In this document: positions 1 through 64,000 of the stretch, piece after piece
Layout of the letters: each line of letters starts with the position of its first letter
How positions within the stretch are numbered: position 1 is the stretch's first letter
Source: Microvelia longipes
Taxonomy: Eukaryota > Arthropoda > Insecta > Hemiptera > Veliidae
Assembly: GCA_018340805.1 (NCBI GenBank)
Contig: JACMZG010001913.1
Location: 21,126,793-21,190,792, forward strand
Direction: 5' to 3'
Length of the DNA stretch: 64,000 bases
The notes under the pieces: model-generated
Databases searched by the model: none
What the model saw: only the letters and a program-made list of their open reading frames with translations
Told to the model about the DNA's origin: nothing
Position numbers and translations under genes: made by a program

Positions 1-112
1 TAACAGACACATATACACACACAGATAGAGAACTTAGTAAAAACTACTCAAAAGGTCTTAAAAACACAGACAATTTAGGTGAAATCCAGGCTTTGGATGT
101 TTTGCTAACACG
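1..112 (-). repeat. R5S repeat, reverse fragment
   Basis: Reverse-oriented piece of the dispersed R5S family defined at 14700. It shows the conserved (CA)-rich stretch, the 'acttagtaaaaactactca' block, the aggtcttaaaaac block and the ttcaggtgaaatcc-like block. It faces the forward copy at 485, so the two form an inverted pair around a 104-bp tandem array. Confidence 0.6.
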
Positions 113-127
113 ACCAAAACACACACA

Positions 128-495
128 TTCGACATTCATTCGTTGGACATTTGACATTCTAAGAATTGTCTGTGTTTTTAGACCTTTTGAGCAACTTTAA
201 CTCCTATTGCTTCTTCGTGCCCAATAGTTTTCCTTATGTTCGTTCATTGGACATTTGAAATTCTAAGAATTGTCTGTGTTTTTAAGACCTTTTGAGCAAC
301 TTTAACTCCTATTGCTTCTTCGTGCCCAATAGTTTTCCTTATGTTCGTTCATTGGACATTTGACATTCTAAGAATTGTCTGTTTTTAAGACCTTTTGAGC
401 AACTTTAACTCCTATTGCTTCTTCGTGCCCAATAGTTTTCCTTATGTTCGTTCATTGGACATTTGACATTCTTAAAATCGTCTGTTTTTAAGACC
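128..495. repeat. 104-bp tandem repeat, about 3.5 units
   Basis: Unit of 103-105 bp: the block attctaagaattgtctg recurs near 156, 260 and 365, with a diverged copy near 465. Each unit contains 'aagaccttttgagcaactt', which is an R5S motif, so the array probably grew from an R5S edge. A diverged single unit appears near 1135-1190. Confidence 0.85.
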
Positions 496-1000
496 TTTTG
501 AGTAATTTTTACTAAGTTCTCTATCAGTGCGTATGTGTCTGTTATCATTTCTTATCAAGCTCTCAGTGTGTTATTCATGCTATAAAAGAGTTGGATCAAG
601 GTACTAAAATCAATATTTAGGTCAAGTTGTGCTAAATTTATAAAACAAGTTTAAAATTTATAAAAATGTTTCGATTGATTGGAAATTTAGTACGGATGTA
701 TCGTGTATAAGACCAATATATTAAGTTTCGTCTCATTTTCAGCATATGTCCAATGTGCATTAAATAACTTCTGTTTGTTTTGATGAAATTAAATTATAAA
801 CCGATTGAGTTGAAATTTGGTTCAAGTTTATCCCTTTTTGAATTAATTAAGTGTGCTAAGTTTCTTTTGAAACTGCGACAAGTATATCCACTGTTTTGTT
901 GGATCATAAACGTTAAACACTATTGAGGTTAGGTTAGTGAAGCTAAAACAGTTAGCTAGTTGGGGAGGAAAAGTTCCGAGGTACCCCGTTCCCGATTTAT
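485..1000 (+). repeat. R5S repeat, degenerate
   Basis: Forward copy with the aagaccttttgagta block, a degenerate 5S-like module (ggatcataaacgttaaac, near 902-945) and the terminal 'ttccgaggtaccccgttccc' motif followed by gattta. The 5S-like box C is not recognisable here. Confidence 0.6.
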
Positions 1001-1689
1001 TTCCTATAACTTATTGAGAAAAGGACTTTTTATTGGTTTTAAAATTAGTAGCCCAAAACACGTGCTTGCTAAACATCAAATAGTGCATGATTAGAAAGAC
1101 TGTCTTTAGATTATTGATGGGCCATGGAGCAAAAATCTCGCAACATTAACTCCAATTGCTTCTGCGAGCCAAATTTTTTCCTTATGTTTATTTTACACGA
1201 AAGAATAGTTCAGAAGAAAATCATAGCTTATTTAAACTTTAGTTACTAAGGCTTTGCTTTCAAAGGAATTCATAAAAAAAATCCTCAATCTACATTAATA
1301 GCACTGAAGCATTATAAATAAATGAAAATGTAATAGGATTTCATAAGAGAGGAATATGAAAAAAACTAATATTAAAATAAGACATCATGAAGGATATCAT
1401 ATCTTGTCAAGGGTAAAATATTCAAAGAGAAAAATATTTCTGAAATAAAGAACTGGGAGCAAATTATGCGCATAGTTTTTCCTCGTGACTCTTATCCTTA
1501 GTAGAAGGATGGAATTGGAATATTATGACCTTACGTATTTTAAGATGAGTAAAGTAGAAATTGCAATTTTTTAAATTCTTTAAAGTTGGACATTTTTGTA
1601 GTTTTAGCTCAGAAAAAGAAGGCAGTAAAGTGCATAGAACTACTTAAAAAATAAAATAATAAAATGGCAAAAAAAATAAATAAAATGAC
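1001..1689. other. AT-rich DNA, nothing recognised
   Basis: No gene is seen. Only a diverged relative of the 104-bp unit (near 1135-1190, caacattaactccaattgcttc) stands out. Confidence 0.5.
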
Positions 1690-1938
1690 GAAAAATTAGA
1701 TTGTACAAGCTGTATGATTGGAAAATTAGATTGTACAAGCAGTATGATTAAAAAAAAAAGATTGCACAAGTAGTATGATTGGAAAATTAGATTGTACAAG
1801 CAGTATGATTGGAAAATTAGATTGTACAAGCAGTATGATTGGAAAATTAGATTGTACTAGCAGTTTGATTGGAAAATTAGATTGTACAAGCAGTGTGATT
1901 GGAAAATTAGACTGTGCAAGAAGGATGATTGGAAAATT
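1690..1938. repeat. 30-bp minisatellite, about 8 units
   Basis: Unit attggaaaattagattgtac plus aagcagtatg, repeated with an exact 30-bp register from 1770 on; the first units are shorter or diverged. Because 30 is a multiple of 3, both strands stay open across the array and give repetitive peptides (+ strand MIGKLDCTSS decapeptides). There is no sign that these are genes. Confidence 0.93.
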
Positions 1939-2581
1939 CTCTGTTTATTCTTGCAATAAATACATCACCTTTAAACTATAACCTAACATGAAACATATTA
2001 TTGGTTTCATTCGTACCCCCCTCCCTATTGAATTACCTTATTTACTTTAAATAGTACTCTATATACTAAATACTACTAGTATTTACAATAGAGTACTACA
2101 AATATAGAGTATTTACAATAAAGTACTAAATAGTTACTCTATTGAATTACCTAAATAACTCTAAATACTACTATAAATTAATAAATAACAAAAAGTAAAT
2201 AATTTAGGAGACCCAAATATCTAAATTAAGTGACTCCTCAAAGTCATTTATGTTTGTAATTAATAAGATTTATTTTCATTTTAAATCAAAAGGCTTAATT
2301 TTAGATTTTATTCCCTTGGTAATATTAAATTGTTATTTTTTTCTCTCTCTCTTAGTCTATATAGTCCTTCTGATTTACGTACTATTCCCCTTTCCAAGTT
2401 AGCTTGGTTATATGCAAATTCCGACTCGGTTAACCAGGGGAGCTAGAGTGAATATATAGCTCAGATTTGGCTCTTTATTGTGGAATTTTCAGTCCCAGTA
2501 AATTTGACTTTCTTTCCTGCCTCCAACACAAAGCTCTTATGATGTTTAATTAATGATAGTTTTTAATCTCGTTCGTAGAAA
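1939..2581. other. AT-rich DNA with local degenerate repeats
   Basis: No gene is seen. At 2045-2165 the words 'agtatttacaata' and 'gagtacta' recur irregularly. Confidence 0.45.
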
Positions 2582-3495
2582 TTTTGTACTTTTTTTACTT
2601 TTCTTCATTTATGCCGTAGTTATATTGAAAAATTATTGTATATCATTTGATACTACCGTGTTTTGCAAAACATGAATTTGTCAACAAAAAGTATTGTCCT
2701 TGCGAAAAATCCGAAACCGGGATTTCACCTGAATTAACCATTTCAGGTTTTTTTAAGACCTCGGTAATTGTTTTCTCAAAGTTGTCTGTCTGTAAGTGTG
2801 TATGTCTGTAATCATCGCAGCTCTCTGTGTGACTATGCTTGAGAAAAACTGGGTACAAAATTCATCTTTAGTTCTACAAGTAGTTGTTCCATCCGGAAAC
2901 TATTTTATGACGTCATAAACCTGCAATAATGACTTAGCAAATTTCGAAAATTCATAAAACGCGGAAAAATGTTTTAATTAATAAGAAATTTAGCACGCAT
3001 GTAGTTATGTATAAGACCAACATATGGGCTAAGTTTTATCTAGTTATCAGTATTAGTTCAATTTATTATCTAATAACTTGTGTACGATTCTTATGAAGTT
3101 GTAAAAATCGAATAATTATTCTATAATAGAATTATAATTCAATTGAGTTAAAATTTGATACAATTTTATCTCTTTGTAAGTTAGGTAATAAATAAGTATA
3201 AGTTTCGTTCCAATACAAGTAATTGTAGTGTCTTAGTTGGATCATAAAATTTTATCAGCGATTAGCGAGGTCAGTGCCTGTATGGGTGACCGCTAGAAAT
3301 AAATTAAAACTATTTTCTATCTAAGGACGAGTGAAGTGAGTAAAAATATGTTTTACTGTATAAATTTGATAATTTCTGTATTCTGAGAATGAGCGAAGCG
3401 AGTTGGAAAGACTCTCTTCGCGTAGGATATGCGTTGCAAATCCGAGGTGGTAAGAAAAAGTTCCGAGGTACACACAGCACCCAATTTTTTAAATA
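2582..3495 (+). repeat. R5S repeat, near full length
   Basis: Forward copy running from 'tttttacttttcttcattta' to the tttttt at 3486-3491. It has the tttcacctgaatt, tatgacgtcat, cttagcaaatttcgaaa and 'tgtataagaccaacatatg' blocks. The 5S-like module lies at 3239-3300, with 'tatgggtgaccgctagaaat' matching 5S box C. The copies of gcgaagcgag downstream are typical of the family. A 45-bp block at 2640-2684 is a foreign tip sequence (separate entry). Confidence 0.8.
2640..2684 (+). mobile_element. Solo tip of a GATACTACCG snapback element
   Basis: Block tatcatttgatactaccg... through gcaaaacatgaatttgtcaa interrupts the R5S copy. The same sequence forms the one-sided extension and outer tip of the snapback element at 31289. 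It looks like an extremely truncated insertion or an excision remnant. Confidence 0.45.
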
Positions 3496-3894
3496 TCGGC
3501 AAAAAAATACCTTAATAAAATTCCAAATTTCGTATGAATACGTTATTAAACAATTTTTTGTAACATTTATTACCAATTGTCTCGCCCTGCGTGAAGGAAT
3601 AAAGAGGTCTAAGTAAGTCTTAAATGAAGCAATAGATTCTTTCCAAGTCTTAAAATAATGTCTCTTGTAGATTAATATTTTATAATGGTAGTAAGTATAA
3701 ATAATTTCAATTTTATTAATTGGTTATACAATGATTGGCTGTTTTTTTTATTGATAACTATTGCAATTAATTAACTTTTATAATAATTAAGAAGAAAAAT
3801 TTTTTCTTACGACAGAAAAAAAGACAGCTCTTTCACGTCTATCTTCTATTAATGACTCTTATTATTTTATTCTCATTGTTTTTTTTTATTTATT
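3496..3894. other. AT-rich spacer between convergent R5S copies
   Basis: No gene or repeat is recognised. It separates a forward and a reverse R5S copy whose T-run ends face each other. Confidence 0.5.
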
Positions 3895-4515
3895 TAAAAA
3901 AATCGGGAACGGGGTACCTCGAACCTTTTCTTTATTACATCGGAACCGCTACGCTCATCCTCCCTGCTTCGAACTAGCTTTGCTCGTCCTTAAAAATACA
4001 GTTCACCAAATTTATACTGCAACATGCCATTAATCACGCTTCGCTCTTCTTCAGATAGTAAATGCATTCGTATCATTCTTAGCGATCACCCATACAGCTC
4101 TGACCAGCGCAATGGTCATTAATTTTATGATCCAAAAAAAATCATGGATATACTTGTCGTATTTAAACGAAACTTAGTGTACTTATTTATTAGGTAATAA
4201 TTTACACATGTAACAAGTTGAATTCCATTTTCAACTCAAATGGACCGTTTCCCAATTTTTCACAATTTTTCAAAAAACGTACACAAGTCATTTAATAACA
4301 ATTGACCTAATGCTGATAACGAAATGAAACTTGGCATATATGTTAGTCTTATACATAGTCACATGCATGCCAAATCTCAATCCTATCCGAACTCTTTCTG
4401 AAACTAAAGCAAATGAATTTAAAATACGTTTTAATTATTATCTATTGCATATATTGTTTAATTTTGTGTCTTATACGAAGTGGTTTAATGTGGCGTCATT
4501 AAATAATGCCCGCCG
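3895..4515 (-). repeat. R5S repeat, reverse, truncated
   Basis: Reverse copy starting at 'aaaaaatcgggaacggggta' and running past the 5S-like module (4073-4133 on the minus strand, box C with TATGGGTGATCGCTAAGAAT) to a tgacgtcat-like block near 4492. The half of the family beyond that point is missing. Confidence 0.78.
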
Positions 4516-5489
4516 TGGGTGGGGGAGTATCTAGTGTCTCTCTAGGGAGAATATAGTAAGGTTAAGTACAGTTATGACGCCTTACGGAATTGTCTCACTT
4601 CCAGACCCCTAATCACTGTGTCATTCGGACTATGTACTTCCTTTAAGTATTAATCTCTTTGCCTTATACCCATTTGGTTTTATCATTTGTTGATATTGCT
4701 TCCTTTAAAGGTTAATTTGATATAAATATTAATGATATAAAAATACAATGCAGTACAATTAAATAGTGTAACAAATATAAAACAAATTTAGCGACATTTT
4801 TTTTTAAAATTATCAGACAATGTTTTACTAGACATTTTCTGAATAAAAAAATCTTTAGATCATTAATAAGAGGGCACAAATGAGACTTTTCTTTGTTTTA
4901 CGGTACTATATTTTACCCATACCTGGGCATGGAGACCATTTATGATCTTAATACATGGAAAACAATACCTCAATCTATATTTCTTTAGACTTATTGAACT
5001 ATATTACTATTTAAATTATAATAAAAACGTATTGTTATTAATATATTCAAAGTATATAACTTAAAAATAATATAATATTTTATCTCGTATGTTAAATTTT
5101 CAATATTCCTGGCAACTCTTAAAGAGAAGAAAAATCATGTAAATATTTGCTTTATGATGGGAAAGTTGAAAGACTGGAAAATTTGTTTTAACAGACTTCT
5201 TATGTATACATAAGTGGAAAATGTGTTTTTACTCACTCCTCATTCACTTGGTTGTAAATTTCTATCGGAAATTATACTGTTGAGATGTTTAAATAATATT
5301 TTCAATAATGCTTTTTTACAGAAAGAATTATTGCAATAAAACTGATTTTTAATATTCGCAAGGATATAGATTGCTTAACATTTTAACATAGGTAACAGAG
5401 TATCTCGATACTTTAACTTACAATATCGGAGTCGCTTCGCTGACCTCAGAGGAGATAATTTAACCAATGACTTGGGTTTATAACTTTGA
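4516..5489. other. No gene recognised
   Basis: AT-rich. A short R5S-like scrap (gagtcgcttcgctgacctcag region, 5430-5450) is the only recognisable piece. Confidence 0.45.
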
Positions 5490-5756
5490 TGGCACTTCTT
5501 TAGATAGTTACTCCCTTTTTGGGGAGTACTGTACTGCTTTTTTTTATTTATGTGAACTTCTTTAGATTGCTACTCCCCTTTGACAGATAATACTGGTTAC
5601 TCCCTTTTTTGGTTACTCCTCTTAGTTTTTTTAGTTCATTACTAATCTTTATATATTTTGCCTTATTATACGCGGTTACCCGGGGATATAGAAACGCATT
5701 GGGGCTTTTGTTGGGGTTAGAATAGGGGGAAAGACAAAGATATGCTATCTTCACTG
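5490..5756. repeat. Diverged flank of the palindromic array
   Basis: Scattered copies of cttctttagatagttactcc and ggggagtac, the same words that make up the ordered array at 5757. Spacing is irregular. Confidence 0.5.
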
Positions 5757-6105
5757 AGAGGAGTTACCATTTAAAGAAGGTCTCTAAGTAACCTTCTTCA
5801 GATGGTTACTCCCCAACAACGCTATGAGTAACCTTCTTTAAATGGTTACTCCCAACCAACTCTATGAGGGGAGTAACCATTTAAAGCTCTCTAAGTAACC
5901 TTCTTTAGACGGTTTCTCCCCAACAACGCTATGAGGGGAGGAACCTTTTAAAGAAGGTCTCTTGAGTAACCTTCTTCAGATAGTTACTCCCCAACAACGC
6001 TATAAGGCGAGTAACCATTAAAAGAAGGTCTTTTGAGTAACCTTCTTCAGATGGTTACTCCCAACCAACTCTATGAGGGGAGTAACCTTTTTTAGATAGT
6101 TACTT
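5757..6105. repeat. Tandem array of imperfect palindromes
   Basis: Repeat of about 71 bp (CCTTCTT starts at 5792, 5832, 5899, 5970, 6041; one unit is shortened to 40 bp). Each full unit joins ggggagtaaccatttaaag to its own reverse complement ctttaaatggttactcccc, separated by 'gtctctaagta', and 'aacaacgctatga' lies between units. Every unit can fold into a hairpin, so the array is a series of potential cruciforms. Confidence 0.88.
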
Positions 6106-7317
6106 CTGTACATCGCTATCTTTTACCATATTACTTCATGCTCTATAGTTACATTTATACCAAGTTATGTATTTTTTCCATATTTACAATTATTTAATGA
6201 CATTTGACATTTCAATTCATTTTAACAAATAACTTAAATCTGATCTTTAATCTAATATTAAAATAATCACAGTTCATTTTTATTTGACCGTGGAAATCTC
6301 ATCGTGTATATTTTATCTCGAGTAATTGATATTGATATTATAATTATTCAAGTGTTTTCAATGTAAGTAAAACATAAGAATATCTTTACTTTCATGTTTC
6401 TGTAACTCTTTTATGTTTTGTGCTTTTATCAAATATGTTTCTCTGTTGTCTATGTATATTTGTTGTATCTTCTTATATATTCTCTTAGTTTTAGGTTTTA
6501 GTGTTTTATATTTTTTACTTCGTCACCCAAGTGTTTCATATTCGACGTCTTCAACCCAAGTTTGGCGTCGAAACTTAGGGTTGTTGGAGTAGGGTTGATG
6601 CCGAAACGTCCCTATATTTACAGTTTTATTTATTAAGTATGTCTTATAAATGTTTACGTTTTATAAATAAGTATATCATAAAAAAAATTTAAAAAAGGAA
6701 ATCGATACACAACAATTAAATGAAAAATATAAGTGCTTTATACGATAGGCTGTATTTTATAAAATATAAGACTGAAGAAAATACATCATAAATAACATCT
6801 CTTGTGCTCTTCTTGACATATTCGCATATACAAGCATACAGTGGCAGACAAGCAAGAAATATATCTATAGAAGTATGCGTATAAACATGGTTGAAAAATA
6901 ACAATATATTTCTTAAAATAGCAAGAATAATTCCAAATGATATTCATAAGGCTTAGTAAAAGCAGCTAAGAAAAGCATCTATTAAAACAGCCAGCTTTAT
7001 AGCAAGCACGATTTGAGAATCAAGCACGCTTTCAAGCATGCTTTTCGTTTCAGAGTTATTGTTAAGACTTATTTTTGCTTTTTGAAAAGGAGAAAATAGG
7101 ATTTCTTTGATAAATCTCTGCGATGATAATCTGGCTTTTATGATATAAGTAGACAATATCAACGGTTTTTTATTATCAAAGAATACCACTGTAATGAGAT
7201 TGAATTGATGACTTAATGCATTGTAAAGATTAGAAGAGGTAAAAGTTAAAATTATGATTTAACTTTAATTTTCTTATAATTATTTTGTAATTGTTTAAAA
7301 AAATAAATTGTATAAAA
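6106..7317. other. No gene recognised
   Basis: AT-rich sequence of ordinary composition. Open frames at 6716-6904 and 6953-7189 on the minus strand are short and without recognisable domains. Confidence 0.45.
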
Positions 7318-7705
7318 GCTTATCCTCAACATACCGGATTCGCTTCGCTTGTCCTCTAAGTGCGAAAAGAACTAAATTTATATTGCTCTTTTAAAGAATT
7401 AGTATCTGTAAAGGGATGTACTCTGTACTGCTTAAAAGATTGTTTTGTTACATATTTTGAACTCTCTGCTCGCATAAATACACTACGAGCTAGGATGATT
7501 ATGACAGACACACACTCACATGCAGACGTCTTGTGTCACATGTCTGTATTTGTTAAAAACTTAGTAAAAACTACTCAGGATGTCCTAAAAACGCCTGGAA
7601 TGAATAATTTAATAGAATTCCTAGTTTCAGATTTTTTCAATAAAAAGAAAATAATTTTTCTTTATACCTTCAGCATAAATGAGGGGAAGTTAAAAAAAAA
7701 TTAAA
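7318..7705 (-). repeat. R5S repeat, internally deleted reverse copy
   Basis: Shows gattcgcttcgcttgtcctc at the left, then agctaggatgattatgacag, 'acttagtaaaaactactcag' and tttatacc...aaatgagg at the right. The 5S-like module and the middle of the family are missing. A 114-codon frame crosses it (7360-7704) but encodes nothing recognisable. Confidence 0.7.
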
Positions 7706-8509
7706 ACTTCAGAGAAGTTCTGAAAGTTAGTTCTGAAAAATTAAAGTCTTGACTTTATAGTTAGAACTTGTTTTGGACTTTTAAATGTTTTACTGGTAGA
7801 AGTCTTAATTTCTTTAACAGTATAAAGTAATGTATACTAAATTGAAAACTGTCTCAAGCAATTTGGTAGTTTTATATTTATTTTTCCTCACCTGCCCTAG
7901 TAGATATTTGGGAGTATTGTATTAAACCTCCAAATTGTAAACCGATACTATAAGATATTCAAACTTAAAAATAAATTATTAATCATGTCTCCAAATAACT
8001 TTCTTTAGGAATGTATTATGTAAAGAAATATATGGGACCTTGGTACCATTAAAATACTACTAACAGCCTTCGAGTAATGCTCATATTATATTATATCTAA
8101 ACTTGTATTTAAAGAGATGATAGAAAAATGAAACTACTTAATAAATTGGTATTGCAAATGAATATATTTATTCAATTAAACATTTTACATTAGTATAAGC
8201 TTATTTTTAGTTAGATAACAGGTGCACTGCTGCATGAGCAAAAAATACTGTTAAGAATAATGCTTACAATTTTGAGTTTAAAAATTCGAAACCATGAGTT
8301 TAGAAATTGGAAAATTAATAAAAATTATAGAAGACCCCCTTTGTATTATTTTTATTTTGGTAGTCCATTTAAGCCATGAAAGCATTTATTTTAAAAATTG
8401 TTCTTTTGCGTCGAACTGTTACATTTATTGATTGACATATAATTGTCAAATAAACAAAACGACCTCAAAGCCTCACCTTACATTTCATGATATGAAGTAA
8501 AAAAATAAA
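7706..8509. other. No gene recognised
   Basis: AT-rich DNA without recognisable repeats. Confidence 0.45.
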
Positions 8510-8571
8510 TAAAATTTTATTTTTAAATAAAAAGATTAGTTACACAAAAGTCCTTTATTTTTAATATATAT

Positions 8572-8616
8572 AATAACTAAGCTTTCGACTAAAAATTAGT
8601 CATCATCAGAGCTTAA
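8572..8616 (-). ncRNA. Hammerhead-ribozyme-like motif
   Basis: Minus strand: CTGATGA at 8609-8603, one extra U, stem II GACTA/TAGTC (5 bp, loop ATTTT), GAAA at 8586-8583, a 2-bp AG/CU stem III and a U at the cleavage position. Stem I closes with U-A, C-G, G-U and A-U pairs. The core bases are intact. Confidence 0.65.
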
Positions 8617-8641
8617 ATAAATAAATAAATAAATAAATAAA
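8613..8641. repeat. (AAAT)n microsatellite
   Basis: Seven uninterrupted aaat/ataa units just inside the left hammerhead of P1. Confidence 0.9.
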
Positions 8642-9045
8642 CCATTTATTGCAGATTATACATTGTTTTTACATCTTCGTGGTTTTTTTTACCCAATTAA
8701 ACTGCAAATCGGCGCATAGCCGTGGTTACCCTTTTAAGGGTTGAGTTGCTTCCTGTTCATCATCAGAGCTTAACAAATATAAAATATAAAAAATTACAAC
8801 AATTTTACAGACTACTTCATATTGCACCTTGGTATGTTTTGGTAAGCTATGTTTAAAAAACCGTTAAAAACTGTTACATTGAATTTTAATTTTAATTAAT
8901 TAAAATTAATTAAAAAATTAATTAAAATTTTAATTTTCAATGTAACAGTTTTTAACGGGTTTTTAAACATAGCTTACCAAAACATACCAAGGTGCAATAT
9001 GAAGTAGTCTGTAAAATTGTATTTTCATTTTATATTTTATATTTG

Positions 9046-9093
9046 TTAAACTCTGATAATGACTAATTTTTAGTCGAAAGCTTAGTTATTATT
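9046..9093 (+). ncRNA. Degenerate hammerhead-like motif
   Basis: Mirror copy in the right arm of P1. The core reads CTGATAA at 9053-9059 instead of CTGATGA, so conserved G8 is changed and the motif is predicted inactive. Stem II and GAAA are kept. Confidence 0.5.
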
Positions 9094-9192
9094 ATATATT
9101 AAAAAATAAAGGACTTTTGTGTAAATAATCTGTTTTTATTTATATATTGTTTTATAAGTCCACAAATAAGAAACTTCTTAAAATTTTATTTT

Positions 9193-10414
9193 ATTTTATT
9201 TTACAATAAACAATTGTCGTTGACTAAACAATTGTTTAGTCAATGAGATATAAAATATATTTTTATATTTTTTGTCTCGCCTAGAATCTTTCTGATTAAA
9301 TTAAGAGAAGAACCCTAAAATCCATTTAAAGAAAGTCATCAATACATTTTGTCGACTAGATAAAGTAGGATTTATTTTAATCTATAGACTACAGATATAA
9401 AAATAGATAGATGTACAAAATTATTTACTTTTTTGTGAGATTTGTTGACAATAAAAATAATTGACGAACTCAAATAATCTTAAAGTTTCTGTTCAATTGA
9501 TTCATTCTGAAACGATACTGAAAAACAAAATCTAAATCTAGTTGAAAATTTCTCAAGAAACGAAAACAATTGTTTAGAAACTTGATTGTCCTTTGTTTCG
9601 AGTTCTCGAAAACATCCAACTTTGGGTAAAGTTTGGAAAACTTTGAAATTATGAATAAATATAAAGGGTTTCTTTGTTAAAGAGAAAATTTATTTGAGTA
9701 GAAATCAATGACTTTGTGAAAAGCGCTTTTCAGCGAGGTTATCCGCCTTGTGTTCATTTTATATATTTTAATTGCTTGTGTATTAAGTCTTACCTGAAAT
9801 ACTACACCCTAAAATATCCAAAAAATACTAAAAAGGCCCAAAGCAACTCAAAATTTATTAGTTATGTTTAAATTTCTCTTTTTAATTTGTTTCCTATTCT
9901 ATCTAACTATTGACATACTTTGCTAACACTTGTTGTCTTATAATAAATGGATTGTATCGACTTTGGGAGGTTGCTCTCTTACAACTTTGTATGTCAAAGG
10001 CTAAGTACTGGTTTCTTTTCATAAATCTGACATTATACCTTAAGTACATTAGTTAAACATATTTGCTAAAAGAGAATTATGCTTTTATATTATTCTCTTC
10101 ACATTCATTTTGACTAACATGGATTTTTCATTTAAAATGTAAATTCATCAGTATTAATTCTTTATTTATTTATAAACTTTATATAATGCTTTAGTACAAG
10201 TTTTATACTTCTGTATGAAATCCTTACACTGGGAGACATCGTGTTTTTAGATTTGTTTAAATTGTTAGTTAAAATGCTTGCCAAAAAGTTGCAAAATTTG
10301 TTTATGCTAGGTTTTGCAAATAGATATATGATAGGTAAGTCTAATTTGTTAATTAATTAATTAAAAAGTTCATGGAAAAGACGAGTTTAAGTTTGTTAAA
10401 CTTTATAATGATTC
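9193..10414. other. No gene recognised; contains a 24-bp perfect palindrome
   Basis: AT-rich DNA. The palindrome TTGACTAAACAATTGTTTAG plus TCAA spans 9220-9243 with no spacer. Confidence 0.5.
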
Positions 10415-10613
10415 AAATCAATCTTGGGTCTAACAAAGCTATCGGTTCGTGAAACAAAACAAAATATTTGCTTTGTTTGGAATCATTTCCAAATGGTTTA
10501 TCTTTGTGTCCAGGTCATTACTTTTCACTTAATTGACCTGATACTAGTAATAGGTCTATTGTATTTATTTATTGCTTTAGTACCTGGCCCACTAATCTCT
10601 TATTTCTTTACAC
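10415..10613 (+). repeat. Unnamed dispersed repeat, copy 1
   Basis: Shares aatcttgggtctaacaaagc, ggttcgtg, 'tttgtgtccaggtcattac', cacttaattgacctgat and 'ttttagtacctggccca'-like blocks with 11183-11209 and 11664-11815. It shows the empty target site of snapback P2 and is cut on the right by the MITE at 10616. Confidence 0.7.
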
Positions 10614-10615
10614 TA

Positions 10616-11022
10616 CAGTCTATCGTTTAGTTTAAAAATCCCTAAGGCCATAAGTATTTTGGGGATTGACCAATCAGAGAAGCCGCTGCCAACCTTTCAC
10701 TTAAAAAGAGAAAAAAAATCCCTACCACAATAACCGCTGTAGGGAAAAAACCTTCTTGCCGGCAATCCTTCACTTTGTTTGTGTTTCTTCTTTTGTTTAC
10801 ATCGTTTTGAAAACTACTTTCAAATTAATCTTAAAATTATATTTTAAAATAAAACTACACAAAAGAAATGTAAAAAAAACATCGCCAAGAAAATACGGTT
10901 AAAATAACTTAATTTGTGTACATAGTTTTTTCCGCTCTCTTCTTGCGGGGATTTTTTTTTCTAAGAATCAGTGGGTGTCTAAACTGACCTGTCAAGATTT
11001 TTTTAAACAAAACGATAGACTG
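10616..11022. mobile_element. TA-flanked MITE, Tc1/mariner-like
   Basis: 407-bp non-coding element with terminal inverted repeats CAGTCTATCGTTTAGTTTAA / TTAAACAAAACGATAGACTG and a TA on each side (10614-10615, 11023-11024). TA-flanked CAGT ends are typical of Tc1/mariner relatives. An inner pair of aatccctacc / ggggattttt blocks adds hairpin potential. No transposase frame is present, so it is non-autonomous. Confidence 0.72.
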
Positions 11023-11254
11023 TAATAAACACATTTTGATTAAATACACGGATTATATTTTAAATCTTATCCACAAATCTGAGAGTCAGACACATTAATT
11101 TTTTTAACTTATTATTATTAATTTGACATTAACCAATAGCTTGATAATGATAGAGATCATATTTTACTAAGATCCTCTGGTTAAATTAACTCTTGGGTTT
11201 AACTAAGCTATAATGATAAATAAAAGAGTCTCTCCACTTAATTACTTTATTAAA

Positions 11255-11305
11255 AAACAAAGCCGGCTTTCAACCCCAAAAGGTCATCATCAGTGCCTAA
11301 CAAAC
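11255..11305 (-). ncRNA. Hammerhead-ribozyme-like motif
   Basis: Mirror image of the motif at 11530: CTGATGA on the minus strand at 11293-11287, stem II GACC/GGTT, GAAA, and palindromic stem III AGCC-GGCU with no loop. Confidence 0.65.
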
Positions 11306-11529
11306 AAATAAATATAACATAATAATAAACAACAAGTAAATAAAAAGTAAATACAAAACGTACTAGTATACATAAAGAATGTTACGGTATGTTTTTTTAA
11401 GACTGCTTTTTTTTTTTTTAACTTTTTTTAAACCTTTTTTGACGTATGTTTAAGTTTTATTTTTGTTGATTTCTTTATGTATACTAGGTTTTGTTTTGTA
11501 TATTTTATTTATTTATTTATTTTGTTTTT

Positions 11530-11590
11530 ATTATTGTTAGGCACTGATGATGACCTTTTGGGGTTGAAAGCCGGCTTTGTTTTTTAATAA
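11530..11590 (+). ncRNA. Hammerhead-ribozyme-like motif
   Basis: CTGATGA at 11544-11550, extra U, stem II GACC/GGUU, GAAA at 11566-11569, and palindromic stem III AGCC/GGCU (11569-11576). The predicted scissile bond follows U11577. Stem I pairs 11530-11543 with 11578-11590 (5 bp, a 2-nt mismatch, then 6 bp). It reads outward toward the element end. Confidence 0.7.
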
Positions 11591-11815
11591 AAAGTAATTA
11601 AGTGAGAGAGACTCTTTTATTTATCATTATACGATGAACTCCTAGCGCTACCGTTTTGAATGATTAACTAAGCTGTTGGTTCGCGGTTTTTTTAGAATTA
11701 TTTTGTACTTTATTCTCATTGTGTCCAGACCATTACTTAGCACTTGATTGATCTGATCTAGATTATAGATTTATTAATATGATTATTTATTACTTTTGTA
11801 CCTGGCCAATTCTAG

Positions 11816-12449
11816 CCCAATCTAACTCGTACAGTTTATTTCCCGGACTTGACCTAAATATCAGGCTCGGTGTCTATGTGTTTATTATTCATATTTTGGC
11901 ATTATGGATGTTTCCCTGTGCGGAGAATCTTAAGTTTAGCTCTTATAGTTTTTCTTCTTTTCTACATATAGTTGGTCCTGAAACGTGGACATTTGCTGAC
12001 ATAGTTTTTGTTTGCGCGATGTTTTTTTTCGAAATATGTCTCTACTATACGAAATTTAAAGTATATTTATTATTACCCTAGCAGTGTCCCCAGGATGTAA
12101 TTTATCCTCTAATTTTAACTTTTTAATTAAAACGGGTCTCGGTTAGTTATAAATCAAAATGTTACTTTTGATTGTTAAAAGTAAACATTTATAAAATTTA
12201 ACTTCAAGATGTAGAGTAAAGCATAATATATAAGTTGTTTGAACGTCCTTGGTAAGAATTCGACCTACTGAACGAGTGTTGCTGGATTGCATAATATAAT
12301 CCCTCCCATCTCTACTACACTCCTTTTTCTCTCTCTACTTACTCTCTCACACACACACTTACACATTCTTGTTAGACTTGGCTCGCTCTCAATCTTAATC
12401 TTGTTCTTTTATTTTATTTAGATAGTTTTTTATCTCTTTTGTATCAACT
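11816..12449. other. Upstream region of tRNA-Ala; nothing else recognised
   Basis: AT-rich, with a pyrimidine-rich stretch (ctctctactcactctctcac-like, 12325-12350) about 100 bp before the tRNA. Confidence 0.4.
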
Positions 12450-12522
12450 GGGGGCGTAGCTCAGATGGTAGAGCGCTCGCTTAGCATGCGAGAGGTACCG
12501 GGATCGATGCCCGGCGCCTCCA
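12450..12522 (+). tRNA. tRNA-Ala (anticodon AGC)
   Basis: A complete 73-nt nuclear tRNA gene without intron. The acceptor stem GGGGGCG pairs with CGCCTCC (one G-U), followed by discriminator A. The D arm is GCTC/GAGC; the anticodon stem CTCGC/GCGAG encloses TTAGCAT with AGC at 12483-12485, reading GCU and GCC by wobble after A34 is converted to inosine. The T stem CCGGG/CCCGG encloses ATCGATG. Having A instead of T at position 54 is a known trait of eukaryotic tRNA-Ala. Box A (TAGCTCAGATGG) and box B (GGGATCGATGCCC) are intact, and a 9-T polymerase III terminator lies at 12529-12537. All 73 bases are identical to the minus-strand gene at 37640. Confidence 0.98.
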
Positions 12523-12528
12523 AGTATA

Positions 12529-12537
12529 TTTTTTTTT
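12529..12537 (+). terminator. RNA polymerase III terminator of tRNA-Ala
   Basis: Nine consecutive T residues beginning 7 bp after the discriminator base. Confidence 0.85.
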
Positions 12538-12648
12538 ATTTAATTCATCCAATGCCAAACTTATTTTCTGGAGTCTGACTTTATTTATGTGATAAATACC
12601 TTAATATATAGATAGTGAGAACATAAGTGACAATTATAATTTTTACCT

Positions 12649-12886
12649 GTAGTCTTCTTTAATTCGCCATCCCTTGCAGCTGGTGGTACCTATGGTCTTC
12701 TTTAATTCGCCATCCCTTGCAGCTGATGGTACCTATAGTCTTCTTTAATTCCATCCCTTGCAGCTGGTGGTACCTATAGTCTTCTTTAATTCGCCATCCC
12801 TTGCAGCTGATGGTACTTATGGTCTTCTTTAATTCACCATCCCTTGCAGCTGATGGTACCTATAGTCTTCTTTAATTCACTATCTC
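12649..12886. repeat. 43-bp minisatellite, about 5.5 units
   Basis: Unit contains tcttctttaattcgccatcc then cttgcagctgatggtaccta; aattcgccat anchors fall at 12661, 12704, 12747 (2-bp deletion), 12788, 12831 and 12874. It lies about 110 bp downstream of the tRNA gene. Confidence 0.93.
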
Positions 12887-13039
12887 TAAGAGCTACATCA
12901 TTTGGTTTTTGATCATAAAAATTGTTAATTTTGTTAGTTTGTTTTGTTTATAAATTTATTTGTTTACTTGCTCTTATTTATAAAGAGTAAGGCTGTAACT
13001 CTTTTGCCATCAATTGTTGAGTATTACTCTATTGTTGAG

Positions 13040-13432
13040 TTCTAGGATATTCTTTATAACTTGAGCAGTTACTCAATTATCAAGCACTGCTCATAACTCA
13101 TTTTTTCTATATTTCTCAAAGGAAATGCGATAAAACCTTTGAAGAAAAAGCACTACTGAGCATTAAACTAGTACAAATAATGGTGTACACTGCCTATTCT
13201 AGAGGCATTTTTTTGAATAACCAAAAGGATAATTATGCGCATTTTTTTAAAAAAAAATACTAATAATGACTTTTTAAGTAGTGCTAATAATTGAGTAACT
13301 GCTTTAGTTATATAGCATAAACCGGAACCTTAAGCAAAAAAAGAATGGTTAAGCACAGAAACACGCATTCCAAAGGAAATTTGCCCGACTTGCGGACCAC
13401 CGTGTCTGAATTTTCACTCTATAAATAAAAAA
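13040..13432. mobile_element. GGTGGTCCGC-TIR foldback, left-truncated copy
   Basis: Shares 'cttgagcagttactcaatta', the gcataaaccggaaccttaag block, the cacgcattccaaaggaaatt block and the end cggaccaccgtgtctgaat with the better copy at 25553. The left TIR is missing. Inverted blocks (agcagttactcaatt and aattgagtaactgct) make it self-complementary. Confidence 0.68.
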
Positions 13433-13539
13433 CCTAAGATTCGTTTCACTTAAACCTATATTGGGGAATGTTTTTAAATGTTCATTATGATATTTGGGTT
13501 TTACTTTGTAAGCTCATAAGCTTTGGGTTAATCGACTTT

Positions 13540-13600
13540 GAGAATAAGTGAAGTCCTTATTTGTAAAAAAAATGTTTCAAGGTACCCTGAACCCGAATTT
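13540..13600 (+). repeat. R5S repeat, 3' end only
   Basis: gagaataagtgaagtcc followed by 'caaggtaccctgaacccgaa' and a T-run. Confidence 0.55.
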
Positions 13601-13734
13601 TTTATTAGTGTTTCTGCCATGTCGAAGTGTTTGTGTTAAACATCGTCCAATTTTATTTAACCCTCCCCTTTTAAAAGTTTTATAAAACAAGAAATAAATG
13701 ACAAAAAACTATTGTCTGAAATATAAAAGAAACA

Positions 13735-13830
13735 CAAAAAAATCGGGTACGGGGTACGTCGGAACTTACGCTCATCCTCACTTCTTTGAACTAAGCGGAT
13801 TTGGCCCGTATCCTATATAAAATTGTCGGA
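13735..13830 (-). repeat. R5S repeat, 3' end only, reverse
   Basis: aaaaaaatcgggtacggggt, cggaacttacgctcatcctc and ttcttt blocks. It faces the fragment at 13540. Confidence 0.6.
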
Positions 13831-13834
13831 GAAG

Positions 13835-14699
13835 TTCAATAAAAGTAATGAGCAATTTTTATAAATATGGTATTATTAGTATTTGTGACTGTTTTATATC
13901 ATTATTACAAATTTGAGACACTAGATTGTAATAATAACAATAATTGTAATTATACCAACAAGTAGGAAGTTTTTATTCTCTAGGGTCATTTAGTGTCTCA
14001 AAGTTTTACAAATTTATTAATATGTAACCCAAAAAATAAAATTAGCTTTATTTCAGCTAAATATTTCTACACTAGACAGTAAAATACTTGTTATTTTTTT
14101 AAAATATAATAATACATAATTTTTTTACTAGACTATGCTACTTAATGGTACTTAAGAGCGGAAGGGGGGGGGGGGGTACAATACACAGGAAAAGCATTTA
14201 AATTCATTGTTAGCCAAGTCAGAAAACGTTTTAGCAATTATTCTTGTGTAAAATGAGTTAGAAAATAGAAAAAAAATTGAGACTAGATTTTTTATATAAT
14301 GTGTACTATTAAATAAATATTTATGTATGCATATGCAGTGTTATTAATAATCAAATATATTTAATACTAGCCTATTTTTCATAGCTTTTAGATGTTGTAA
14401 CAAAAATATATCCTCGCCTTTGTACTATTTGTTTAACGATCATATATTTTGTTTTACATAGATTGGTTGCTTAGTGGAGAAAGATTTCTCGAAAATATTT
14501 CATAGAGTCTAAAGGAATTGGAGAACTCCTTTCTCCAATTATATCTGGAACAAATGAACCGATTTTCTAAGACATTTCCCATTAGTGCTGTAAATCAAAC
14601 GATTTTATTATCTAGCGTAGAATATAGTAGCCTTATACGTAAAAAAAATAAAAATACTATTCTTTTAAAAATATTTTTAATATTTTTTTTTCTTTTTTA
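13835..14699. other. No gene recognised; 13-G run
   Basis: AT-rich DNA. A run of 13 G lies at 14164-14176. The + strand frame at 14518-14700 has no recognisable domain. Confidence 0.5.
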
Positions 14700-15460
14700 A
14701 ACTTATTTTTTTTTCAATTTTTACCCTTACTTTTCCTTATTTGTACTGTAGGTATATGGAAAAAGTATTGTGTTTGCTAAAAAATCCGAAACTGAGATGT
14801 CACCTGAATTTTGTGAGTGTGTGTTATCATCGAATCTCCCAGTGTACTTGTGCTAGACAGTGGAAACTTGGTACAATAATTAATCTTTGGGTTTAGTTGT
14901 GCTAACTGGAAATTAATTTGTATATTACGTCATTATTCCCAGTAATGACTCAACAAAAAATTTGAAAATTCATGAAACTCGGACATATTTTTGATTGCTT
15001 TGAGTCATATATAAGGCGTTGGTCGTATATATGCCAAGTTTTATCATATTATTTGCATTAATTTAATTTTTATCGAATGTCTGGCATACGATTTTATAAA
15101 AAATTACAAGAAATTGGGAAATTAGTTAATTGAGCAGAAATTTGAATCAAGTGTTTATATTATATAATACCTATACTGTTTTGTTTTTTACAGTCAGTAT
15201 ATCTATAGTTTTTGTTGGATTGCAAAATTCAAGCAGCGTCGAGCGAGGTCAATGCCTAGATGGGTGACCTCTTGGAATAAAAACGAGTGTAATTACTATC
15301 TGAGGGTGAGCGAAGGGAGTCTTAAGATGTGTTGCAGCATAAATTTGGCGAATTGCATATTCCGAGGACGAGCGAAGCGAGTCCGAAGTAGGGAGAATGA
15401 GCGTAGCGAATACGATGTGTTGAGGAAAAGTTCCGATGTCCCCGTAACTATTTTTTTCTT
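14700..15460 (+). repeat. R5S repeat, copy with the clearest box A/IE/C module
   Basis: Forward copy from ttacccttacttttccttat through ccgaaactgagatgtcacct, a tgacgtcat-like block and the 5S-like module (15213-15279), to gcgaagggag/gcgaagcgag units and 'gttccgatgtccccgtaact' plus a 7-T run near 15450. The family is about 0.9-1 kb long. No protein is encoded; short frames on both strands here (15249-15536) come from the repeat units. Confidence 0.82.
15213..15279 (+). promoter_or_regulatory. 5S rRNA-like internal promoter module
   Basis: AAGCAGCGTCGAGCGAGGTC (15231-15250) matches the insect 5S rRNA box A region (AAGCAGCGTCGGGCGCGGTT as I recall it). AATGCC occupies the intermediate element, and CTAGATGGGTGACCTCTTGG (15256-15275) matches box C. 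Order and spacing follow the 5S internal control region. Polymerase III activity is inferred, not shown. Confidence 0.75.
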
Positions 15461-16040
15461 TAACTTCTTTACTAGCATTTTTTACCAAGGTCTTTCTTTA
15501 ATAATTTTAATTTTATCAAATTTAAAATTCTATTAATGTGGTTTTTATGTCTTATTATTTGGTCAAAATAGAAAATTACTTTTTATTTTCAGAGAGAATT
15601 TTAGATTTTAACCATTCTTGAAGACAGTTTAATTTTAACTTTTTTCATATTCATTTTAGCTTTTAAGTAAATTTAATTTTAAGTTTGTGCTTTTTGCGTC
15701 TTTTTAAATTTACCCTAGCTGTTTTGGCCTTTATTTATTTCGTCCTGGAACTAAAAGTTTCTTTTCATTCCTCAACTGTTTTCTTTACTTGAACTCATGG
15801 GATCATTTTAGCGATTTCTCTCACCTGATTCCACTCTATTAAGATCCCCTAGAGTTTTCGCTCACACTGCACCAGGCAACACCTCTGTACTTCTACCCAC
15901 CCCTTTTAGGGACTGCACCCGTGACTAGCTCACAGTTTGTCTAATTCTCTAGAACTACAAGTTAATTCGATCTCATTGGTCTCAATACCTTACCTGCTAC
16001 TTTTTGTTAACCAATCTGACTATCTCACATAAATACGCAT
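15461..16040. other. No gene recognised
   Basis: AT-rich DNA changing gradually to higher GC near 15850. Confidence 0.4.
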
Positions 16041-16550
16041 CCTACTCGGTCCAGTCCGGTATAGCTCGACGGGGAGAGTCGCCGGTAACAACACCGAAGT
16101 TAGCGCATACCCTCTCTCTAAAAGTCTAAGTCTCGCAGATTACTAGGAGGTATCTTCCAGAAACAAACACATCATCCCTAATCTCTTGAATAGGGATGCT
16201 GATTGTGGGACCAAAGTCACCGGTAAATCCATGTCTCCACTTGCCCAGTGCTCGGTCCGAAGGTTTCGTATCTTTCCGCATCTACATTGGGCCTCAGTAC
16301 TTTTGTTTTACAAGATCTAGATACAACGAAAGCGTGAGTCCAGACTTGTTCCGTACGAAATCCTACCCCGAATTAGCGTAACCACCAAAATAAACCCACG
16401 TGAAATCTATAGGCTGGGTTAGTTGGACTTGAATTCAAGACCTCCTGAGAGAAGAGATGCAAGGAAACCTTGTATCTCCCCCTGCTAGATTTGAACCCTC
16501 GACCCTAAGGTAGACCTTAAGAGTAGTAATGTTCATGGGTATTATAGTTA
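16041..16550. other. GC-richer block, possible decayed retroelement
   Basis: Noticeably richer in GC than its neighbours. On the minus strand it contains two box-B-like words (GGGTTCAAATC near 16488-16498 and GAATTCAAGTCC near 16429-16440), which could come from tRNA-derived SINE material. No A box or cloverleaf could be assembled. A 61-codon + frame at 16196-16381 shows no known domain. Confidence 0.3.
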
Positions 16551-17574
16551 TTTATACAACAAGGAATGAAACAAATTTATACAGCTTAAAATTGTTTCCT
16601 TCTGAGGCAAACCCGAAGAAGAAATCATCCAATAGCTCCCTATGCCAATAAGCCAAGGTAAATAAACGTATTAGCTCTTGAGGATAATAAGAATATTACT
16701 AAATTTGGCTCCCGAGACACTGCCACGAGCTGAGATATTTTACTCGCATTTTAAATTAAATTTGATCTACTACTAGTCAACTATAATACAAACAGAGATT
16801 ACAAAAAATAATATAGTGTTAATATTCAATTAACGCTGCAACATTCAGGAAACGAGTTCTTGAATAAATAATGATGATAGTACTTGATGACTTTATAAAG
16901 TAGTTTATATGAAATAAAAATATGGAAATGGAGGGGGGTGGAGTGAAAGGAATACGGGGAGTAGTTAAACTGACCAAATATAGCACCATCCTCGCATTCA
17001 TTCCCTATTTATCCAATGTAAATACTAATCTGACTTTTATCTTCATGTGCGATATGCAGCTACTTACACTTTCTAGGGAGGGAAATAAGATTTACAGTGT
17101 GAGGTAACGAGAGTGTATCGAACTTACAAGTAGGAGTTAATAAATCTTTACTTCGAGTACTTCATAAGCTATGATATCTTAATAAGCTTAGCTTATTATT
17201 TCTTTGGAAAATTTGTTAATATCATCATTAGATCTAAAACCACGTGTTATTGTTTTCTTTATTACAATTGTTCTTTTCTTTCCTTTATTCCGCTCTAGTC
17301 CAAATAAAATTATGTATATATTAATAAACTTATTATTTGATTTTGTTTCAAGTATTGTTAAATAATTAATTACTTGTTGTTTTCTCTTTCTGTTTTAGGT
17401 ATTTCAGAATAGATTCAAGTTTGGTTGAGTTAAAATGTAACTTAAAATAAATTATACAACAAAAAAGGCAAGTAAATGTGATTTTCCATGTAACTATGAC
17501 TTTAACAATACCATAATAAAATAATAGCCGTCGAATTTAAACGAATAATTGAATCATTAAATAAAAAAAATGAA
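16551..17574. other. No gene recognised
   Basis: Ordinary AT-rich sequence without recognisable repeats. Confidence 0.4.
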
Positions 17575-17740
17575 CATTTTAACGCGGTGGACCGGGAGCA
17601 AGGTGTTTTTTTTTCAAAATGCGTTCTTTCTTGCTCATGCTCATAAATCTATTTCCTGCTTAAGTTTCCAATATATGCTTTATGACCTAAGTATTAACAT
17701 CACAAATTGTTGTCTAATTTTTCCAAGTTTTTCAATAAAT
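17575..17740 (+). mobile_element. GGTGGTCCGC-TIR foldback, left-end fragment
   Basis: acgcggtggaccgggagcaa, cttgctcatgctcataaat, cctgcttaagtttccaatat and gctttatgacc match the left half of the family copy at 25553. Confidence 0.55.
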
Positions 17741-17745
17741 AGTAT

Positions 17746-17747
<2 letters not shown>

Positions 17748-17784
<37 letters not shown>

Positions 17785-17795
17785 TATATAATATA

Positions 17796-17827
<32 letters not shown>

Positions 17828-17829
17828 AT

Positions 17830-17874
<45 letters not shown>

Positions 17875-17893
17875 TTTATATATATATAATATA
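17748..17893. repeat. (TA)n microsatellite, compound
   Basis: About 145 bp of TA repeats with single-base interruptions (aatat, tatta). Confidence 0.97.
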
Positions 17894-18059
17894 TTCATCT
17901 GATACTACTGGAAAACCCAGGATATCACCCTATTAAGAAATTATTACTTTTAATAGTTTTAATTTTAATAATTAATTATGTAGAATCTAATAAAAAGAAA
18001 GGCTATTTGATGTACATTTCGGTAACTAGGGGCCTTAAGAAATAAATAAAATACTATTT

Positions 18060-18138
18060 ATTATTTGATACTACCGAGTAATTGTTCAAGAGACAATTGT
18101 GTCCTAGACTAGAAACGTCTAGGACACAAAAATCTTGT
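18060..18138. repeat. GATACTACCG scrap with a 13-bp hairpin
   Basis: tttgatactaccgagtaatt relates it to the snapback tip at 31289. It is followed by TTGTGTCCTAGAC / GTCTAGGACACAA (18097-18129, 7-nt loop). Confidence 0.5.
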
Positions 18139-18268
18139 GTATATATATATATATATATATACATATATATTCTTGCTCAGGGAGACACTCTCTTTTAAAA
18201 AATCTGCACTCATGGAAGGGCGATGACCCACATCTCATAAGCTCTCTTCTTCTTTGAAAATTCGCTAA
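18139..18268. repeat. (TA)n-bearing repeat, copy 1
   Basis: TA tract 18139-18170 followed by attcttgctcagggagacac, tctctttt, then cataagctctcttcttcttt and gaaaattcgct. The same order, inverted on one side, occurs at 40340-40620, so the microsatellite belongs to a dispersed element. Confidence 0.65.
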
Positions 18269-18537
18269 AAAAGTTATAAGTAAATAGACTTTATTATACG
18301 AGACGGTTTTTAAATATAAGGTAAAAGAAATTCTATAAAATTATACGTAAAGGATAAAAGTAAATAATATTGCTTTGAGTTATAGGTATATATTTAAAAA
18401 AGTTAAAGAAAGTTTCAAAAAGGTTTTCAGCCTGCTTTTTAACTGAGGTTTTTGTATAACCAGATCTTGATTTTTTACTACAAACATGCAGTACAAAGGT
18501 ATATTTTTTTTTAAAATCAATATATAACAAAAGTCAA

Positions 18538-19580
18538 TTAAAAAAAATCAGGTACGTGGTTTCTCGGAACTTTTTAAGTTCCCCGATTTGATGAGGTTAG
18601 CGGTGGTATCTATTCACCGTAATTGCTCTGCTATTTCTCATTACTTCGGGCTCGCTTCGCTCGTCCTCAGAGTATAAAAATCACCATATTTTTACTTTAA
18701 CTTCGGTCTTGCTTTGCTTGTCGCATATCCAGGCACTGAACTTGCCCGATCCTGCCTAATATTTATAATCACACAGAAACCGCAGATACATTTTCCGCAT
18801 TGAAACGGAACTTATTTCTTACGTAAAGTGATCCAATTTTATCAAATTTTGAGTCAATTATATTATGTTTTGATTTTTAACAATCTTTTAAGAAGTATAC
18901 CAGTCATTCGATAAAAACAAAACCAATGTTGCTATTGAAATGCAATTTGGAACAATTGTTGATCTTAGACACGACTATAGATGTGTGCTAAATTTCAATA
19001 AAAATTTTAAAAAAATTCCGCATTTTATAAATTTTTGAAATTTTTGCTGAATCATTATTGCCGGTTAATGGCGTCATAAAAAAATATTTTCCGGATAACA
19101 CAACTAGATCTTAAGATTGATTTTGTACCTAAACTCTCTAGCATAATACACTGATATCAGACACACATATACACACACACAAAACACACACTCAGACAGA
19201 AAATTTTGTGAAAATCATTCAGGAGGTCTTAAAAACACCATAACATATAATTCAGGTGAAATCTCATTTTCGGATTTTTTAGTGCAAATACAATATAATA
19301 ATAATAATAATAATAATGCCCATTTTAGGGCATTTCGGCCCTTCAAGGTATTCGCCCTGCGGGAACAAACTCGGTGGGTCACATCTACTATGTTCAAAGT
19401 AAAGCTAAAGTTGGCGAAATCTTTTTAGATCAAATCCATTCATAAAAAACTGAGAGCATAGCTCGGGCTATGAACCCCGGACCTCCGGTACCGAAGTCCA
19501 GCACTATACGACCGCGGCTACGAAGGCAAACACTTTTTTCTATATATCTAGGGTATAAATGAGGAAAAGTAAAAATATGT
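18538..19580 (-). repeat. R5S repeat, reverse, split by a SINE
   Basis: Starts with aaaaaaatcaggtacgtggt and carries cgggctcgcttcgctcgtcc and a degenerate 5S-like module (18720-18785). It then has the long middle of the family, is interrupted by the SINE at 19292-19525, and resumes as cactttttt...ggtataaatgaggaaaagt. Confidence 0.8.
19292..19525 (-). mobile_element. tRNA-derived SINE with (ATT)n tail
   Basis: On the minus strand the head reads CCTTCGTAGCCGCGGTCG (A-box-like), then GTCCGGGGTTCATAGCCC (B-box-like). The body follows, and the tail is an (ATT)n run at 19294-19317. An imperfect 8-bp target duplication GCAAAYAC flanks it (19284-19291, 19526-19533), and the R5S host sequence continues on both sides. 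Other family members: the + strand head at 59733 and a body scrap at 33085 (ccctgcgggaacaa). Confidence 0.75.
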
Positions 19581-19584
19581 TATA

Positions 19585-19960
19585 ATTGGAATAAGGATAT
19601 TAAATTTAATTGGTTCTTAGTGTGCTTAAAGAAGGAAGAACAAGACCGAGGAATTTTGTGGTTCGAGATAAACCTTTCTATTAATTTAGTAATTTACCCT
19701 CAATTCTTAGATTCTCCCTGTAGACCCTATTTGGTTCTCTTTGGGTTTTAACACCTCTCTCCTTCGTTGGCATTTAACCCCTTACTGGTTAAGTACTCAT
19801 CTATAGGAAGAAATCTATATAGGAGAAGTAAAGGACATTCTCTGCGGCTTTATGGAGAATTTTAATTTATTTCTATGATGATTTTGGTAAATTTTATAAT
19901 TAAATAAGTTATGGGTAATTTATTATGTTCAATGTTTATGGGTTTTTACTCTAATTGTTC
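19585..19960. other. No gene recognised
   Basis: AT-rich DNA between two reverse R5S copies. Confidence 0.4.
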
Positions 19961-20396
19961 TACGCATTCTCAGCGGTCACCCTTACAGCACTGACTACGC
20001 TCAATACTGCTTAAGTTTTATGATCCAACAAAAAACATAGTTATACTTATCGTATTAAAAACTTTGTGCATTTATTGATTACTTCGCGATATACACATGT
20101 ACTTAATTTAGACTCAATTAGACTATCTTCAGATTTTGTACAAATTGAACTAATGCTAAAATGTGATGAAACTTAGCACATATGTTAGTCTTATACATAA
20201 CTACATGCTTGCTAAATCTCAATAGGGCCGCATAATGTTTCTGAGTTTTATGATTTTTCTAAATTTGGCTAATTCATTAATGTGAGTAAATGATGTCATA
20301 AAAAAATTTCTAAATAGCACAACTACAGCGGTAGACTATCTTTTGTACAAAGTTTAAACTTTCGAGCATTAATACTCTAGGAGCTACGATGATAAC

Positions 20397-20452
<56 letters not shown>

Positions 20453-20535
20453 CTTTGTTTAAACTACTTAAGAGTTCTTAAAAACATCTAAACGGATAAT
20501 TCCGGTGACATCCTGGTTTCGGATTTATTTCCAAA
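19961..20535 (-). repeat. R5S repeat, reverse, truncated at the 5S module
   Basis: Begins inside the 5S-like module (minus strand GTAAGGGTGACCGCTGAGAA, 19966-20026) and runs to the hallmark ggtgacatcctggtttcgga block. A long (CA)n replaces the short CA stretch of other copies. Confidence 0.75.
20404..20452. repeat. (CA)n microsatellite
   Basis: About 24 perfect CA units, expanded from the CA-rich stretch that all R5S copies carry at this position. Confidence 0.97.
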
Positions 20536-21109
20536 TTATTGATGCGCCAATCTTCATTGCTTGTTAGAATAATTTATTCTAACAAAAATTTAAAAAAAAT
20601 AATCTCTAATTTATTAGAGATTTTTCTTCTAATTTATTTCTTCAATTTGGATCTTTATTTGTAGTTTCAATTGAATATTTTAATTTTTTTAACACTATAA
20701 AATTATATATTCATCGAATACATTCTCTTTAAGAGTATTGAATTATAAGTCATTTTAATATCTCTGCCGTATGATTGATGACGAAAATTATAATATTATT
20801 CCAATACAGTATCTAGTGATAAATTACATTCGGATAGATTATAGTAACATAATGTATTATATCGAGGAGAAAAAAAAGAGTTAAATTAACTTGAATCGGA
20901 ACCAGTGGGATGATTTATTGTACTTGAGTTTGTTTTCTAGATATTGAAATGAGACAGAAAATCAATATCAGGCTCTCTCCACTCTGTAGTCAACTTGTTC
21001 TCCTATATTACTCTATGCTAAAAAACAAGTTTTTATATATCTTACCCTCACAATTACATACACACATAAGGTTTGCTCGGTACATGAACTGGAGTATACT
21101 ACTCTACTA
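20536..21109. other. No gene; two short perfect palindromes
   Basis: TTGTTAGAATAA-T-TTATTCTAACAA at 20561-20585 and AATCTCTAATT / AATTAGAGATT at 20601-20622. The rest is plain AT-rich DNA. Confidence 0.5.
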
Positions 21110-21475
21110 TGCTCTTCTTTACCCTAAAATTTTTACTTTTCCTCATTTATACCGTAGGTATATAGGATAAGTTTTGTGTTTAAAAAAATCTGAAACTGGG
21201 ATGTCATTGGAATTATTTTTTTCCGGTGTTTTAAAGGCCTCCTGGGTGGTTTTCACTTAGTTGTCTGTCTATATGTTTCTGTTATTAATGTGGCTCCTTG
21301 TGTATTTATGCTAGAGAGTTGAAACTTTGTACAAAAATTAATCTACCGCTGTAGTTGTGCTATTCGGATATTATTTTTTATGACGTCATTAACCTGCTAA
21401 TGACTCAATTATATTAACCTGCTAATCGCTAATTTTAAATAATTATTGTTTACATAAACTACGTACATATATCTG
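21110..21475 (+). repeat. R5S repeat, left third
   Basis: ttttacttttcctcatttat, accgtaggtatata, ctgaaactgggatgtcat, aggcctcctgggtggttttc and tatgacgtcattaacctg blocks. The copy ends before the 5S-like module. Confidence 0.75.
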
Positions 21476-22532
21476 CTTTCTGTTGAAAGACTGTATAGTA
21501 AATCCGATTTCACTGTAACAACGATTTCATAATAATGATTTCGCTACAGGCGATTTTACTACAACAAGAGATCTATAGATTCTTTCTTTTTTTAAAAACT
21601 ATTTCCTCAAATTTCACGTAATAATTTCATAATTTAAACGAAAAGTATGGTGAACAACAAGCACTTAAAAAATCATCACTGATCGTTTATTATGAGCACA
21701 AAACATTTTAAAAGTAAATAATTGTGTTTAAACAAAACACACACACACAAATAATCACTAATATTTTGTTTTATTAATTTAAAATTGTATATATAGAGTT
21801 ATAAAATTATTTAATTTTGTTAAAATACATGGTAAGGTGCTTTATATTCAATTAAGATTACTTTAATATAGCGATGTTCCTAAGTAGTTTTGCCATGCTA
21901 ACAACAAACTTATTGCGCAGAGGTAACTACTGGAGCATGCAATTTTGATTAAACAATAAACTTTCAAGCTATATTTATGTAAAGCTCCATGCTAATTGTA
22001 AAGCTACTTGATTTTGAAATTTACTAAACTCATACTTAGAATTGGGGAATTGTGGTATAAATGTACATTATTTCTACTTGATTGTTTCATAATGAAATTC
22101 TAGTGAAATTCTAACACTTAAATCATATTCAAGCTTGTCTTCAAATGAAGTTCGTAACGTGTACATTACATCGCAGCTAAATGATTTTCATATCATTTAG
22201 TTCTATTTGAAAATTTCATAAACTTTAAAATGCCAAGTTTTATTTTAAATAAGCAATTTGTATTCCGAGTGTGTTCTTATTTCAAATTTTAAAAATATCT
22301 CTATTGTTTAGTTTAAAGGGAGATTAAAATTAGATACAAGCAATTTACTTTTTTAAAACAAGTTAATTTGATTTATACTCGTTTATGTAGAACTGAAGTA
22401 TTTTGCTCTATCTTCATTTCTCTTAGTGCTATTGACTGTGTTCAAGGGAAAATTGTTTTTATGTTTAATGGGCAAGTTTGGAAAACGGAATATTGAGTTT
22501 GAGATACTCAGAGAATTGTCTTGTCATATCTG
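21476..22532. other. No gene recognised
   Basis: AT-rich sequence. A short (CA)n at 21738-21750 is the only simple repeat. Confidence 0.4.
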
Positions 22533-22810
22533 TGAGTTAAATAAATCGGGCACATAGTACCTCAGGGCTTTTCGAAGTACTTCAGACTCCTTGAAAAAAC
22601 CGTTTTGTTCTTGGCGGCCATTCATCCAGATAATGATCTCATATAATGCATCTTAACATTATTTGTCCAACAATCGTATTGAAATGAAATTTCGAATACT
22701 CATTTTTAAGAGGAAGGCATCAATTTGTTTTAAATTTCAACTCGATTGAATTATTTTTGAACTAATGCTATGAGCTAATGCTGATAATGAGACAAAACGT
22801 TCATATGGGT
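22533..22810 (-). repeat. R5S repeat, reverse, heavily decayed
   Basis: aaataaatcgggcacatagt, acctcagggcttttcgaag and tcagactcctt resemble the end of the family. The 5S-like module is absent or too changed to see. Confidence 0.5.
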
Positions 22811-23299
22811 GTTTTGATTCATGAGGAAGCCGATTGATTGGCTAAATTCTGAGAAGAAACCTCATTCGTTGTACCATAACCTGGCTTTTCCTACTTAGTT
22901 ACCCATGCTAAGACACTGGTTAATAAACACTCTAAAACTTAACCGGCGCTTTGATGGTTGCTGCCAAGCAAAGGTTTTATTTCTGGTACAATTTTAAGAA
23001 ATTGTCAGTTGAAGAAACACATATTAAACATATTAAAACTTAAGGTATAAACTCACTATCTTACTCTCCCATCTGTGGGCATTATGAGTCGACAGATTTT
23101 TGTCTGCTAGCTGAAAGTGAGGCTTATACTTGTTGGTTGGAATTTGTGTAAAGAAGAGTTATTCTCTTAGTTGGAGCGATACCCTCCATCGACCTTTTCA
23201 AAAGAATCTTGGTAGATATATGATGGATTGAGCTGTGGAGTGCTATGATAAGAAGAAATAAAACTAAACAAGTTTTCGTCTCTCCACTCATTATAATTA

Positions 23300-23356
23300 C
23301 TAATAACAAAGCCGACTTTCAACCGTTAACGGTCATCATCAGTGCCGGTGATTATT
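23300..23356 (-). ncRNA. Hammerhead-ribozyme-like motif
   Basis: Mirror image of the motif at 23473, with CTGATGA on the minus strand at 23342-23336 and GAAA at 23320-23317. Confidence 0.65.
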
Positions 23357-23472
23357 AAAAAAGTAGATCAGTAGTCTACCAGTGAGTCTAATGGCACAAA
23401 CTTGACAAGTTTGTAAACAGTGGTCAAGTTTGTACCATTAGACTCACTGGTAGACTACTGATCTACTTTTTT

Positions 23473-23530
23473 AATAATCACCGGCACTGATGATGACCGT
23501 TAACGGTTGAAAGTCGGCTTTGTTATTAGT
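23473..23530 (+). ncRNA. Hammerhead-ribozyme-like motif
   Basis: CTGATGA at 23487-23493, extra U, stem II GACCG/CGGUU with loop UUAA, GAAA at 23509-23512, stem III AGUC/GGCU (23512-23519). The predicted scissile bond follows U23520. Stem I begins A-U, C-G, G-U, G-U. Confidence 0.7.
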
Positions 23531-23887
23531 AATTATAATGAGTGAAGAGACGAAAACTTGTTTAGTTTTATTTCTTCTAATCTTGGTAGAGGTAGTGTAG
23601 GCTAAGGAATCGGAGCTGGCAATATGCAACCTGGATGGGGTTGCCTATAAGTGTTAATGACAAAAAAGTTCATTTGTCGAAAATAAGTCATTCTTCATAA
23701 AAGCTCCTGCATGTTTTTAAACTAAGATTTTTAATTTTTTACTGTAGACTCAAAAACTGAAATTTTTGTGAAATGGACAAAAAGTAAAGTAGGCTTAATT
23801 TTCACTGTTCGAAAAAAAATTATTCTTTATTAAATTGTTTAATTGTCCCCCTGAGACAATTTTTCCATAAACAATTTAATTTTTTTT

Positions 23888-24492
23888 CTTCAAAATTTAC
23901 CCATTTTTTGGATTTTTTACATCACCCAAATTTTGGAAAAATTAAAAGTTGTTCAATCTGGATGAATGATACATAAATTTAAAGGTCTTGACTAATGGAA
24001 GAAAAATGGTAGTATTGTAAACATCGATGATACACACATTGATACATAGCATTATACACTTTGAAGATATTTTAATAAAACTGTAAAGTGTTTATTTGTT
24101 ATTGTTTTTATTATTTTTGACCGTTGTTTTAAGTTAAGTAAAATTGGCACTTTCCCGTTTTATTAAAATATCTCAGTTAGTGTTACTTAAATCGAAGTTA
24201 ACAATACTACCATTTTTGTTCCACTAGGCAAGACATTTAAAACGATGTATCATCAGAGTGCAATCATTGGATTGTTTCTCTTACCAGGCTGGTAAGAGAA
24301 GGCTGGTTAGCATAGTTTCGTTGACTTGAGAGGCTCTCAAGTCAACCCTACCTATGCTAACCCTAATACTTGTAACAATAATGGTTGTTGTATTATTCAA
24401 TACAAAATTTCATCATTTATCCAGATTGAACAATTTTTAATTTTTTCCAAAATTTGGGTGATGGGGTAAAATGGGTGAATTTTACCCCATTT
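23888..24492. repeat. Nested foldback element
   Basis: Outer arms near 23891-23970 and 24412-24483 share atcacccaaattttggaaaa and attaaaagttgttcaatctg in inverted form. An inner pair shares 'gtcttgactaatggaag'-like and 'atggtagtattgtaaac' blocks (about 23985-24030 and 24190-24235). Two further perfect hairpins lie near the centre (next entry). No coding frame. Confidence 0.8.
24277..24362. repeat. Two consecutive perfect hairpins
   Basis: TCTCTTACC/GGTAAGAGA (24277-24299), then GGTTAGCATAG + GTTGACTTGAGAG with exact complements (24305-24362, a 13-bp and an 11-bp helix separated by small internal loops). Confidence 0.85.
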
Positions 24493-24499
24493 TACCACA

Positions 24500-24790
24500 T
24501 CATTAATTGTGGCTAATGATTTTTTCGTAATGCATGAATAAATCTTAAGATTGATTTTCGTACCAAGTTTCAACCCTCTAGCATACGATGATGACACTGG
24601 TAGCTTCGACGATATCTAACGCACACATAGTTCTTACACAGTGGAGCATCCTCTCACTAACAGACAACTTAGTAAACTGCTCAGGAGGTTTTAAGAACAT
24701 GTAAAAATCTATGAAATCCGGTTGCTAATTTAAGTGCAAATACATTACTCTTCCTTAAAACCCTAGGGTACAAATGAATAAAAGTAACAA
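24500..24790 (-). repeat. R5S repeat, reverse, left third
   Basis: aatcttaagattgattttcg, accaagtttcaaccctctag, actgctcaggaggttttaag and agggtacaaatgaataaaag blocks. No 5S-like module. Confidence 0.72.
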
Positions 24791-25552
24791 AGCAATGTTC
24801 TGTTTTGGCTTAGGCTTTATATTGGCCTGAATATGATTCGTAGAGACTTTTCCATTATTGCATTTACAGTAGATGACCTACACTCTCGATTTAATTTTAT
24901 GTTCACCAAATAATGAATAATACGCTGCTGTGTAGCCCAAATGACTGAATAATTAGTCACGCCGAATATGTCATTACTCATAACTCTCATAGTGTAAGGC
25001 TTAGTTTAAAATCATGTTATTTTGCCTATTTCTTAGTTATTCGTGTTCAATTAATATTAAATCCTATACATTGGATTTAATAATAATCAAGCTTAAATGC
25101 TGATCTAATTAAAACTGTTTTTAAATTATTTATGTTCTTTTTAAAGTGATTGGTGTTTAATTAGATTTCTAATTTTGTACTGTCAGCTAACAAGAAATTA
25201 TTATGTAATTAGATTTAGGGTTGAATTAATCCAATTAGACAGATATAAGAGAGGTTAGAGAGATAGAGTTTTAGGAGAAGAGATGTCTAAAGTGACTTGA
25301 TGTTTGAATCGATATCATGTCAAGATCTGTTGCATGTTTCTTTAATTCAGATATCTAATCAAATATGTCCTTTTATCTCTAACGTTTTGAATTATAACCT
25401 CTAATTTCCTTTCGTTAAAAATAAGTTTTTTTGGTCTAGAAAAGTTAAAAAGGCTGAGAATGTCGTTTTTTGAGTTATTTAGCGTAATGGCTCCAAATAG
25501 GTTTAGTTTAGTTTTTCAAAACTGTTAGTTTTTTACCTCTATACTAAGTGAG
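24791..25552. other. No gene recognised
   Basis: AT-rich DNA without recognisable repeats. Confidence 0.4.
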
Positions 25553-26160
25553 AAATTGTAGCGCGTGGGTCCGTGATAAATAATTTAATTTCTTGCTTAA
25601 GGTTCCGGTTTATGCTTTATAACTTAATTATAAGCTCTTACTCACTTCATATGTTTACTCATAAACAGTATGCTCAGTTTATTTACGCATTTACTCAATT
25701 ATCAAGCACTACTCGTAACTCATTTCTGTATTCTCGTACTCATTTTTTCTCTATTTTTCAAAGGAATTGCGCTAAAACCTTTAAGAAATACACTAATTGA
25801 GCATTTAACTTGTCAGGCTTGATCAAGGGGACTTAAGTTCTGTAAAAAGTTTTGAATGATTTATTTAATTAATATATTTCGGCTATCATTGTTTGTGCTA
25901 CAAAGAACAAACCATTTAACTTGTGCAAATAACGGTGCACTACCAATGCTAGAGGCATAGTTTTGTATAAGTAACAGGTTAATTATGAGCATAATTACAA
26001 AAAATGAATTACGAGTAGTGCTTAATAATTAAGTAACTGCTCAATTATTAATTAATTAAAAAACCAAACCGGAACCTTAAGCAAGCAATAAATTGTTAAG
26101 CACGGAAACACGCATTCCAAAGGAAATTTTCCCGACATTTGGACCACCGCTCCTGAATTT
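25553..26160. mobile_element. GGTGGTCCGC-TIR foldback element, fullest single copy
   Basis: Ends attgtagcgcgtgggtccgt and cggac-like ggaccaccgctcctgaat are inverted. Inside, cttgcttaaggttccggttt / aaaccggaaccttaagcaag and tcaagcactactcgtaactc / the inverse near 26010 make long imperfect arms around a centre with aggcatag. About 0.6 kb, non-coding. Relatives: 13040, 17575, 46985, 55688. Confidence 0.75.
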
Positions 26161-26420
26161 TTAATTTTTACATTTCCTAACCTTTTGCCGTGTAGGCATA
26201 AGAAATGTGTTGTGTTCACTAAAAATCCTAAACCGTTTCATTAGGATTATTTGTTTTAGGCGTTATAAGGACGTCCTAAGTGGTGTTAATAAAGTGATGT
26301 CTTTGAGTGACTGTGGTGCATTCTAAAGTTAAAACTCAACACGAAAATCAATCTTAATAGTAGTGCTGCCCGGATGATAATTTTATCAAAAATAAAAATC
26401 GTTAAACCGCAAAATTTTAT
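26161..26420 (+). repeat. R5S repeat, decayed left third
   Basis: acatttcctaaccttttgcc, tgttcactaaaaatcctaaa, aaggacgtcctaagtggtgt and acacgaaaatcaatcttaat follow the family order. Confidence 0.6.
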
Positions 26421-26865
26421 AGATTAAGTTTAAATTTGACACAAATTTGACAAATTTGAGCCAATATACAAAAATCATGAAACAAAAATTTACAAAATTA
26501 AGATTAAAAAATAAGTTAAAGTATAAATTAATTTAATACATTTAAATGGAAAAATTGACAAGACTATAAGGCGCGGTCGAATATCCACGGCCTTCTAGAG
26601 CATTGGATCACCAACAAACTTTTTTATAACTTTTTTTTCAAAATTTTCAGTAATTAGCCGGATTTGTGATAAATGAAGCCTATTTCCGTAATCTGCACGC
26701 TCTTTTGGTTAATCTGAAAGAGTATTTACATTCACTCAACGATTTATTTTTAATCTAACTTGGTACATACATAACTACTGTTAGACGTCAATGTTAACAA
26801 ATATGACATGTCAAAATATAACACAAATCAGGTAGACAAGAAATCAAAATTCGATATATATATAT

Positions 26866-26924
<59 letters not shown>

Positions 26925-28466
26925 TTTTTTTTATACCCTCTTTCTCATACTCAGACCAATATAATGTTAATTTATAAAAAAATAGTTTTTGATTAAACTG
27001 CGTTCAGTGCTATTTTAGGTTTCGAAACTTTACAAGAGGGTTTCTTACCCATTATGTTGACCATTCGGCCTGTGTTATGTTGTTTATCTTCTTGTGCCAA
27101 ACTTGCTAGAGTAAAACTTGGATACTAAAACTGATTGAGTTATATTAAATTTATAAAATCTTAGTTTTAGTTTATGGATAGTTGAAATTACGTGACTATT
27201 GTAATAGGTATAAATCTATAATTTGTAAAGTTGTATAGGTTAAACCAGAATAACTGATGTATTGCTTTGCGCTTTGAATAAATAATTATCTTAACCTCAC
27301 TAAGTAACTTAAGTTTTCCTCTAAATAAAAAAAAACTTTTATTTGTCTACATAATTAGGTTAAAGAAAACTTGAAGAAAGTTAAAAAGTAAAATAAAACG
27401 AATCTACAATTGCAGAAAAGTTTAGAAAGGGAATAATAAAAGCGATGTATAATAGGTAAACGTGAGACAAAGCTGCTTGGCTGGAATACTAAATAACTTC
27501 GTGGAAGCTATTAACAGTAATGTGAAGTTTTTCAACTGTCATTTCGATCCATAGAAACTGTTGATGAAAATTTTATAATTAAAATGTATCAAACGTTTAC
27601 CTGACGCGTATGTTGGTTTGAGGTGTAGGACATGTTTGATTAGATGTTCGAATTAAAGGAGCATGCAATAGATTCAGTCGTGGTATTGATCCGGTGATGT
27701 TTTGGACATGTCTGCTTACCTTTCTCTCTATTTTTTGACTCGTGGTTGAATTGTGATCAAAATCAGATTACCATGTCATATTGATGGACATTTCCGAAAA
27801 AGGATTTTATATCAAATGTATCATTTCTTCAGGTAAAGCGTTTTAATTTTTTCTCATTTTAAAAAGCTTTACTATTTCAAAGAGAAAAAAATAATATTAC
27901 TGAAATAGTGCAAATTCGAATATTATTTTTATTTTTTTCTCATTTATACCGTAGTTAAGAGCGACGATGCCTTGACATTGAATTTAATTGATAACAATTT
28001 TCCTTCCTTGATAACAATTAATAACAAATTCCTATAACATCGAATAAAAGACACAAATTAAATTATAATAACAAGTAATACCCACATTTAATAAGGTTTA
28101 TATCAAAATTTAATTTCAAAATATACCAACTACTAAAATATTTTTCAAAAGGCATTTAATTAGACATGGAGTATCGAGTCTAGAGTGGTTGTAAAATGAA
28201 AGCTTTGCGGGTTTCCTATTGCTCCAATTCTCAATAGCCTCCTCTATTCATTAAAAATTTCATTCTATCTTATTAATTTTGAATAATACGCGTATCGAAA
28301 ATTTATTTGTGTGATGTTATACTTTATTTGATTCTTTCAAGTATCATAATTGAAATGTCATGGCTTTTGTATTGGCATTTTATTTCAAATTGTTCTTAGT
28401 ATATTAATTTAATGTACTAGTATGTTTGCTTGATTATGATTAATACGACACGATTAAGATTATAGT
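26421..28466. other. No gene; (TA)n tract and R5S tip
   Basis: 2 kb without a recognisable gene. It contains a (TA)n tract at 26854-26919 and a lone R5S left tip (ttctcatttataccgtagtt) at 27937-27956. Confidence 0.5.
26854..26919. repeat. (TA)n microsatellite
   Basis: About 33 TA units with one interruption. Confidence 0.97.
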
Positions 28467-28887
28467 CCAAGAGCCCAGGGGTGTTTTGTTAATAAAAAGT
28501 GTAATCGCTGGAACCGGTCTCAATTTTTCGTAAATACCTTCCTGAACAAGGATCTGCAATTCTGCCGACTCGTATCGGATGGGTGTCCCAGGCAGAACGC
28601 ACTTTAGGGGTCAAAGGTTCTGCCTGGGACACCCATCTGATACGAGTCGGCAGAATTGCAGATCCTTGTTCAGGAAGGTATTTACGAAAATTAAACCCGT
28701 TTCCAGCCATTACACTTTTTATTAACTTCGGTGGTAAATTTGACATGTAAAGTGCGTTCTGCCTGGGACACCCATCCGATACGAGTCGGCAGAATTTCAG
28801 ATCCTTGTTCAGGAAGATATTTACGAAAAATTAAACCCGTATCCAGCCATTACACTTTTTATTTACAAAACACCCCTGGGCTCTTGG
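28467..28887. mobile_element. Foldback with three copies of one module
   Basis: Ends CCAAGAGCCCAGGGGTGTTT and its inverse define a 421-bp element. A module of about 100 bp (ttctgcctgggacacccatc, gatacgagtcggcagaatt, cagatccttgttcaggaag, attaaacccgt) occurs three times: inverted at about 28490-28600, direct at 28618-28725 and direct at 28757-28862. A clean target duplication was not found. The 85-codon minus frame across it is a by-product. Confidence 0.82.
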
Positions 28888-29454
28888 TCTATTACTGTTA
28901 AATTAAATTAAATATATTAGAAATATTAGTTCCAATATTATTAAATTAAATATAATTAAATAAAATATTAGATCAAATTATGATCACTATATTATCATTA
29001 TCATCACACAATCCACTCTAATCATACCAAAGGTTAGGTTACTTCTTAACTTTCCTTCTGTCAATCTGACTCTGTTAATAATCATATTGTCACAACTAAA
29101 AATACCCTCTCCTTCTCTCCAGATGAAGAGACAACGAGTTTATCCCTAACAATTTTTGATTTCACTCCAGTGTTTTTCTGTTTGATTCCTTTTTTAATTT
29201 AACTATGCTTGATAATCTCTTTCTTGTTGCTCAAACTAGGTCTGTTTGAATACTTATTTTAGTCACCTTATTTTTTTTTTTTTTTTTTATTTATTTAGTT
29301 AAGTACGACTACGAAACAATTGTTATTAGTACTTCAGTTATAAGTTATTTTATCGTGGGATAATTAGAAGGAGAAAATATCCATTGATATCACTCCATAG
29401 CTTAAGATTGAAAAAAATTTGAAGGACGATTCCAACATCATCTTTTTTATATCA
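28888..29454. other. No gene; 18-T run
   Basis: AT-rich sequence with an 18-T run at 29271-29288. Confidence 0.45.
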
Positions 29455-29589
29455 AGTTATCTGAAGACGGATTATTCAGGTAAAATATCGGTTTCAAATT
29501 TTTAGAGCAACACAATACATTTCCTTTATACCTGCGATGTAATCGAAGAATCAGCTACCATCGATACTTGCTGTTGGATGTGAATATCT

Positions 29590-29630
29590 CTGGACTGGTT
29601 TTCATCATAACGCCATCATCAGCAGGCGGG
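29590..29630 (-). ncRNA. Degenerate hammerhead-like motif
   Basis: CTGATGA intact on the minus strand (29622-29616) with a CUG/CAG stem I. The stem II 3' side reads GAT instead of GCC, and stem III carries an extra A and an A for G. Confidence 0.45.
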
Positions 29631-29805
29631 GCAACACTGGAGCTCTCAACTAATAAAGTTATATCAGTGAATAACTTCTAGTCTCAATGAGCACGATAAG
29701 CCCTCTGAAGATTCATCATTTATCTTCAGAGGGCTCGTCATGCTCATTGAGACTAGATGTTATTCACTGATGTAACTTTATTAGTTGAGAGCTCGAGTGT
29801 TGCCC

Positions 29806-29850
29806 GCCTTCTGATGATGGCGTTATGCCGAAACCGGTCCAGTATCGACG
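29806..29850 (+). ncRNA. Hammerhead-ribozyme-like motif, GUC cleavage triplet
   Basis: CTGATGA at 29811-29817, extra U, stem II GGC/GCC (loop GUUAU), GAAA at 29830-29833, palindromic stem III ACC/GGU and the canonical GUC triplet ending at 29839. The first stem I pair is U-C here, whereas the left arm has the matching G-C. Confidence 0.65.
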
Positions 29851-29950
29851 GTAGCTGATTCTCCAATTACATCTTTAACTTGCGGTAATCACAACCTTTT
29901 TAATTTTACCTACGATGTATTGAAGGAAAAGTAAAAAAAGTATAAATGTG

Positions 29951-31280
29951 TACACTCAGCTACTGACATAGAATTCCGCAGAATAATTGCTTAGAGCCTT
30001 ATAATGAATCTTCCAATTAATTACTTATTTGAAAATCGGGTATATTAAACTTCATCTTATCAAATTCTCTTCTCCAATATCATTCTCTTCTTCCTTCAAA
30101 ATCATTTCAGATTATACCTCTTTAATGTTACCCTTTGAAAATATTTCCTTACTACTTCTATCTATCGCATAGATAGTTTGCTTCTGGGTACCTGCCAGAT
30201 CTTCTTATACCACTTGTCTAATAATGCTATCTCTCCCTTTTCAGCCAAACCACCTCAACCTATTTGTTTTTATTTAACACAGCTACAATGTCAGAATCCC
30301 AGTAAAATAATCGGCGAAAAAATTGTGGAATGTCGTCCCTAATCTTGCTTCTTTAAATTTCACAATTTTCATATTTTCATCCTAAAGCCCTGAAAAGTAA
30401 TAATAAATTATTTTTATCGAAATCCACTTAAAAATGACATTGTTTTAAAATATAAATTAATTCTAATAGATGGTTTATTTATAAAATATAGCGAGGGTTT
30501 TACAGTTAAGATTATCTCTTTAATTGTATCTTTGTAAATATTTATAAGTAAATTTAATTTGAGGATTTGAAACGAAAGACAAGTATAAGTAGATTAAATT
30601 TGTGGAAATTTAAGAGGATTAGTGATCTTTTGAAACATTTAAATTCTGAATATTTTAGCTTTTCTTATTACTTTAATGATATTCCTTTACTTTTATATTA
30701 AAAATCAACGTTTAAAATGCAACCAAATGCCACACTGTGGTCTTATTGAATCCTTATTATACCGTTTATTCCATCTCTATGTACCAGAGATTTCTGCCAG
30801 CGTATTCACACCGTCAGGAATGTAACAAGGCCGACTAAAGTTACCCAATGAATATAAAATACCACGACAATATTCATTGTATGTTTTTGGAATCGGAAAG
30901 CAAAAAGAAATCGATCCTCTTTCCACTCCCTCTCTCCACTTTTGCCACACAAAGAAAGTAAAAAGCTTAATTTTCTAGTGAAAAATCTTCTAGTGATAGA
31001 AATGATGCTATCTTTTATCTATTGATTCTTTAAAAATCTTTCTTTAACGTCACAATTGACAATTTTAATTGAATATACTAGACCTTATAATAGCGAATTA
31101 TAAAATACTCAATTATTACGGGTTTTAAAATCAAAAGATGTTACTGAAGAAGGTCCATGAAGTGAGATTTTTAGAGGACATTAATTTCACACTTTTTCTG
31201 GAATATTCTTTAAAGATTTTGTACTCTTTTCGTGAAAGCAAATATTTTTATATCTTGTTTTATAATTTTTTTAAATATTT
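29951..31280. other. No gene recognised
   Basis: 1.3 kb of AT-rich DNA. The short + frame starting at 31138 has no domain and runs into the next element. Confidence 0.4.
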
Positions 31281-31288
31281 TTTTAAGC

Positions 31289-31711
31289 ATATATCATTTG
31301 ATACTACCGAGTTTTGCAAAACATGAATAGTTGACACAATATAATTGTGCGAGAGACACCTAGGAAATGTAACAAGCAAAATGCAATGCTACATCTGGGA
31401 ACTGTTCCATCATTCGACATTCGTCATCATTGATGGCTCGACATAATGTCATGTCCCACTCTGTTTCGTTACGTCTAACTCATCAGGGCGCCGACAGAGC
31501 CTGAACTCACTCTGACCTTCAATTAATTCCGAAGAATATAATGTGAAGTACTTACCAGAGACGAGCGGTGCTCTCTTACCGCCATCATGACATTATGTCG
31601 AGCCATCAATGATGACGAATGTCGAATGATGGAACAGTTCCCAGATGTAGCATTGCATTTTGCTTGTTACATTTCCTAGGTGTCTCTCGCACAATTATAT
31701 TGTGTCAATTG
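31289..31711. mobile_element. Snapback element P8 (GATACTACCG type)
   Basis: Arms 31331-31454 and 31587-31709 appear perfect over about 123 bp around a 132-bp centre. An extension of about 41 bp lies on the left only (31289-31329, tatcatttgatactaccgag). An 8-bp target duplication TTTTAAGC lies at 31281-31288 and 31712-31719. A diverged relative lies at 61620, and tips occur at 2640 and 18060. A hammerhead core is not intact (only tgatgacgaatgtcgaat). Confidence 0.8.
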
Positions 31712-31719
31712 TTTTAAGC

Positions 31720-32233
31720 CTTTACCATGTTAGCCATGTCTATAAGTTTCTTCTCTTTCTTTGATGTACGAACGCCAGTAAGTTATTTCATTTCAGAAGT
31801 TTGGGACGGCGTGTATGTTTGTGTGTTGTTGGTGTCATGATAACTACTGAAATCATTAACCGATGTTAATGAAACTTAGTGTACATGTAGTAGTAATTAG
31901 TCTTCAGAGATGTATAGTTTTTTGTTATACTGCGACCAATACTTTTAAAATTGCGGCCAATGTGGCGGACTATTTGAAAAAAAAATGAGTGAAAAAATCG
32001 TGTTGCATATAGTTTTAAAGGTCTTAATGAGTAGAAAAAGAAAATATATGTAACATGCATAAAATTATCAAAATAAAAGATACTTTTAAAATGAAAGTCA
32101 GTATCACAGACACATTTATTAGATTAGTTATCAGATTCTGACGTGAGTTCCCCAATTCCACGAATTACACTTTAAGTTATTAAGTTTAAGTTATTAAGTT
32201 ATTAATTGTAAAAAACATTATACCACCTTACTA
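31720..32233. other. No gene recognised
   Basis: AT-rich DNA. The minus frame at 31866-32060 shows no domain. Confidence 0.4.
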
Positions 32234-32530
32234 TAGTATAACACACGGCCAAAATTAGTTGACAGCGCGCCAAAAATCTGTTAGGGAATTAATTCTATTG
32301 GTTCAGGCCGAGTACTCCCCTTCCTCTTCCACCCCATGCCAACCTCGGTGCAAAAAATTACTTTTTCTAAATAAAATTATAAAAAGACAACACTGGTTTA
32401 AAAAGTGTGTTACCTCGCATCGCTTTTTCCCTTATGGTGCATTACGTAATTAACAATTTTAACTCTCATTGATTTAATCATTAGTTGTTTTGACGGATAT
32501 TTTGTGGTATAGACTAACCTTGATGTTTAG

Positions 32531-32592
32531 CTGTTTACAGAGTCTGTAAACAGTTCTGATGATGGCGTAAAGTCGAAGCCGGTAAGATATAA
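32531..32592 (+). ncRNA. Weak hammerhead-like motif beside a hairpin
   Basis: CTGTTTACAG/CTGTAAACAG hairpin (32531-32553), then CTGATGA (32556-32562), stem II GGC/GUC, and GAAG instead of GAAA, with a GCC/GGU stem III. Probably the outer part of a decayed snapback element inside the MITE. Confidence 0.4.
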
Positions 32593-32759
32593 TTTTTTAT
32601 ACTATTGTGGTTGACAATATACTAATTGTTTTCAATTCTAGTGGTTTTTATAACTTACTCCACTTAGTTCGTACTTCCGAACAAAGTTAAAGCAACACTT
32701 AATTGATAACTTTAAAGACAATAATGAAATAATAAAACAATAATACATTAATGATACAA

Positions 32760-32865
32760 TAATACTATACTAATAATAATACAATGTTTTTACTTAAAAT
32801 GTTAATACATTTTTTTTAATTAACATTTTAAGTAAAAACATTGTTGTATTATTAGTATAGTATTA
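32760..32865. repeat. Long AT-rich palindrome
   Basis: aatactatactaataataat, 'acaatgtttttacttaaaat' and gttaa are mirrored after a short T-rich centre (32805-32816), with about 3 bp of difference. Confidence 0.85.
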
Positions 32866-33029
32866 TAAATAAAATCTAATGATAAAATTCAAAACATAAC
32901 CTGACTTACAGTGTTGCCAGAGGAGGAAATTTTTTTTGTTACTTAAAAAGCGATTCTTTCGTTAAAAAAGGAGGTTCAAAGCATCTCAATTTTGGCGGGC
33001 TGTCAACTGATTTTAGCCGTGTGTTATTC

Positions 33030-34974
33030 AATAATCAAATTCTGTAATTTACGTGTTAGTCATTTTAAATAGACAGAATAAAATCCACGTTTTATGCTTT
33101 GCCGCTTATCAGAAATACCCCTGCGGGAACAATCTAATGTGGGATAATAGTTGAGGTCAAAATCTCTTATTTTCTTTCAATAACTATTGATTATCTTGCA
33201 TTTATCTGGTTTAAAATAACGATAATTAACAAATAATCACTATAATTAGTAATAACAATAATAAAATAATAATTAATAATAATAATTAAATGTCTTTATT
33301 AAATATTACGATTAATAATTGTTGCTTAATATTTCTTAATAATCTTTTAAAATACAACTTGAGAAAAACTTGGTTATTTCTGCGCTGGCTCTTCTGTTTA
33401 CTTTTAAAATAAAGTTTTCAAAGAAAATACCAAATGATTGAACGCTTTTTAAACGATTTTTCTCGATTTATTTGTACAAGTTTACTCTTTTCTCCATTTT
33501 CTGAAGTAAGATTAATCATATAAACTCAAGTATTTCAGATTTCGGATTTGGCAACACAATACTTTTCGTATTTACTGTAGATAACTTGTAAAGTATTTTA
33601 TTTTTCATTATTTAGGTTTGATAAACCGTTTAAATATTTAAAATATATTAACACAAGTTTAAGTATAATTTAAGACGTTTTTCAGTAAATTTTTAACAGA
33701 AATTAATGTGTATGAGCTGGGTTACTTGGAGGGAAGAAAAGTTTGGTTATGTTTTCAATGCTTGACTTATAGTGGTATAAAATTTAAAATATTCTTATTA
33801 CATGGTTTTGCTTTGTAACAAAAAATAATGTAAACCTCCAAGAATATGGATTTGAAGTGGTCTTAGGGAGGCGCCTAGAGACAAAACAATTTGGAACCAA
33901 GCGAATGCCCCTGTTTCTGTTTGCAATTATATCTATTAAATAACATATTTTATCGTCTCTTATATATTAGTATAACAGCGATGTTTAGATATTATTGAGT
34001 ACTTTTATATTATTTGAGTTTTTATTGTATTGAAAGATCTCGGTATTATGTCTAAGATTGGTATGAGACGTATATAAAGAGGCACTTGAGGCATTGAATG
34101 TAATGAGGTCCGAAGCGTACACATGTTGGGTTATATTATATATTGAGTTTGTTGTTATGTATCTTCCACTCGAAGGTTAAGATGCATGACGCGTTCAATA
34201 TACTGATAATCTATCTTTAAACTCCGGTTGATGTTCTTCACCGCAGCCCAATGCCAGTGCTATAGTGCTGCAAAGGAAGGCATCAGTTGGAACCAGAAAT
34301 TCGGTTGAAAGCTCTGGCTCTGCGTGGAGTACGCGACGTAGACTTCATTTTTTTTCTCCCACAGGGTAAAAACTTTAATGTTTACATTTCAGATTAGGGA
34401 ACATAACATTTTTAAAAAATAACCTTAGCTACCAAAATGGCCTTTATCCCCAGCAAGTCAACTAAAACATGTTCTAATTTGCCATTTTTTGATGACTTTT
34501 ACCCAAAAATTAAAACTGATACCAAATTTGGTAACTTAAATAAATTACATTAAAGCAGCACATTGACAAATCACAATCGCATTAATATTCTGAGAAATTA
34601 TTAATACTTGTGTGTTTCCATAATACTTCCACTGGACGTTATGTATAGAATTTTCTTTGCACGAATTAGCTTCATTAAACATGAATATGTTACGTGTAAG
34701 CAGTAAAATATAGTTATTTAATCTAATAAAATCTAGTCTCTTCTATGTGCCCTAAACTGATTTTCATTCTGAGAAATTTTATACCAATCCCCATGTTCCG
34801 GTAATTTCTCATTAAACTATTTCCAGACAAACATCATAGATTTTCGTTAAGTACTCATTTCTTGTGATTTATAACAAAAACTCATTATTGAAAAATGACT
34901 GCGGAACACGGTGATGGGTAGATAATTTTTGAAAATTTACTGTTCTTTCCCAAACTACCTTCTTTATATTAAAG
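33030..34974. other. No gene; SINE body scrap
   Basis: Nearly 2 kb without a recognisable gene. The block 33105-33150 (aatacccctgcgggaacaat, gtgggataata) matches the body of the SINE at 19292, and 33540-33590 resembles an R5S left tip. Confidence 0.45.
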
Positions 34975-35195
34975 CATGCTATGCTTTATTATATATTAAA
35001 GCATTTTAATAATATATACTTTAAATAATATATTAAAGCATTAAATAATATATACTTTAATATACATATATTAAAGCATTTTAATAATATATACTTTAAT
35101 ATACATATATTAAAGCATTTTAATAATATATACTTTAATATACATATATTAAAGCTTTTAATAATAATACTTTAATATATATTAAAGTAATAAAA
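34975..35195. repeat. 39-bp AT-rich tandem repeat
   Basis: Unit attaaagcattttaataata plus tatactttaatatacatat, with starts at 35073, 35112 and 35151 and degenerate units to the left. attaaag and ctttaat within each unit make it self-complementary. Confidence 0.9.
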
Positions 35196-35639
35196 GTGGT
35201 TACAAAATTATCATATTGGGTAATAGCTACACAAAGTAATATGCTTCATTTTCTGACGTTAGTTCGCTTAAAAAATGGTAAATTTGAACTCATATGAGTG
35301 AAACCAAAGAGATCACTGGGAGTCGAAAAGACCAAGGGGAAGAGACCTTTTTCAAAAGTCTAGGACCGTGTTTTCCTCAGATTTCTATCGTTTTAATGTT
35401 GGTGCATTTAAAATTACCCCTCCTCCCAGTATAGTTTTTGACTAACTTTCCTCCCAGTAAGTTTCATGACTTAATTCGGTATCCAGATCCTATGGATTAA
35501 TTACAATATAACCTTTTGGATTACCCTTGTCATCCTTTCCTTATCAATTTTTAGATGGAGAACTTCTTTCAAAACTCACGAGAAATGGTATAAAAGTAAC
35601 GAAATCGGTACATCGTACATCGCCGACAAACATAAGGGA

Positions 35640-35965
35640 TACGTTATTTGGCAAAGATATATAAAGTGATCGTTATTTTTCGTGCTATGAATAATATATT
35701 TGAGAAAGAAATATTAAGTGATCGTTATTTTTCTTTATATGAATAATATATTTGACAAAGGAATATTAAGTGATCGTTATTTTTCTTGCTATGAATAATA
35801 CATTTGACAAAGGAATATTAAGTGATCGTTATTTTTCTTGCTATGAATAATACATTTGGCAAAGGAATATTTAGTGATCGTTATTATCCTTGCTATGAAT
35901 AATACATTTGACAAAGGAATATTAAGTGATCGTTATTTTTCTTGCTATGAATAATGCATTTGACT
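35640..35965. repeat. 52-bp minisatellite, 6 units
   Basis: agtgatcgttatttttcttg plus ctatgaataatacatttgac plus aaaggaatatta; gtgatcg falls at 35666, 35718, 35770, 35822, 35874 and 35926, an exact 52-bp period. Confidence 0.97.
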
Positions 35966-36018
35966 TAAGAAGATCAATAGAGTATAATACACCTTTGTCC
36001 AATCGAAATGTGACTAAG

Positions 36019-36020
<2 letters not shown>

Positions 36021-36086
<66 letters not shown>
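36021..36086. repeat. (TA)n microsatellite
   Basis: About 33 uninterrupted TA units. The frames on both strands across it (YIYIYI) are artefacts. Confidence 0.97.
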
Positions 36087-36088
<2 letters not shown>

Positions 36089-36928
36089 CACGTTTTATGT
36101 TAGTCTGTGATGATGGTGTACAGATTTTTTTAGTTTTTATATATATATTCTCGTGAGTTTTAAGTGACGCTGTCACTCTAAAAATTGTTAAAGGAAGCAA
36201 GAAGGTAATACAAAAGGTTTATGTAATATTAATTGACTTTTAGCAAATTTCCAATATGTCCTTTCCATTCCATTTCTGTACCCGTATAGCTCCGAAGTTC
36301 TTAAAGTCGAAATAGTTGCATCATTAACTTACAAGCCCTAAGTTTGTTCTCATCATTCCTTTTAATTTGCTTAAACTTTAAAGACATCTGCAAAATTATC
36401 CACATTGATTTATTTAGGTTAATTGTTAGATATTTTAATGTAATTTATTATTAATTTTCTACATTAAGATTTTAATGTAATATATTTTAGTGAGCGATAC
36501 TTTTTTATAATGTACCTTTAATTAAACAAAACCCACTTGTTGTTACATATCATCTTTTAAATATGTCGGAAATAATTTAAAGTTTTTTCTTGTTTTTAAT
36601 CTTTCAAAGTTCTTTTTAAGTTGTTTAAATTAAGCTTTACTAAAGTTAAGATTGGAAAAGTAGTAGAACAGTTTTTATTTTTCCTAGGAGTTATGCTTTT
36701 ATTTTTAATCGCGATAAAAGTCCTCTTAAGACTAATGGTAACACTTAGTGGAATTAAACATTTTTTTCTCTGCCTGACCACTCAAGTTTTTAAAAAGAAA
36801 AAAATGATCCCATTTTTTCACTTTTTAAATTTTTTTGTTCGTAAATGCAACATATAAAGACACTTTTTTGTTACCTCCATCATTCTTATATTTTTAGCAA
36901 ATTGTTATTAGAAAGTTTAAAACAAAAG
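36087..36928. other. No gene recognised
   Basis: AT-rich DNA. Overlapping short frames on both strands (36596-36857) carry no known domain. Confidence 0.4.
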
Positions 36929-36936
36929 TGATGTTG

Positions 36937-37154
36937 AATGATTAGAATGAGCGTGAATGAAGTCCACTAAAAATAATGAAAACTACAAAGTCTCTCCACA
37001 CAGCAAACTTTATTGGCAAAGCGCTTTCAACCTACAAAGAGGCCATCATCAGTGCAATACCTACAAACAAGTATAAGAAAATAAAAGGTTGAAAGCTCTT
37101 TGCCAATAAAGTTTTGTTTTGTGGAGAGACTTCGTAGTTTTCATTATTAACACA
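36937..37154. mobile_element. Short hammerhead-tipped snapback element, P5
   Basis: Palindrome 36972-37148 with a 35-bp extension on the left only (36937-36971) and an 8-bp target duplication TGATGTTG (36929-36936, 37155-37162). The right arm is shortened and retains only the ggttgaaagc side of the hammerhead. At 218 bp it is the smallest copy. Confidence 0.78.
37005..37062 (-). ncRNA. Hammerhead-ribozyme-like motif
   Basis: Minus strand CTGATGA (37052-37046), extra U, stem II GGCCU/AGGUU, GAAA (37028-37025), loopless stem III AGC/GCU and U at the cleavage position. Stem I begins A-U, C-G, G-C. Confidence 0.65.
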
Positions 37155-37223
37155 TGATGTTGTTACGATGAAGGAAGTAAAGGTTGGGGAAGTGGGGAGT
37201 GTCCATCTTGGCTTCTTTATTTC

Positions 37224-37408
<185 letters not shown>

Positions 37409-37639
37409 TTGTAAGTGTGTACGAGTTTTGGACGCATTTTAACGGGGACATAAATTCGAATCATATGTGGTTTTTATGACAAAAGTAAGAGGAATTTGGA
37501 GGACCCATCCCGGTTAATCGGCAAACAGATCCATCAGCTACGATGAAACGTCATAGCAAAAATAGAATATTTTTAGGATGGGTTTAATTGTCTTTAAAAA
37601 AAGACACTAAATTTCATTAATAGTTGATTAAAAATTTCT

Positions 37640-37712
37640 TGGAGGCGCCGGGCATCGATCCCGGTACCTCTCGCATGCTAAGCGAGCGCTCTACCATCTG
37701 AGCTACGCCCCC
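37640..37712 (-). tRNA. tRNA-Ala (anticodon AGC), second copy
   Basis: Complete 73-nt intronless tRNA gene on the minus strand, identical over its full length to the gene at 12450. It has the same GGGGGCG acceptor strand, anticodon AGC (complement of GCT at 37677-37679), T loop ATCGATG and discriminator A. Five T residues on the minus strand (A-run 37630-37634) follow the gene and can end polymerase III transcription. Flanking sequence on either side is unrelated to that of the first gene, so the identity probably reflects selection or gene conversion rather than a recent large duplication. Both copies should be functional. Confidence 0.98.
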
Positions 37713-38103
37713 TGTTGTGTGATTAAAGGTAAATATTGAATTTTACAAAAAAAGAAGTTTAGGGTGTGGTATTATTCAGTAGTGCAGATAATGTAGTGAA
37801 AGTATCTCACTGAAGGACTTCATACTATCCTGCCATATTTTTATCGTATATGCATGTGACATATCTAATTCGACAGAATAACCATTCAGTCAACAACTTA
37901 AAGTACACATTAGTCTCTTGAAGCATTGTCTGTCGGCTGTGATGACGGCCTAATTGTTAAAATCCCCCGAGGTTGTTTGTTGCTTTGTCTTGAAGACTTA
38001 AGTACTTCATTAATACTATAAATTGATTTTTGAAATATAAGAATTTAACATTTAAAGAAAAATAATAATTTGGTTGGTTTTAATGCGTACATAAGTATGT
38101 ATT
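37713..38103. other. Region upstream of minus-strand tRNA; no gene
   Basis: AT-rich DNA with no recognisable repeat. Confidence 0.4.
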
Positions 38104-38173
38104 AACAGAGTGAAAAATCTGGTACGGGGTACCTCAGAACTTTTCCTCGTCATATCGAGTTCGCTATGCTTAT

Positions 38174-38350
38174 CCTCATTACTTCGGACTACGTTCGCTC
38201 ATCCTCTCTACTTCGGACCTCTCACTACGTCGCTCATCCTCTCTACTTCGGACTACGTTCGCTCATCCTCTCTACTTCGGACTACGTTCGCTCATCCTCT
38301 CTACTTCGGACTACGTTCGCTCATCCTCACTACTTTGGACTACGTTCGCC
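38174..38350. repeat. 29-bp minisatellite grown from R5S hairpin units
   Basis: Unit ggactacgttcgctcatcct plus ctctacttc, about 6 units. In other R5S copies the same block is present once or twice as agcgaagcgagtccgaagta, so the array is a local expansion. Two overlapping + frames (38110-38381) are by-products. Confidence 0.88.
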
Positions 38351-38529
38351 CGTCATCAGAATATACAATTCGATAAATTAATACTGCAGCACGTCTTCGG
38401 ACTCGCTTCGCTATTCCTCTGACCACGCTTGATGCTGCTTATCTTTTATGATCCAATTAAAATCGTGGATATACTTGTCGTACAGTTAAAATCCGGATTT
38501 GTTTGGTATGTGATTTGATAAAAATTAAA

Positions 38530-38799
38530 AGACAAAAATTTTATAGGGACCTCTATTTTAAATATTCAAGCTTCTTTTGAGGAGGAATAGGTCCTAATTA
38601 ATACAAAAAAAACTAATTTTGCCGAGCTTTCGATATGTTACTCTAGTTGTTGTCCTAACATCTAGTGTAAACCACCATGTAACTGTTTTTGTTATTATTT
38701 GATATGTTAAGCCTTGAAAAGATTAAATTATATCGAAAGCTCGGCAAAATTAGTTTTTTTTGTATTAATTAGGACCTATTCCTCCTCAAAAGCTTGAAT
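38530..38799. mobile_element. Snapback element P6
   Basis: Palindrome 38562-38799 (arms 38563-38637 and 38730-38799), a 32-bp extension on the left only (38530-38561), and the 12-bp target duplication ATAAAAATTAAA (38518-38529, 38800-38811). gataaaaattgaactaatg is the undisturbed R5S sequence at this point. The inner arm ends with atcgaaagctcggc, the GAAA side of a hammerhead, but no CTGATGA is left. Confidence 0.82.
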
Positions 38800-39134
38800 A
38801 TAAAAATTAAACTAATGTTGATGAAACTTGAAACAAATATGTTAGTCTTATACATGGCTACATGCATCGCCAATCTTAATCAGATCGCAACATTTTGTTT
38901 GCGCATTTGGGTTAAAGACGTCATAAAAAAATATTTTCCGAAGAGTCCAATTAAACCTAAGTTTCAGCTCTCTAGCATAAATACACTGGGAGCTAATATG
39001 ATGACAGACACAAATAGCTAGACAACTTTGTTAAAACCACTCAGAAGGCCTCAAAAATTCCCGTTTCGGATTTTTTGCAAACACAATACTTTTCCCATGT
39101 ACATATCTACGGTATAAATGAGTAAAAGTAAAAA

Positions 39135-39535
39135 AATGAAAAGTTCAAAGTAAAAATATAAAATAAGCCAGAAATATAAAAGATCATGGAACATGTATTG
39201 AACACAAAGGGAGATGTAAAGACAAATTGCTTTAAAAAAACCTTTTAAATCCCTTGCAACTCATAGTCATTACTAATTAAAAGCTTAGCTCACAAAGACA
39301 TGGATTAGCTCTAACATTGCGGAAAAAGTTGTTAATAAATTATTCGGAATTATTTGAAAAGAATAAGTGATCCGACAAAGATAAAAGTACAATATATTTA
39401 ATATTAATTTTGAATTAAGTAGTAGGAGTGCTTAACTGTAGACTTATTATTAGGTTGTCTTATAAAGCACAAATAGAATACCGGTAGTACCCCAAATAAA
39501 TCCTTTTAAATCAAATCATTTAATATTCATTACTA
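39135..39535. other. No gene recognised
   Basis: AT-rich DNA without recognisable repeats. Confidence 0.4.
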
Positions 39536-39935
39536 TTTGTTGCTGCTTCCCTATTATTTGTTTTAATTTTCATTTCTTTCCTATTATTTGTTTTAATTTT
39601 CATTTCTTTCCTATTATTTGTTTTAATTTTTATTTCTTCTCTTTTATTTGTTTTAATTTTCATTTCTTCCCTTTTATTTGTTTTAATTTTTTTTTTTTAC
39701 CTATTATCTGTTTTAATTTTTATTTCTTCTATTTTATTTGTTTTAATTTTTATTTCTTCCCTTTTATTTGATTTAATTTTTATATCTTCCCTTTTATTGT
39801 TTTAATTTTTATTTCTTCCCTTTCCTTCCCTTTTATTTGTTTTAATTTTTATTTCTTCCCTTTTATTTCCTTTAATTTTCATTGCTTCCCTTTTATTTGT
39901 TTTAATTTTTATCCTTTCCCTTTAATTTGTATTAT
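39536..39935. repeat. 30-bp T-rich minisatellite, about 13 units
   Basis: Unit cttcccttttatttgtttta plus atttttattt in a 30-bp register (small indels near 39800-39840). Strong strand asymmetry: almost no G on the + strand for 400 bp. Confidence 0.95.
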
Positions 39936-40339
39936 CGCTTCCCTATTATTTTTTGGAATTATTATTGCATCCCTATCACTTATTATAAGAGACGAAAATA
40001 TTGTGTCGCCTGCATTTTAATTAAATCTCCAAGTATTGATGAGGTCCTAAAAATCGCGAAATTGTTAATGAATGAAAACAAATGTAAGTACTAACGAAGG
40101 AAAGAACTGATTTCTAAGAAAATTAATGTAACTATTTTCATTATGGCGCCGTCTGAAAATTTAAAAAAACTCTTAACCGTCTTAGACGAATAACAAGAAA
40201 ATTTCGGCTTGTTGGCCGCTGTGCAACCACTCGTACCAGTTTGTCGTATTTCTAGTTATTTGTAAGTGGCTAAAACTAATATTTGTAATTTTTTGAATTA
40301 TTGTGAGTTAATGACGTCTCACACTTTTTATAAACTCTA
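39936..40339. other. No gene recognised
   Basis: AT-rich DNA between the T-rich array and the (TA)n-bearing repeat. Confidence 0.4.
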
Positions 40340-40620
<281 letters not shown>

Positions 40621-41929
40621 CTATAAAACCTTAACCAAATCTTTGGGTAGGACAGGTTATGCAATGTTTAAATTTACAATGCGGACTCACTTTGTTAGCG
40701 AATTTCATTTTGAATAAATTCGCTAAAGTAGTAGGTTGCATGACAGGAGTTGGACAAAGTTCGAAACCCATTCCATAAAATACCCTGATACAGATTTCGG
40801 ATTCCCGCAATGATACCTCCCTCCCTTCTCTTCTATTGGCGAATCTTTTCATAACAAATTCGCTCATGTATTCTTATCTAAAACAAATTACTTTTAAATC
40901 AAAGAATTTTAACTTCTTAAGATACTTCAAATACTTGAGACAAACTTAAATTTTATATTTTCTTGAAAGATTAGAAATTATGCCTTGTTCTCATATTCTA
41001 TTTTCAATTATAATCCCCACTTGAGACTCCCACTTTAAATATTTCCCGACGAACTTTACCTTAGTAAAATCTCAGTGTATTAGCGAGGTGATGTAAAGAA
41101 GATAAAATTCTTACAAAAAGATTTCATTCAAAATAAACAACATGAGCATGTAATAAGTTTAGATAAGAAATTAAACTTTGACGTACATGCATTGAAATAC
41201 ATGTAAGAAAATGTTTCTTGTTATATTTAAGAAAGTAACGACTGGATATGTTATTATCTTACATAATATTATCTTTTAATATTTTAATAAAAAGTTAAAA
41301 CAATATGAAAACTCTGCTTCGAATATGAAACCAATTTTCCCTATATTATTTCTCAAAAGCAATGAAATGATTCTGGTGAGGAGGTTTTTATGTTGGGTAA
41401 ATTTTCTTAGAAAATCTTAAATTCTTATTTTATTTATAACATCTCGTTTAGTGTTACATTTGTATGAAAACTATAAATAATTGCGCGAAGGTCTGAGAGA
41501 AGGGCGAATTTTTTTCTTAAAAGCGTGTTTTTCGCTCTACTATCCATTTCTTGCATTTGTTTCATAACCTGAGTAGTCATTGCTACTTGTTGATCAATTT
41601 TTCCGATATTTTCTAAGGTTTCAAAGGACTCATTTAAAAGGTCAGTTTAAGGCTATTTTAAAAATTTGTTGTGCATATCTTTTGAAATAAGCTGAAAAAT
41701 GAATAATACGTAGTAATGCTACTGATCAGGTTATGAAAATAAGTAAGGAACAGACTGCTGAGCTATGAAACACGCTTTTTGAAGGAAATTACCCTGGCTT
41801 TAGGGAGGAATTTTTAAGCAGAATTAATGTGTAGAATACTAGTAACTTGTAAACTTTATATCTCCAAGCCGATGCCTAAACCACTTAGACTCTGAGATTG
41901 TGGGTCTGAAATGCCTTTTACAGTTCCTC
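40621..41929. other. No gene recognised
   Basis: Contains three attcgct/agcgaat words (40697, 40729, 40857) of the kind found beside the (TA)n repeat and near 55890, suggesting a decayed dispersed element. The 78-codon minus frame at 40631-40867 has no domain. Confidence 0.4.
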
Positions 41930-42260
41930 ACCTACTACCGTAGGTATAAGGAAAAGTTTTTGTTCGCCATAAAAATCCAAAACCGAGGTTTCACCATAAT
42001 TATCCGTTTCAGGCATTTTCATGACGTTCTGAGTGGTTTTGATCATGCTGTTTATGTATGTGTCTGTTTACGTATGACTGTGTATATATGTCTGTTTCAC
42101 GCATAACTCCCATTGCATTTATGCCAAAGAATTGAAACTTGATACAAAAATGAAGACTTCAAGTCCAGTTGTGCTGCTCGGAAGATGATATTTTTTTCTG
42201 ACTACCATAACCTATCATGCAGACTTATTAAAAATTTTAAAAAATCGTTAAAAATCGAAA
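41930..42260 (+). repeat. R5S repeat, left third
   Basis: accgtaggtataaggaaaag, aaatccaaaaccgaggtttc, gacgttctgagtggttttga and 'aagaattgaaacttgataca' blocks. Confidence 0.72.
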
Positions 42261-42715
42261 CTTTTAACTCTCGAGTAAACATTAGGCACAAATGTACATC
42301 TATTCATTAAATTTAATTTTATTATTGGTCACCATTTTAAAAATATTGAGTTTTTACTCTAAAATTTTAACGTCCAATAGATTTTAATTTAGTTTCTGCT
42401 ATCGGACATATCGTCCAATTTTTGTAATGAAATTTATAATGAATTAGTAGTAGAATTTCTCTCCCACTATTAAAAATTTATTGAATTTTAGTTTTTAGTA
42501 AACACACTTACACTCATCAATACCACATTAGCCTTAAGGTTATCATGACATTCTGAGAACTAGCTGAGCCGAAGTCATAACACCCTAGACTGAAGTTAAT
42601 AATTTTATTCTGTGGTCGAGCTTAGCAAGACTGTAGTAATAATGCCTTAAGCTTTGGATACCATGCCATTTTGAAGACGAGCGAAGCGAGAAAAGTGCTG
42701 AGTTGAGTTGCATAT
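42261..42715. repeat. Decayed R5S middle and end
   Basis: Mostly unrecognisable, but 42663-42705 (ttttgaagacgagcgaagcg) is an R5S end unit in the right order, so this is probably the rest of the copy at 41930. Confidence 0.45.
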
Positions 42716-42750
42716 TATATATATATATATAATATTATATATATTTTTTT
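42716..42750. repeat. Short (TA)n tract
   Basis: About 30 bp of TA with one AATATT interruption. Confidence 0.9.
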
Positions 42751-42999
42751 TCTTCTTCATAATATATTAAAATGTCAACTCCAGACGGTATATAATGTGA
42801 ATTTTAATGAGAGTATTTAGGGAGAAATGAATCACTTTTTGCCCCCAAGGGACTTTCGTTGTGATTTTTCGTGACGGTTAATATTTCTCGGTAAACTTTT
42901 TTGGTAAACTTTTCAAGATCTGTTTTTATTTAAATAAGGAAAAATGAGTTGTGGAGTTTCAAGTAATGAAATAAAACAGAGTCTTTCCACTAATGATAT

Positions 43000-43060
43000 A
43001 TATTTGACATAGCCAGCTTTCAATCTTAACAGATCATCATCAGTGCCTAACCAACAAAGT
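43000..43060 (-). ncRNA. Hammerhead-ribozyme-like motif of the left arm
   Basis: Mirror copy of the motif at 45509: CTGATGA on the minus strand at 43043-43037, with stem II GATCT/AGATT and GAAA. Confidence 0.7.
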
Positions 43061-43272
43061 AAAAAATATATTACAAAAATACTCTAAATAAAAATAAATA
43101 CTAAAATAAAAATAAATACAATATAATGAGATGAATTAAAATAAAATAGGGAAGCAAAATAAAAATATAGACCAAATAAAAAAAACAAATAAAGTAAACG
43201 AAATAAATTAAAATATAAAACATTAAATGTATAAAAGTAAAAATAACTACCGGCGAGCAGCGAAGAAAAGAG

Positions 43273-44163
43273 TTAGGAGACAGCGGTTACAGTTTTGTCT
43301 AGAGGTTTGTAGCTGACTGACGGGAACCGAGTAGCCGCCGCCAACGCGCTTTGTATTAGCGTTATCTCGCCACTTTCGCCCCTCTTATTAAGTGCCTTAT
43401 CACCATTTTCTTTTACGTTCTTTAAAATCTCCACATTTTCCAAAAAGTTCATAGTATTTCCTTTCTGTGTCATGTGGAGGAAAGCAGCCTCATGCTGAAA
43501 GTTAACATGGCCTTCCTCATGTATGTGCTGGTAGAACTTACTGTTTGTTCGCCGAAAGTGCTCTTTTAGTCTCGTAAAGTAAGCTCTACCAGTTTGGCCA
43601 ACATATGTGCTGTTACACCCTCCACACCTCAAAGAATAAACACCACTCTTCTTGCTGGAGTCAATTTTATCTTTGGCATGAGATAAAGAGCTACGAAGTG
43701 AGTTAAGGCTCTTATAACCCACACCAAACCCGTTTCTTTCCATAACTCTACCAATTCTCTCAGACACAAGCCCCATATAAGGTATCGAACGCCAACCTTT
43801 CACTTCTGATGCAGGAGCATCTTCAGTGCCTATTTGGCGTAACGCTTGCTTCCTCTTGTATCTATGAATAGTTTTATCTACTATTGCAGCTTTATATCCA
43901 TTGGAAGTAGCTATGTGATATATATTAGCTAGCTCTATAGCGTACGCTTCAGGTTCTAAGGGCACAGCTAACAACCTATTAACAAAAGCATAAATAGCCG
44001 CCATCTTGTGGGTCCAAGGATGAAAAGAGGTGAAAGGAATTATGGAGTCTGTGGTGGTAGGCTTCCTGTAAATACCAAATGAAAGACTGCCCTCTGACCT
44101 GGTGATATTAAGGTCTAAGTAATTTAATGTACCATTAACTTCTACTTCAAAAGTAAAGTTCAT
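43273..44163 (-). CDS. Penelope-like RT C-terminus with GIY-YIG endonuclease (5'-truncated)
   Basis: 296 residues encoding the downstream half of a Penelope-like polyprotein, which reverse-transcribes element RNA and nicks target DNA. Residues 1-65 hold the RT segment after the catalytic YVDD: LNYLDLNITR (13-22), FGIYRKPTTT (29-38) and SFHPWTHK (46-53), all typical of the family. The endonuclease spans about 173-245: GVY 174-176, YVG 187-189, arginines at 193 and 198, and candidate metal-binding glutamate E242. C180/C183 with nearby histidines fit the CCHH knuckle of Penelope endonucleases. The frame has no internal stop or frameshift, unlike its + strand twin. The annotated Met is internal to the original protein, because the arm ends shortly upstream at about 44200. 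No promoter was seen. Confident of the family; function of this fragment alone is doubtful. Confidence 0.9.
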   Translation of the reverse strand: MNFTFEVEVNGTLNYLDLNITRSEGSLSFGIYRKPTTTDSIIPFTSFHPWTHKMAAIYAFVNRLLAVPLEPEAYAIELANIYHIATSNGYKAAIVDKTIHRYKRKQALRQIGTEDAPASEVKGWRSIPYMGLVSERIGRVMERNGFGVGYKSLNSLRSSLSHAKDKIDSSKKSGVYSLRCGGCNSTYVGQTGRAYFTRLKEHFRRTNSKFYQHIHEEGHVNFQHEAAFLHMTQKGNTMNFLENVEILKNVKENGDKALNKRGESGEITLIQSALAAATRFPSVSYKPLDKTVTAVS

Positions 44164-44208
44164 GTTAGGCAGGCATTCATTAAGGTAATTTACAAAGGAA
44201 ATTACAAA

Positions 44209-45287
44209 TTAGGGTAATTTGCTGCGGAAATTTTTATGCACCATTTTTACAAACAATTTATTTTAAGACGCAGCAATCCATTTCGTAGTAATATTCTTAC
44301 TTGGAAACGTTACGTAGACGATGTATTCTGTATCTGGAATGGTACATTAGACCAACTCAACGCCTTTGTAAATTACCTTAATGAATGCCTGCCTAACATG
44401 AACTTTACTTTTGAAGTAGAAGTTAATGGTACATTAAATTACTTAGACCTTAATATCACCAGGTCAGAGGGCAGTCTTTCATTTGGTATTTACAGGAAGC
44501 CTACCACCACAGACTCCATAATTCCTTTCACCTCTTTTCATCCTTGGACCCACAAGATGGCGGCTATTTATGCTTTTGTTAATAGGTTGTTAGCTGTGCC
44601 CTTAGAACCTGAAGCGTACGCTATAGAGCTAGCTAATATATATCACATAGCTACTTCCAATGGATATAAAGCTGCAATAGTAGATAAAACTATTCATAGA
44701 TACAAGAGGAAGCAAGCGTTACGCCAAATAGGCACTGAAGATGCTCCTGCATCAGAAGTGAAAGGTTGGCGTTCGATACCTTATATGGGGCTTGTGTCTG
44801 AGAGAATTGGTAGAGTTATGGAAAGAAACGGGTTTGGTGTGGGTTATAAGAGCCTTAACTCACTTCGTAGCTCTTTATCTCATGCCAAAGATAAATTGAC
44901 TCCAGCAAGAAGAGTGGTGTTTATTCTTTGAGGTGTGGAGGGTGTAACAGCACATATGTTGGCCAAACTGGTAGAGCTTACTTTACGAGACTAAAAGAGC
45001 ACTTTCGGCGAACAAACAGTAAGTTCTACCAGCACATACATGAGGAAGGCCATGTTAACTTTCAGCATGAGGCTGCTTTCCTCCACATGACACAGAAAGG
45101 AAATACTATGAACTTTTTGGAAAATGTGGAGATTTTAAAGAACGTAAAAGAAAATGGTGATAAGGCACTTAATAAGAGGGGCGAAAGTGGCGAGATAACG
45201 CTAATACAAAGCGCGTTGGCGGCGGCTACTCGGTTCCCGTCAGTCAGCTACAAACCTCTAGACAAAACTGTAACCGCTGTCTCCTAA
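44209..45287 (+). pseudogene. Penelope-like RT (YVDD) plus GIY-YIG, frameshifted
   Basis: The right arm and centre encode the same protein as the minus arm but begin further upstream. FAAEIFMHHF (from about 44218) corresponds to the conserved A-x-I-F-M region, and KRYVDDVF (from ATG 44236, residues 24-31) holds the catalytic YxDD motif. An in-frame TAA immediately before FAAEIF, and the missing RT N-terminus, show that this end is truncated. At about 44894 one A is lost from the AAAA run present in the minus arm. The frame then shifts and stops at 44931, just before the endonuclease. From 44928 the correct frame resumes and runs to 45287 with protein sequence identical to the minus arm (CGGC, YVG, LEHF-type motifs). 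One deletion therefore separates RT from endonuclease in this arm. Confidence 0.9.
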
Positions 45288-45508
45288 CTCTTTTCTTCGC
45301 TGCTCGCCGGTAGTTATTTTTACTTTTATACATTTAATGTTTTATATTTTAATTTATTTCGTTTACTTTATTTGTTTTTTTTATTTGGTCTATATTTTTA
45401 TTTTGCTTCCCTATTTTATTTTAATTCATCTCATTATATTGTATTTATTTTTATTTTAGTATTTATTTTTATATTATTTAGAGTATTTTTTGTAATATAT
45501 TTTTTACT

Positions 45509-45568
45509 TTGTTGGTTAGGCACTGATGATGATCTGTTAAGATTGAAAGCTGGCTATGTCAAATATAT
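45509..45568 (+). ncRNA. Hammerhead-ribozyme-like motif of the right arm
   Basis: CTGATGA at 45523-45529, extra U, stem II GAUCU/AGAUU with loop GUUA, GAAA at 45545-45548, stem III AGCU/GGCU (45548-45555) and A45556 at the cleavage position. Stem I pairs UUAGGCA with UGUCAAA (4 bp, one mismatch, 2 bp). Located about 40 bp from the end of the Penelope-like element. Confidence 0.75.
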
Positions 45569-45617
45569 ATCATTAGTGGAAAGACTCTGTTTTATTTCAT
45601 TTCATTGTTTTTATTTA

Positions 45618-46465
45618 TTACGTCCTATATCTCGGAAGATGCCTCCTGCAGTTGAATCTAAACGTTGGATTCATCATCTAAATTGCTGCATTCACCATCG
45701 AAAGAATTTAACCTTTATGAATTATAATAGTTAAAAATGTAATAAATTGTTTAACTTCAGATAGTGGGGATTAGAAACATGACCGTGCTTTTTTCCCTGA
45801 TACTTTTTCACAGGATAAAGTTAAGGTCATAGCTATGTACAGAATTTCATACAATTACGTGACCTCGATGTTATAAAAAATTATGCATCTATAATTAATG
45901 TCTGTTGGATAAATAAGGTCATTTCAAGCAAGAAAAAAAACTATAACTAAAATGGGAGTAATTTATCATTTTACTTATAAAACTAGGATAGATTAAAGAC
46001 TTGGAGTCTAGACTCTGCTAGATTAAATCTTGGTGTCATTATGGACTTCTTGGAGTTTGGGTTTGAGGGTGGATAGACGACGTGGGGAGAGTGGGCACGG
46101 TAAGACATTACTGAGGAAAACGTTTGGTTAAAATCTGAACTTGTCATTAAATTGTTATGAAATTTTTTATGTTTAAGTAAAATATTTTAAAGGCCAGATG
46201 TCGCCTTATGGCTGTAAGTTGATAAATTTTGCTAAATAGTAAAGGAGGAGTCACTATTTAAAATGAAATCCGAACAAAAACTTTTACTAGAAAAAAAGTT
46301 ACCAAAGGCTTTTTTGCGGTTGACTTAACTACACGTACCTATTTTATAACCTGAACTCTCACCGTTTCTATTTTCCATTGAAAGTTAAAATTTTGTACAA
46401 CTCCTAAACAAATAATTAAGTCTAACAAATCCTCAATATCAAAGTCAAGTGCAGGGAGAGACAAT
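45618..46465. other. No gene recognised
   Basis: AT-rich DNA. The frame at 45372-45734 reads out of the element tail and is not a gene. Confidence 0.45.
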
Positions 46466-46523
46466 CGTTTCTAACTTTGTATAACCATGGGTTTTAACCC
46501 ATGGTTATACAAAGTTAGAAACG
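46466..46523. repeat. Perfect 28-bp inverted repeat
   Basis: CGTTTCTAACTTTGTATAAC + CATGGGTT, 2-nt centre, then the exact complement. No mismatch. Confidence 0.95.
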
Positions 46524-46984
46524 ACTATAAAAGGGGACTCCGGTAGGTAAATGCTATTGCGTTGGCACAAGGAGTAAATCCCATCGAAAATACCTTCCAG
46601 ACAAACCATTACATTCAATAAAACTTGTCATGTCAGGCAGCTAACATTTACAATTGTTTGACTTAATGACAATGAAAAGACTTATCTACTAAACCTACAC
46701 ACCTTAAGGCCCTACATTCATTTGACGAATTACTCTCACAATTTTCATCCGATACACTTTAAATTTCGTACATGATTACTTGAGATCTCTCTAATTATCT
46801 GAATAATGTTATTTTTTGGTCCTTAGGAATCTAGAGTTTCTAAACATTGTACTAAAAATTGAAAACGATAGCACGCTTTGTAAGAACAAAATTTTAACCA
46901 ATAGAACAAGGATTGGTAAACACTATGAACTATGAAGGATAACAATTGTTAACATTGTAATTGTTAGAGAAGGGAGATTCCTGT
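46524..46984. other. No gene recognised
   Basis: AT-rich DNA without recognisable repeats. Confidence 0.4.
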
Positions 46985-47365
46985 AGTTAGTAGTAAGCTA
47001 TATAAAAATTGTGGCGCGGTATCAATCAGTCAATTTCTTTCTTAAAGGTCCGAGTTTATCCTTTATAACTTGAGTAGTTACTCGATTATTGGTAACTTAT
47101 TATTTCTTTTTTTCCAAAGAAAATGCTCATAATTATACAGTTGGTTATACAAATCTATGCCTCTAAAATTGGCAGTGCACACCTGCACTCCAATAAAAGA
47201 GTTCAGTTAGTTTTTATCTTGAAAGGTTTTAGTGCATTCCCTTTGACTAATACAGGAAGAATTACTTAATAGAGAAGAGTTACGAATAGTGCTTGATAAT
47301 CGAGTAACTGCTCAAGTTATAACGGAGAAACCGAAACCTTAAGCATGAACGTGAACCTTAACGCC
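46985..47365. mobile_element. GGTGGTCCGC-TIR foldback, copy without right TIR
   Basis: attgtggcgcggtatcaat at the left, taacttgagtagttactcga and the inverse tcgagtaactgctcaagtta, then aaccgaaaccttaagcatg. The right end is lost. Confidence 0.62.
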
Positions 47366-48965
47366 ATTGTCCTTCCTTGAGTTGCTTAAGTGTATTTTCG
47401 ATAGGGATGTGTATAAATGTAGTTCGTATACTGCTACTCCATTGTGGAGATAAATTATTTTAGGTATAATTTATTTTTATGTGCCGTGGGGGCGAAAGAG
47501 CAATCTGGTAAATACTTTAACCTCATGTTCTTTGGTATTTTGAGTTATGGGAGATTGAATTCTAATTCTGCCGGTGCTCTAATGAGTCGAAATAGAGTGG
47601 GGTAATGACATGTGTTGCCATCCATATAGAGGAATGCCGAGTGACAGTACAGTTATAATATTATCTTTGATTATAACTTATTCATGACATTTGAAGTCTA
47701 TTTTACTTTTGTATTACTTGTTCTTTTTTAAATTAAATGTATAATTGTGTTTTACTTTGTTTCAGGTATTCAACTTTTAACATTCTCAATGTGTGGATAA
47801 GTATTTTTTAAATTGTTTAAAATATATTTTTAATAATATTATGTAATTTAGTAATAAGTATTTGTTATTATGAGTAGTCAAAATAATTTAGAAAGGTACT
47901 TCAAAAAGACTTAAATGAAGCCTTCTTTACCATTCTCTATGCTCATCCTAATACTTTGATTAGGGTTTTGGCTATTCATTTTAATTAGTATAATATATCA
48001 TTAATAGCAAATTTTAAGATTTTTTGATTATTGTAATTTTATTGTTTGTAGCTTATTTTTCAGTTGTATAACTTTTTCATAATAAAAGTTACCAGATTTT
48101 ATCGTCAAGTAAAATATATTATCGATATAAAATGTTTAAAGTTTTATTGCATTTTTTATTTCTTTATATAACACTATGGAAGTTATAAAATAAAGTAACC
48201 TAATACCAGCGTTTACTTTTTTAAAGAAAATAACGATACAAGTTTATATTCCGTTTCAATCTTTTATAAACCTCTATATTGGGACTTAATAGAAATAAAA
48301 AACAGCGATGTATGCAGTCTATTAAAACTTTATAGTTTAGTGGTGGGGTTGTAGTGCAGGCTGATGTCAGTCCGGGGGAACTTGGTTTACCCCTACTTTT
48401 TCTTTAACCCCACCCTTCCTTCCTTAATATCTCTCTACTGACTTACTACCAGAGTAGATTTGAAGAATTTTATTGATATTTAGAAATTGCACTTGTATAA
48501 CAAAATTTAATTATTTCTTGTTTAAATGCTTGGTCTAAATACATAGTAATAATAAATTAAATATTAACTTCTTACCCCTAAATTCGTTTCCAAGCATTTT
48601 CATTTGGAATTTGATTCTTGCTAATACCATTGATTCTACTAATTATATTATAGCATTTGCTGAATTAGAGATAAATGGAGTCATGTTTTAACTTAATAAA
48701 ATTAACTATGTTAACTAATATTTAACCAATAATTTCTTGGTAACTTTCTGTTAACTAGAAATTAATAGTGCTATATCAATCATGTGTTTAAGGTATATTA
48801 GAATCGCCCAAGGGTATAATGTCTTTACAGCTTTGGGCTATGGTTTCTCACCGGTGGTCCGCTGGACAAATGGAGTTTTAATGGTCTGTAATTAGGTATT
48901 AAGGGATTCGCAAACCATTTATAAAAATATAATTATTAATAGTTGAATGAAATAATAGAGAATTT
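47366..48965. other. No gene recognised
   Basis: At 48337-48352 the word tatagtttagtggtgggg resembles a tRNA box A, but no box B or cloverleaf follows. The rest is AT-rich. Confidence 0.4.
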
Positions 48966-49100
48966 AGTGAACTTACACTAAATTCAGATACACTACAAAG
49001 TTGATAGTTGAATACCTACTACAATGTTGGTAGGTAGATACCTGCTATAAAGTTTGTAGTTGGATATCTTTTACAAAGTTGATAGTTGAATACGATCCAT
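48966..49100. repeat. 26-bp degenerate tandem repeat, 4 units
   Basis: ctacaaagttgatagttgaa tacct, with starts at 48995, 49021, 49047 and 49073. Confidence 0.8.
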
Positions 49101-50016
49101 TTGGTTTCTGACGAATTTCAAAACGTTACAAGTGGTTCGCAAGATTGTAAAGGTTAGGAATCCCTGGGTCTACATTCTCTCAGCTTAAACAGCAATGCTT
49201 TTTCCATCCATGGCGGACAGATATTATCTACTTATTAGGCTTTATTGCATTAGTCCTGCTGCTACCGATCGAATAAGATTTACCGGTTCAGCAATACAAA
49301 AAAATTATTAAACCGGTAACGCAATTCATTAAACTATTGTTAGATTGTCGATTGTAACTGCAGGGTTGCATAGTTATTAATTTTATTATTATAAATTCTT
49401 TAATTCAACAAAAAAGTTGTTGTGTATCCCTTTTTACTGATTTTTAAATTCCAATCACGTCTTTAAAGAATTTTTTTTTTTATTTTTAAAGAAGGAACAG
49501 ATTATCCCGTTTTAAGCCTTGAAAAATTAAACATTCTTTAACAACTTTAACTCGCTTACGAGCTTAGCATTAACTTGCAAAGGCTTTCGCGTTTATTGTC
49601 ATAAAGATTTAGGTCTTTAGGTGGTGAACAAGTTGATGATCATAGATAAATAGAACATACGTGGGTTCCAATATAGATGAAGAAACTGACGTTTCGCTTC
49701 CATGACGTCATGGATGAAAACACAATACTCTTAAAAACTGAACTGTTTAATCAGATATCTCACTGTTTGTTTGTAATGTATTTTAGGTTTTGTCCGTTTA
49801 TTTGTGAAGAACATTGTATTTTTATCAATGATATCCTACATCCCAGAAGATGTCTTCCATAGTGAAAACGTAAGGCAAATTTTTCATTTACAATGACGCT
49901 GTAACCACAGGAAGACAAAAAGCTCTCTAGCTTGTTCGGCTGACGGAAATGGAAGGAAATTGCGATTGGTTTCCTAATTCTAATTTTACTACTTTGAAAA
50001 TCTGACTTAGGCCCAT
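49101..50016. other. No gene recognised
   Basis: AT-rich DNA. The + frame at 49677-49862 has no known domain. Confidence 0.4.
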
Positions 50017-50071
50017 ATTCAAAGACATCTTCCTAACATTCTAGGAAAATGTTAGGAAGATGTCTTTGAAT
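50017..50071. repeat. Perfect 24-bp stem with 7-nt loop
   Basis: ATTCAAAGACATCTTCCTAA + CATT, loop CTAGGAA, then the exact complement. Flanks ggccc-at and tacgcc are also partly complementary. Pre-miRNA size, but the perfect pairing is more like a transposon remnant. Confidence 0.92.
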
Positions 50072-53000
50072 ACGCCTTTGTTGTTCACAAAATTTTGTTG
50101 ATTTTCGCAAACGTTCATCAGTAATTGGGGTTATTCTTGTGTTTACATAAGAGTTGAATATGTCGTTTTTAAAGTGATCAAAAATATTATCTGTTTGTTT
50201 TTAAATAGACAGTCTTGGCACATAACAATCCAATTATTGTTTATCAACTCCTTTCATTGTGCACTCCTCCTTTGCCTTAAAGTCTCGGGAGCATAAATGT
50301 TTGTAAACTTCCACGGTAAGCCTCGAGAGTTAACTTCTTGTTGGTTGATTTGTCGTTTACTGCAAGTTCATATCAACTCTGCGTTCCTTCTTCCTTAATC
50401 AATTCTGTGCTTCGTGCAGTGTGGTGCATCATGCACAAAGCAGATTAGCCCTTTCTATTTTGAAAACAAAAAAATGTATACTTCAATATTTCGTGAGACG
50501 TGTTATCTAACCTAAACAGAAAGATATGTTCAACTTGTTTTGTCTTTTTATCCACTCTATATCGAAGAGATAGAAACAAAATAAAAATATCCTCTTTCTT
50601 AGTCGACTCTCACCTTATCTAACTCTTTGACTACTTCTTTAGAAAGCATTTTAGTTTTATCGCAAAGAAAGGAAAGCTTTTTTCTATTTTTGTAGCCCTA
50701 AAGGCAAAAATTGCACGGTATAGCTTTATTTTCTATCCTTATCAGGTACTAAGCCCTATCTACTTAAATACTTCACAAAATTCTCTTAGAATATCCTTTT
50801 CTTTTTTCTTGTATAAGATTAGAGCTATAAAATAAAATACATGAATGTTATCTTGCGCTATAAAAGAGTTAAATGGATTTTCGTAGACAATATTTTATAT
50901 AAATTAATGTCGGAACTGAATTTAAATATTTTTAATCTTCTTATTGGTTTAATATTCTGTTTCTTCTCCACTTCAAATCAATTCTGTCTTTACTTATTCG
51001 AATGAATCGAACAATGTACGTCAGCTGATAACCGTCAAATGAAAAATTCGCTCACAATACAATGAATATATTTGTTGTCGTTTCTAAAAATATTATTATT
51101 TTCTTCAGCCTTTATATTTTTTCATTGAATCATTTTAAGCGTTTAAAATTCAATATTATTTTATATAATTTTTATATTTATTATACTTTTCTGGCTCAAG
51201 CCTCGCGCGTGAAAATAAGATTGTTCTGTTTTTAAATTACCTTGAATCAATTGTATTTAACTTCTGTATAATATTTAAAACAGAAAATAATATTTTTAAT
51301 TTTACTACTAAAAAGCTTAAGGAATTTTAATAGCTAGTTTATATCAAGTAAGGAATGCTTGTAATATAAGAGAAAATTAGACAATGCGAATGCTCAAAAC
51401 TAAATTTTAATCTTCTTATAAAATTTAATTAACACAAATTTACGTCGAATTTTAGTTTCTTTTTCAGCTTCAAAGTTGGTGAGTGTCTTTAAATTTTACT
51501 GATCAAATTTAATGTCGGTGGATTCTTTATTACATGACTAAATGCCATGATACGTAATTGAATTATTACGTTCACACACACTTCTAAATCCGCTGATCGT
51601 ATAAAGTACGATATCTCAATACGGTAATATTTAGCTGTATGAACCATGCGGAGGGGATCCGATCGCATACGCTAGAACTAGGGAGATGGAATCTAAATGG
51701 ATCCCCCGATACGCTGTATGTACCTTTAGAAACGACGTTTTTAACGGATAACCTTCTCGTCGAACTTTTAGTGTTTAGTGTAACTTTATAATTATGCAGA
51801 GAAATCACAATTTAATTAAATAATAATTGTTTTAAACTTTGTTATAACCAAAAGTAAACCTTAACAATAAAAGACGCGATGTATTGGCGGGATCAGTTAT
51901 CTCGTAATCTCACTCTCAAAAGCCTTCGAGAGTTATCGTTTGCCATATAAAAAAGTAGATCGATCATTCCCACTTCCCTCTAAACTTATATCATCCGAAT
52001 AACCTCATATGCGTCATTTATATGATGAAAATTCGCTGAAATGTCATGTATTTCCTTTTATACTGCTATTCGGGAAATCAGCGCTAGTAGTTTGTCTAAG
52101 GTAGAAGAAGAAGAAAGTTGGCAATCTTGCCGTTAGGGTTATTTTACGTTTGATTACGACAATATGTTAAAATTTAAATTTTAACACAACTTTCCACTAG
52201 ATTTATTATTCTGTCCAATTTTTCATTCATGGTGTTCCAAAAGTTTTTTTGTAAACATTTCCGTGGCACAAATCGGCTTTATAGGAATTAAATAATTAAA
52301 TATTAACATTTAGTCCATTTTATGCCTATAACCAATTTATCTCCGATTTTCTCTAAACTCCTTCTTGATTTCTAACATTTAACTTAAAAGTTTAATTTTA
52401 AGAAAACAGGAAAAGGAAAATTTCAAGTCAATAAGTAGAGTAAAAAAATCCGGTCTCAAGCAAAAAGAACAATTATCTTCGTAAATTTTTTCATTAAAGA
52501 TATATTTATATGTCATTCAATTATTTCCTAAATACTAATTTATTTTTTAGCCATTTAGTTCTTAATTATTAATTAAATTATTGTTTTAAAACATTTTTTA
52601 TAATTTAGTAAATTATAATTTGTATGATTATACTAAACCATTGTCACCAATCAATGGAAATGTTACTTAACAAGAGCTGGACTTTATATCTGTTTTTATC
52701 ATTCTAGGTTAGAGTAAATATATATGTCCCCTATAAAATTGTAAATACATCATAAATTTAATAAAAAAATTACATTTAACTAGTTTTAACTACCTTTATT
52801 ACGATTTAGTGTTAATTAATTAAGAGTAATAAATATACGGATTTTATATTAGACTTGTATAACTATCGGACTCCAATATTTATAGTTAAGTCTACAGGGC
52901 GTCGTAAAATTCGGCTCAGTTGTTACCCTACCTACTTAAACTTTTTACAACTCTCCTTGTTATTTCCCTGATGGGATAACTCCCCTTTCCATCCTTTTCC

Positions 53001-53491
53001 CTTTTAGTTATCTCGTTTTTTATCATTACAGGGGAAAAGAGAAGGATCGGTTTTACTGTAGAGGAAAACCTTAGGATTTCAGGACGATTATTTTATCTAA
53101 AACTCAAGATTTGATTTCCATTCTTCGCTTTTTTGGCGATTGGTTGTCTGCTTTCCATTTTATGTTTTATTCATTTTTACCGGACTTTATGCTCTTGCAT
53201 GTTTGTTGATTATTTTTAAGTTTTTTTTTTCGGTTTTGTACCTCATATCTTGTCTGTATGATTTTATAAAAACAGATTTTTAGTCGGATTTTTTATTTTA
53301 TTTAAGGCTGCCACCCGCATATTCTTTAGAATTCTCTAAATTGCTTCGTCAATATTTACTGTTGAGACTCGAAATACTCATGTTCTGCAATTTATGCTGA
53401 TAAGTCAAGCGTTTTACAATTTTTGATATCAATATATAAACTTACTTTTTACTCATCTTTTAAAAAATTTTAACACAAAAGTCCTCAAGCT
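50072..53491. other. 3.4 kb without recognisable gene or repeat
   Basis: AT-rich DNA with less repeat content than the rest of the window. 51590-51760 is richer in GC, with a 74-codon minus frame of unknown nature. This is the most plausible place for unrecognised single-copy sequence. Confidence 0.4.
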
Positions 53492-53700
53492 GGGCGAATT
53501 CTCCTAGCAATGTGTGCTTTATTGCTCTTCGATCCATCTGTTACTTAAGTTTCCTGTATACGCTTTATAACCTCATCAGTAGCGTCACAACTAGTTATTT
53601 GATTTTCCCGAATTTTTCAAAGATATTGGGCGTATTTATTTCATACATTGTACAATGCACGCCACTTAATTGAAGCTTGGTTTATGCTAATTTTTTATGC
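53492..53700 (+). mobile_element. Possible GGTGGTCCGC-family fragment
   Basis: gggcgaattctcctagcaat, 'acttaagtttcctgtatacg' and ctttataacctcatcagt loosely follow the left half of the family. Confidence 0.35.
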
Positions 53701-55389
53701 TTATTTTTTATGATGATGGCTTATGTTCGTACTTCCGGGTCCAACTTCCGCCGTACAAGCTTCCTCATTAGCGTTTTTTTCCAAAGAATATACATTAAAA
53801 GAGGCGTACGGCCTCTTAGCTACTCTGCGGTCTGGGTCAGTGCTAGATGCATTCTGTCGAGCAGTTTACAGGAAAGCTATAATTTTGGTCCCTGTTGCTC
53901 AATACATTTTATCTATGACTAATCAACTATACATACTCACAGATATTAATTGTACAGATTACTACCAGGGATCTTGGTCATCATCAAGGTGAATAGATTT
54001 AAACAGCAAGACTTTAAATTTAAAACTAAAGAAATAACCAAAAAATTAGAAATATACAAATTATCAAATCAATTTACCCTGATGCAGACCAGGATCCCTG
54101 GTTGAAAGATTTTTAGTTAAATCTCAACTATTTTGGATGCTGTTTTCTTTTCTGTAAAATATTTTCTCGTCACTTTATGATGTTATTCAAGATGTTAGAA
54201 ATTTATAATAGGATTCAATTTTATATACAAACCAAACGCATTCAGAGGTTATAACCTGATTTTTAATGAATGACGTGTGACTTCATTGCAGGAATCGGTA
54301 TAGGCGGTCAACATTGAAAATTTACTATTTATTCCTGCAATGACGTCAATTCTGGACCAGAACCTAACATGTTAAAAAAATCTTTTTTATTCATGAAAAC
54401 CCTCCAATTGAATCACCTTATAAACTCTATCAAATTGCAGTCCATTAATATTTTATAATATATTTTTATCCTTTAAAATATTGAAGGTTTATTTACTTGT
54501 TGATTCCGCCGATCAAGTCTGCCAATTTAAATAATTGATATTTCATTTCTGTCTAATATTAATGCAGTAAATATTTCTCTTTGGTCTCTATGTTAAAGTA
54601 TTTAGATAATTTAAATATAAGAAAATTTTGTTGAGATCGTTTTATCTTGTTCAAACATACTCGTCGTCATATTTTTAATACTTTAACATCATGTACACAT
54701 CCGTTGTGTTTATCTTTAGACCATGTTTTCATTTATGTACATCAAACTTAGATAAAATACGCTTGTTATCAAGGCATGTTAAAATTTTTAAAATTTAGGC
54801 CCACAGCTCTGTTTATACGGGGCTGTGAAAATGTCAGATTTTTAGGTTACATCCGTTTTTTACAAGAGTTTTTCGTAAAGTTGCTGATTTTTAGGTTTTT
54901 CCCGTCGAATGTTGTTCCCCCTCTGCGCATCCCCTTATTTCAGAGCTCTCCCCGTAATCCCTTGAGAATGCTCGTTGCCAAGTGTGTTATTCTGAAGGGG
55001 AGTTTTGCCCTTTCATTACACGCCTTTTTAAAATGTATCTATGTAAATCAATAATTAGGTTTTACAAATAGAATAAATAAAATTTAATCTATGTACAATA
55101 CAATTTTTATTTGATTACATTCAGTTGTTGAAAAAATACATTGAACAAAAGTAATGAATGCGAAAGAACTGTTAATAAAGACAGAGTTTGATGCATGTGG
55201 AATCAATTCCTCCCCTTCCATAACCGCCCATCTTTTCCTCCCTTTTTACAAAGTTTTTCTGAAACAATTTTTTTAACTTATGTTTTATAAAGTTAAACTT
55301 ATTGCTGATATATTTCACCCTAAGCCCCAATTAAGTGAACAAATATTTTGGTATAAGTTGCTGGCAAACGTCGCGTGAAACCATAAAGA
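53701..55389. other. No gene; minor inverted pairs
   Basis: accagggatcttggt (53964-53978) has an inverse at 54090-54105, and cattgcaggaat (54283-54294) has an inverse at 54337-54350. The block gtccaacttccgcc...attagcg (53740-53775) recurs at 55862-55900. Overlapping + frames at 53677-53992 and 54776-55054 have no domain. Confidence 0.45.
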
Positions 55390-55660
55390 CATAAGTAGTC
55401 GATTTTGACGTTTTCGGATTTTTTCATAATTTCCTGGGATTGTAGGTTCGTCCTGTGACTGTTAAGATTGCCGCAGTTCAGTACCTGGATGGGTGACCTC
55501 TGAGAATAAAAAGGACGTTTTTGCTGTCTGAGGACAAGCGAATTGAGCCCGGAGACGTACTGCTTATTTTAAGGATGAGGGAGTTGAGTCCGAAGTCGTG
55601 AAAATAAGCGTATCCGATTCAATGAGAAACGTTCTGAGATATCCCGTATGCGATTTTTTA
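55390..55660 (+). repeat. R5S repeat, right third
   Basis: 5S-like module (55461-55509) with GTACCTGGATGGGTGACC, the closest match to 5S box C in the window, then ctgaggacaagcgaattgag and gaaacgttctgagatatccc and a T-run at 55653. Confidence 0.78.
55461..55509 (+). promoter_or_regulatory. 5S rRNA-like box C and intermediate element
   Basis: CAGTTCAGTACCTGGATGGG followed by TGACCTCTGAGAATA corresponds to 5S rRNA GGTTAGTACCTGGATGGG / TGACCGCCTGGGAATA. Box A is decayed. Confidence 0.72.
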
Positions 55661-55687
55661 TCTTTCATTCATTTATCTATACACTTA

Positions 55688-57239
55688 AATAATTCTGGCG
55701 CGGTGGTCCGCATGTCGGGTGAATTTCCTTAAGATGCGTGTTTCTGTGCTTAACAACACTCCTGGTTGGAATAATTTTTGTAATTTCGATTTTTATAAAG
55801 TCTTGCGAAACGAATGTTTTCGTTATTAGGGACCTCTGAAACGGATTCTTGTTTTGGTCCGAGGTTCAACTTCCGCCATGACGCCTATCCCATTAGCGAA
55901 TTTTATTCCCTAAGGAAATTCGCTAAAATAATGATGAACCATTATGCGTCACGGGTCTTGAATTTAATTTATATTATTCTTTTGTAAAAAAATATGAAGG
56001 CTAATGAAATCGTAATTAAACTTACCGTAATTTAAAGAACTTTTTTAAGGTTTTAATTAAGATAAACCCCATTTACTTAATTAAAACACAATTAAATTAA
56101 AAGGATGAAGACTTGAAAGGGACCAAAGCAAATGCGGGTTGTATAGTTCTCTTACCTTGTTTACTTGACCCCTTATATGGTTTACCACAAGGTAGAGTCA
56201 AGTGACCTCTATTAGTTCTTAATTAATTAGTCGTTTAAGTGACTTTATTAATGATTTTTAATAATAAACGGATTTGACAAGCATTAAAAAGAAAAATAAT
56301 CGGTGGAGGGGTCTGAAAGCAAAAACAATTTCTTTTAAAATGCTTGCTTTTTTGTGCACTAATCCAGTTCTTTCTCAGGTTTTCTGTTCATGCTTTAAAT
56401 TTGGAACTGTATCAACCTTACTTGTTAGTTAATTTTCCTGCATTTTTTAAAAGAAACGCGCATTTTTGTACTATAAGTACTATAATTGTTTAAAACTATG
56501 CTGGTCTTTGTTTAATCAGTTCTGCACAACATCTACGAAAGCTTAGGTTTTGCCAGTATTCAAAATATTTTAGTTCATTTCTTTTTAAATGATTTGCAAA
56601 TTGGCAGACAAAGTATACGTGCTACACTATGAAGCATACACCGAAAACCTAAGAAAGAACTGGATTGGTGTGCGAGTGGTTGAGCGAAGGACTGTACAAT
56701 ATAAAATATTGGATAGCGTAAGGGTGCAAATGATACAAAATCTTACCTCGTTGCAGGATTCCTTTTGGTGTAGATGTATTACCATGTATTAGATGTATTT
56801 ACCACCCAAAAACTTGGCTATAGCCAAGTTTTTGGGTGGTAAAGTGACTGTAGGAAAGGGATACTCTGCGCAGAGGTGAAAAGGTATTTTGAGGACTGTA
56901 TTGTGCAACGAATAAATTAATTTTGAGCGGGTAATACAAAACGAAAGAGCGATATTGAGCAAACCTAAACCAATATTTATAGCGTGGAAGCGTAATTTGA
57001 GCCGGCGTGTATACGTAGCGTATGACTTTCGCAGACTGACTCAATCTAAGAAAAATTCCCTAGATCTGGTCAGTAAAGGGACAAATACCAATAAATAATG
57101 AATTTAACCACTATCTAGCGGCATCAATGCGAACTAAAATCAAAATTAAATTCAAAGCCCAACCAGCGAGAAAGCAAGCATTCTAAAGGATATACCTCCG
57201 ACTTGCGGACCACCGTGCCAGAATTATTTTGTAGTTATA
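55688..57239. mobile_element. TIR-bounded composite of the GGTGGTCCGC family
   Basis: AATAATTCTGGCGCGGTGGT + CCGCATGTCGG at the left and its inverse (one or two changes) at the right give TIRs of about 30 bp, 1.55 kb apart. Inside are an inverted pair (tccagttctttctcaggttt, 56362-56385, and its inverse at 56645-56667) and the perfect palindrome at 56798. No transposase is seen, so it is either a larger non-autonomous form or two ends of different insertions. Confidence 0.6.
56798..56843. repeat. 46-bp perfect palindrome, no spacer
   Basis: TTTACCACCCAAAAACTTGG + CTA followed directly by its exact complement; the centre is between 56820 and 56821. Confidence 0.96.
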
Positions 57240-58679
57240 AATAAACTTATAAAAAGAATCACCTGATAAATAATTTCACCCGAACCAAGATTCGAATCCG
57301 AGCCCCTTGGTTTTAGTATTCTGAGTTCTCGGTTCTAGTTCTCCAAACTAGTTTTATTCTACTAAGCCCCTCCCCCCCCCCAAAAAAATATTGACAACGA
57401 CACCTTAGTCTACACTCTTTGTATTTGTATAAGTACATATTTTTTTTATTTCTGGGCGTTTTAAAAAAGTCTTTCCTACTTAGTAAAACAGGTTCATTAA
57501 GTAGGAACAAGTCTTTTGAAACGAATTCTCTACGTGATTACCTAGAGAATTCGTTTCAAAAGATATTCGCTAAATTCTGGTACAAAGTTTTTCGGTGTTT
57601 TTCCTCCCAACTATGGACTTTATTTGTCCTTGTAATTTCAACAAAAATCTTCAGGTGATATCATTTCGTCTCGCATCGCCCAACCTCAGAAGAAAATCTT
57701 GTACACTGTACACATCTCGAAATTATTCCTTACAACTGCAGATTTGTTTCGTTCATCCTCAGAATGTCATTTAGCCAAATCTTACTACAAATTCTTTTAT
57801 ACTAAATACCTAAGGTTATACTTTTTAGTCTAGTTTTTATTAATATTGATCCAAAAATTACTATTATATCCTATAATGAGCAATTGAAATTAAAATAATT
57901 ATAAATGTCATTAGGTCTTGAGAATTTTATTTTATTAATTTTTTATCGTTCTCAAACTTTTATTTTTCTAAATATAAAAGGCTAAGAGTATTTTTTGGTT
58001 ATCCTTGCTCGTTTGATGTAAAATTAGCAAGCCAACATTTTTTTTAGCTTATAAAACCTCTCCCAAGTTTAGACAGATTTCTTCAGACAATGTCTGTTTC
58101 GAAGGAAAATTGTTAAAACAATATTATTTAATTTGACTATTCTTTTTCTGCTTGGTAAAGCATAATAACTGTTTTCATCTGATTTCATCTATATAAATGC
58201 CAATCTTCAGAAATTTTTCTTTGTGAAAATTTCAAACATTTTATTAAAATTGAAAATAAGACAAATAAATAGTTATGTAAAGTTAGACCGATGGTATAGT
58301 TGTATAAAATATTTGTTTACTCACTAGTGTTAAGGATTTTTTTAACTTCCACGTTATACCGAGTTAGGACCAAGTGCAAGGTGGCTTAATTTTAACTTAA
58401 GATTGTTTGCTTATTTTTTGTAATAAGGTGAAGGCTAATAAACGTTTTCGCAAACTTAAGCTTGGTGGGTTACGTTGGCTTCTATGGAACCAACGTATTG
58501 TATTGATGACTGTTTGGATTAAGGTTTCTTTCAGAGGTTCTTCTTTAAGAGGGGGGAGTAACTCATACTTATAGATATGAAGGTATTTGCAGCTGTAAAA
58601 ATTGTTGCCCGGGGGATGGGGGGTTAGTATTTTTTAATGTTATAGCCCTATGACAAATTGAGAGGTTTAAATTACTTCC
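57240..58679. other. No gene; hairpin, B-box-like word, R5S scrap
   Basis: Minus-strand GGATTCGAATC near 57290-57300 resembles a tRNA box B. A C-run lies at 57371-57380. Arms of 20 bp (CTTTTGAAACGAATTCTCTA) with a 10-nt loop lie at 57513-57562. A decayed reverse R5S piece is at 57660-57780. Confidence 0.5.
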
Positions 58680-59215
58680 TTCAAAATTTAAGATTTGGCA
58701 CGCATGTAGCCATACATAACACCAACAAATGTGCTATGTGTAATTTAATTAGTTCAATTTTAATGAATGTCTTGTAAAAGTTTATTTTTTAAAATATTGT
58801 AATAATTAAAAAATCATCCAATTGAAATTTTGCTATAATTATATTTACCCTTATGTACAGTTTATTAACCCTTATTTACAGTTTATTTACACTTATTTAC
58901 AGTTTATTTACCCTTATTTTCTGTTTATTTATCATTATTTACAGTTTATTTACCCGTATTTATTGTTTATTTACACTTATTTACCATTTACATGGTAAAT
59001 AAGTGTACTAAGTTTAACGGTATCATTTGTAACGTAATCGATTAAGTTGTATGAAAGAGATAATGCTTTTATGGGTGACCAATGGAATAAAACTAATGTA
59101 TTTACAGCCTGAAGACGAGCGAAGCAAGTCCGAAGTAGTGAGGATGAGCTTAGCTAATCCGATGTAGTTGGCAAAAGTTTCGAGGTACCCCGTACCCGAT
59201 TTTTATGTCTTATGT
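58680..59215 (+). repeat. R5S repeat, right half with internal tandem array
   Basis: ttggcacgcatgtagccata, a 21-bp array (58849-58985, acccttatttacagtttatt), a hairpin TACACTTATTTACCAT (58972-59007), remnant box C atgggtgacc (59069-59078), gacgagcgaagcaagtccga, and the end ggtaccccgtacccgatttt. Confidence 0.8.
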
Positions 59216-59732
59216 TTATTCTGCCTCAATTATCTACAGTAGAGTCTTAAATATCATTATATTTCCATTTTGTCAAAACGGACAAAACTAGCTCTTGCAC
59301 TCCACAAATTTATTCTCTCCAGATATCCAAACATTATTATAATTCACTCTACGATACGTATAAAGTTATTCCACTTACAGACCACGTATTAAAACATGAC
59401 CATATAATAAAACACAGATTTTTCCCCATTTCTTTTCCAGGATACACGAAATAAATATGTATCAACATGCGTAGGCCATCATAAATATGTATGCGTAAAT
59501 TTTTCAGTTCTCAGATTCCCTTTCTGTTTTGGATTTGTACGTCCAACGAATATTTATCATTTTTAATGTTTATTAAAGTTTTTTGAATTAGTTACTTCTT
59601 ACATTTTATACTTGGGCATTAGTAGTACATTTAGGTTATTCCTGAATAAGTTTGTTTGTTCAAATTAAATTTATTAATATTAAAATTTTATATTTTGCTC
59701 GTAGGTTTAGCATTTTTGTATGATTAACATAA
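59216..59732. other. No gene recognised
   Basis: AT-rich DNA without recognisable repeats. Confidence 0.4.
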
Positions 59733-59830
59733 CTGCCTTCGTGGTTGAGGTCCTTAAAGCGTCATAATAATTTATACCGACCTTTGACAACTCGGAGATC
59801 TGGGTTCGCATCCCAGCTTATTTTCTCACA
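59733..59830 (+). mobile_element. tRNA-derived SINE head
   Basis: TGCCTTCGTGGTTGAGGTCC (box-A-like) and CTGGGTTCGCATCCCAGC, a perfect T arm with box B GGTTCGCATCC. The same head sequence begins the SINE at 19525 (minus). The body beyond it is not recognisable. Confidence 0.6.
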
Positions 59831-59874
59831 TTGTAAAATATTTTCTCTAATAAATTAACGCTAACCTTAGACTA

Positions 59875-60170
59875 TTAAGTATTAATAGAACTTTGAGGGT
59901 ACAGTAATTACTAAAGTATTAATAGAACTTTGATGGTGTGGTAATAACTAAAGTATTAGTAGAACTTTGATGGTGTAGTAATAACTAAAAAATTAGTAGA
60001 ACTTTGAGGTGATGTAATAACTAAAGTATTAGTAGAACTTTGAGGGTACAGTAATTACTAAAGTATTAGTAGAACTTTGAGGGTGATGTAATAACTAAAG
60101 TATTAGTAGAACTTTGAGGGTACAGTAATTACTAAAGTATTAGTAGAACTTTGATAGTACAGTAATAACT
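59875..60170. repeat. 37-bp minisatellite, about 8 units
   Basis: aaagtattagtagaactttg plus agggtacagtaattact; agaact anchors at 59887, 59924, 59961, 59998, 60034, 60071, 60108 and 60145. Confidence 0.96.
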
Positions 60171-60735
60171 GTATAAAACATTAGTTGATTTAAAATGGCA
60201 ATCTATTATTTGTATCAAAATATTAGTATTTTGATAGTGTAGTTATAATTGTGTTATATATGTATAGGATTTTTTATAGTTATGATATAATTGTATCATA
60301 AAGTTTAATAGACTTTTAGTAGTGATGTTGTGATTGTATATGATATTATTTTGCTTTTTTATTGCGAAGAAATAATTTTATCTAAAATGATTGTATGTAA
60401 AATAAAATCTATTTAGAATCTAGAAAATACATTCCCTTGATTCATTATTCTAATTTCTAAATGGACAAATTCATTTGAAATTCCATCAATTTGAACCTCT
60501 GCATAAATTATTCATTGGTTTAACTTTACCAATTCTAATGGCGTTTGAAAATTGTAGTTGTCAAAGATGAGGAGAAATCAATACATTCATACCTGGAATC
60601 ATTGGAATATGATTTGTATTTTTATTTTTAGACGGTCTGTGGTGAAAATATTATTTTTATTTTGTGACTGAAGCTATCAGTTTGTATGGTTTCATTTTTT
60701 TGAAATTATTACTTTGCAAGAAATTAAAACAGGTA
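60171..60735. other. No gene recognised
   Basis: AT-rich DNA with tatttta-type words decaying out of the minisatellite. Confidence 0.4.
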
Positions 60736-60950
60736 CTATGATTTTTTACTTTTTCTACGTTTATACCGTTGGATATATTGGAAAAGTGTTGTGTTAGAAC
60801 TAAAGATCTGAGATTTTAACTGAATAATTCGTTTCAGGTGTTTATAAGAACTTCTAAATGGTTTTTAACGAATTGTCTGTTCGAATGTGTTTGTCTGTTT
60901 ACAGCATAGTTCCCACTTTCATAGTGCGTGTTAGTTCAAACTTGGGGCCA
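60736..60950 (+). repeat. R5S repeat, left quarter cut by a LINE
   Basis: tttttactttttctacgttt, ataccgttggatatattgga, tttcaggtgtttataagaac and agttcaaacttggggccag. The copy stops exactly where the LINE tail begins. Confidence 0.7.
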
Positions 60951-61500
60951 GTAGTAGTAGTAGTAATAGGGTGGGGAGGCAAAGCCAGGCAAATAGGCCA
61001 CGTTGTTGGGCCCTTCTTCCCAGCCCCGATTCCTTAGCCTACACCACCTCTACCAAGAATCTCCTGGAAAGGTTGATATATTGTAGGGTATCTCTCGAAC
61101 TAAGAGAAGAAAGCTCCTCTTCATACAAGAGGCCTACGCCAAATATGCGAGTACAAAGAGAAGTATAGGCCTCTCACTCTGCAAGCAGGTGAAAGGCTGT
61201 CTCCTCATAATGCCCACACATGGGGCAGTTAGCCTTTGAGATTATGCCTAAATTATTGAGATACAGTGACCGGTCAGAACACTAACTAGGTTCCGAAGGC
61301 AAGGCTTGAGGTTAATTAGAAAATTTGTATTTTTTACAATTGGCCCAATAATGAACATTTTTGCTTGTCTGCAACCAGCAAAGGCATGCCAGTTAAGTTT
61401 TAGGGTGTTCATTAGCCAGCTATCAAAGAGTGTTTTAGCATGTGTTGCTGAGAGGGAAAGGTCTTCTTGTCGTGCTTTTTGGTTAATGATGGTTAATCAT
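60951..61500 (-). pseudogene. LINE ORF2 C-terminus and 3' tail
   Basis: 3' end of a non-LTR retrotransposon on the minus strand. The decayed frame reads MNTLKLNWHAFAGCRQAKMF (from about 61412), then LVSVLTGHC and LYLNNLGI. CPMCGHYEETAFHLLAE follows (about 61229-61179), with the Cys-x2-Cys...His finger that ends ORF2 in many arthropod LINEs, and then LSSRDTLQYINLSRRFLVEV. Several frameshifts and a stop directly after LLAE show that it is inactive. The 3' end is an ACT/TAC trinucleotide run (60951-60966), a usual LINE tail, and it abuts an R5S copy. Reverse transcriptase lies outside the preserved part. The same sequence, on the + strand and more decayed, is at 22900. Confidence 0.75.
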
Positions 61501-61619
61501 TAATGGCTTACAAACAATTTCTCACTCTGCCCTTTACTTAAAATTCCAAAGAATATAAAGTATATACCAAAAACGAGCGTTGCTCTCTTACCGCCATTAT
61601 CCTTGGCCACCAAAACATT

Positions 61620-62056
61620 TATCGCTTGACACTACAGAGTTTTTCAAAACATGACTACTTGGCTCAATATAATTGTGCTAGAGACATTTAAGAAATGCAA
61701 CAATGCTCGACATACTCTCATTTCCTTCTTATGAAGCAAAGTCGTACAAGACATTATGTCGAGCAATCAATAATGTCGAATGAGGGATAATATCCCAGAT
61801 GTAGCTTAGCATTGCCCTTATTAAATTTTTTGTAGTATAGCACACGGTTATAATCACTTGACAGCATTTTCAATTGCGTTATTGTTGAGCAACCTTTGAG
61901 TTTTCTTTGACATGGAATAATAGGTGTGGTGTAACATCCAGGACTAACCTTATTGGCTCCCTGACATTTTTTTCCCCACGCATAAACTGATTATAATCCC
62001 GTGTTATACTATAGCGGTCTCTCACACAATTATATCGTGTCAACTATTCATGTTTT
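61620..62056. mobile_element. Decayed relative of snapback P8, with nested MITE
   Basis: cgcttgacactacagagttt, aaaacatgactacttggctc and aatataattgtgctagagac at the left, and ggtctctcacacaattatat, gtgtcaactattcatgtttt at the right, repeat the tips and arms of 31289 with many changes. The MITE at 61835 sits in the right arm. Confidence 0.7.
61835..62009. mobile_element. 175-bp MITE of the ACACACGG family
   Basis: GTATAGCACACGGTTATAAT at the left and the inverse attataatcccgtgttatac at the right, each bordered by TA (61833-61834, 62010-62011). Non-coding. Same family as 32236. Confidence 0.72.
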
Positions 62057-62109
62057 AAATCATTAACTATTAACATTAATCATTAACTACCATGTCATTA
62101 AATGATAGT

Positions 62110-62280
62110 TATCATCCTTAAGGTTAGAAAACGTTCCGTGGTACCCTGTAACCGCTTTTGATTTTGAACTTTTTATTTTAACCTTGGATGAGGAGGAAAA
62201 TAGAGCCTAGGTATAAAATCAGGGACAGGGACAATCTTGTAACTTTTCCTCGCGACTTAGGCCTAGCTTCGAGTTTTTAC
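62110..62280 (+). repeat. R5S end fragment and decayed flank
   Basis: aaacgttccgtggtaccctg then taaccgcttttgattttga resembles the R5S end. The remainder is not recognisable. Confidence 0.45.
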
Positions 62281-62610
62281 GATTTTTTGATGAATCAGCA
62301 AAACACGTTATTATAGTCTGAAATATATTATCTTATCATATCATTCGGACGCACAACTAGACCTAAAGGCTGAGTTTTGTGCCAAATCTTAACTGTCTAG
62401 CATAAAGGCAGCTAGACCTATGTGTAACACAGACACACACAAGACAGACAGCATGATGAAAATCACTCAGAACGTAATAAAAATGCCTGAAACGGATAAT
62501 AATATAACACTAACATCTTGGTTTGGAAATTATGATGAAACCTTGGTTTGGATTTTAAAGGTGAACTCAATACTTATCCTTATATCTAGATAGTAGGTGA
62601 GAAAAAATAA
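62281..62610 (-). repeat. R5S repeat, reverse, left third
   Basis: tcggacgcacaactagacct, ctgtctagcataaaggcagc, aatgcctgaaacggataata and tatctagatagtaggtgaga follow the reverse family order. Confidence 0.68.
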
Positions 62611-63262
62611 AAATACATTGGCTAGGGAGTAAAACATTACATGAAAACGATATCTCAATTTTTTACGTAAGTAACATAAACTCTGTGATTGGTCAATTTT
62701 ATTACGTAAGTTGCACTAACTACAACATTTACCAATCTAAGTTTAATGAATTTGTTTACTCACCAATGAACGTTTAAAAGTTCTATTTAGGGGAAAGAAT
62801 ATCTTTCTCTCCCTATTTTGCCGACTATTTTATAAATTTAATTTTTATAAGAAAGCCACCCCAAAGTGCTTTTCTTAAGTACTAAATTAGAGTTAAAAAA
62901 AAGTAAAAAAGAAGCTAAAGAAGGACGTTGAAATTTACTTTTATTGTTTAGTACTTCAGGTAAACAATAAAAAAATGTGTTTAGTAGAGTCATGATAATA
63001 ATCTTATGCTGTTATGGACTTACAGTAATAAAGGTGGGGCTGTTAAAAGTCTGTTTTCAAGTGGTAGGCTCTAAAACACAGACTTCACCCTTGTTTTGTG
63101 CCTATTTTTAACAACTTGAAAATGGGCACACTCACTGGGTTAAAACAGTTAGAAAGAGTCCCGAAAATTGAACTTTTTTATAACTTAAATTTTTAAGTCA
63201 TTATTTTCAAGTTAAAAGTTGAGTTATAACTTAATTTTTGCAAATTCAATGTTTGCATGTTC
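62611..63262. other. No gene recognised
   Basis: AT-rich DNA. Short complementary words (cttttattgtttagtac / gtaaacaataaaa near 62938-62975) allow a small hairpin. Confidence 0.4.
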
Positions 63263-63542
63263 AAGTTTATATGTTGAAGTTTACACACACATCACAAATT
63301 AATGACACAAGATGTTTGTGTCATTGGCGTTTCTAAGGAACACGATAATACTTTCTTGGATCGAGATAAAACTTTTTTTGTACACATTATTGCCTTTGGT
63401 ATGGGCCACCATTAGATTTTTAGTGAATTTTTGAAGAAAATATGAGCTTATGAGGTTAGGATCACGGAGGGGGAGGTAGATTTTTTTGGTGGGGGCCCTC
63501 TGATCAAGAGTATATATTAAGTTGAAGTTTATATGTGTATAT

Positions 63543-63598
<56 letters not shown>

Positions 63599-63742
63599 TA
63601 TATAGTGTGTGTGTGTGTTGTGTGTGTGTGTGTGTGTGTGATGTGTGTTTACACACACATCACAAATCAATGACACAAGATGTTTGTGTCATTGGCGTTT
63701 CTAAGGGACACGATAATACTTTCTCGGATCGAGATAAAACTT
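63263..63742. repeat. Direct repeat around a (TA)n(GT)n tract
   Basis: Copy 1 (63281-63374) and copy 2 (63649-63742) share ttacacacacatcacaaatt, aatgacacaagatgtttgtg, tcattggcgtttctaagg and acacgataatactttct with few changes. TA (63543-63602) and GT (63605-63640) tracts precede copy 2. Each copy contains the hairpin AATGACACAA / TTTGTGTCATT. Confidence 0.88.
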
Positions 63743-64000
63743 GCAAAAATCAACCTTGCTAATGTCCTGAACCCTATTGTTTATGAATGTATGACGTAGT
63801 TAACCTACAATTGACCCCACAAACATTTCAAAAACATCACAAATCTTCATGTAGTGTTTAGATTAGGCTGAAAATTTTATTCATATACTACTATGTATGA
63901 TTCGCAAAAGTACAAAGTTCCATTGTATTATCAGTTCTAGTACTAATTTTTTCGACTGACATATATATATGAAACAAAACAATATGTCATTAATTGACAT
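63743..64000. other. No gene recognised
   Basis: AT-rich DNA to the window edge. Confidence 0.4.

Follow-up and report, generated by a model that had tools for sequence, protein, structure and literature searches.

Eight palindromic insertions, each set between duplications of 8-14 bp and each extended by 32-42 bp on one side, are found in a stretch of the Microvelia longipes genome, and were probably placed there by the machinery of Penelope-type elements (PLEs), through two-sided priming on a ribozyme-bearing RNA. The whole stretch analysed, hereafter the window, spans 64,000 nt (assembly GCA_018340805.1, contig JACMZG010001913.1, positions 21,126,793-21,190,792, forward strand), and its features are listed in Table 1. 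That these insertions follow a shared plan, and do not resemble one another by coincidence, is supported across independent copies.

Table 1. Palindromic insertions and reading frames of the window (excess beyond the palindrome from arm alignments).
Feature	Position	Strand	Content	Tail	Excess (bp)	Duplication
Insertion 1	8524-9178	-	Left side: tandem hammerhead cores at 8603, 8760; right side inverted	9143-9178 (right)	36	14 bp, 8510-8523 / 9179-9192
Insertion 2	11210-11663	+	Outward hammerheads 11293 (-), 11544 (+)	11631-11663 (right)	33	11 bp, 11199-11209 / 11664-11674
Insertion 3	23217-23578	-	Nearly perfect palindrome; hammerheads 23342 (-), 23487 (+)	23217-23250 (left)	34	12 bp, 23205-23216 / 23579-23590
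Insertion 4	29542-29907	+	Decayed hammerheads; cores 29616 (-), 29811 (+)	29874-29907 (right)	34 to 40	12 bp, imperfect, 29530-29541 / 29908-29919
Insertion 5	31289-31711	-	Hammerhead 31458-31500 (-); 315-nt tandem hammerhead, retrozyme-like family	31289-31330 (left)	42	8 bp, 31281-31288 / 31712-31719
Insertion 6	36937-37154	-	Hammerhead 37052 (-); right arm starts within ribozyme	36937-36971 (left)	35	8 bp, 36929-36936 / 37155-37162
Insertion 7	38530-38799	-	Ribozyme core lost; arms start at GAAA half	38530-38563 (left)	34	12 bp, 38518-38529 / 38800-38811
Insertion 8	42933-45605	-	Two inverted copies of PLE 3' part; hammerheads 43043 (-), 45523 (+)	42933-42964 (left)	32	12 bp, 42921-42932 / 45606-45617
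Insertion 8, arms	42965-44198 and 44363-45601		99.4% identity between arms			
311 aa frame	43273-44208	-	Left arm; RT end, linker, GIY-YIG-like domain			
237 aa frame	44218-44931	+	Right arm; RT motif YVDD			
130 aa frame	44895-45287	+	Right arm; GIY-YIG-like domain			

The original prediction had delimited the eight insertions by their duplications, which are exact in seven; at 29542-29907, 11 of 12 bases match (ACCTGCGATGTA / ACCTACGATGTA), and the left junction carries 6 bp of microhomology, which sets the range of the excess. The one-sided extension is likewise borne out by the arm alignments, with a few extra bases on the opposite side in three insertions (31289, 3; 36937, 6; 42933, 4). 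For each of the seven exact insertions, 400 random right flanks from the same genome were tried; between 0 and 5.25% of them gave a duplication of the observed length combined with one-sided geometry. Duplications of at least 8 bp, due to chance or derived from arrays, also occur at other inverted repeats of the window, which counts against the pattern; 2985-4378, which carries no known hammerhead, comes near the one-sided geometry (arms 67% identical, 10 bp, offsets 4 and 49). The other window palindromes, at 28462-28892, 46465-46524, 50016-50072 and 56798-56843, have no flanking duplication longer than 7 bp.

Both extension and duplication recur elsewhere, as the prediction of a common plan had implied. 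In 40 other loci, 18 insertions could be resolved. Of these, 16 are one-sided (a duplication of 8-15 bp flanks 13, and three lack one); the other two, L022 (12-bp duplication) and L028:5738-6056 (no duplication), are symmetric and tailless. By simple arithmetic, 16 of 18 has a fair-coin probability of about 7e-4; with the window included the count is 24 of 26 (5e-6), the window's eight having been picked by the original prediction. The tally was drawn from 26 family rows, four of which (L004:5187, L006:4619, L017:5618 and L023:1559) lie within insertions that were each counted once. L027 and L028:4837, being one duplicated locus, gave a single count, L024:2769, a non-family row, was included for its outward cores, and L028:1378 and L031:1459 (not arm pairs) as well as L035 and L040 (outside the resolvable set) were left out. 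A 10-bp duplication at L038 proved spurious, the tail being found on the opposite side, and the random-flank test is invalid for L030 (value 1.0), where the duplication sits inside the aligned arm. That exactly one end is always tailed is not proven, and such a strict rule is not supported because L022 and L028 are symmetric and the tail-word census of the 31289 family, given below, is mixed.

The motif CTGATGAT, once taken for the tips of the palindromes, is an internal hammerhead-ribozyme core, missing from 38530-38799; this identification is backed by eight full matches against none in 100 shuffles, and by Rfam. Stem III of the window hammerheads is self-complementary (e.g., AGCCGGCT, AGTCGGCT, AGCTGGCT, AGCGCT), and in 42933-45605 the hammerhead is present in the PLE pseudo-LTR. 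Dimeric cleavage of minimal PLE hammerheads was reportedly described by Lunse et al. 2017; the window ribozymes resemble those hammerheads in their self-complementary stem III, as far as a comparison of sequence goes.

The frames of 42933-45605 contain a YVDD reverse transcriptase (RT) motif, read by eye, and the first ~145 bases of the 237 aa frame fall within 44199-44362, a stretch absent from the left arm. Six homologous proteins were found, the best at 40% identity; P0001 and P0005 contain RVT_1, and P0003 clears the PF01541 cut-off. No Pfam family is matched by the RT piece in the window itself, and the window's GIY-YIG-like domain scores 19.4 bits against PF01541 (E 0.0013), below the cut-off of 22.6. 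Since the YVDD motif, this domain, hammerheads, inverted arms, the one-sided tail and 8-14 bp duplications are all present, the predicted Penelope-type machinery is supported as the likely agent of the window insertions. The accompanying claim of a non-autonomous swarm of an undescribed class is borne out only in part, the 31289 family being truly non-autonomous. Small elements of the 29542 and 36937 types are better read as probable 5'-truncated PLE copies because L035 has a PLE reverse-transcriptase frame flanked by the 29542 family, and in L040 a PLE endonuclease frame is followed downstream by a 36937-like 3' region.

The literature (accessible text of PMC3846280 and PMC7761336) already describes PLE ends in inverted arrangement with a tail on one side, as the original prediction had stated, and also hammerheads in PLEs. 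As described in the available parts of the sources, GIY-YIG PLEs (Penelope/Poseidon; Pen2a_Av of Adineta vaga, PAc of Anolis) share with the insertions studied here an RT with a GIY-YIG-like domain, inverted or tandem ends with a one-sided 31-40 bp tail and short duplications (PMC3846280, PMC11167929), and a hammerhead near the start sites (PMC11167929, PMC7761336). Unlike in known PLEs, the inverted form dominates here as very short palindromes: genome-wide, in a single spacing class, at least 1780 pairs of hammerhead cores face outward and 98 inward, against 60.6 by chance.

Under two-sided priming, the template RNA would carry a minimal hammerhead and two start sites, A and B, some 60 and some 95 nt downstream of GAAA. 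Staggered cuts on both target strands would produce duplications of 8-15 bp, and each target 3' end would prime reverse transcription inside the RNA, mostly at A for one end and at B for its counterpart, which would leave an extra tail of 30-40 bp on one side. Both cDNAs would then extend inward, usually halt early, and join by annealing at short inverted complementarity into an outward-facing palindrome; a non-coding 315-nt hammerhead RNA, that of the 31289 family, would follow the same plan in trans. Two-sided priming on two template units, the order of the steps and the joining by annealing are what we infer; the ribozyme cores, the two discrete ends, the tails, the duplications, the outward bias, the recurrence in the genome and the arm-private sequence of three insertions are observed directly. 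According to the available text of PMC11167929, in vitro cleavage and extension affect both strands of the target, and the tail corresponds to the stretch between two reverse-transcription start sites. A candidate helix across site A was tested (GTGGAG/CTCCAC, GGACTT/AAGTCC, GGACCT/AGGTCC, GCAAGT/ACTTGC, GTAGAA/TTCTAC), with a permutation P of 0.045 for 13 families and 0.020 for 14 (L038 tail side corrected, L024:655 added), values that are exploratory only; single folds gave nothing remarkable.

In three insertions each arm holds sequence absent from the other, which separates this route from self-priming, in which one cDNA or antisense RNA would fold back and be copied, the second copy stopping 34 nt short and so lacking the tail. 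The tailless arm of 42933-45605 carries 164 nt extra of the PLE frame, and 8524-9178 and L004 have an extra tandem unit on the tailless side; self-priming offers no source for such sequence, missing from the tailed side, unless it reflects later changes, and for 8524 and L004 it is conceivable that the tandem unit was duplicated after insertion. The second copy would, moreover, need to halt repeatedly at the same site A. Self-priming is the published explanation of inversion in rotifer PLEs, where palindromes lie at the inverted junction (in the accessible portion of PMC3846280), a proposal that the three insertions contradict. It would suit the short central loops, of at most 14 nt in 13 of 23 palindromes, and the tailed side is longer in 31289, L006 and L017, as it requires. 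Because three insertions have arm-private sequence, the single self-primed cDNA, one sense of the 'snapback' named in the original prediction, is rejected as a general model, and self-priming is an unlikely origin of the palindromes. In favour of two templates, the arms of C505:1998133 differ by eye in diagnostic letters, one being like 42933 and the other like C505:1293292; against them, an exact pattern found 0 places with arms of mixed subfamily, a count that stands without a denominator.

Another route would be the spread of the palindrome itself: a source copy that is already palindromic would give a hairpin RNA, whose insertion would leave copies with a shared centre. C439:277577 and C496:243749 have the same centre in opposite orientation, but centres vary between C505:1823146 and 1870710, among C496:282768, C505:3064371 and 3297391, and likewise within the 31289 family, making this route very improbable. 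Loops and centres were compared in 23 of 25 two-strand places, leaving out C505:1999297, identical in its letters to 1998133, and the core-rich simple repeat C505:1456902. Palindromes between flanking duplications would also be expected of a foldback or MITE-type DNA transposon whose transposase recognises the inverted repeat. However, the duplications range in length over 8-15 bp, there is an asymmetry of ~34 bp at one end, both termini fall within a tandem ribozyme unit, and hammerheads and a PLE frame lie inside the insertions. With no fixed-length duplication and no symmetric terminal inverted repeats, a DNA-transposon identity was rejected, and this origin is hardly credible.

The 31289 family is, judged by its unit, a non-autonomous, non-coding tandem hammerhead element. 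The unit, of 315 nt, is arranged in tandem with a hammerhead in each; when tripled, its longest stop-free run is 84 aa, and the family has 7276 word matches genome-wide. Its hammerhead, with a self-complementary stem I of six bases, matches Rfam Hammerhead_3 at 37 bits, under the curated cut-off of 48.5, and at L017 Rfam hammerheads stand in tandem 316 nt apart, with one more inverted. Independent copies have two discrete ends, precise to a few bases, 42 bases apart and internal to the tandem unit. Outward-facing inverted tandem arrays are also formed, e.g., C505:5933037-5937932, with eight unit junctions on one strand and the next seven on the other; the inward pattern of the unit junction, searched in that direction only, gave 0 matches. 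In a word-based census of outward pairs, blurred by mutation and tandem units, the tail word stands on exactly one side in 7 of 17, on both in 6 (three of them flagged tandem) and on neither in 4.

Metazoan retrozymes are described, in the available text of PMC7229834, as non-autonomous non-LTR elements with tandem hammerheads of type I. The 31289 family is like them in its ~315-nt non-coding tandem unit, its hammerhead per unit and its duplications of more than 4 bp, whereas its hammerhead is type III-like by Rfam and its copies end at two PLE-like start sites in an inverted arrangement (the word 'inverted' has 0 occurrences in that text). It thus appears retrozyme-like in its working, yet outside the type I animal family because its hammerhead matches Hammerhead_3. 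The family seems to ride in trans on PLE machinery, and the new part would be this link between retrozymes and PLEs, made through ends at PLE-type paired start sites; retrozymes with PLE-type inverted ends do not appear in the accessible portions of PMC11167929, PMC3846280, PMC7229834, PMC7761336, PMC8490949, PMC8969392 and PMC12910113.

It is conceivable, if somewhat short of probable, that the retrozymes here were inserted by PLE machinery via two-sided, rolling-circle target-primed reverse transcription. Each subunit of an RT dimer would begin copying a hammerhead RNA in circular or multimeric form, usually with one subunit at start site A and its partner at B, the candidate sites in the 31289-family RNA being ...TTGTGTCAA and ...AAATGATATA. 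One or more turns would give outward-facing inverted tandem arrays like that at C505:5933037-5937932, and PLE mRNA in the same reaction would give short palindromes.

On the question of how PLEs insert, to which in vitro work contributed two start sites and cutting of both strands, genomic copies such as these show which ends pair within single insertions. With the 31289 family as a thousand-copy substrate, the mobilisation of retrozymes by PLEs, proposed and unproven, becomes readable from junctions. For annotation, this implies that scars of PLEs or retrozymes may account for many of the 'palindromic MITE-like' repeats of such genomes.

Eight palindromes of the window, each with a one-sided extension beyond the palindrome (the tail) and 8-14 bp target duplications, are ordinary in kind, being insertions of the Penelope-like element (PLE) type. 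The seven that code for no protein had originally been predicted to form a swarm of non-autonomous snapback elements mobilised by Penelope machinery. The eight insertions, named here and for their families by start coordinate, were confirmed with their flanking duplications when exact boundaries were checked: seven duplications are exact (8-14 bp), and the remaining one matches at 11 of 12 positions. The one-sided plan is an already known PLE signature, since PMC11167929 and PMC3846280 between them describe the tail, the duplication and the cutting of both strands. In the former, the PLE protein cuts and extends both target strands and initiates reverse transcription from a pair of neighbouring internal sites, whose intervening sequence corresponds to the genomic tail; in the latter, a rotifer PLE has direct and inverted ends, with a 31-bp tail on one inverted end and a 9-bp duplication.

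Hammerhead ribozyme cores recur in these insertions. The motif CTGATGA occurs 18 times in the window versus 5.3 expected, and a descriptor combining CTGATGA, stem II, GAAA, a self-complementary stem III and stem I matched eight sites (see table), with no match in 100 dinucleotide shuffles. This stem III fits the PLE hammerheads of PMC7761336, which are described there as lacking helix III and perhaps working as dimers. In the six insertions readable on both sides, the tailless arm stops some 57-70 nt past GAAA (in 29542, 38 nt); in the window insertions the tail is a further 32-42 nt long. Two reverse-transcription start sites, A (tailless end) and B (tailed end), are proposed downstream of GAAA. 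Family tails match across different sites, as between 11210, 29542, 8524 and 31289 and their respective counterparts in fetched loci L030, L031, L039 and L017; the tail, therefore, belongs to the mobile RNA.

Hammerhead cores of the window insertions, and other features of the window and fetched loci
Feature	Position	Observation
Insertion 8524	8524-9178	one descriptor match
Insertion 11210	from 11210	two descriptor matches
Insertion 23217	from 23217	two descriptor matches
Insertion 29542	from 29542	two decayed cores
Insertion 31289	31458-31500 (hammerhead)	Rfam type III model, 37 bits, E 2.4e-4, below curated cut-off
Insertion 36937	from 36937	one descriptor match
Insertion 38530	from 38530	GAAA half only
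Insertion 42933	42933-45605	two descriptor matches
Hammerhead-like	32556-32600	CTGATGATGGCGTAAAGTCGAAGCCGG; resembles decayed hammerhead, outside the eight insertions
31289 ribozyme-family fragments	61617-62056; 2639-2677	76-97% identical
Nested palindrome	28462-28892	about 430 bp, arms without hammerhead core, no flank duplication >7 bp
tRNA genes	12450-12522 (+); 37640-37712 (-)	equal Rfam scores (58 bits), same printed sequence, opposite orientation, 25 kb apart
Short tandem arrays	5825-6091; 35646-35964; 59877-60170; others	many, of unrelated units, 30-150 bp
Palindromic alignment	L009, 820-3100	2.3 kb, arms 95% identical, without outward hammerhead core
23217-family copy	L028, 1429-1675	direct, not palindromic; 98% identical over ribozyme region; ends at site A

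Extension and duplication also recur in further genomic copies, a check named beforehand. Inverted repeats homologous to the window arms were listed blind to their flanks in 40 other fetched loci, giving 26 rows in which some insertions are represented more than once. Thirteen insertions are one-sided with an 8-15 bp duplication (L004, L006, L007, L008, L011, L017, L024:655, L024:2769, L027, L030, L031, L033 and L039), that of L027 occurring also as a duplicated locus in L028. Three more carry the family tail on one side, with no duplication found (L023, L024:1475, L038), and two are symmetric and tailless, with a 12-bp duplication (L022) or none (L028:5738-6056). Leaving L035 and L040 out of the tally, direct readings across families thus give 16/18 one-sided insertions without the window and 24/26 with it. 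Single short duplications, as opposed to long ones, are weak evidence, since 56 of 127 inverted repeats lacking window-arm homology also show at least 8 bp, many in tandem arrays (L007, L008); some of these non-homologous repeats also fall in the one-sided range (e.g., L032, L024:929, L030:1123).

Throughout the assembly (664.6 Mb, 1470 contigs), CTGATGAT occurs 51,413 times versus 12,424 for the reversed word. At inner distances of 120-180 bp, 1780 core pairs face outward and 98 inward, for a density expectation of 60.6. Among 23 outward pairs compared by letters, 20 are palindromic over at least 50 nt per arm and 13 have a central loop of at most 14 nt. Most palindromes are separate events, as centres differ within several families; those at C439:277577 and C496:243749 (contig:position) share a centre.

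Among named proteins, one of the firefly Pyrocoelia pectoralis comes nearest to the window PLE frame (36% identity). By eye, the arms of C505:1293292 and C505:1998133 consist of the end of the 42933 PLE frame followed by the ribozyme (cf. 43250-43320). The 29542 family flanks a frame 34% identical to the window PLE over 140 aa in L035, and in L040 a ribozyme region resembling that of 36937 has an endonuclease frame with 42% identity across 115 aa on its upstream side. No parent was found for 11210, 23217, 8524 or 38530. The original interpretation is, as a whole, partly supported: the PLE insertion plan stands, whereas the small elements of the 29542 and 36937 kinds, like those of the two C505 sites, are most readily explained as insertions of 5'-truncated PLEs.

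The 31289 family is retrozyme-like. Its unit measures 315 nt, with no stop-free run >84 aa, and in L017 a tandem pair of hammerheads spaced 316 nt is accompanied by a third in inverted orientation. Only two end points occur among the aligned arms, ...TTGTGTCAA (A) and ...AAATGATATA (B); both lie inside the unit, separated by 42 nt. The ends are A and B in the window copy, L004, L006 and L017, and A and A in L028. The 15-base word spanning A occurs 7276 times in the genome (control 0), the arm word that precedes A has 7741 occurrences (control 9), and the unit-to-unit word spanning B has 3187 (control 5). Among the places listed, units form arrays at 305-318 bp spacing, including two outward-facing inverted arrays, C505:5653927-5657515 (7 then 4 listed junctions) and C505:5933037-5937932 (8 then 7); no unit-junction pair faces inward in the one spacing class counted, for that orientation alone. 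Where the word lists overlap, neighbouring arms are outward in 17 cases versus 1 inward. Exact-word calls place the tail on one side in 7 of these 17 pairs, on both in 6 (3 flagged tandem) and on neither in 4; such calls are coarse, as a mutated tail is scored as absent and tandem units make a tailless side look tailed. This census speaks against a strict rule and does not show one-sidedness above half in the family, whereas the direct readings across families do exceed half.

A single self-primed cDNA cannot give a pair of arms with a tail on one side and private sequence on the tailless side. Such sequence is present in 42933-45605, where only the tailless arm has a further 164 nt of the PLE frame, and in 8524-9178 and L004, whose tailless sides each contain one tandem unit more; these three speak against self-priming as the general model, and two-sided priming is preferred. 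By eye, three diagnostic positions distinguish the arms of C505:1998133, one arm agreeing with 42933 and the other with C505:1293292. Under two-sided priming, as the arm sequences suggest, both target strands would serve as primers for reverse transcription, the templates being either two separate RNAs or two units within a single multimeric or circular RNA. In most cases one cDNA would start at A and the other at B, and the two cDNAs would be joined at inverted complementarity. Tandem arrays in both directions would be expected of repeated turns on a circle, and equally of a multimeric linear RNA. What is new here is the extent of the phenomenon, the pairing of two start sites in single insertions, and a retrozyme-like family with the same plan.
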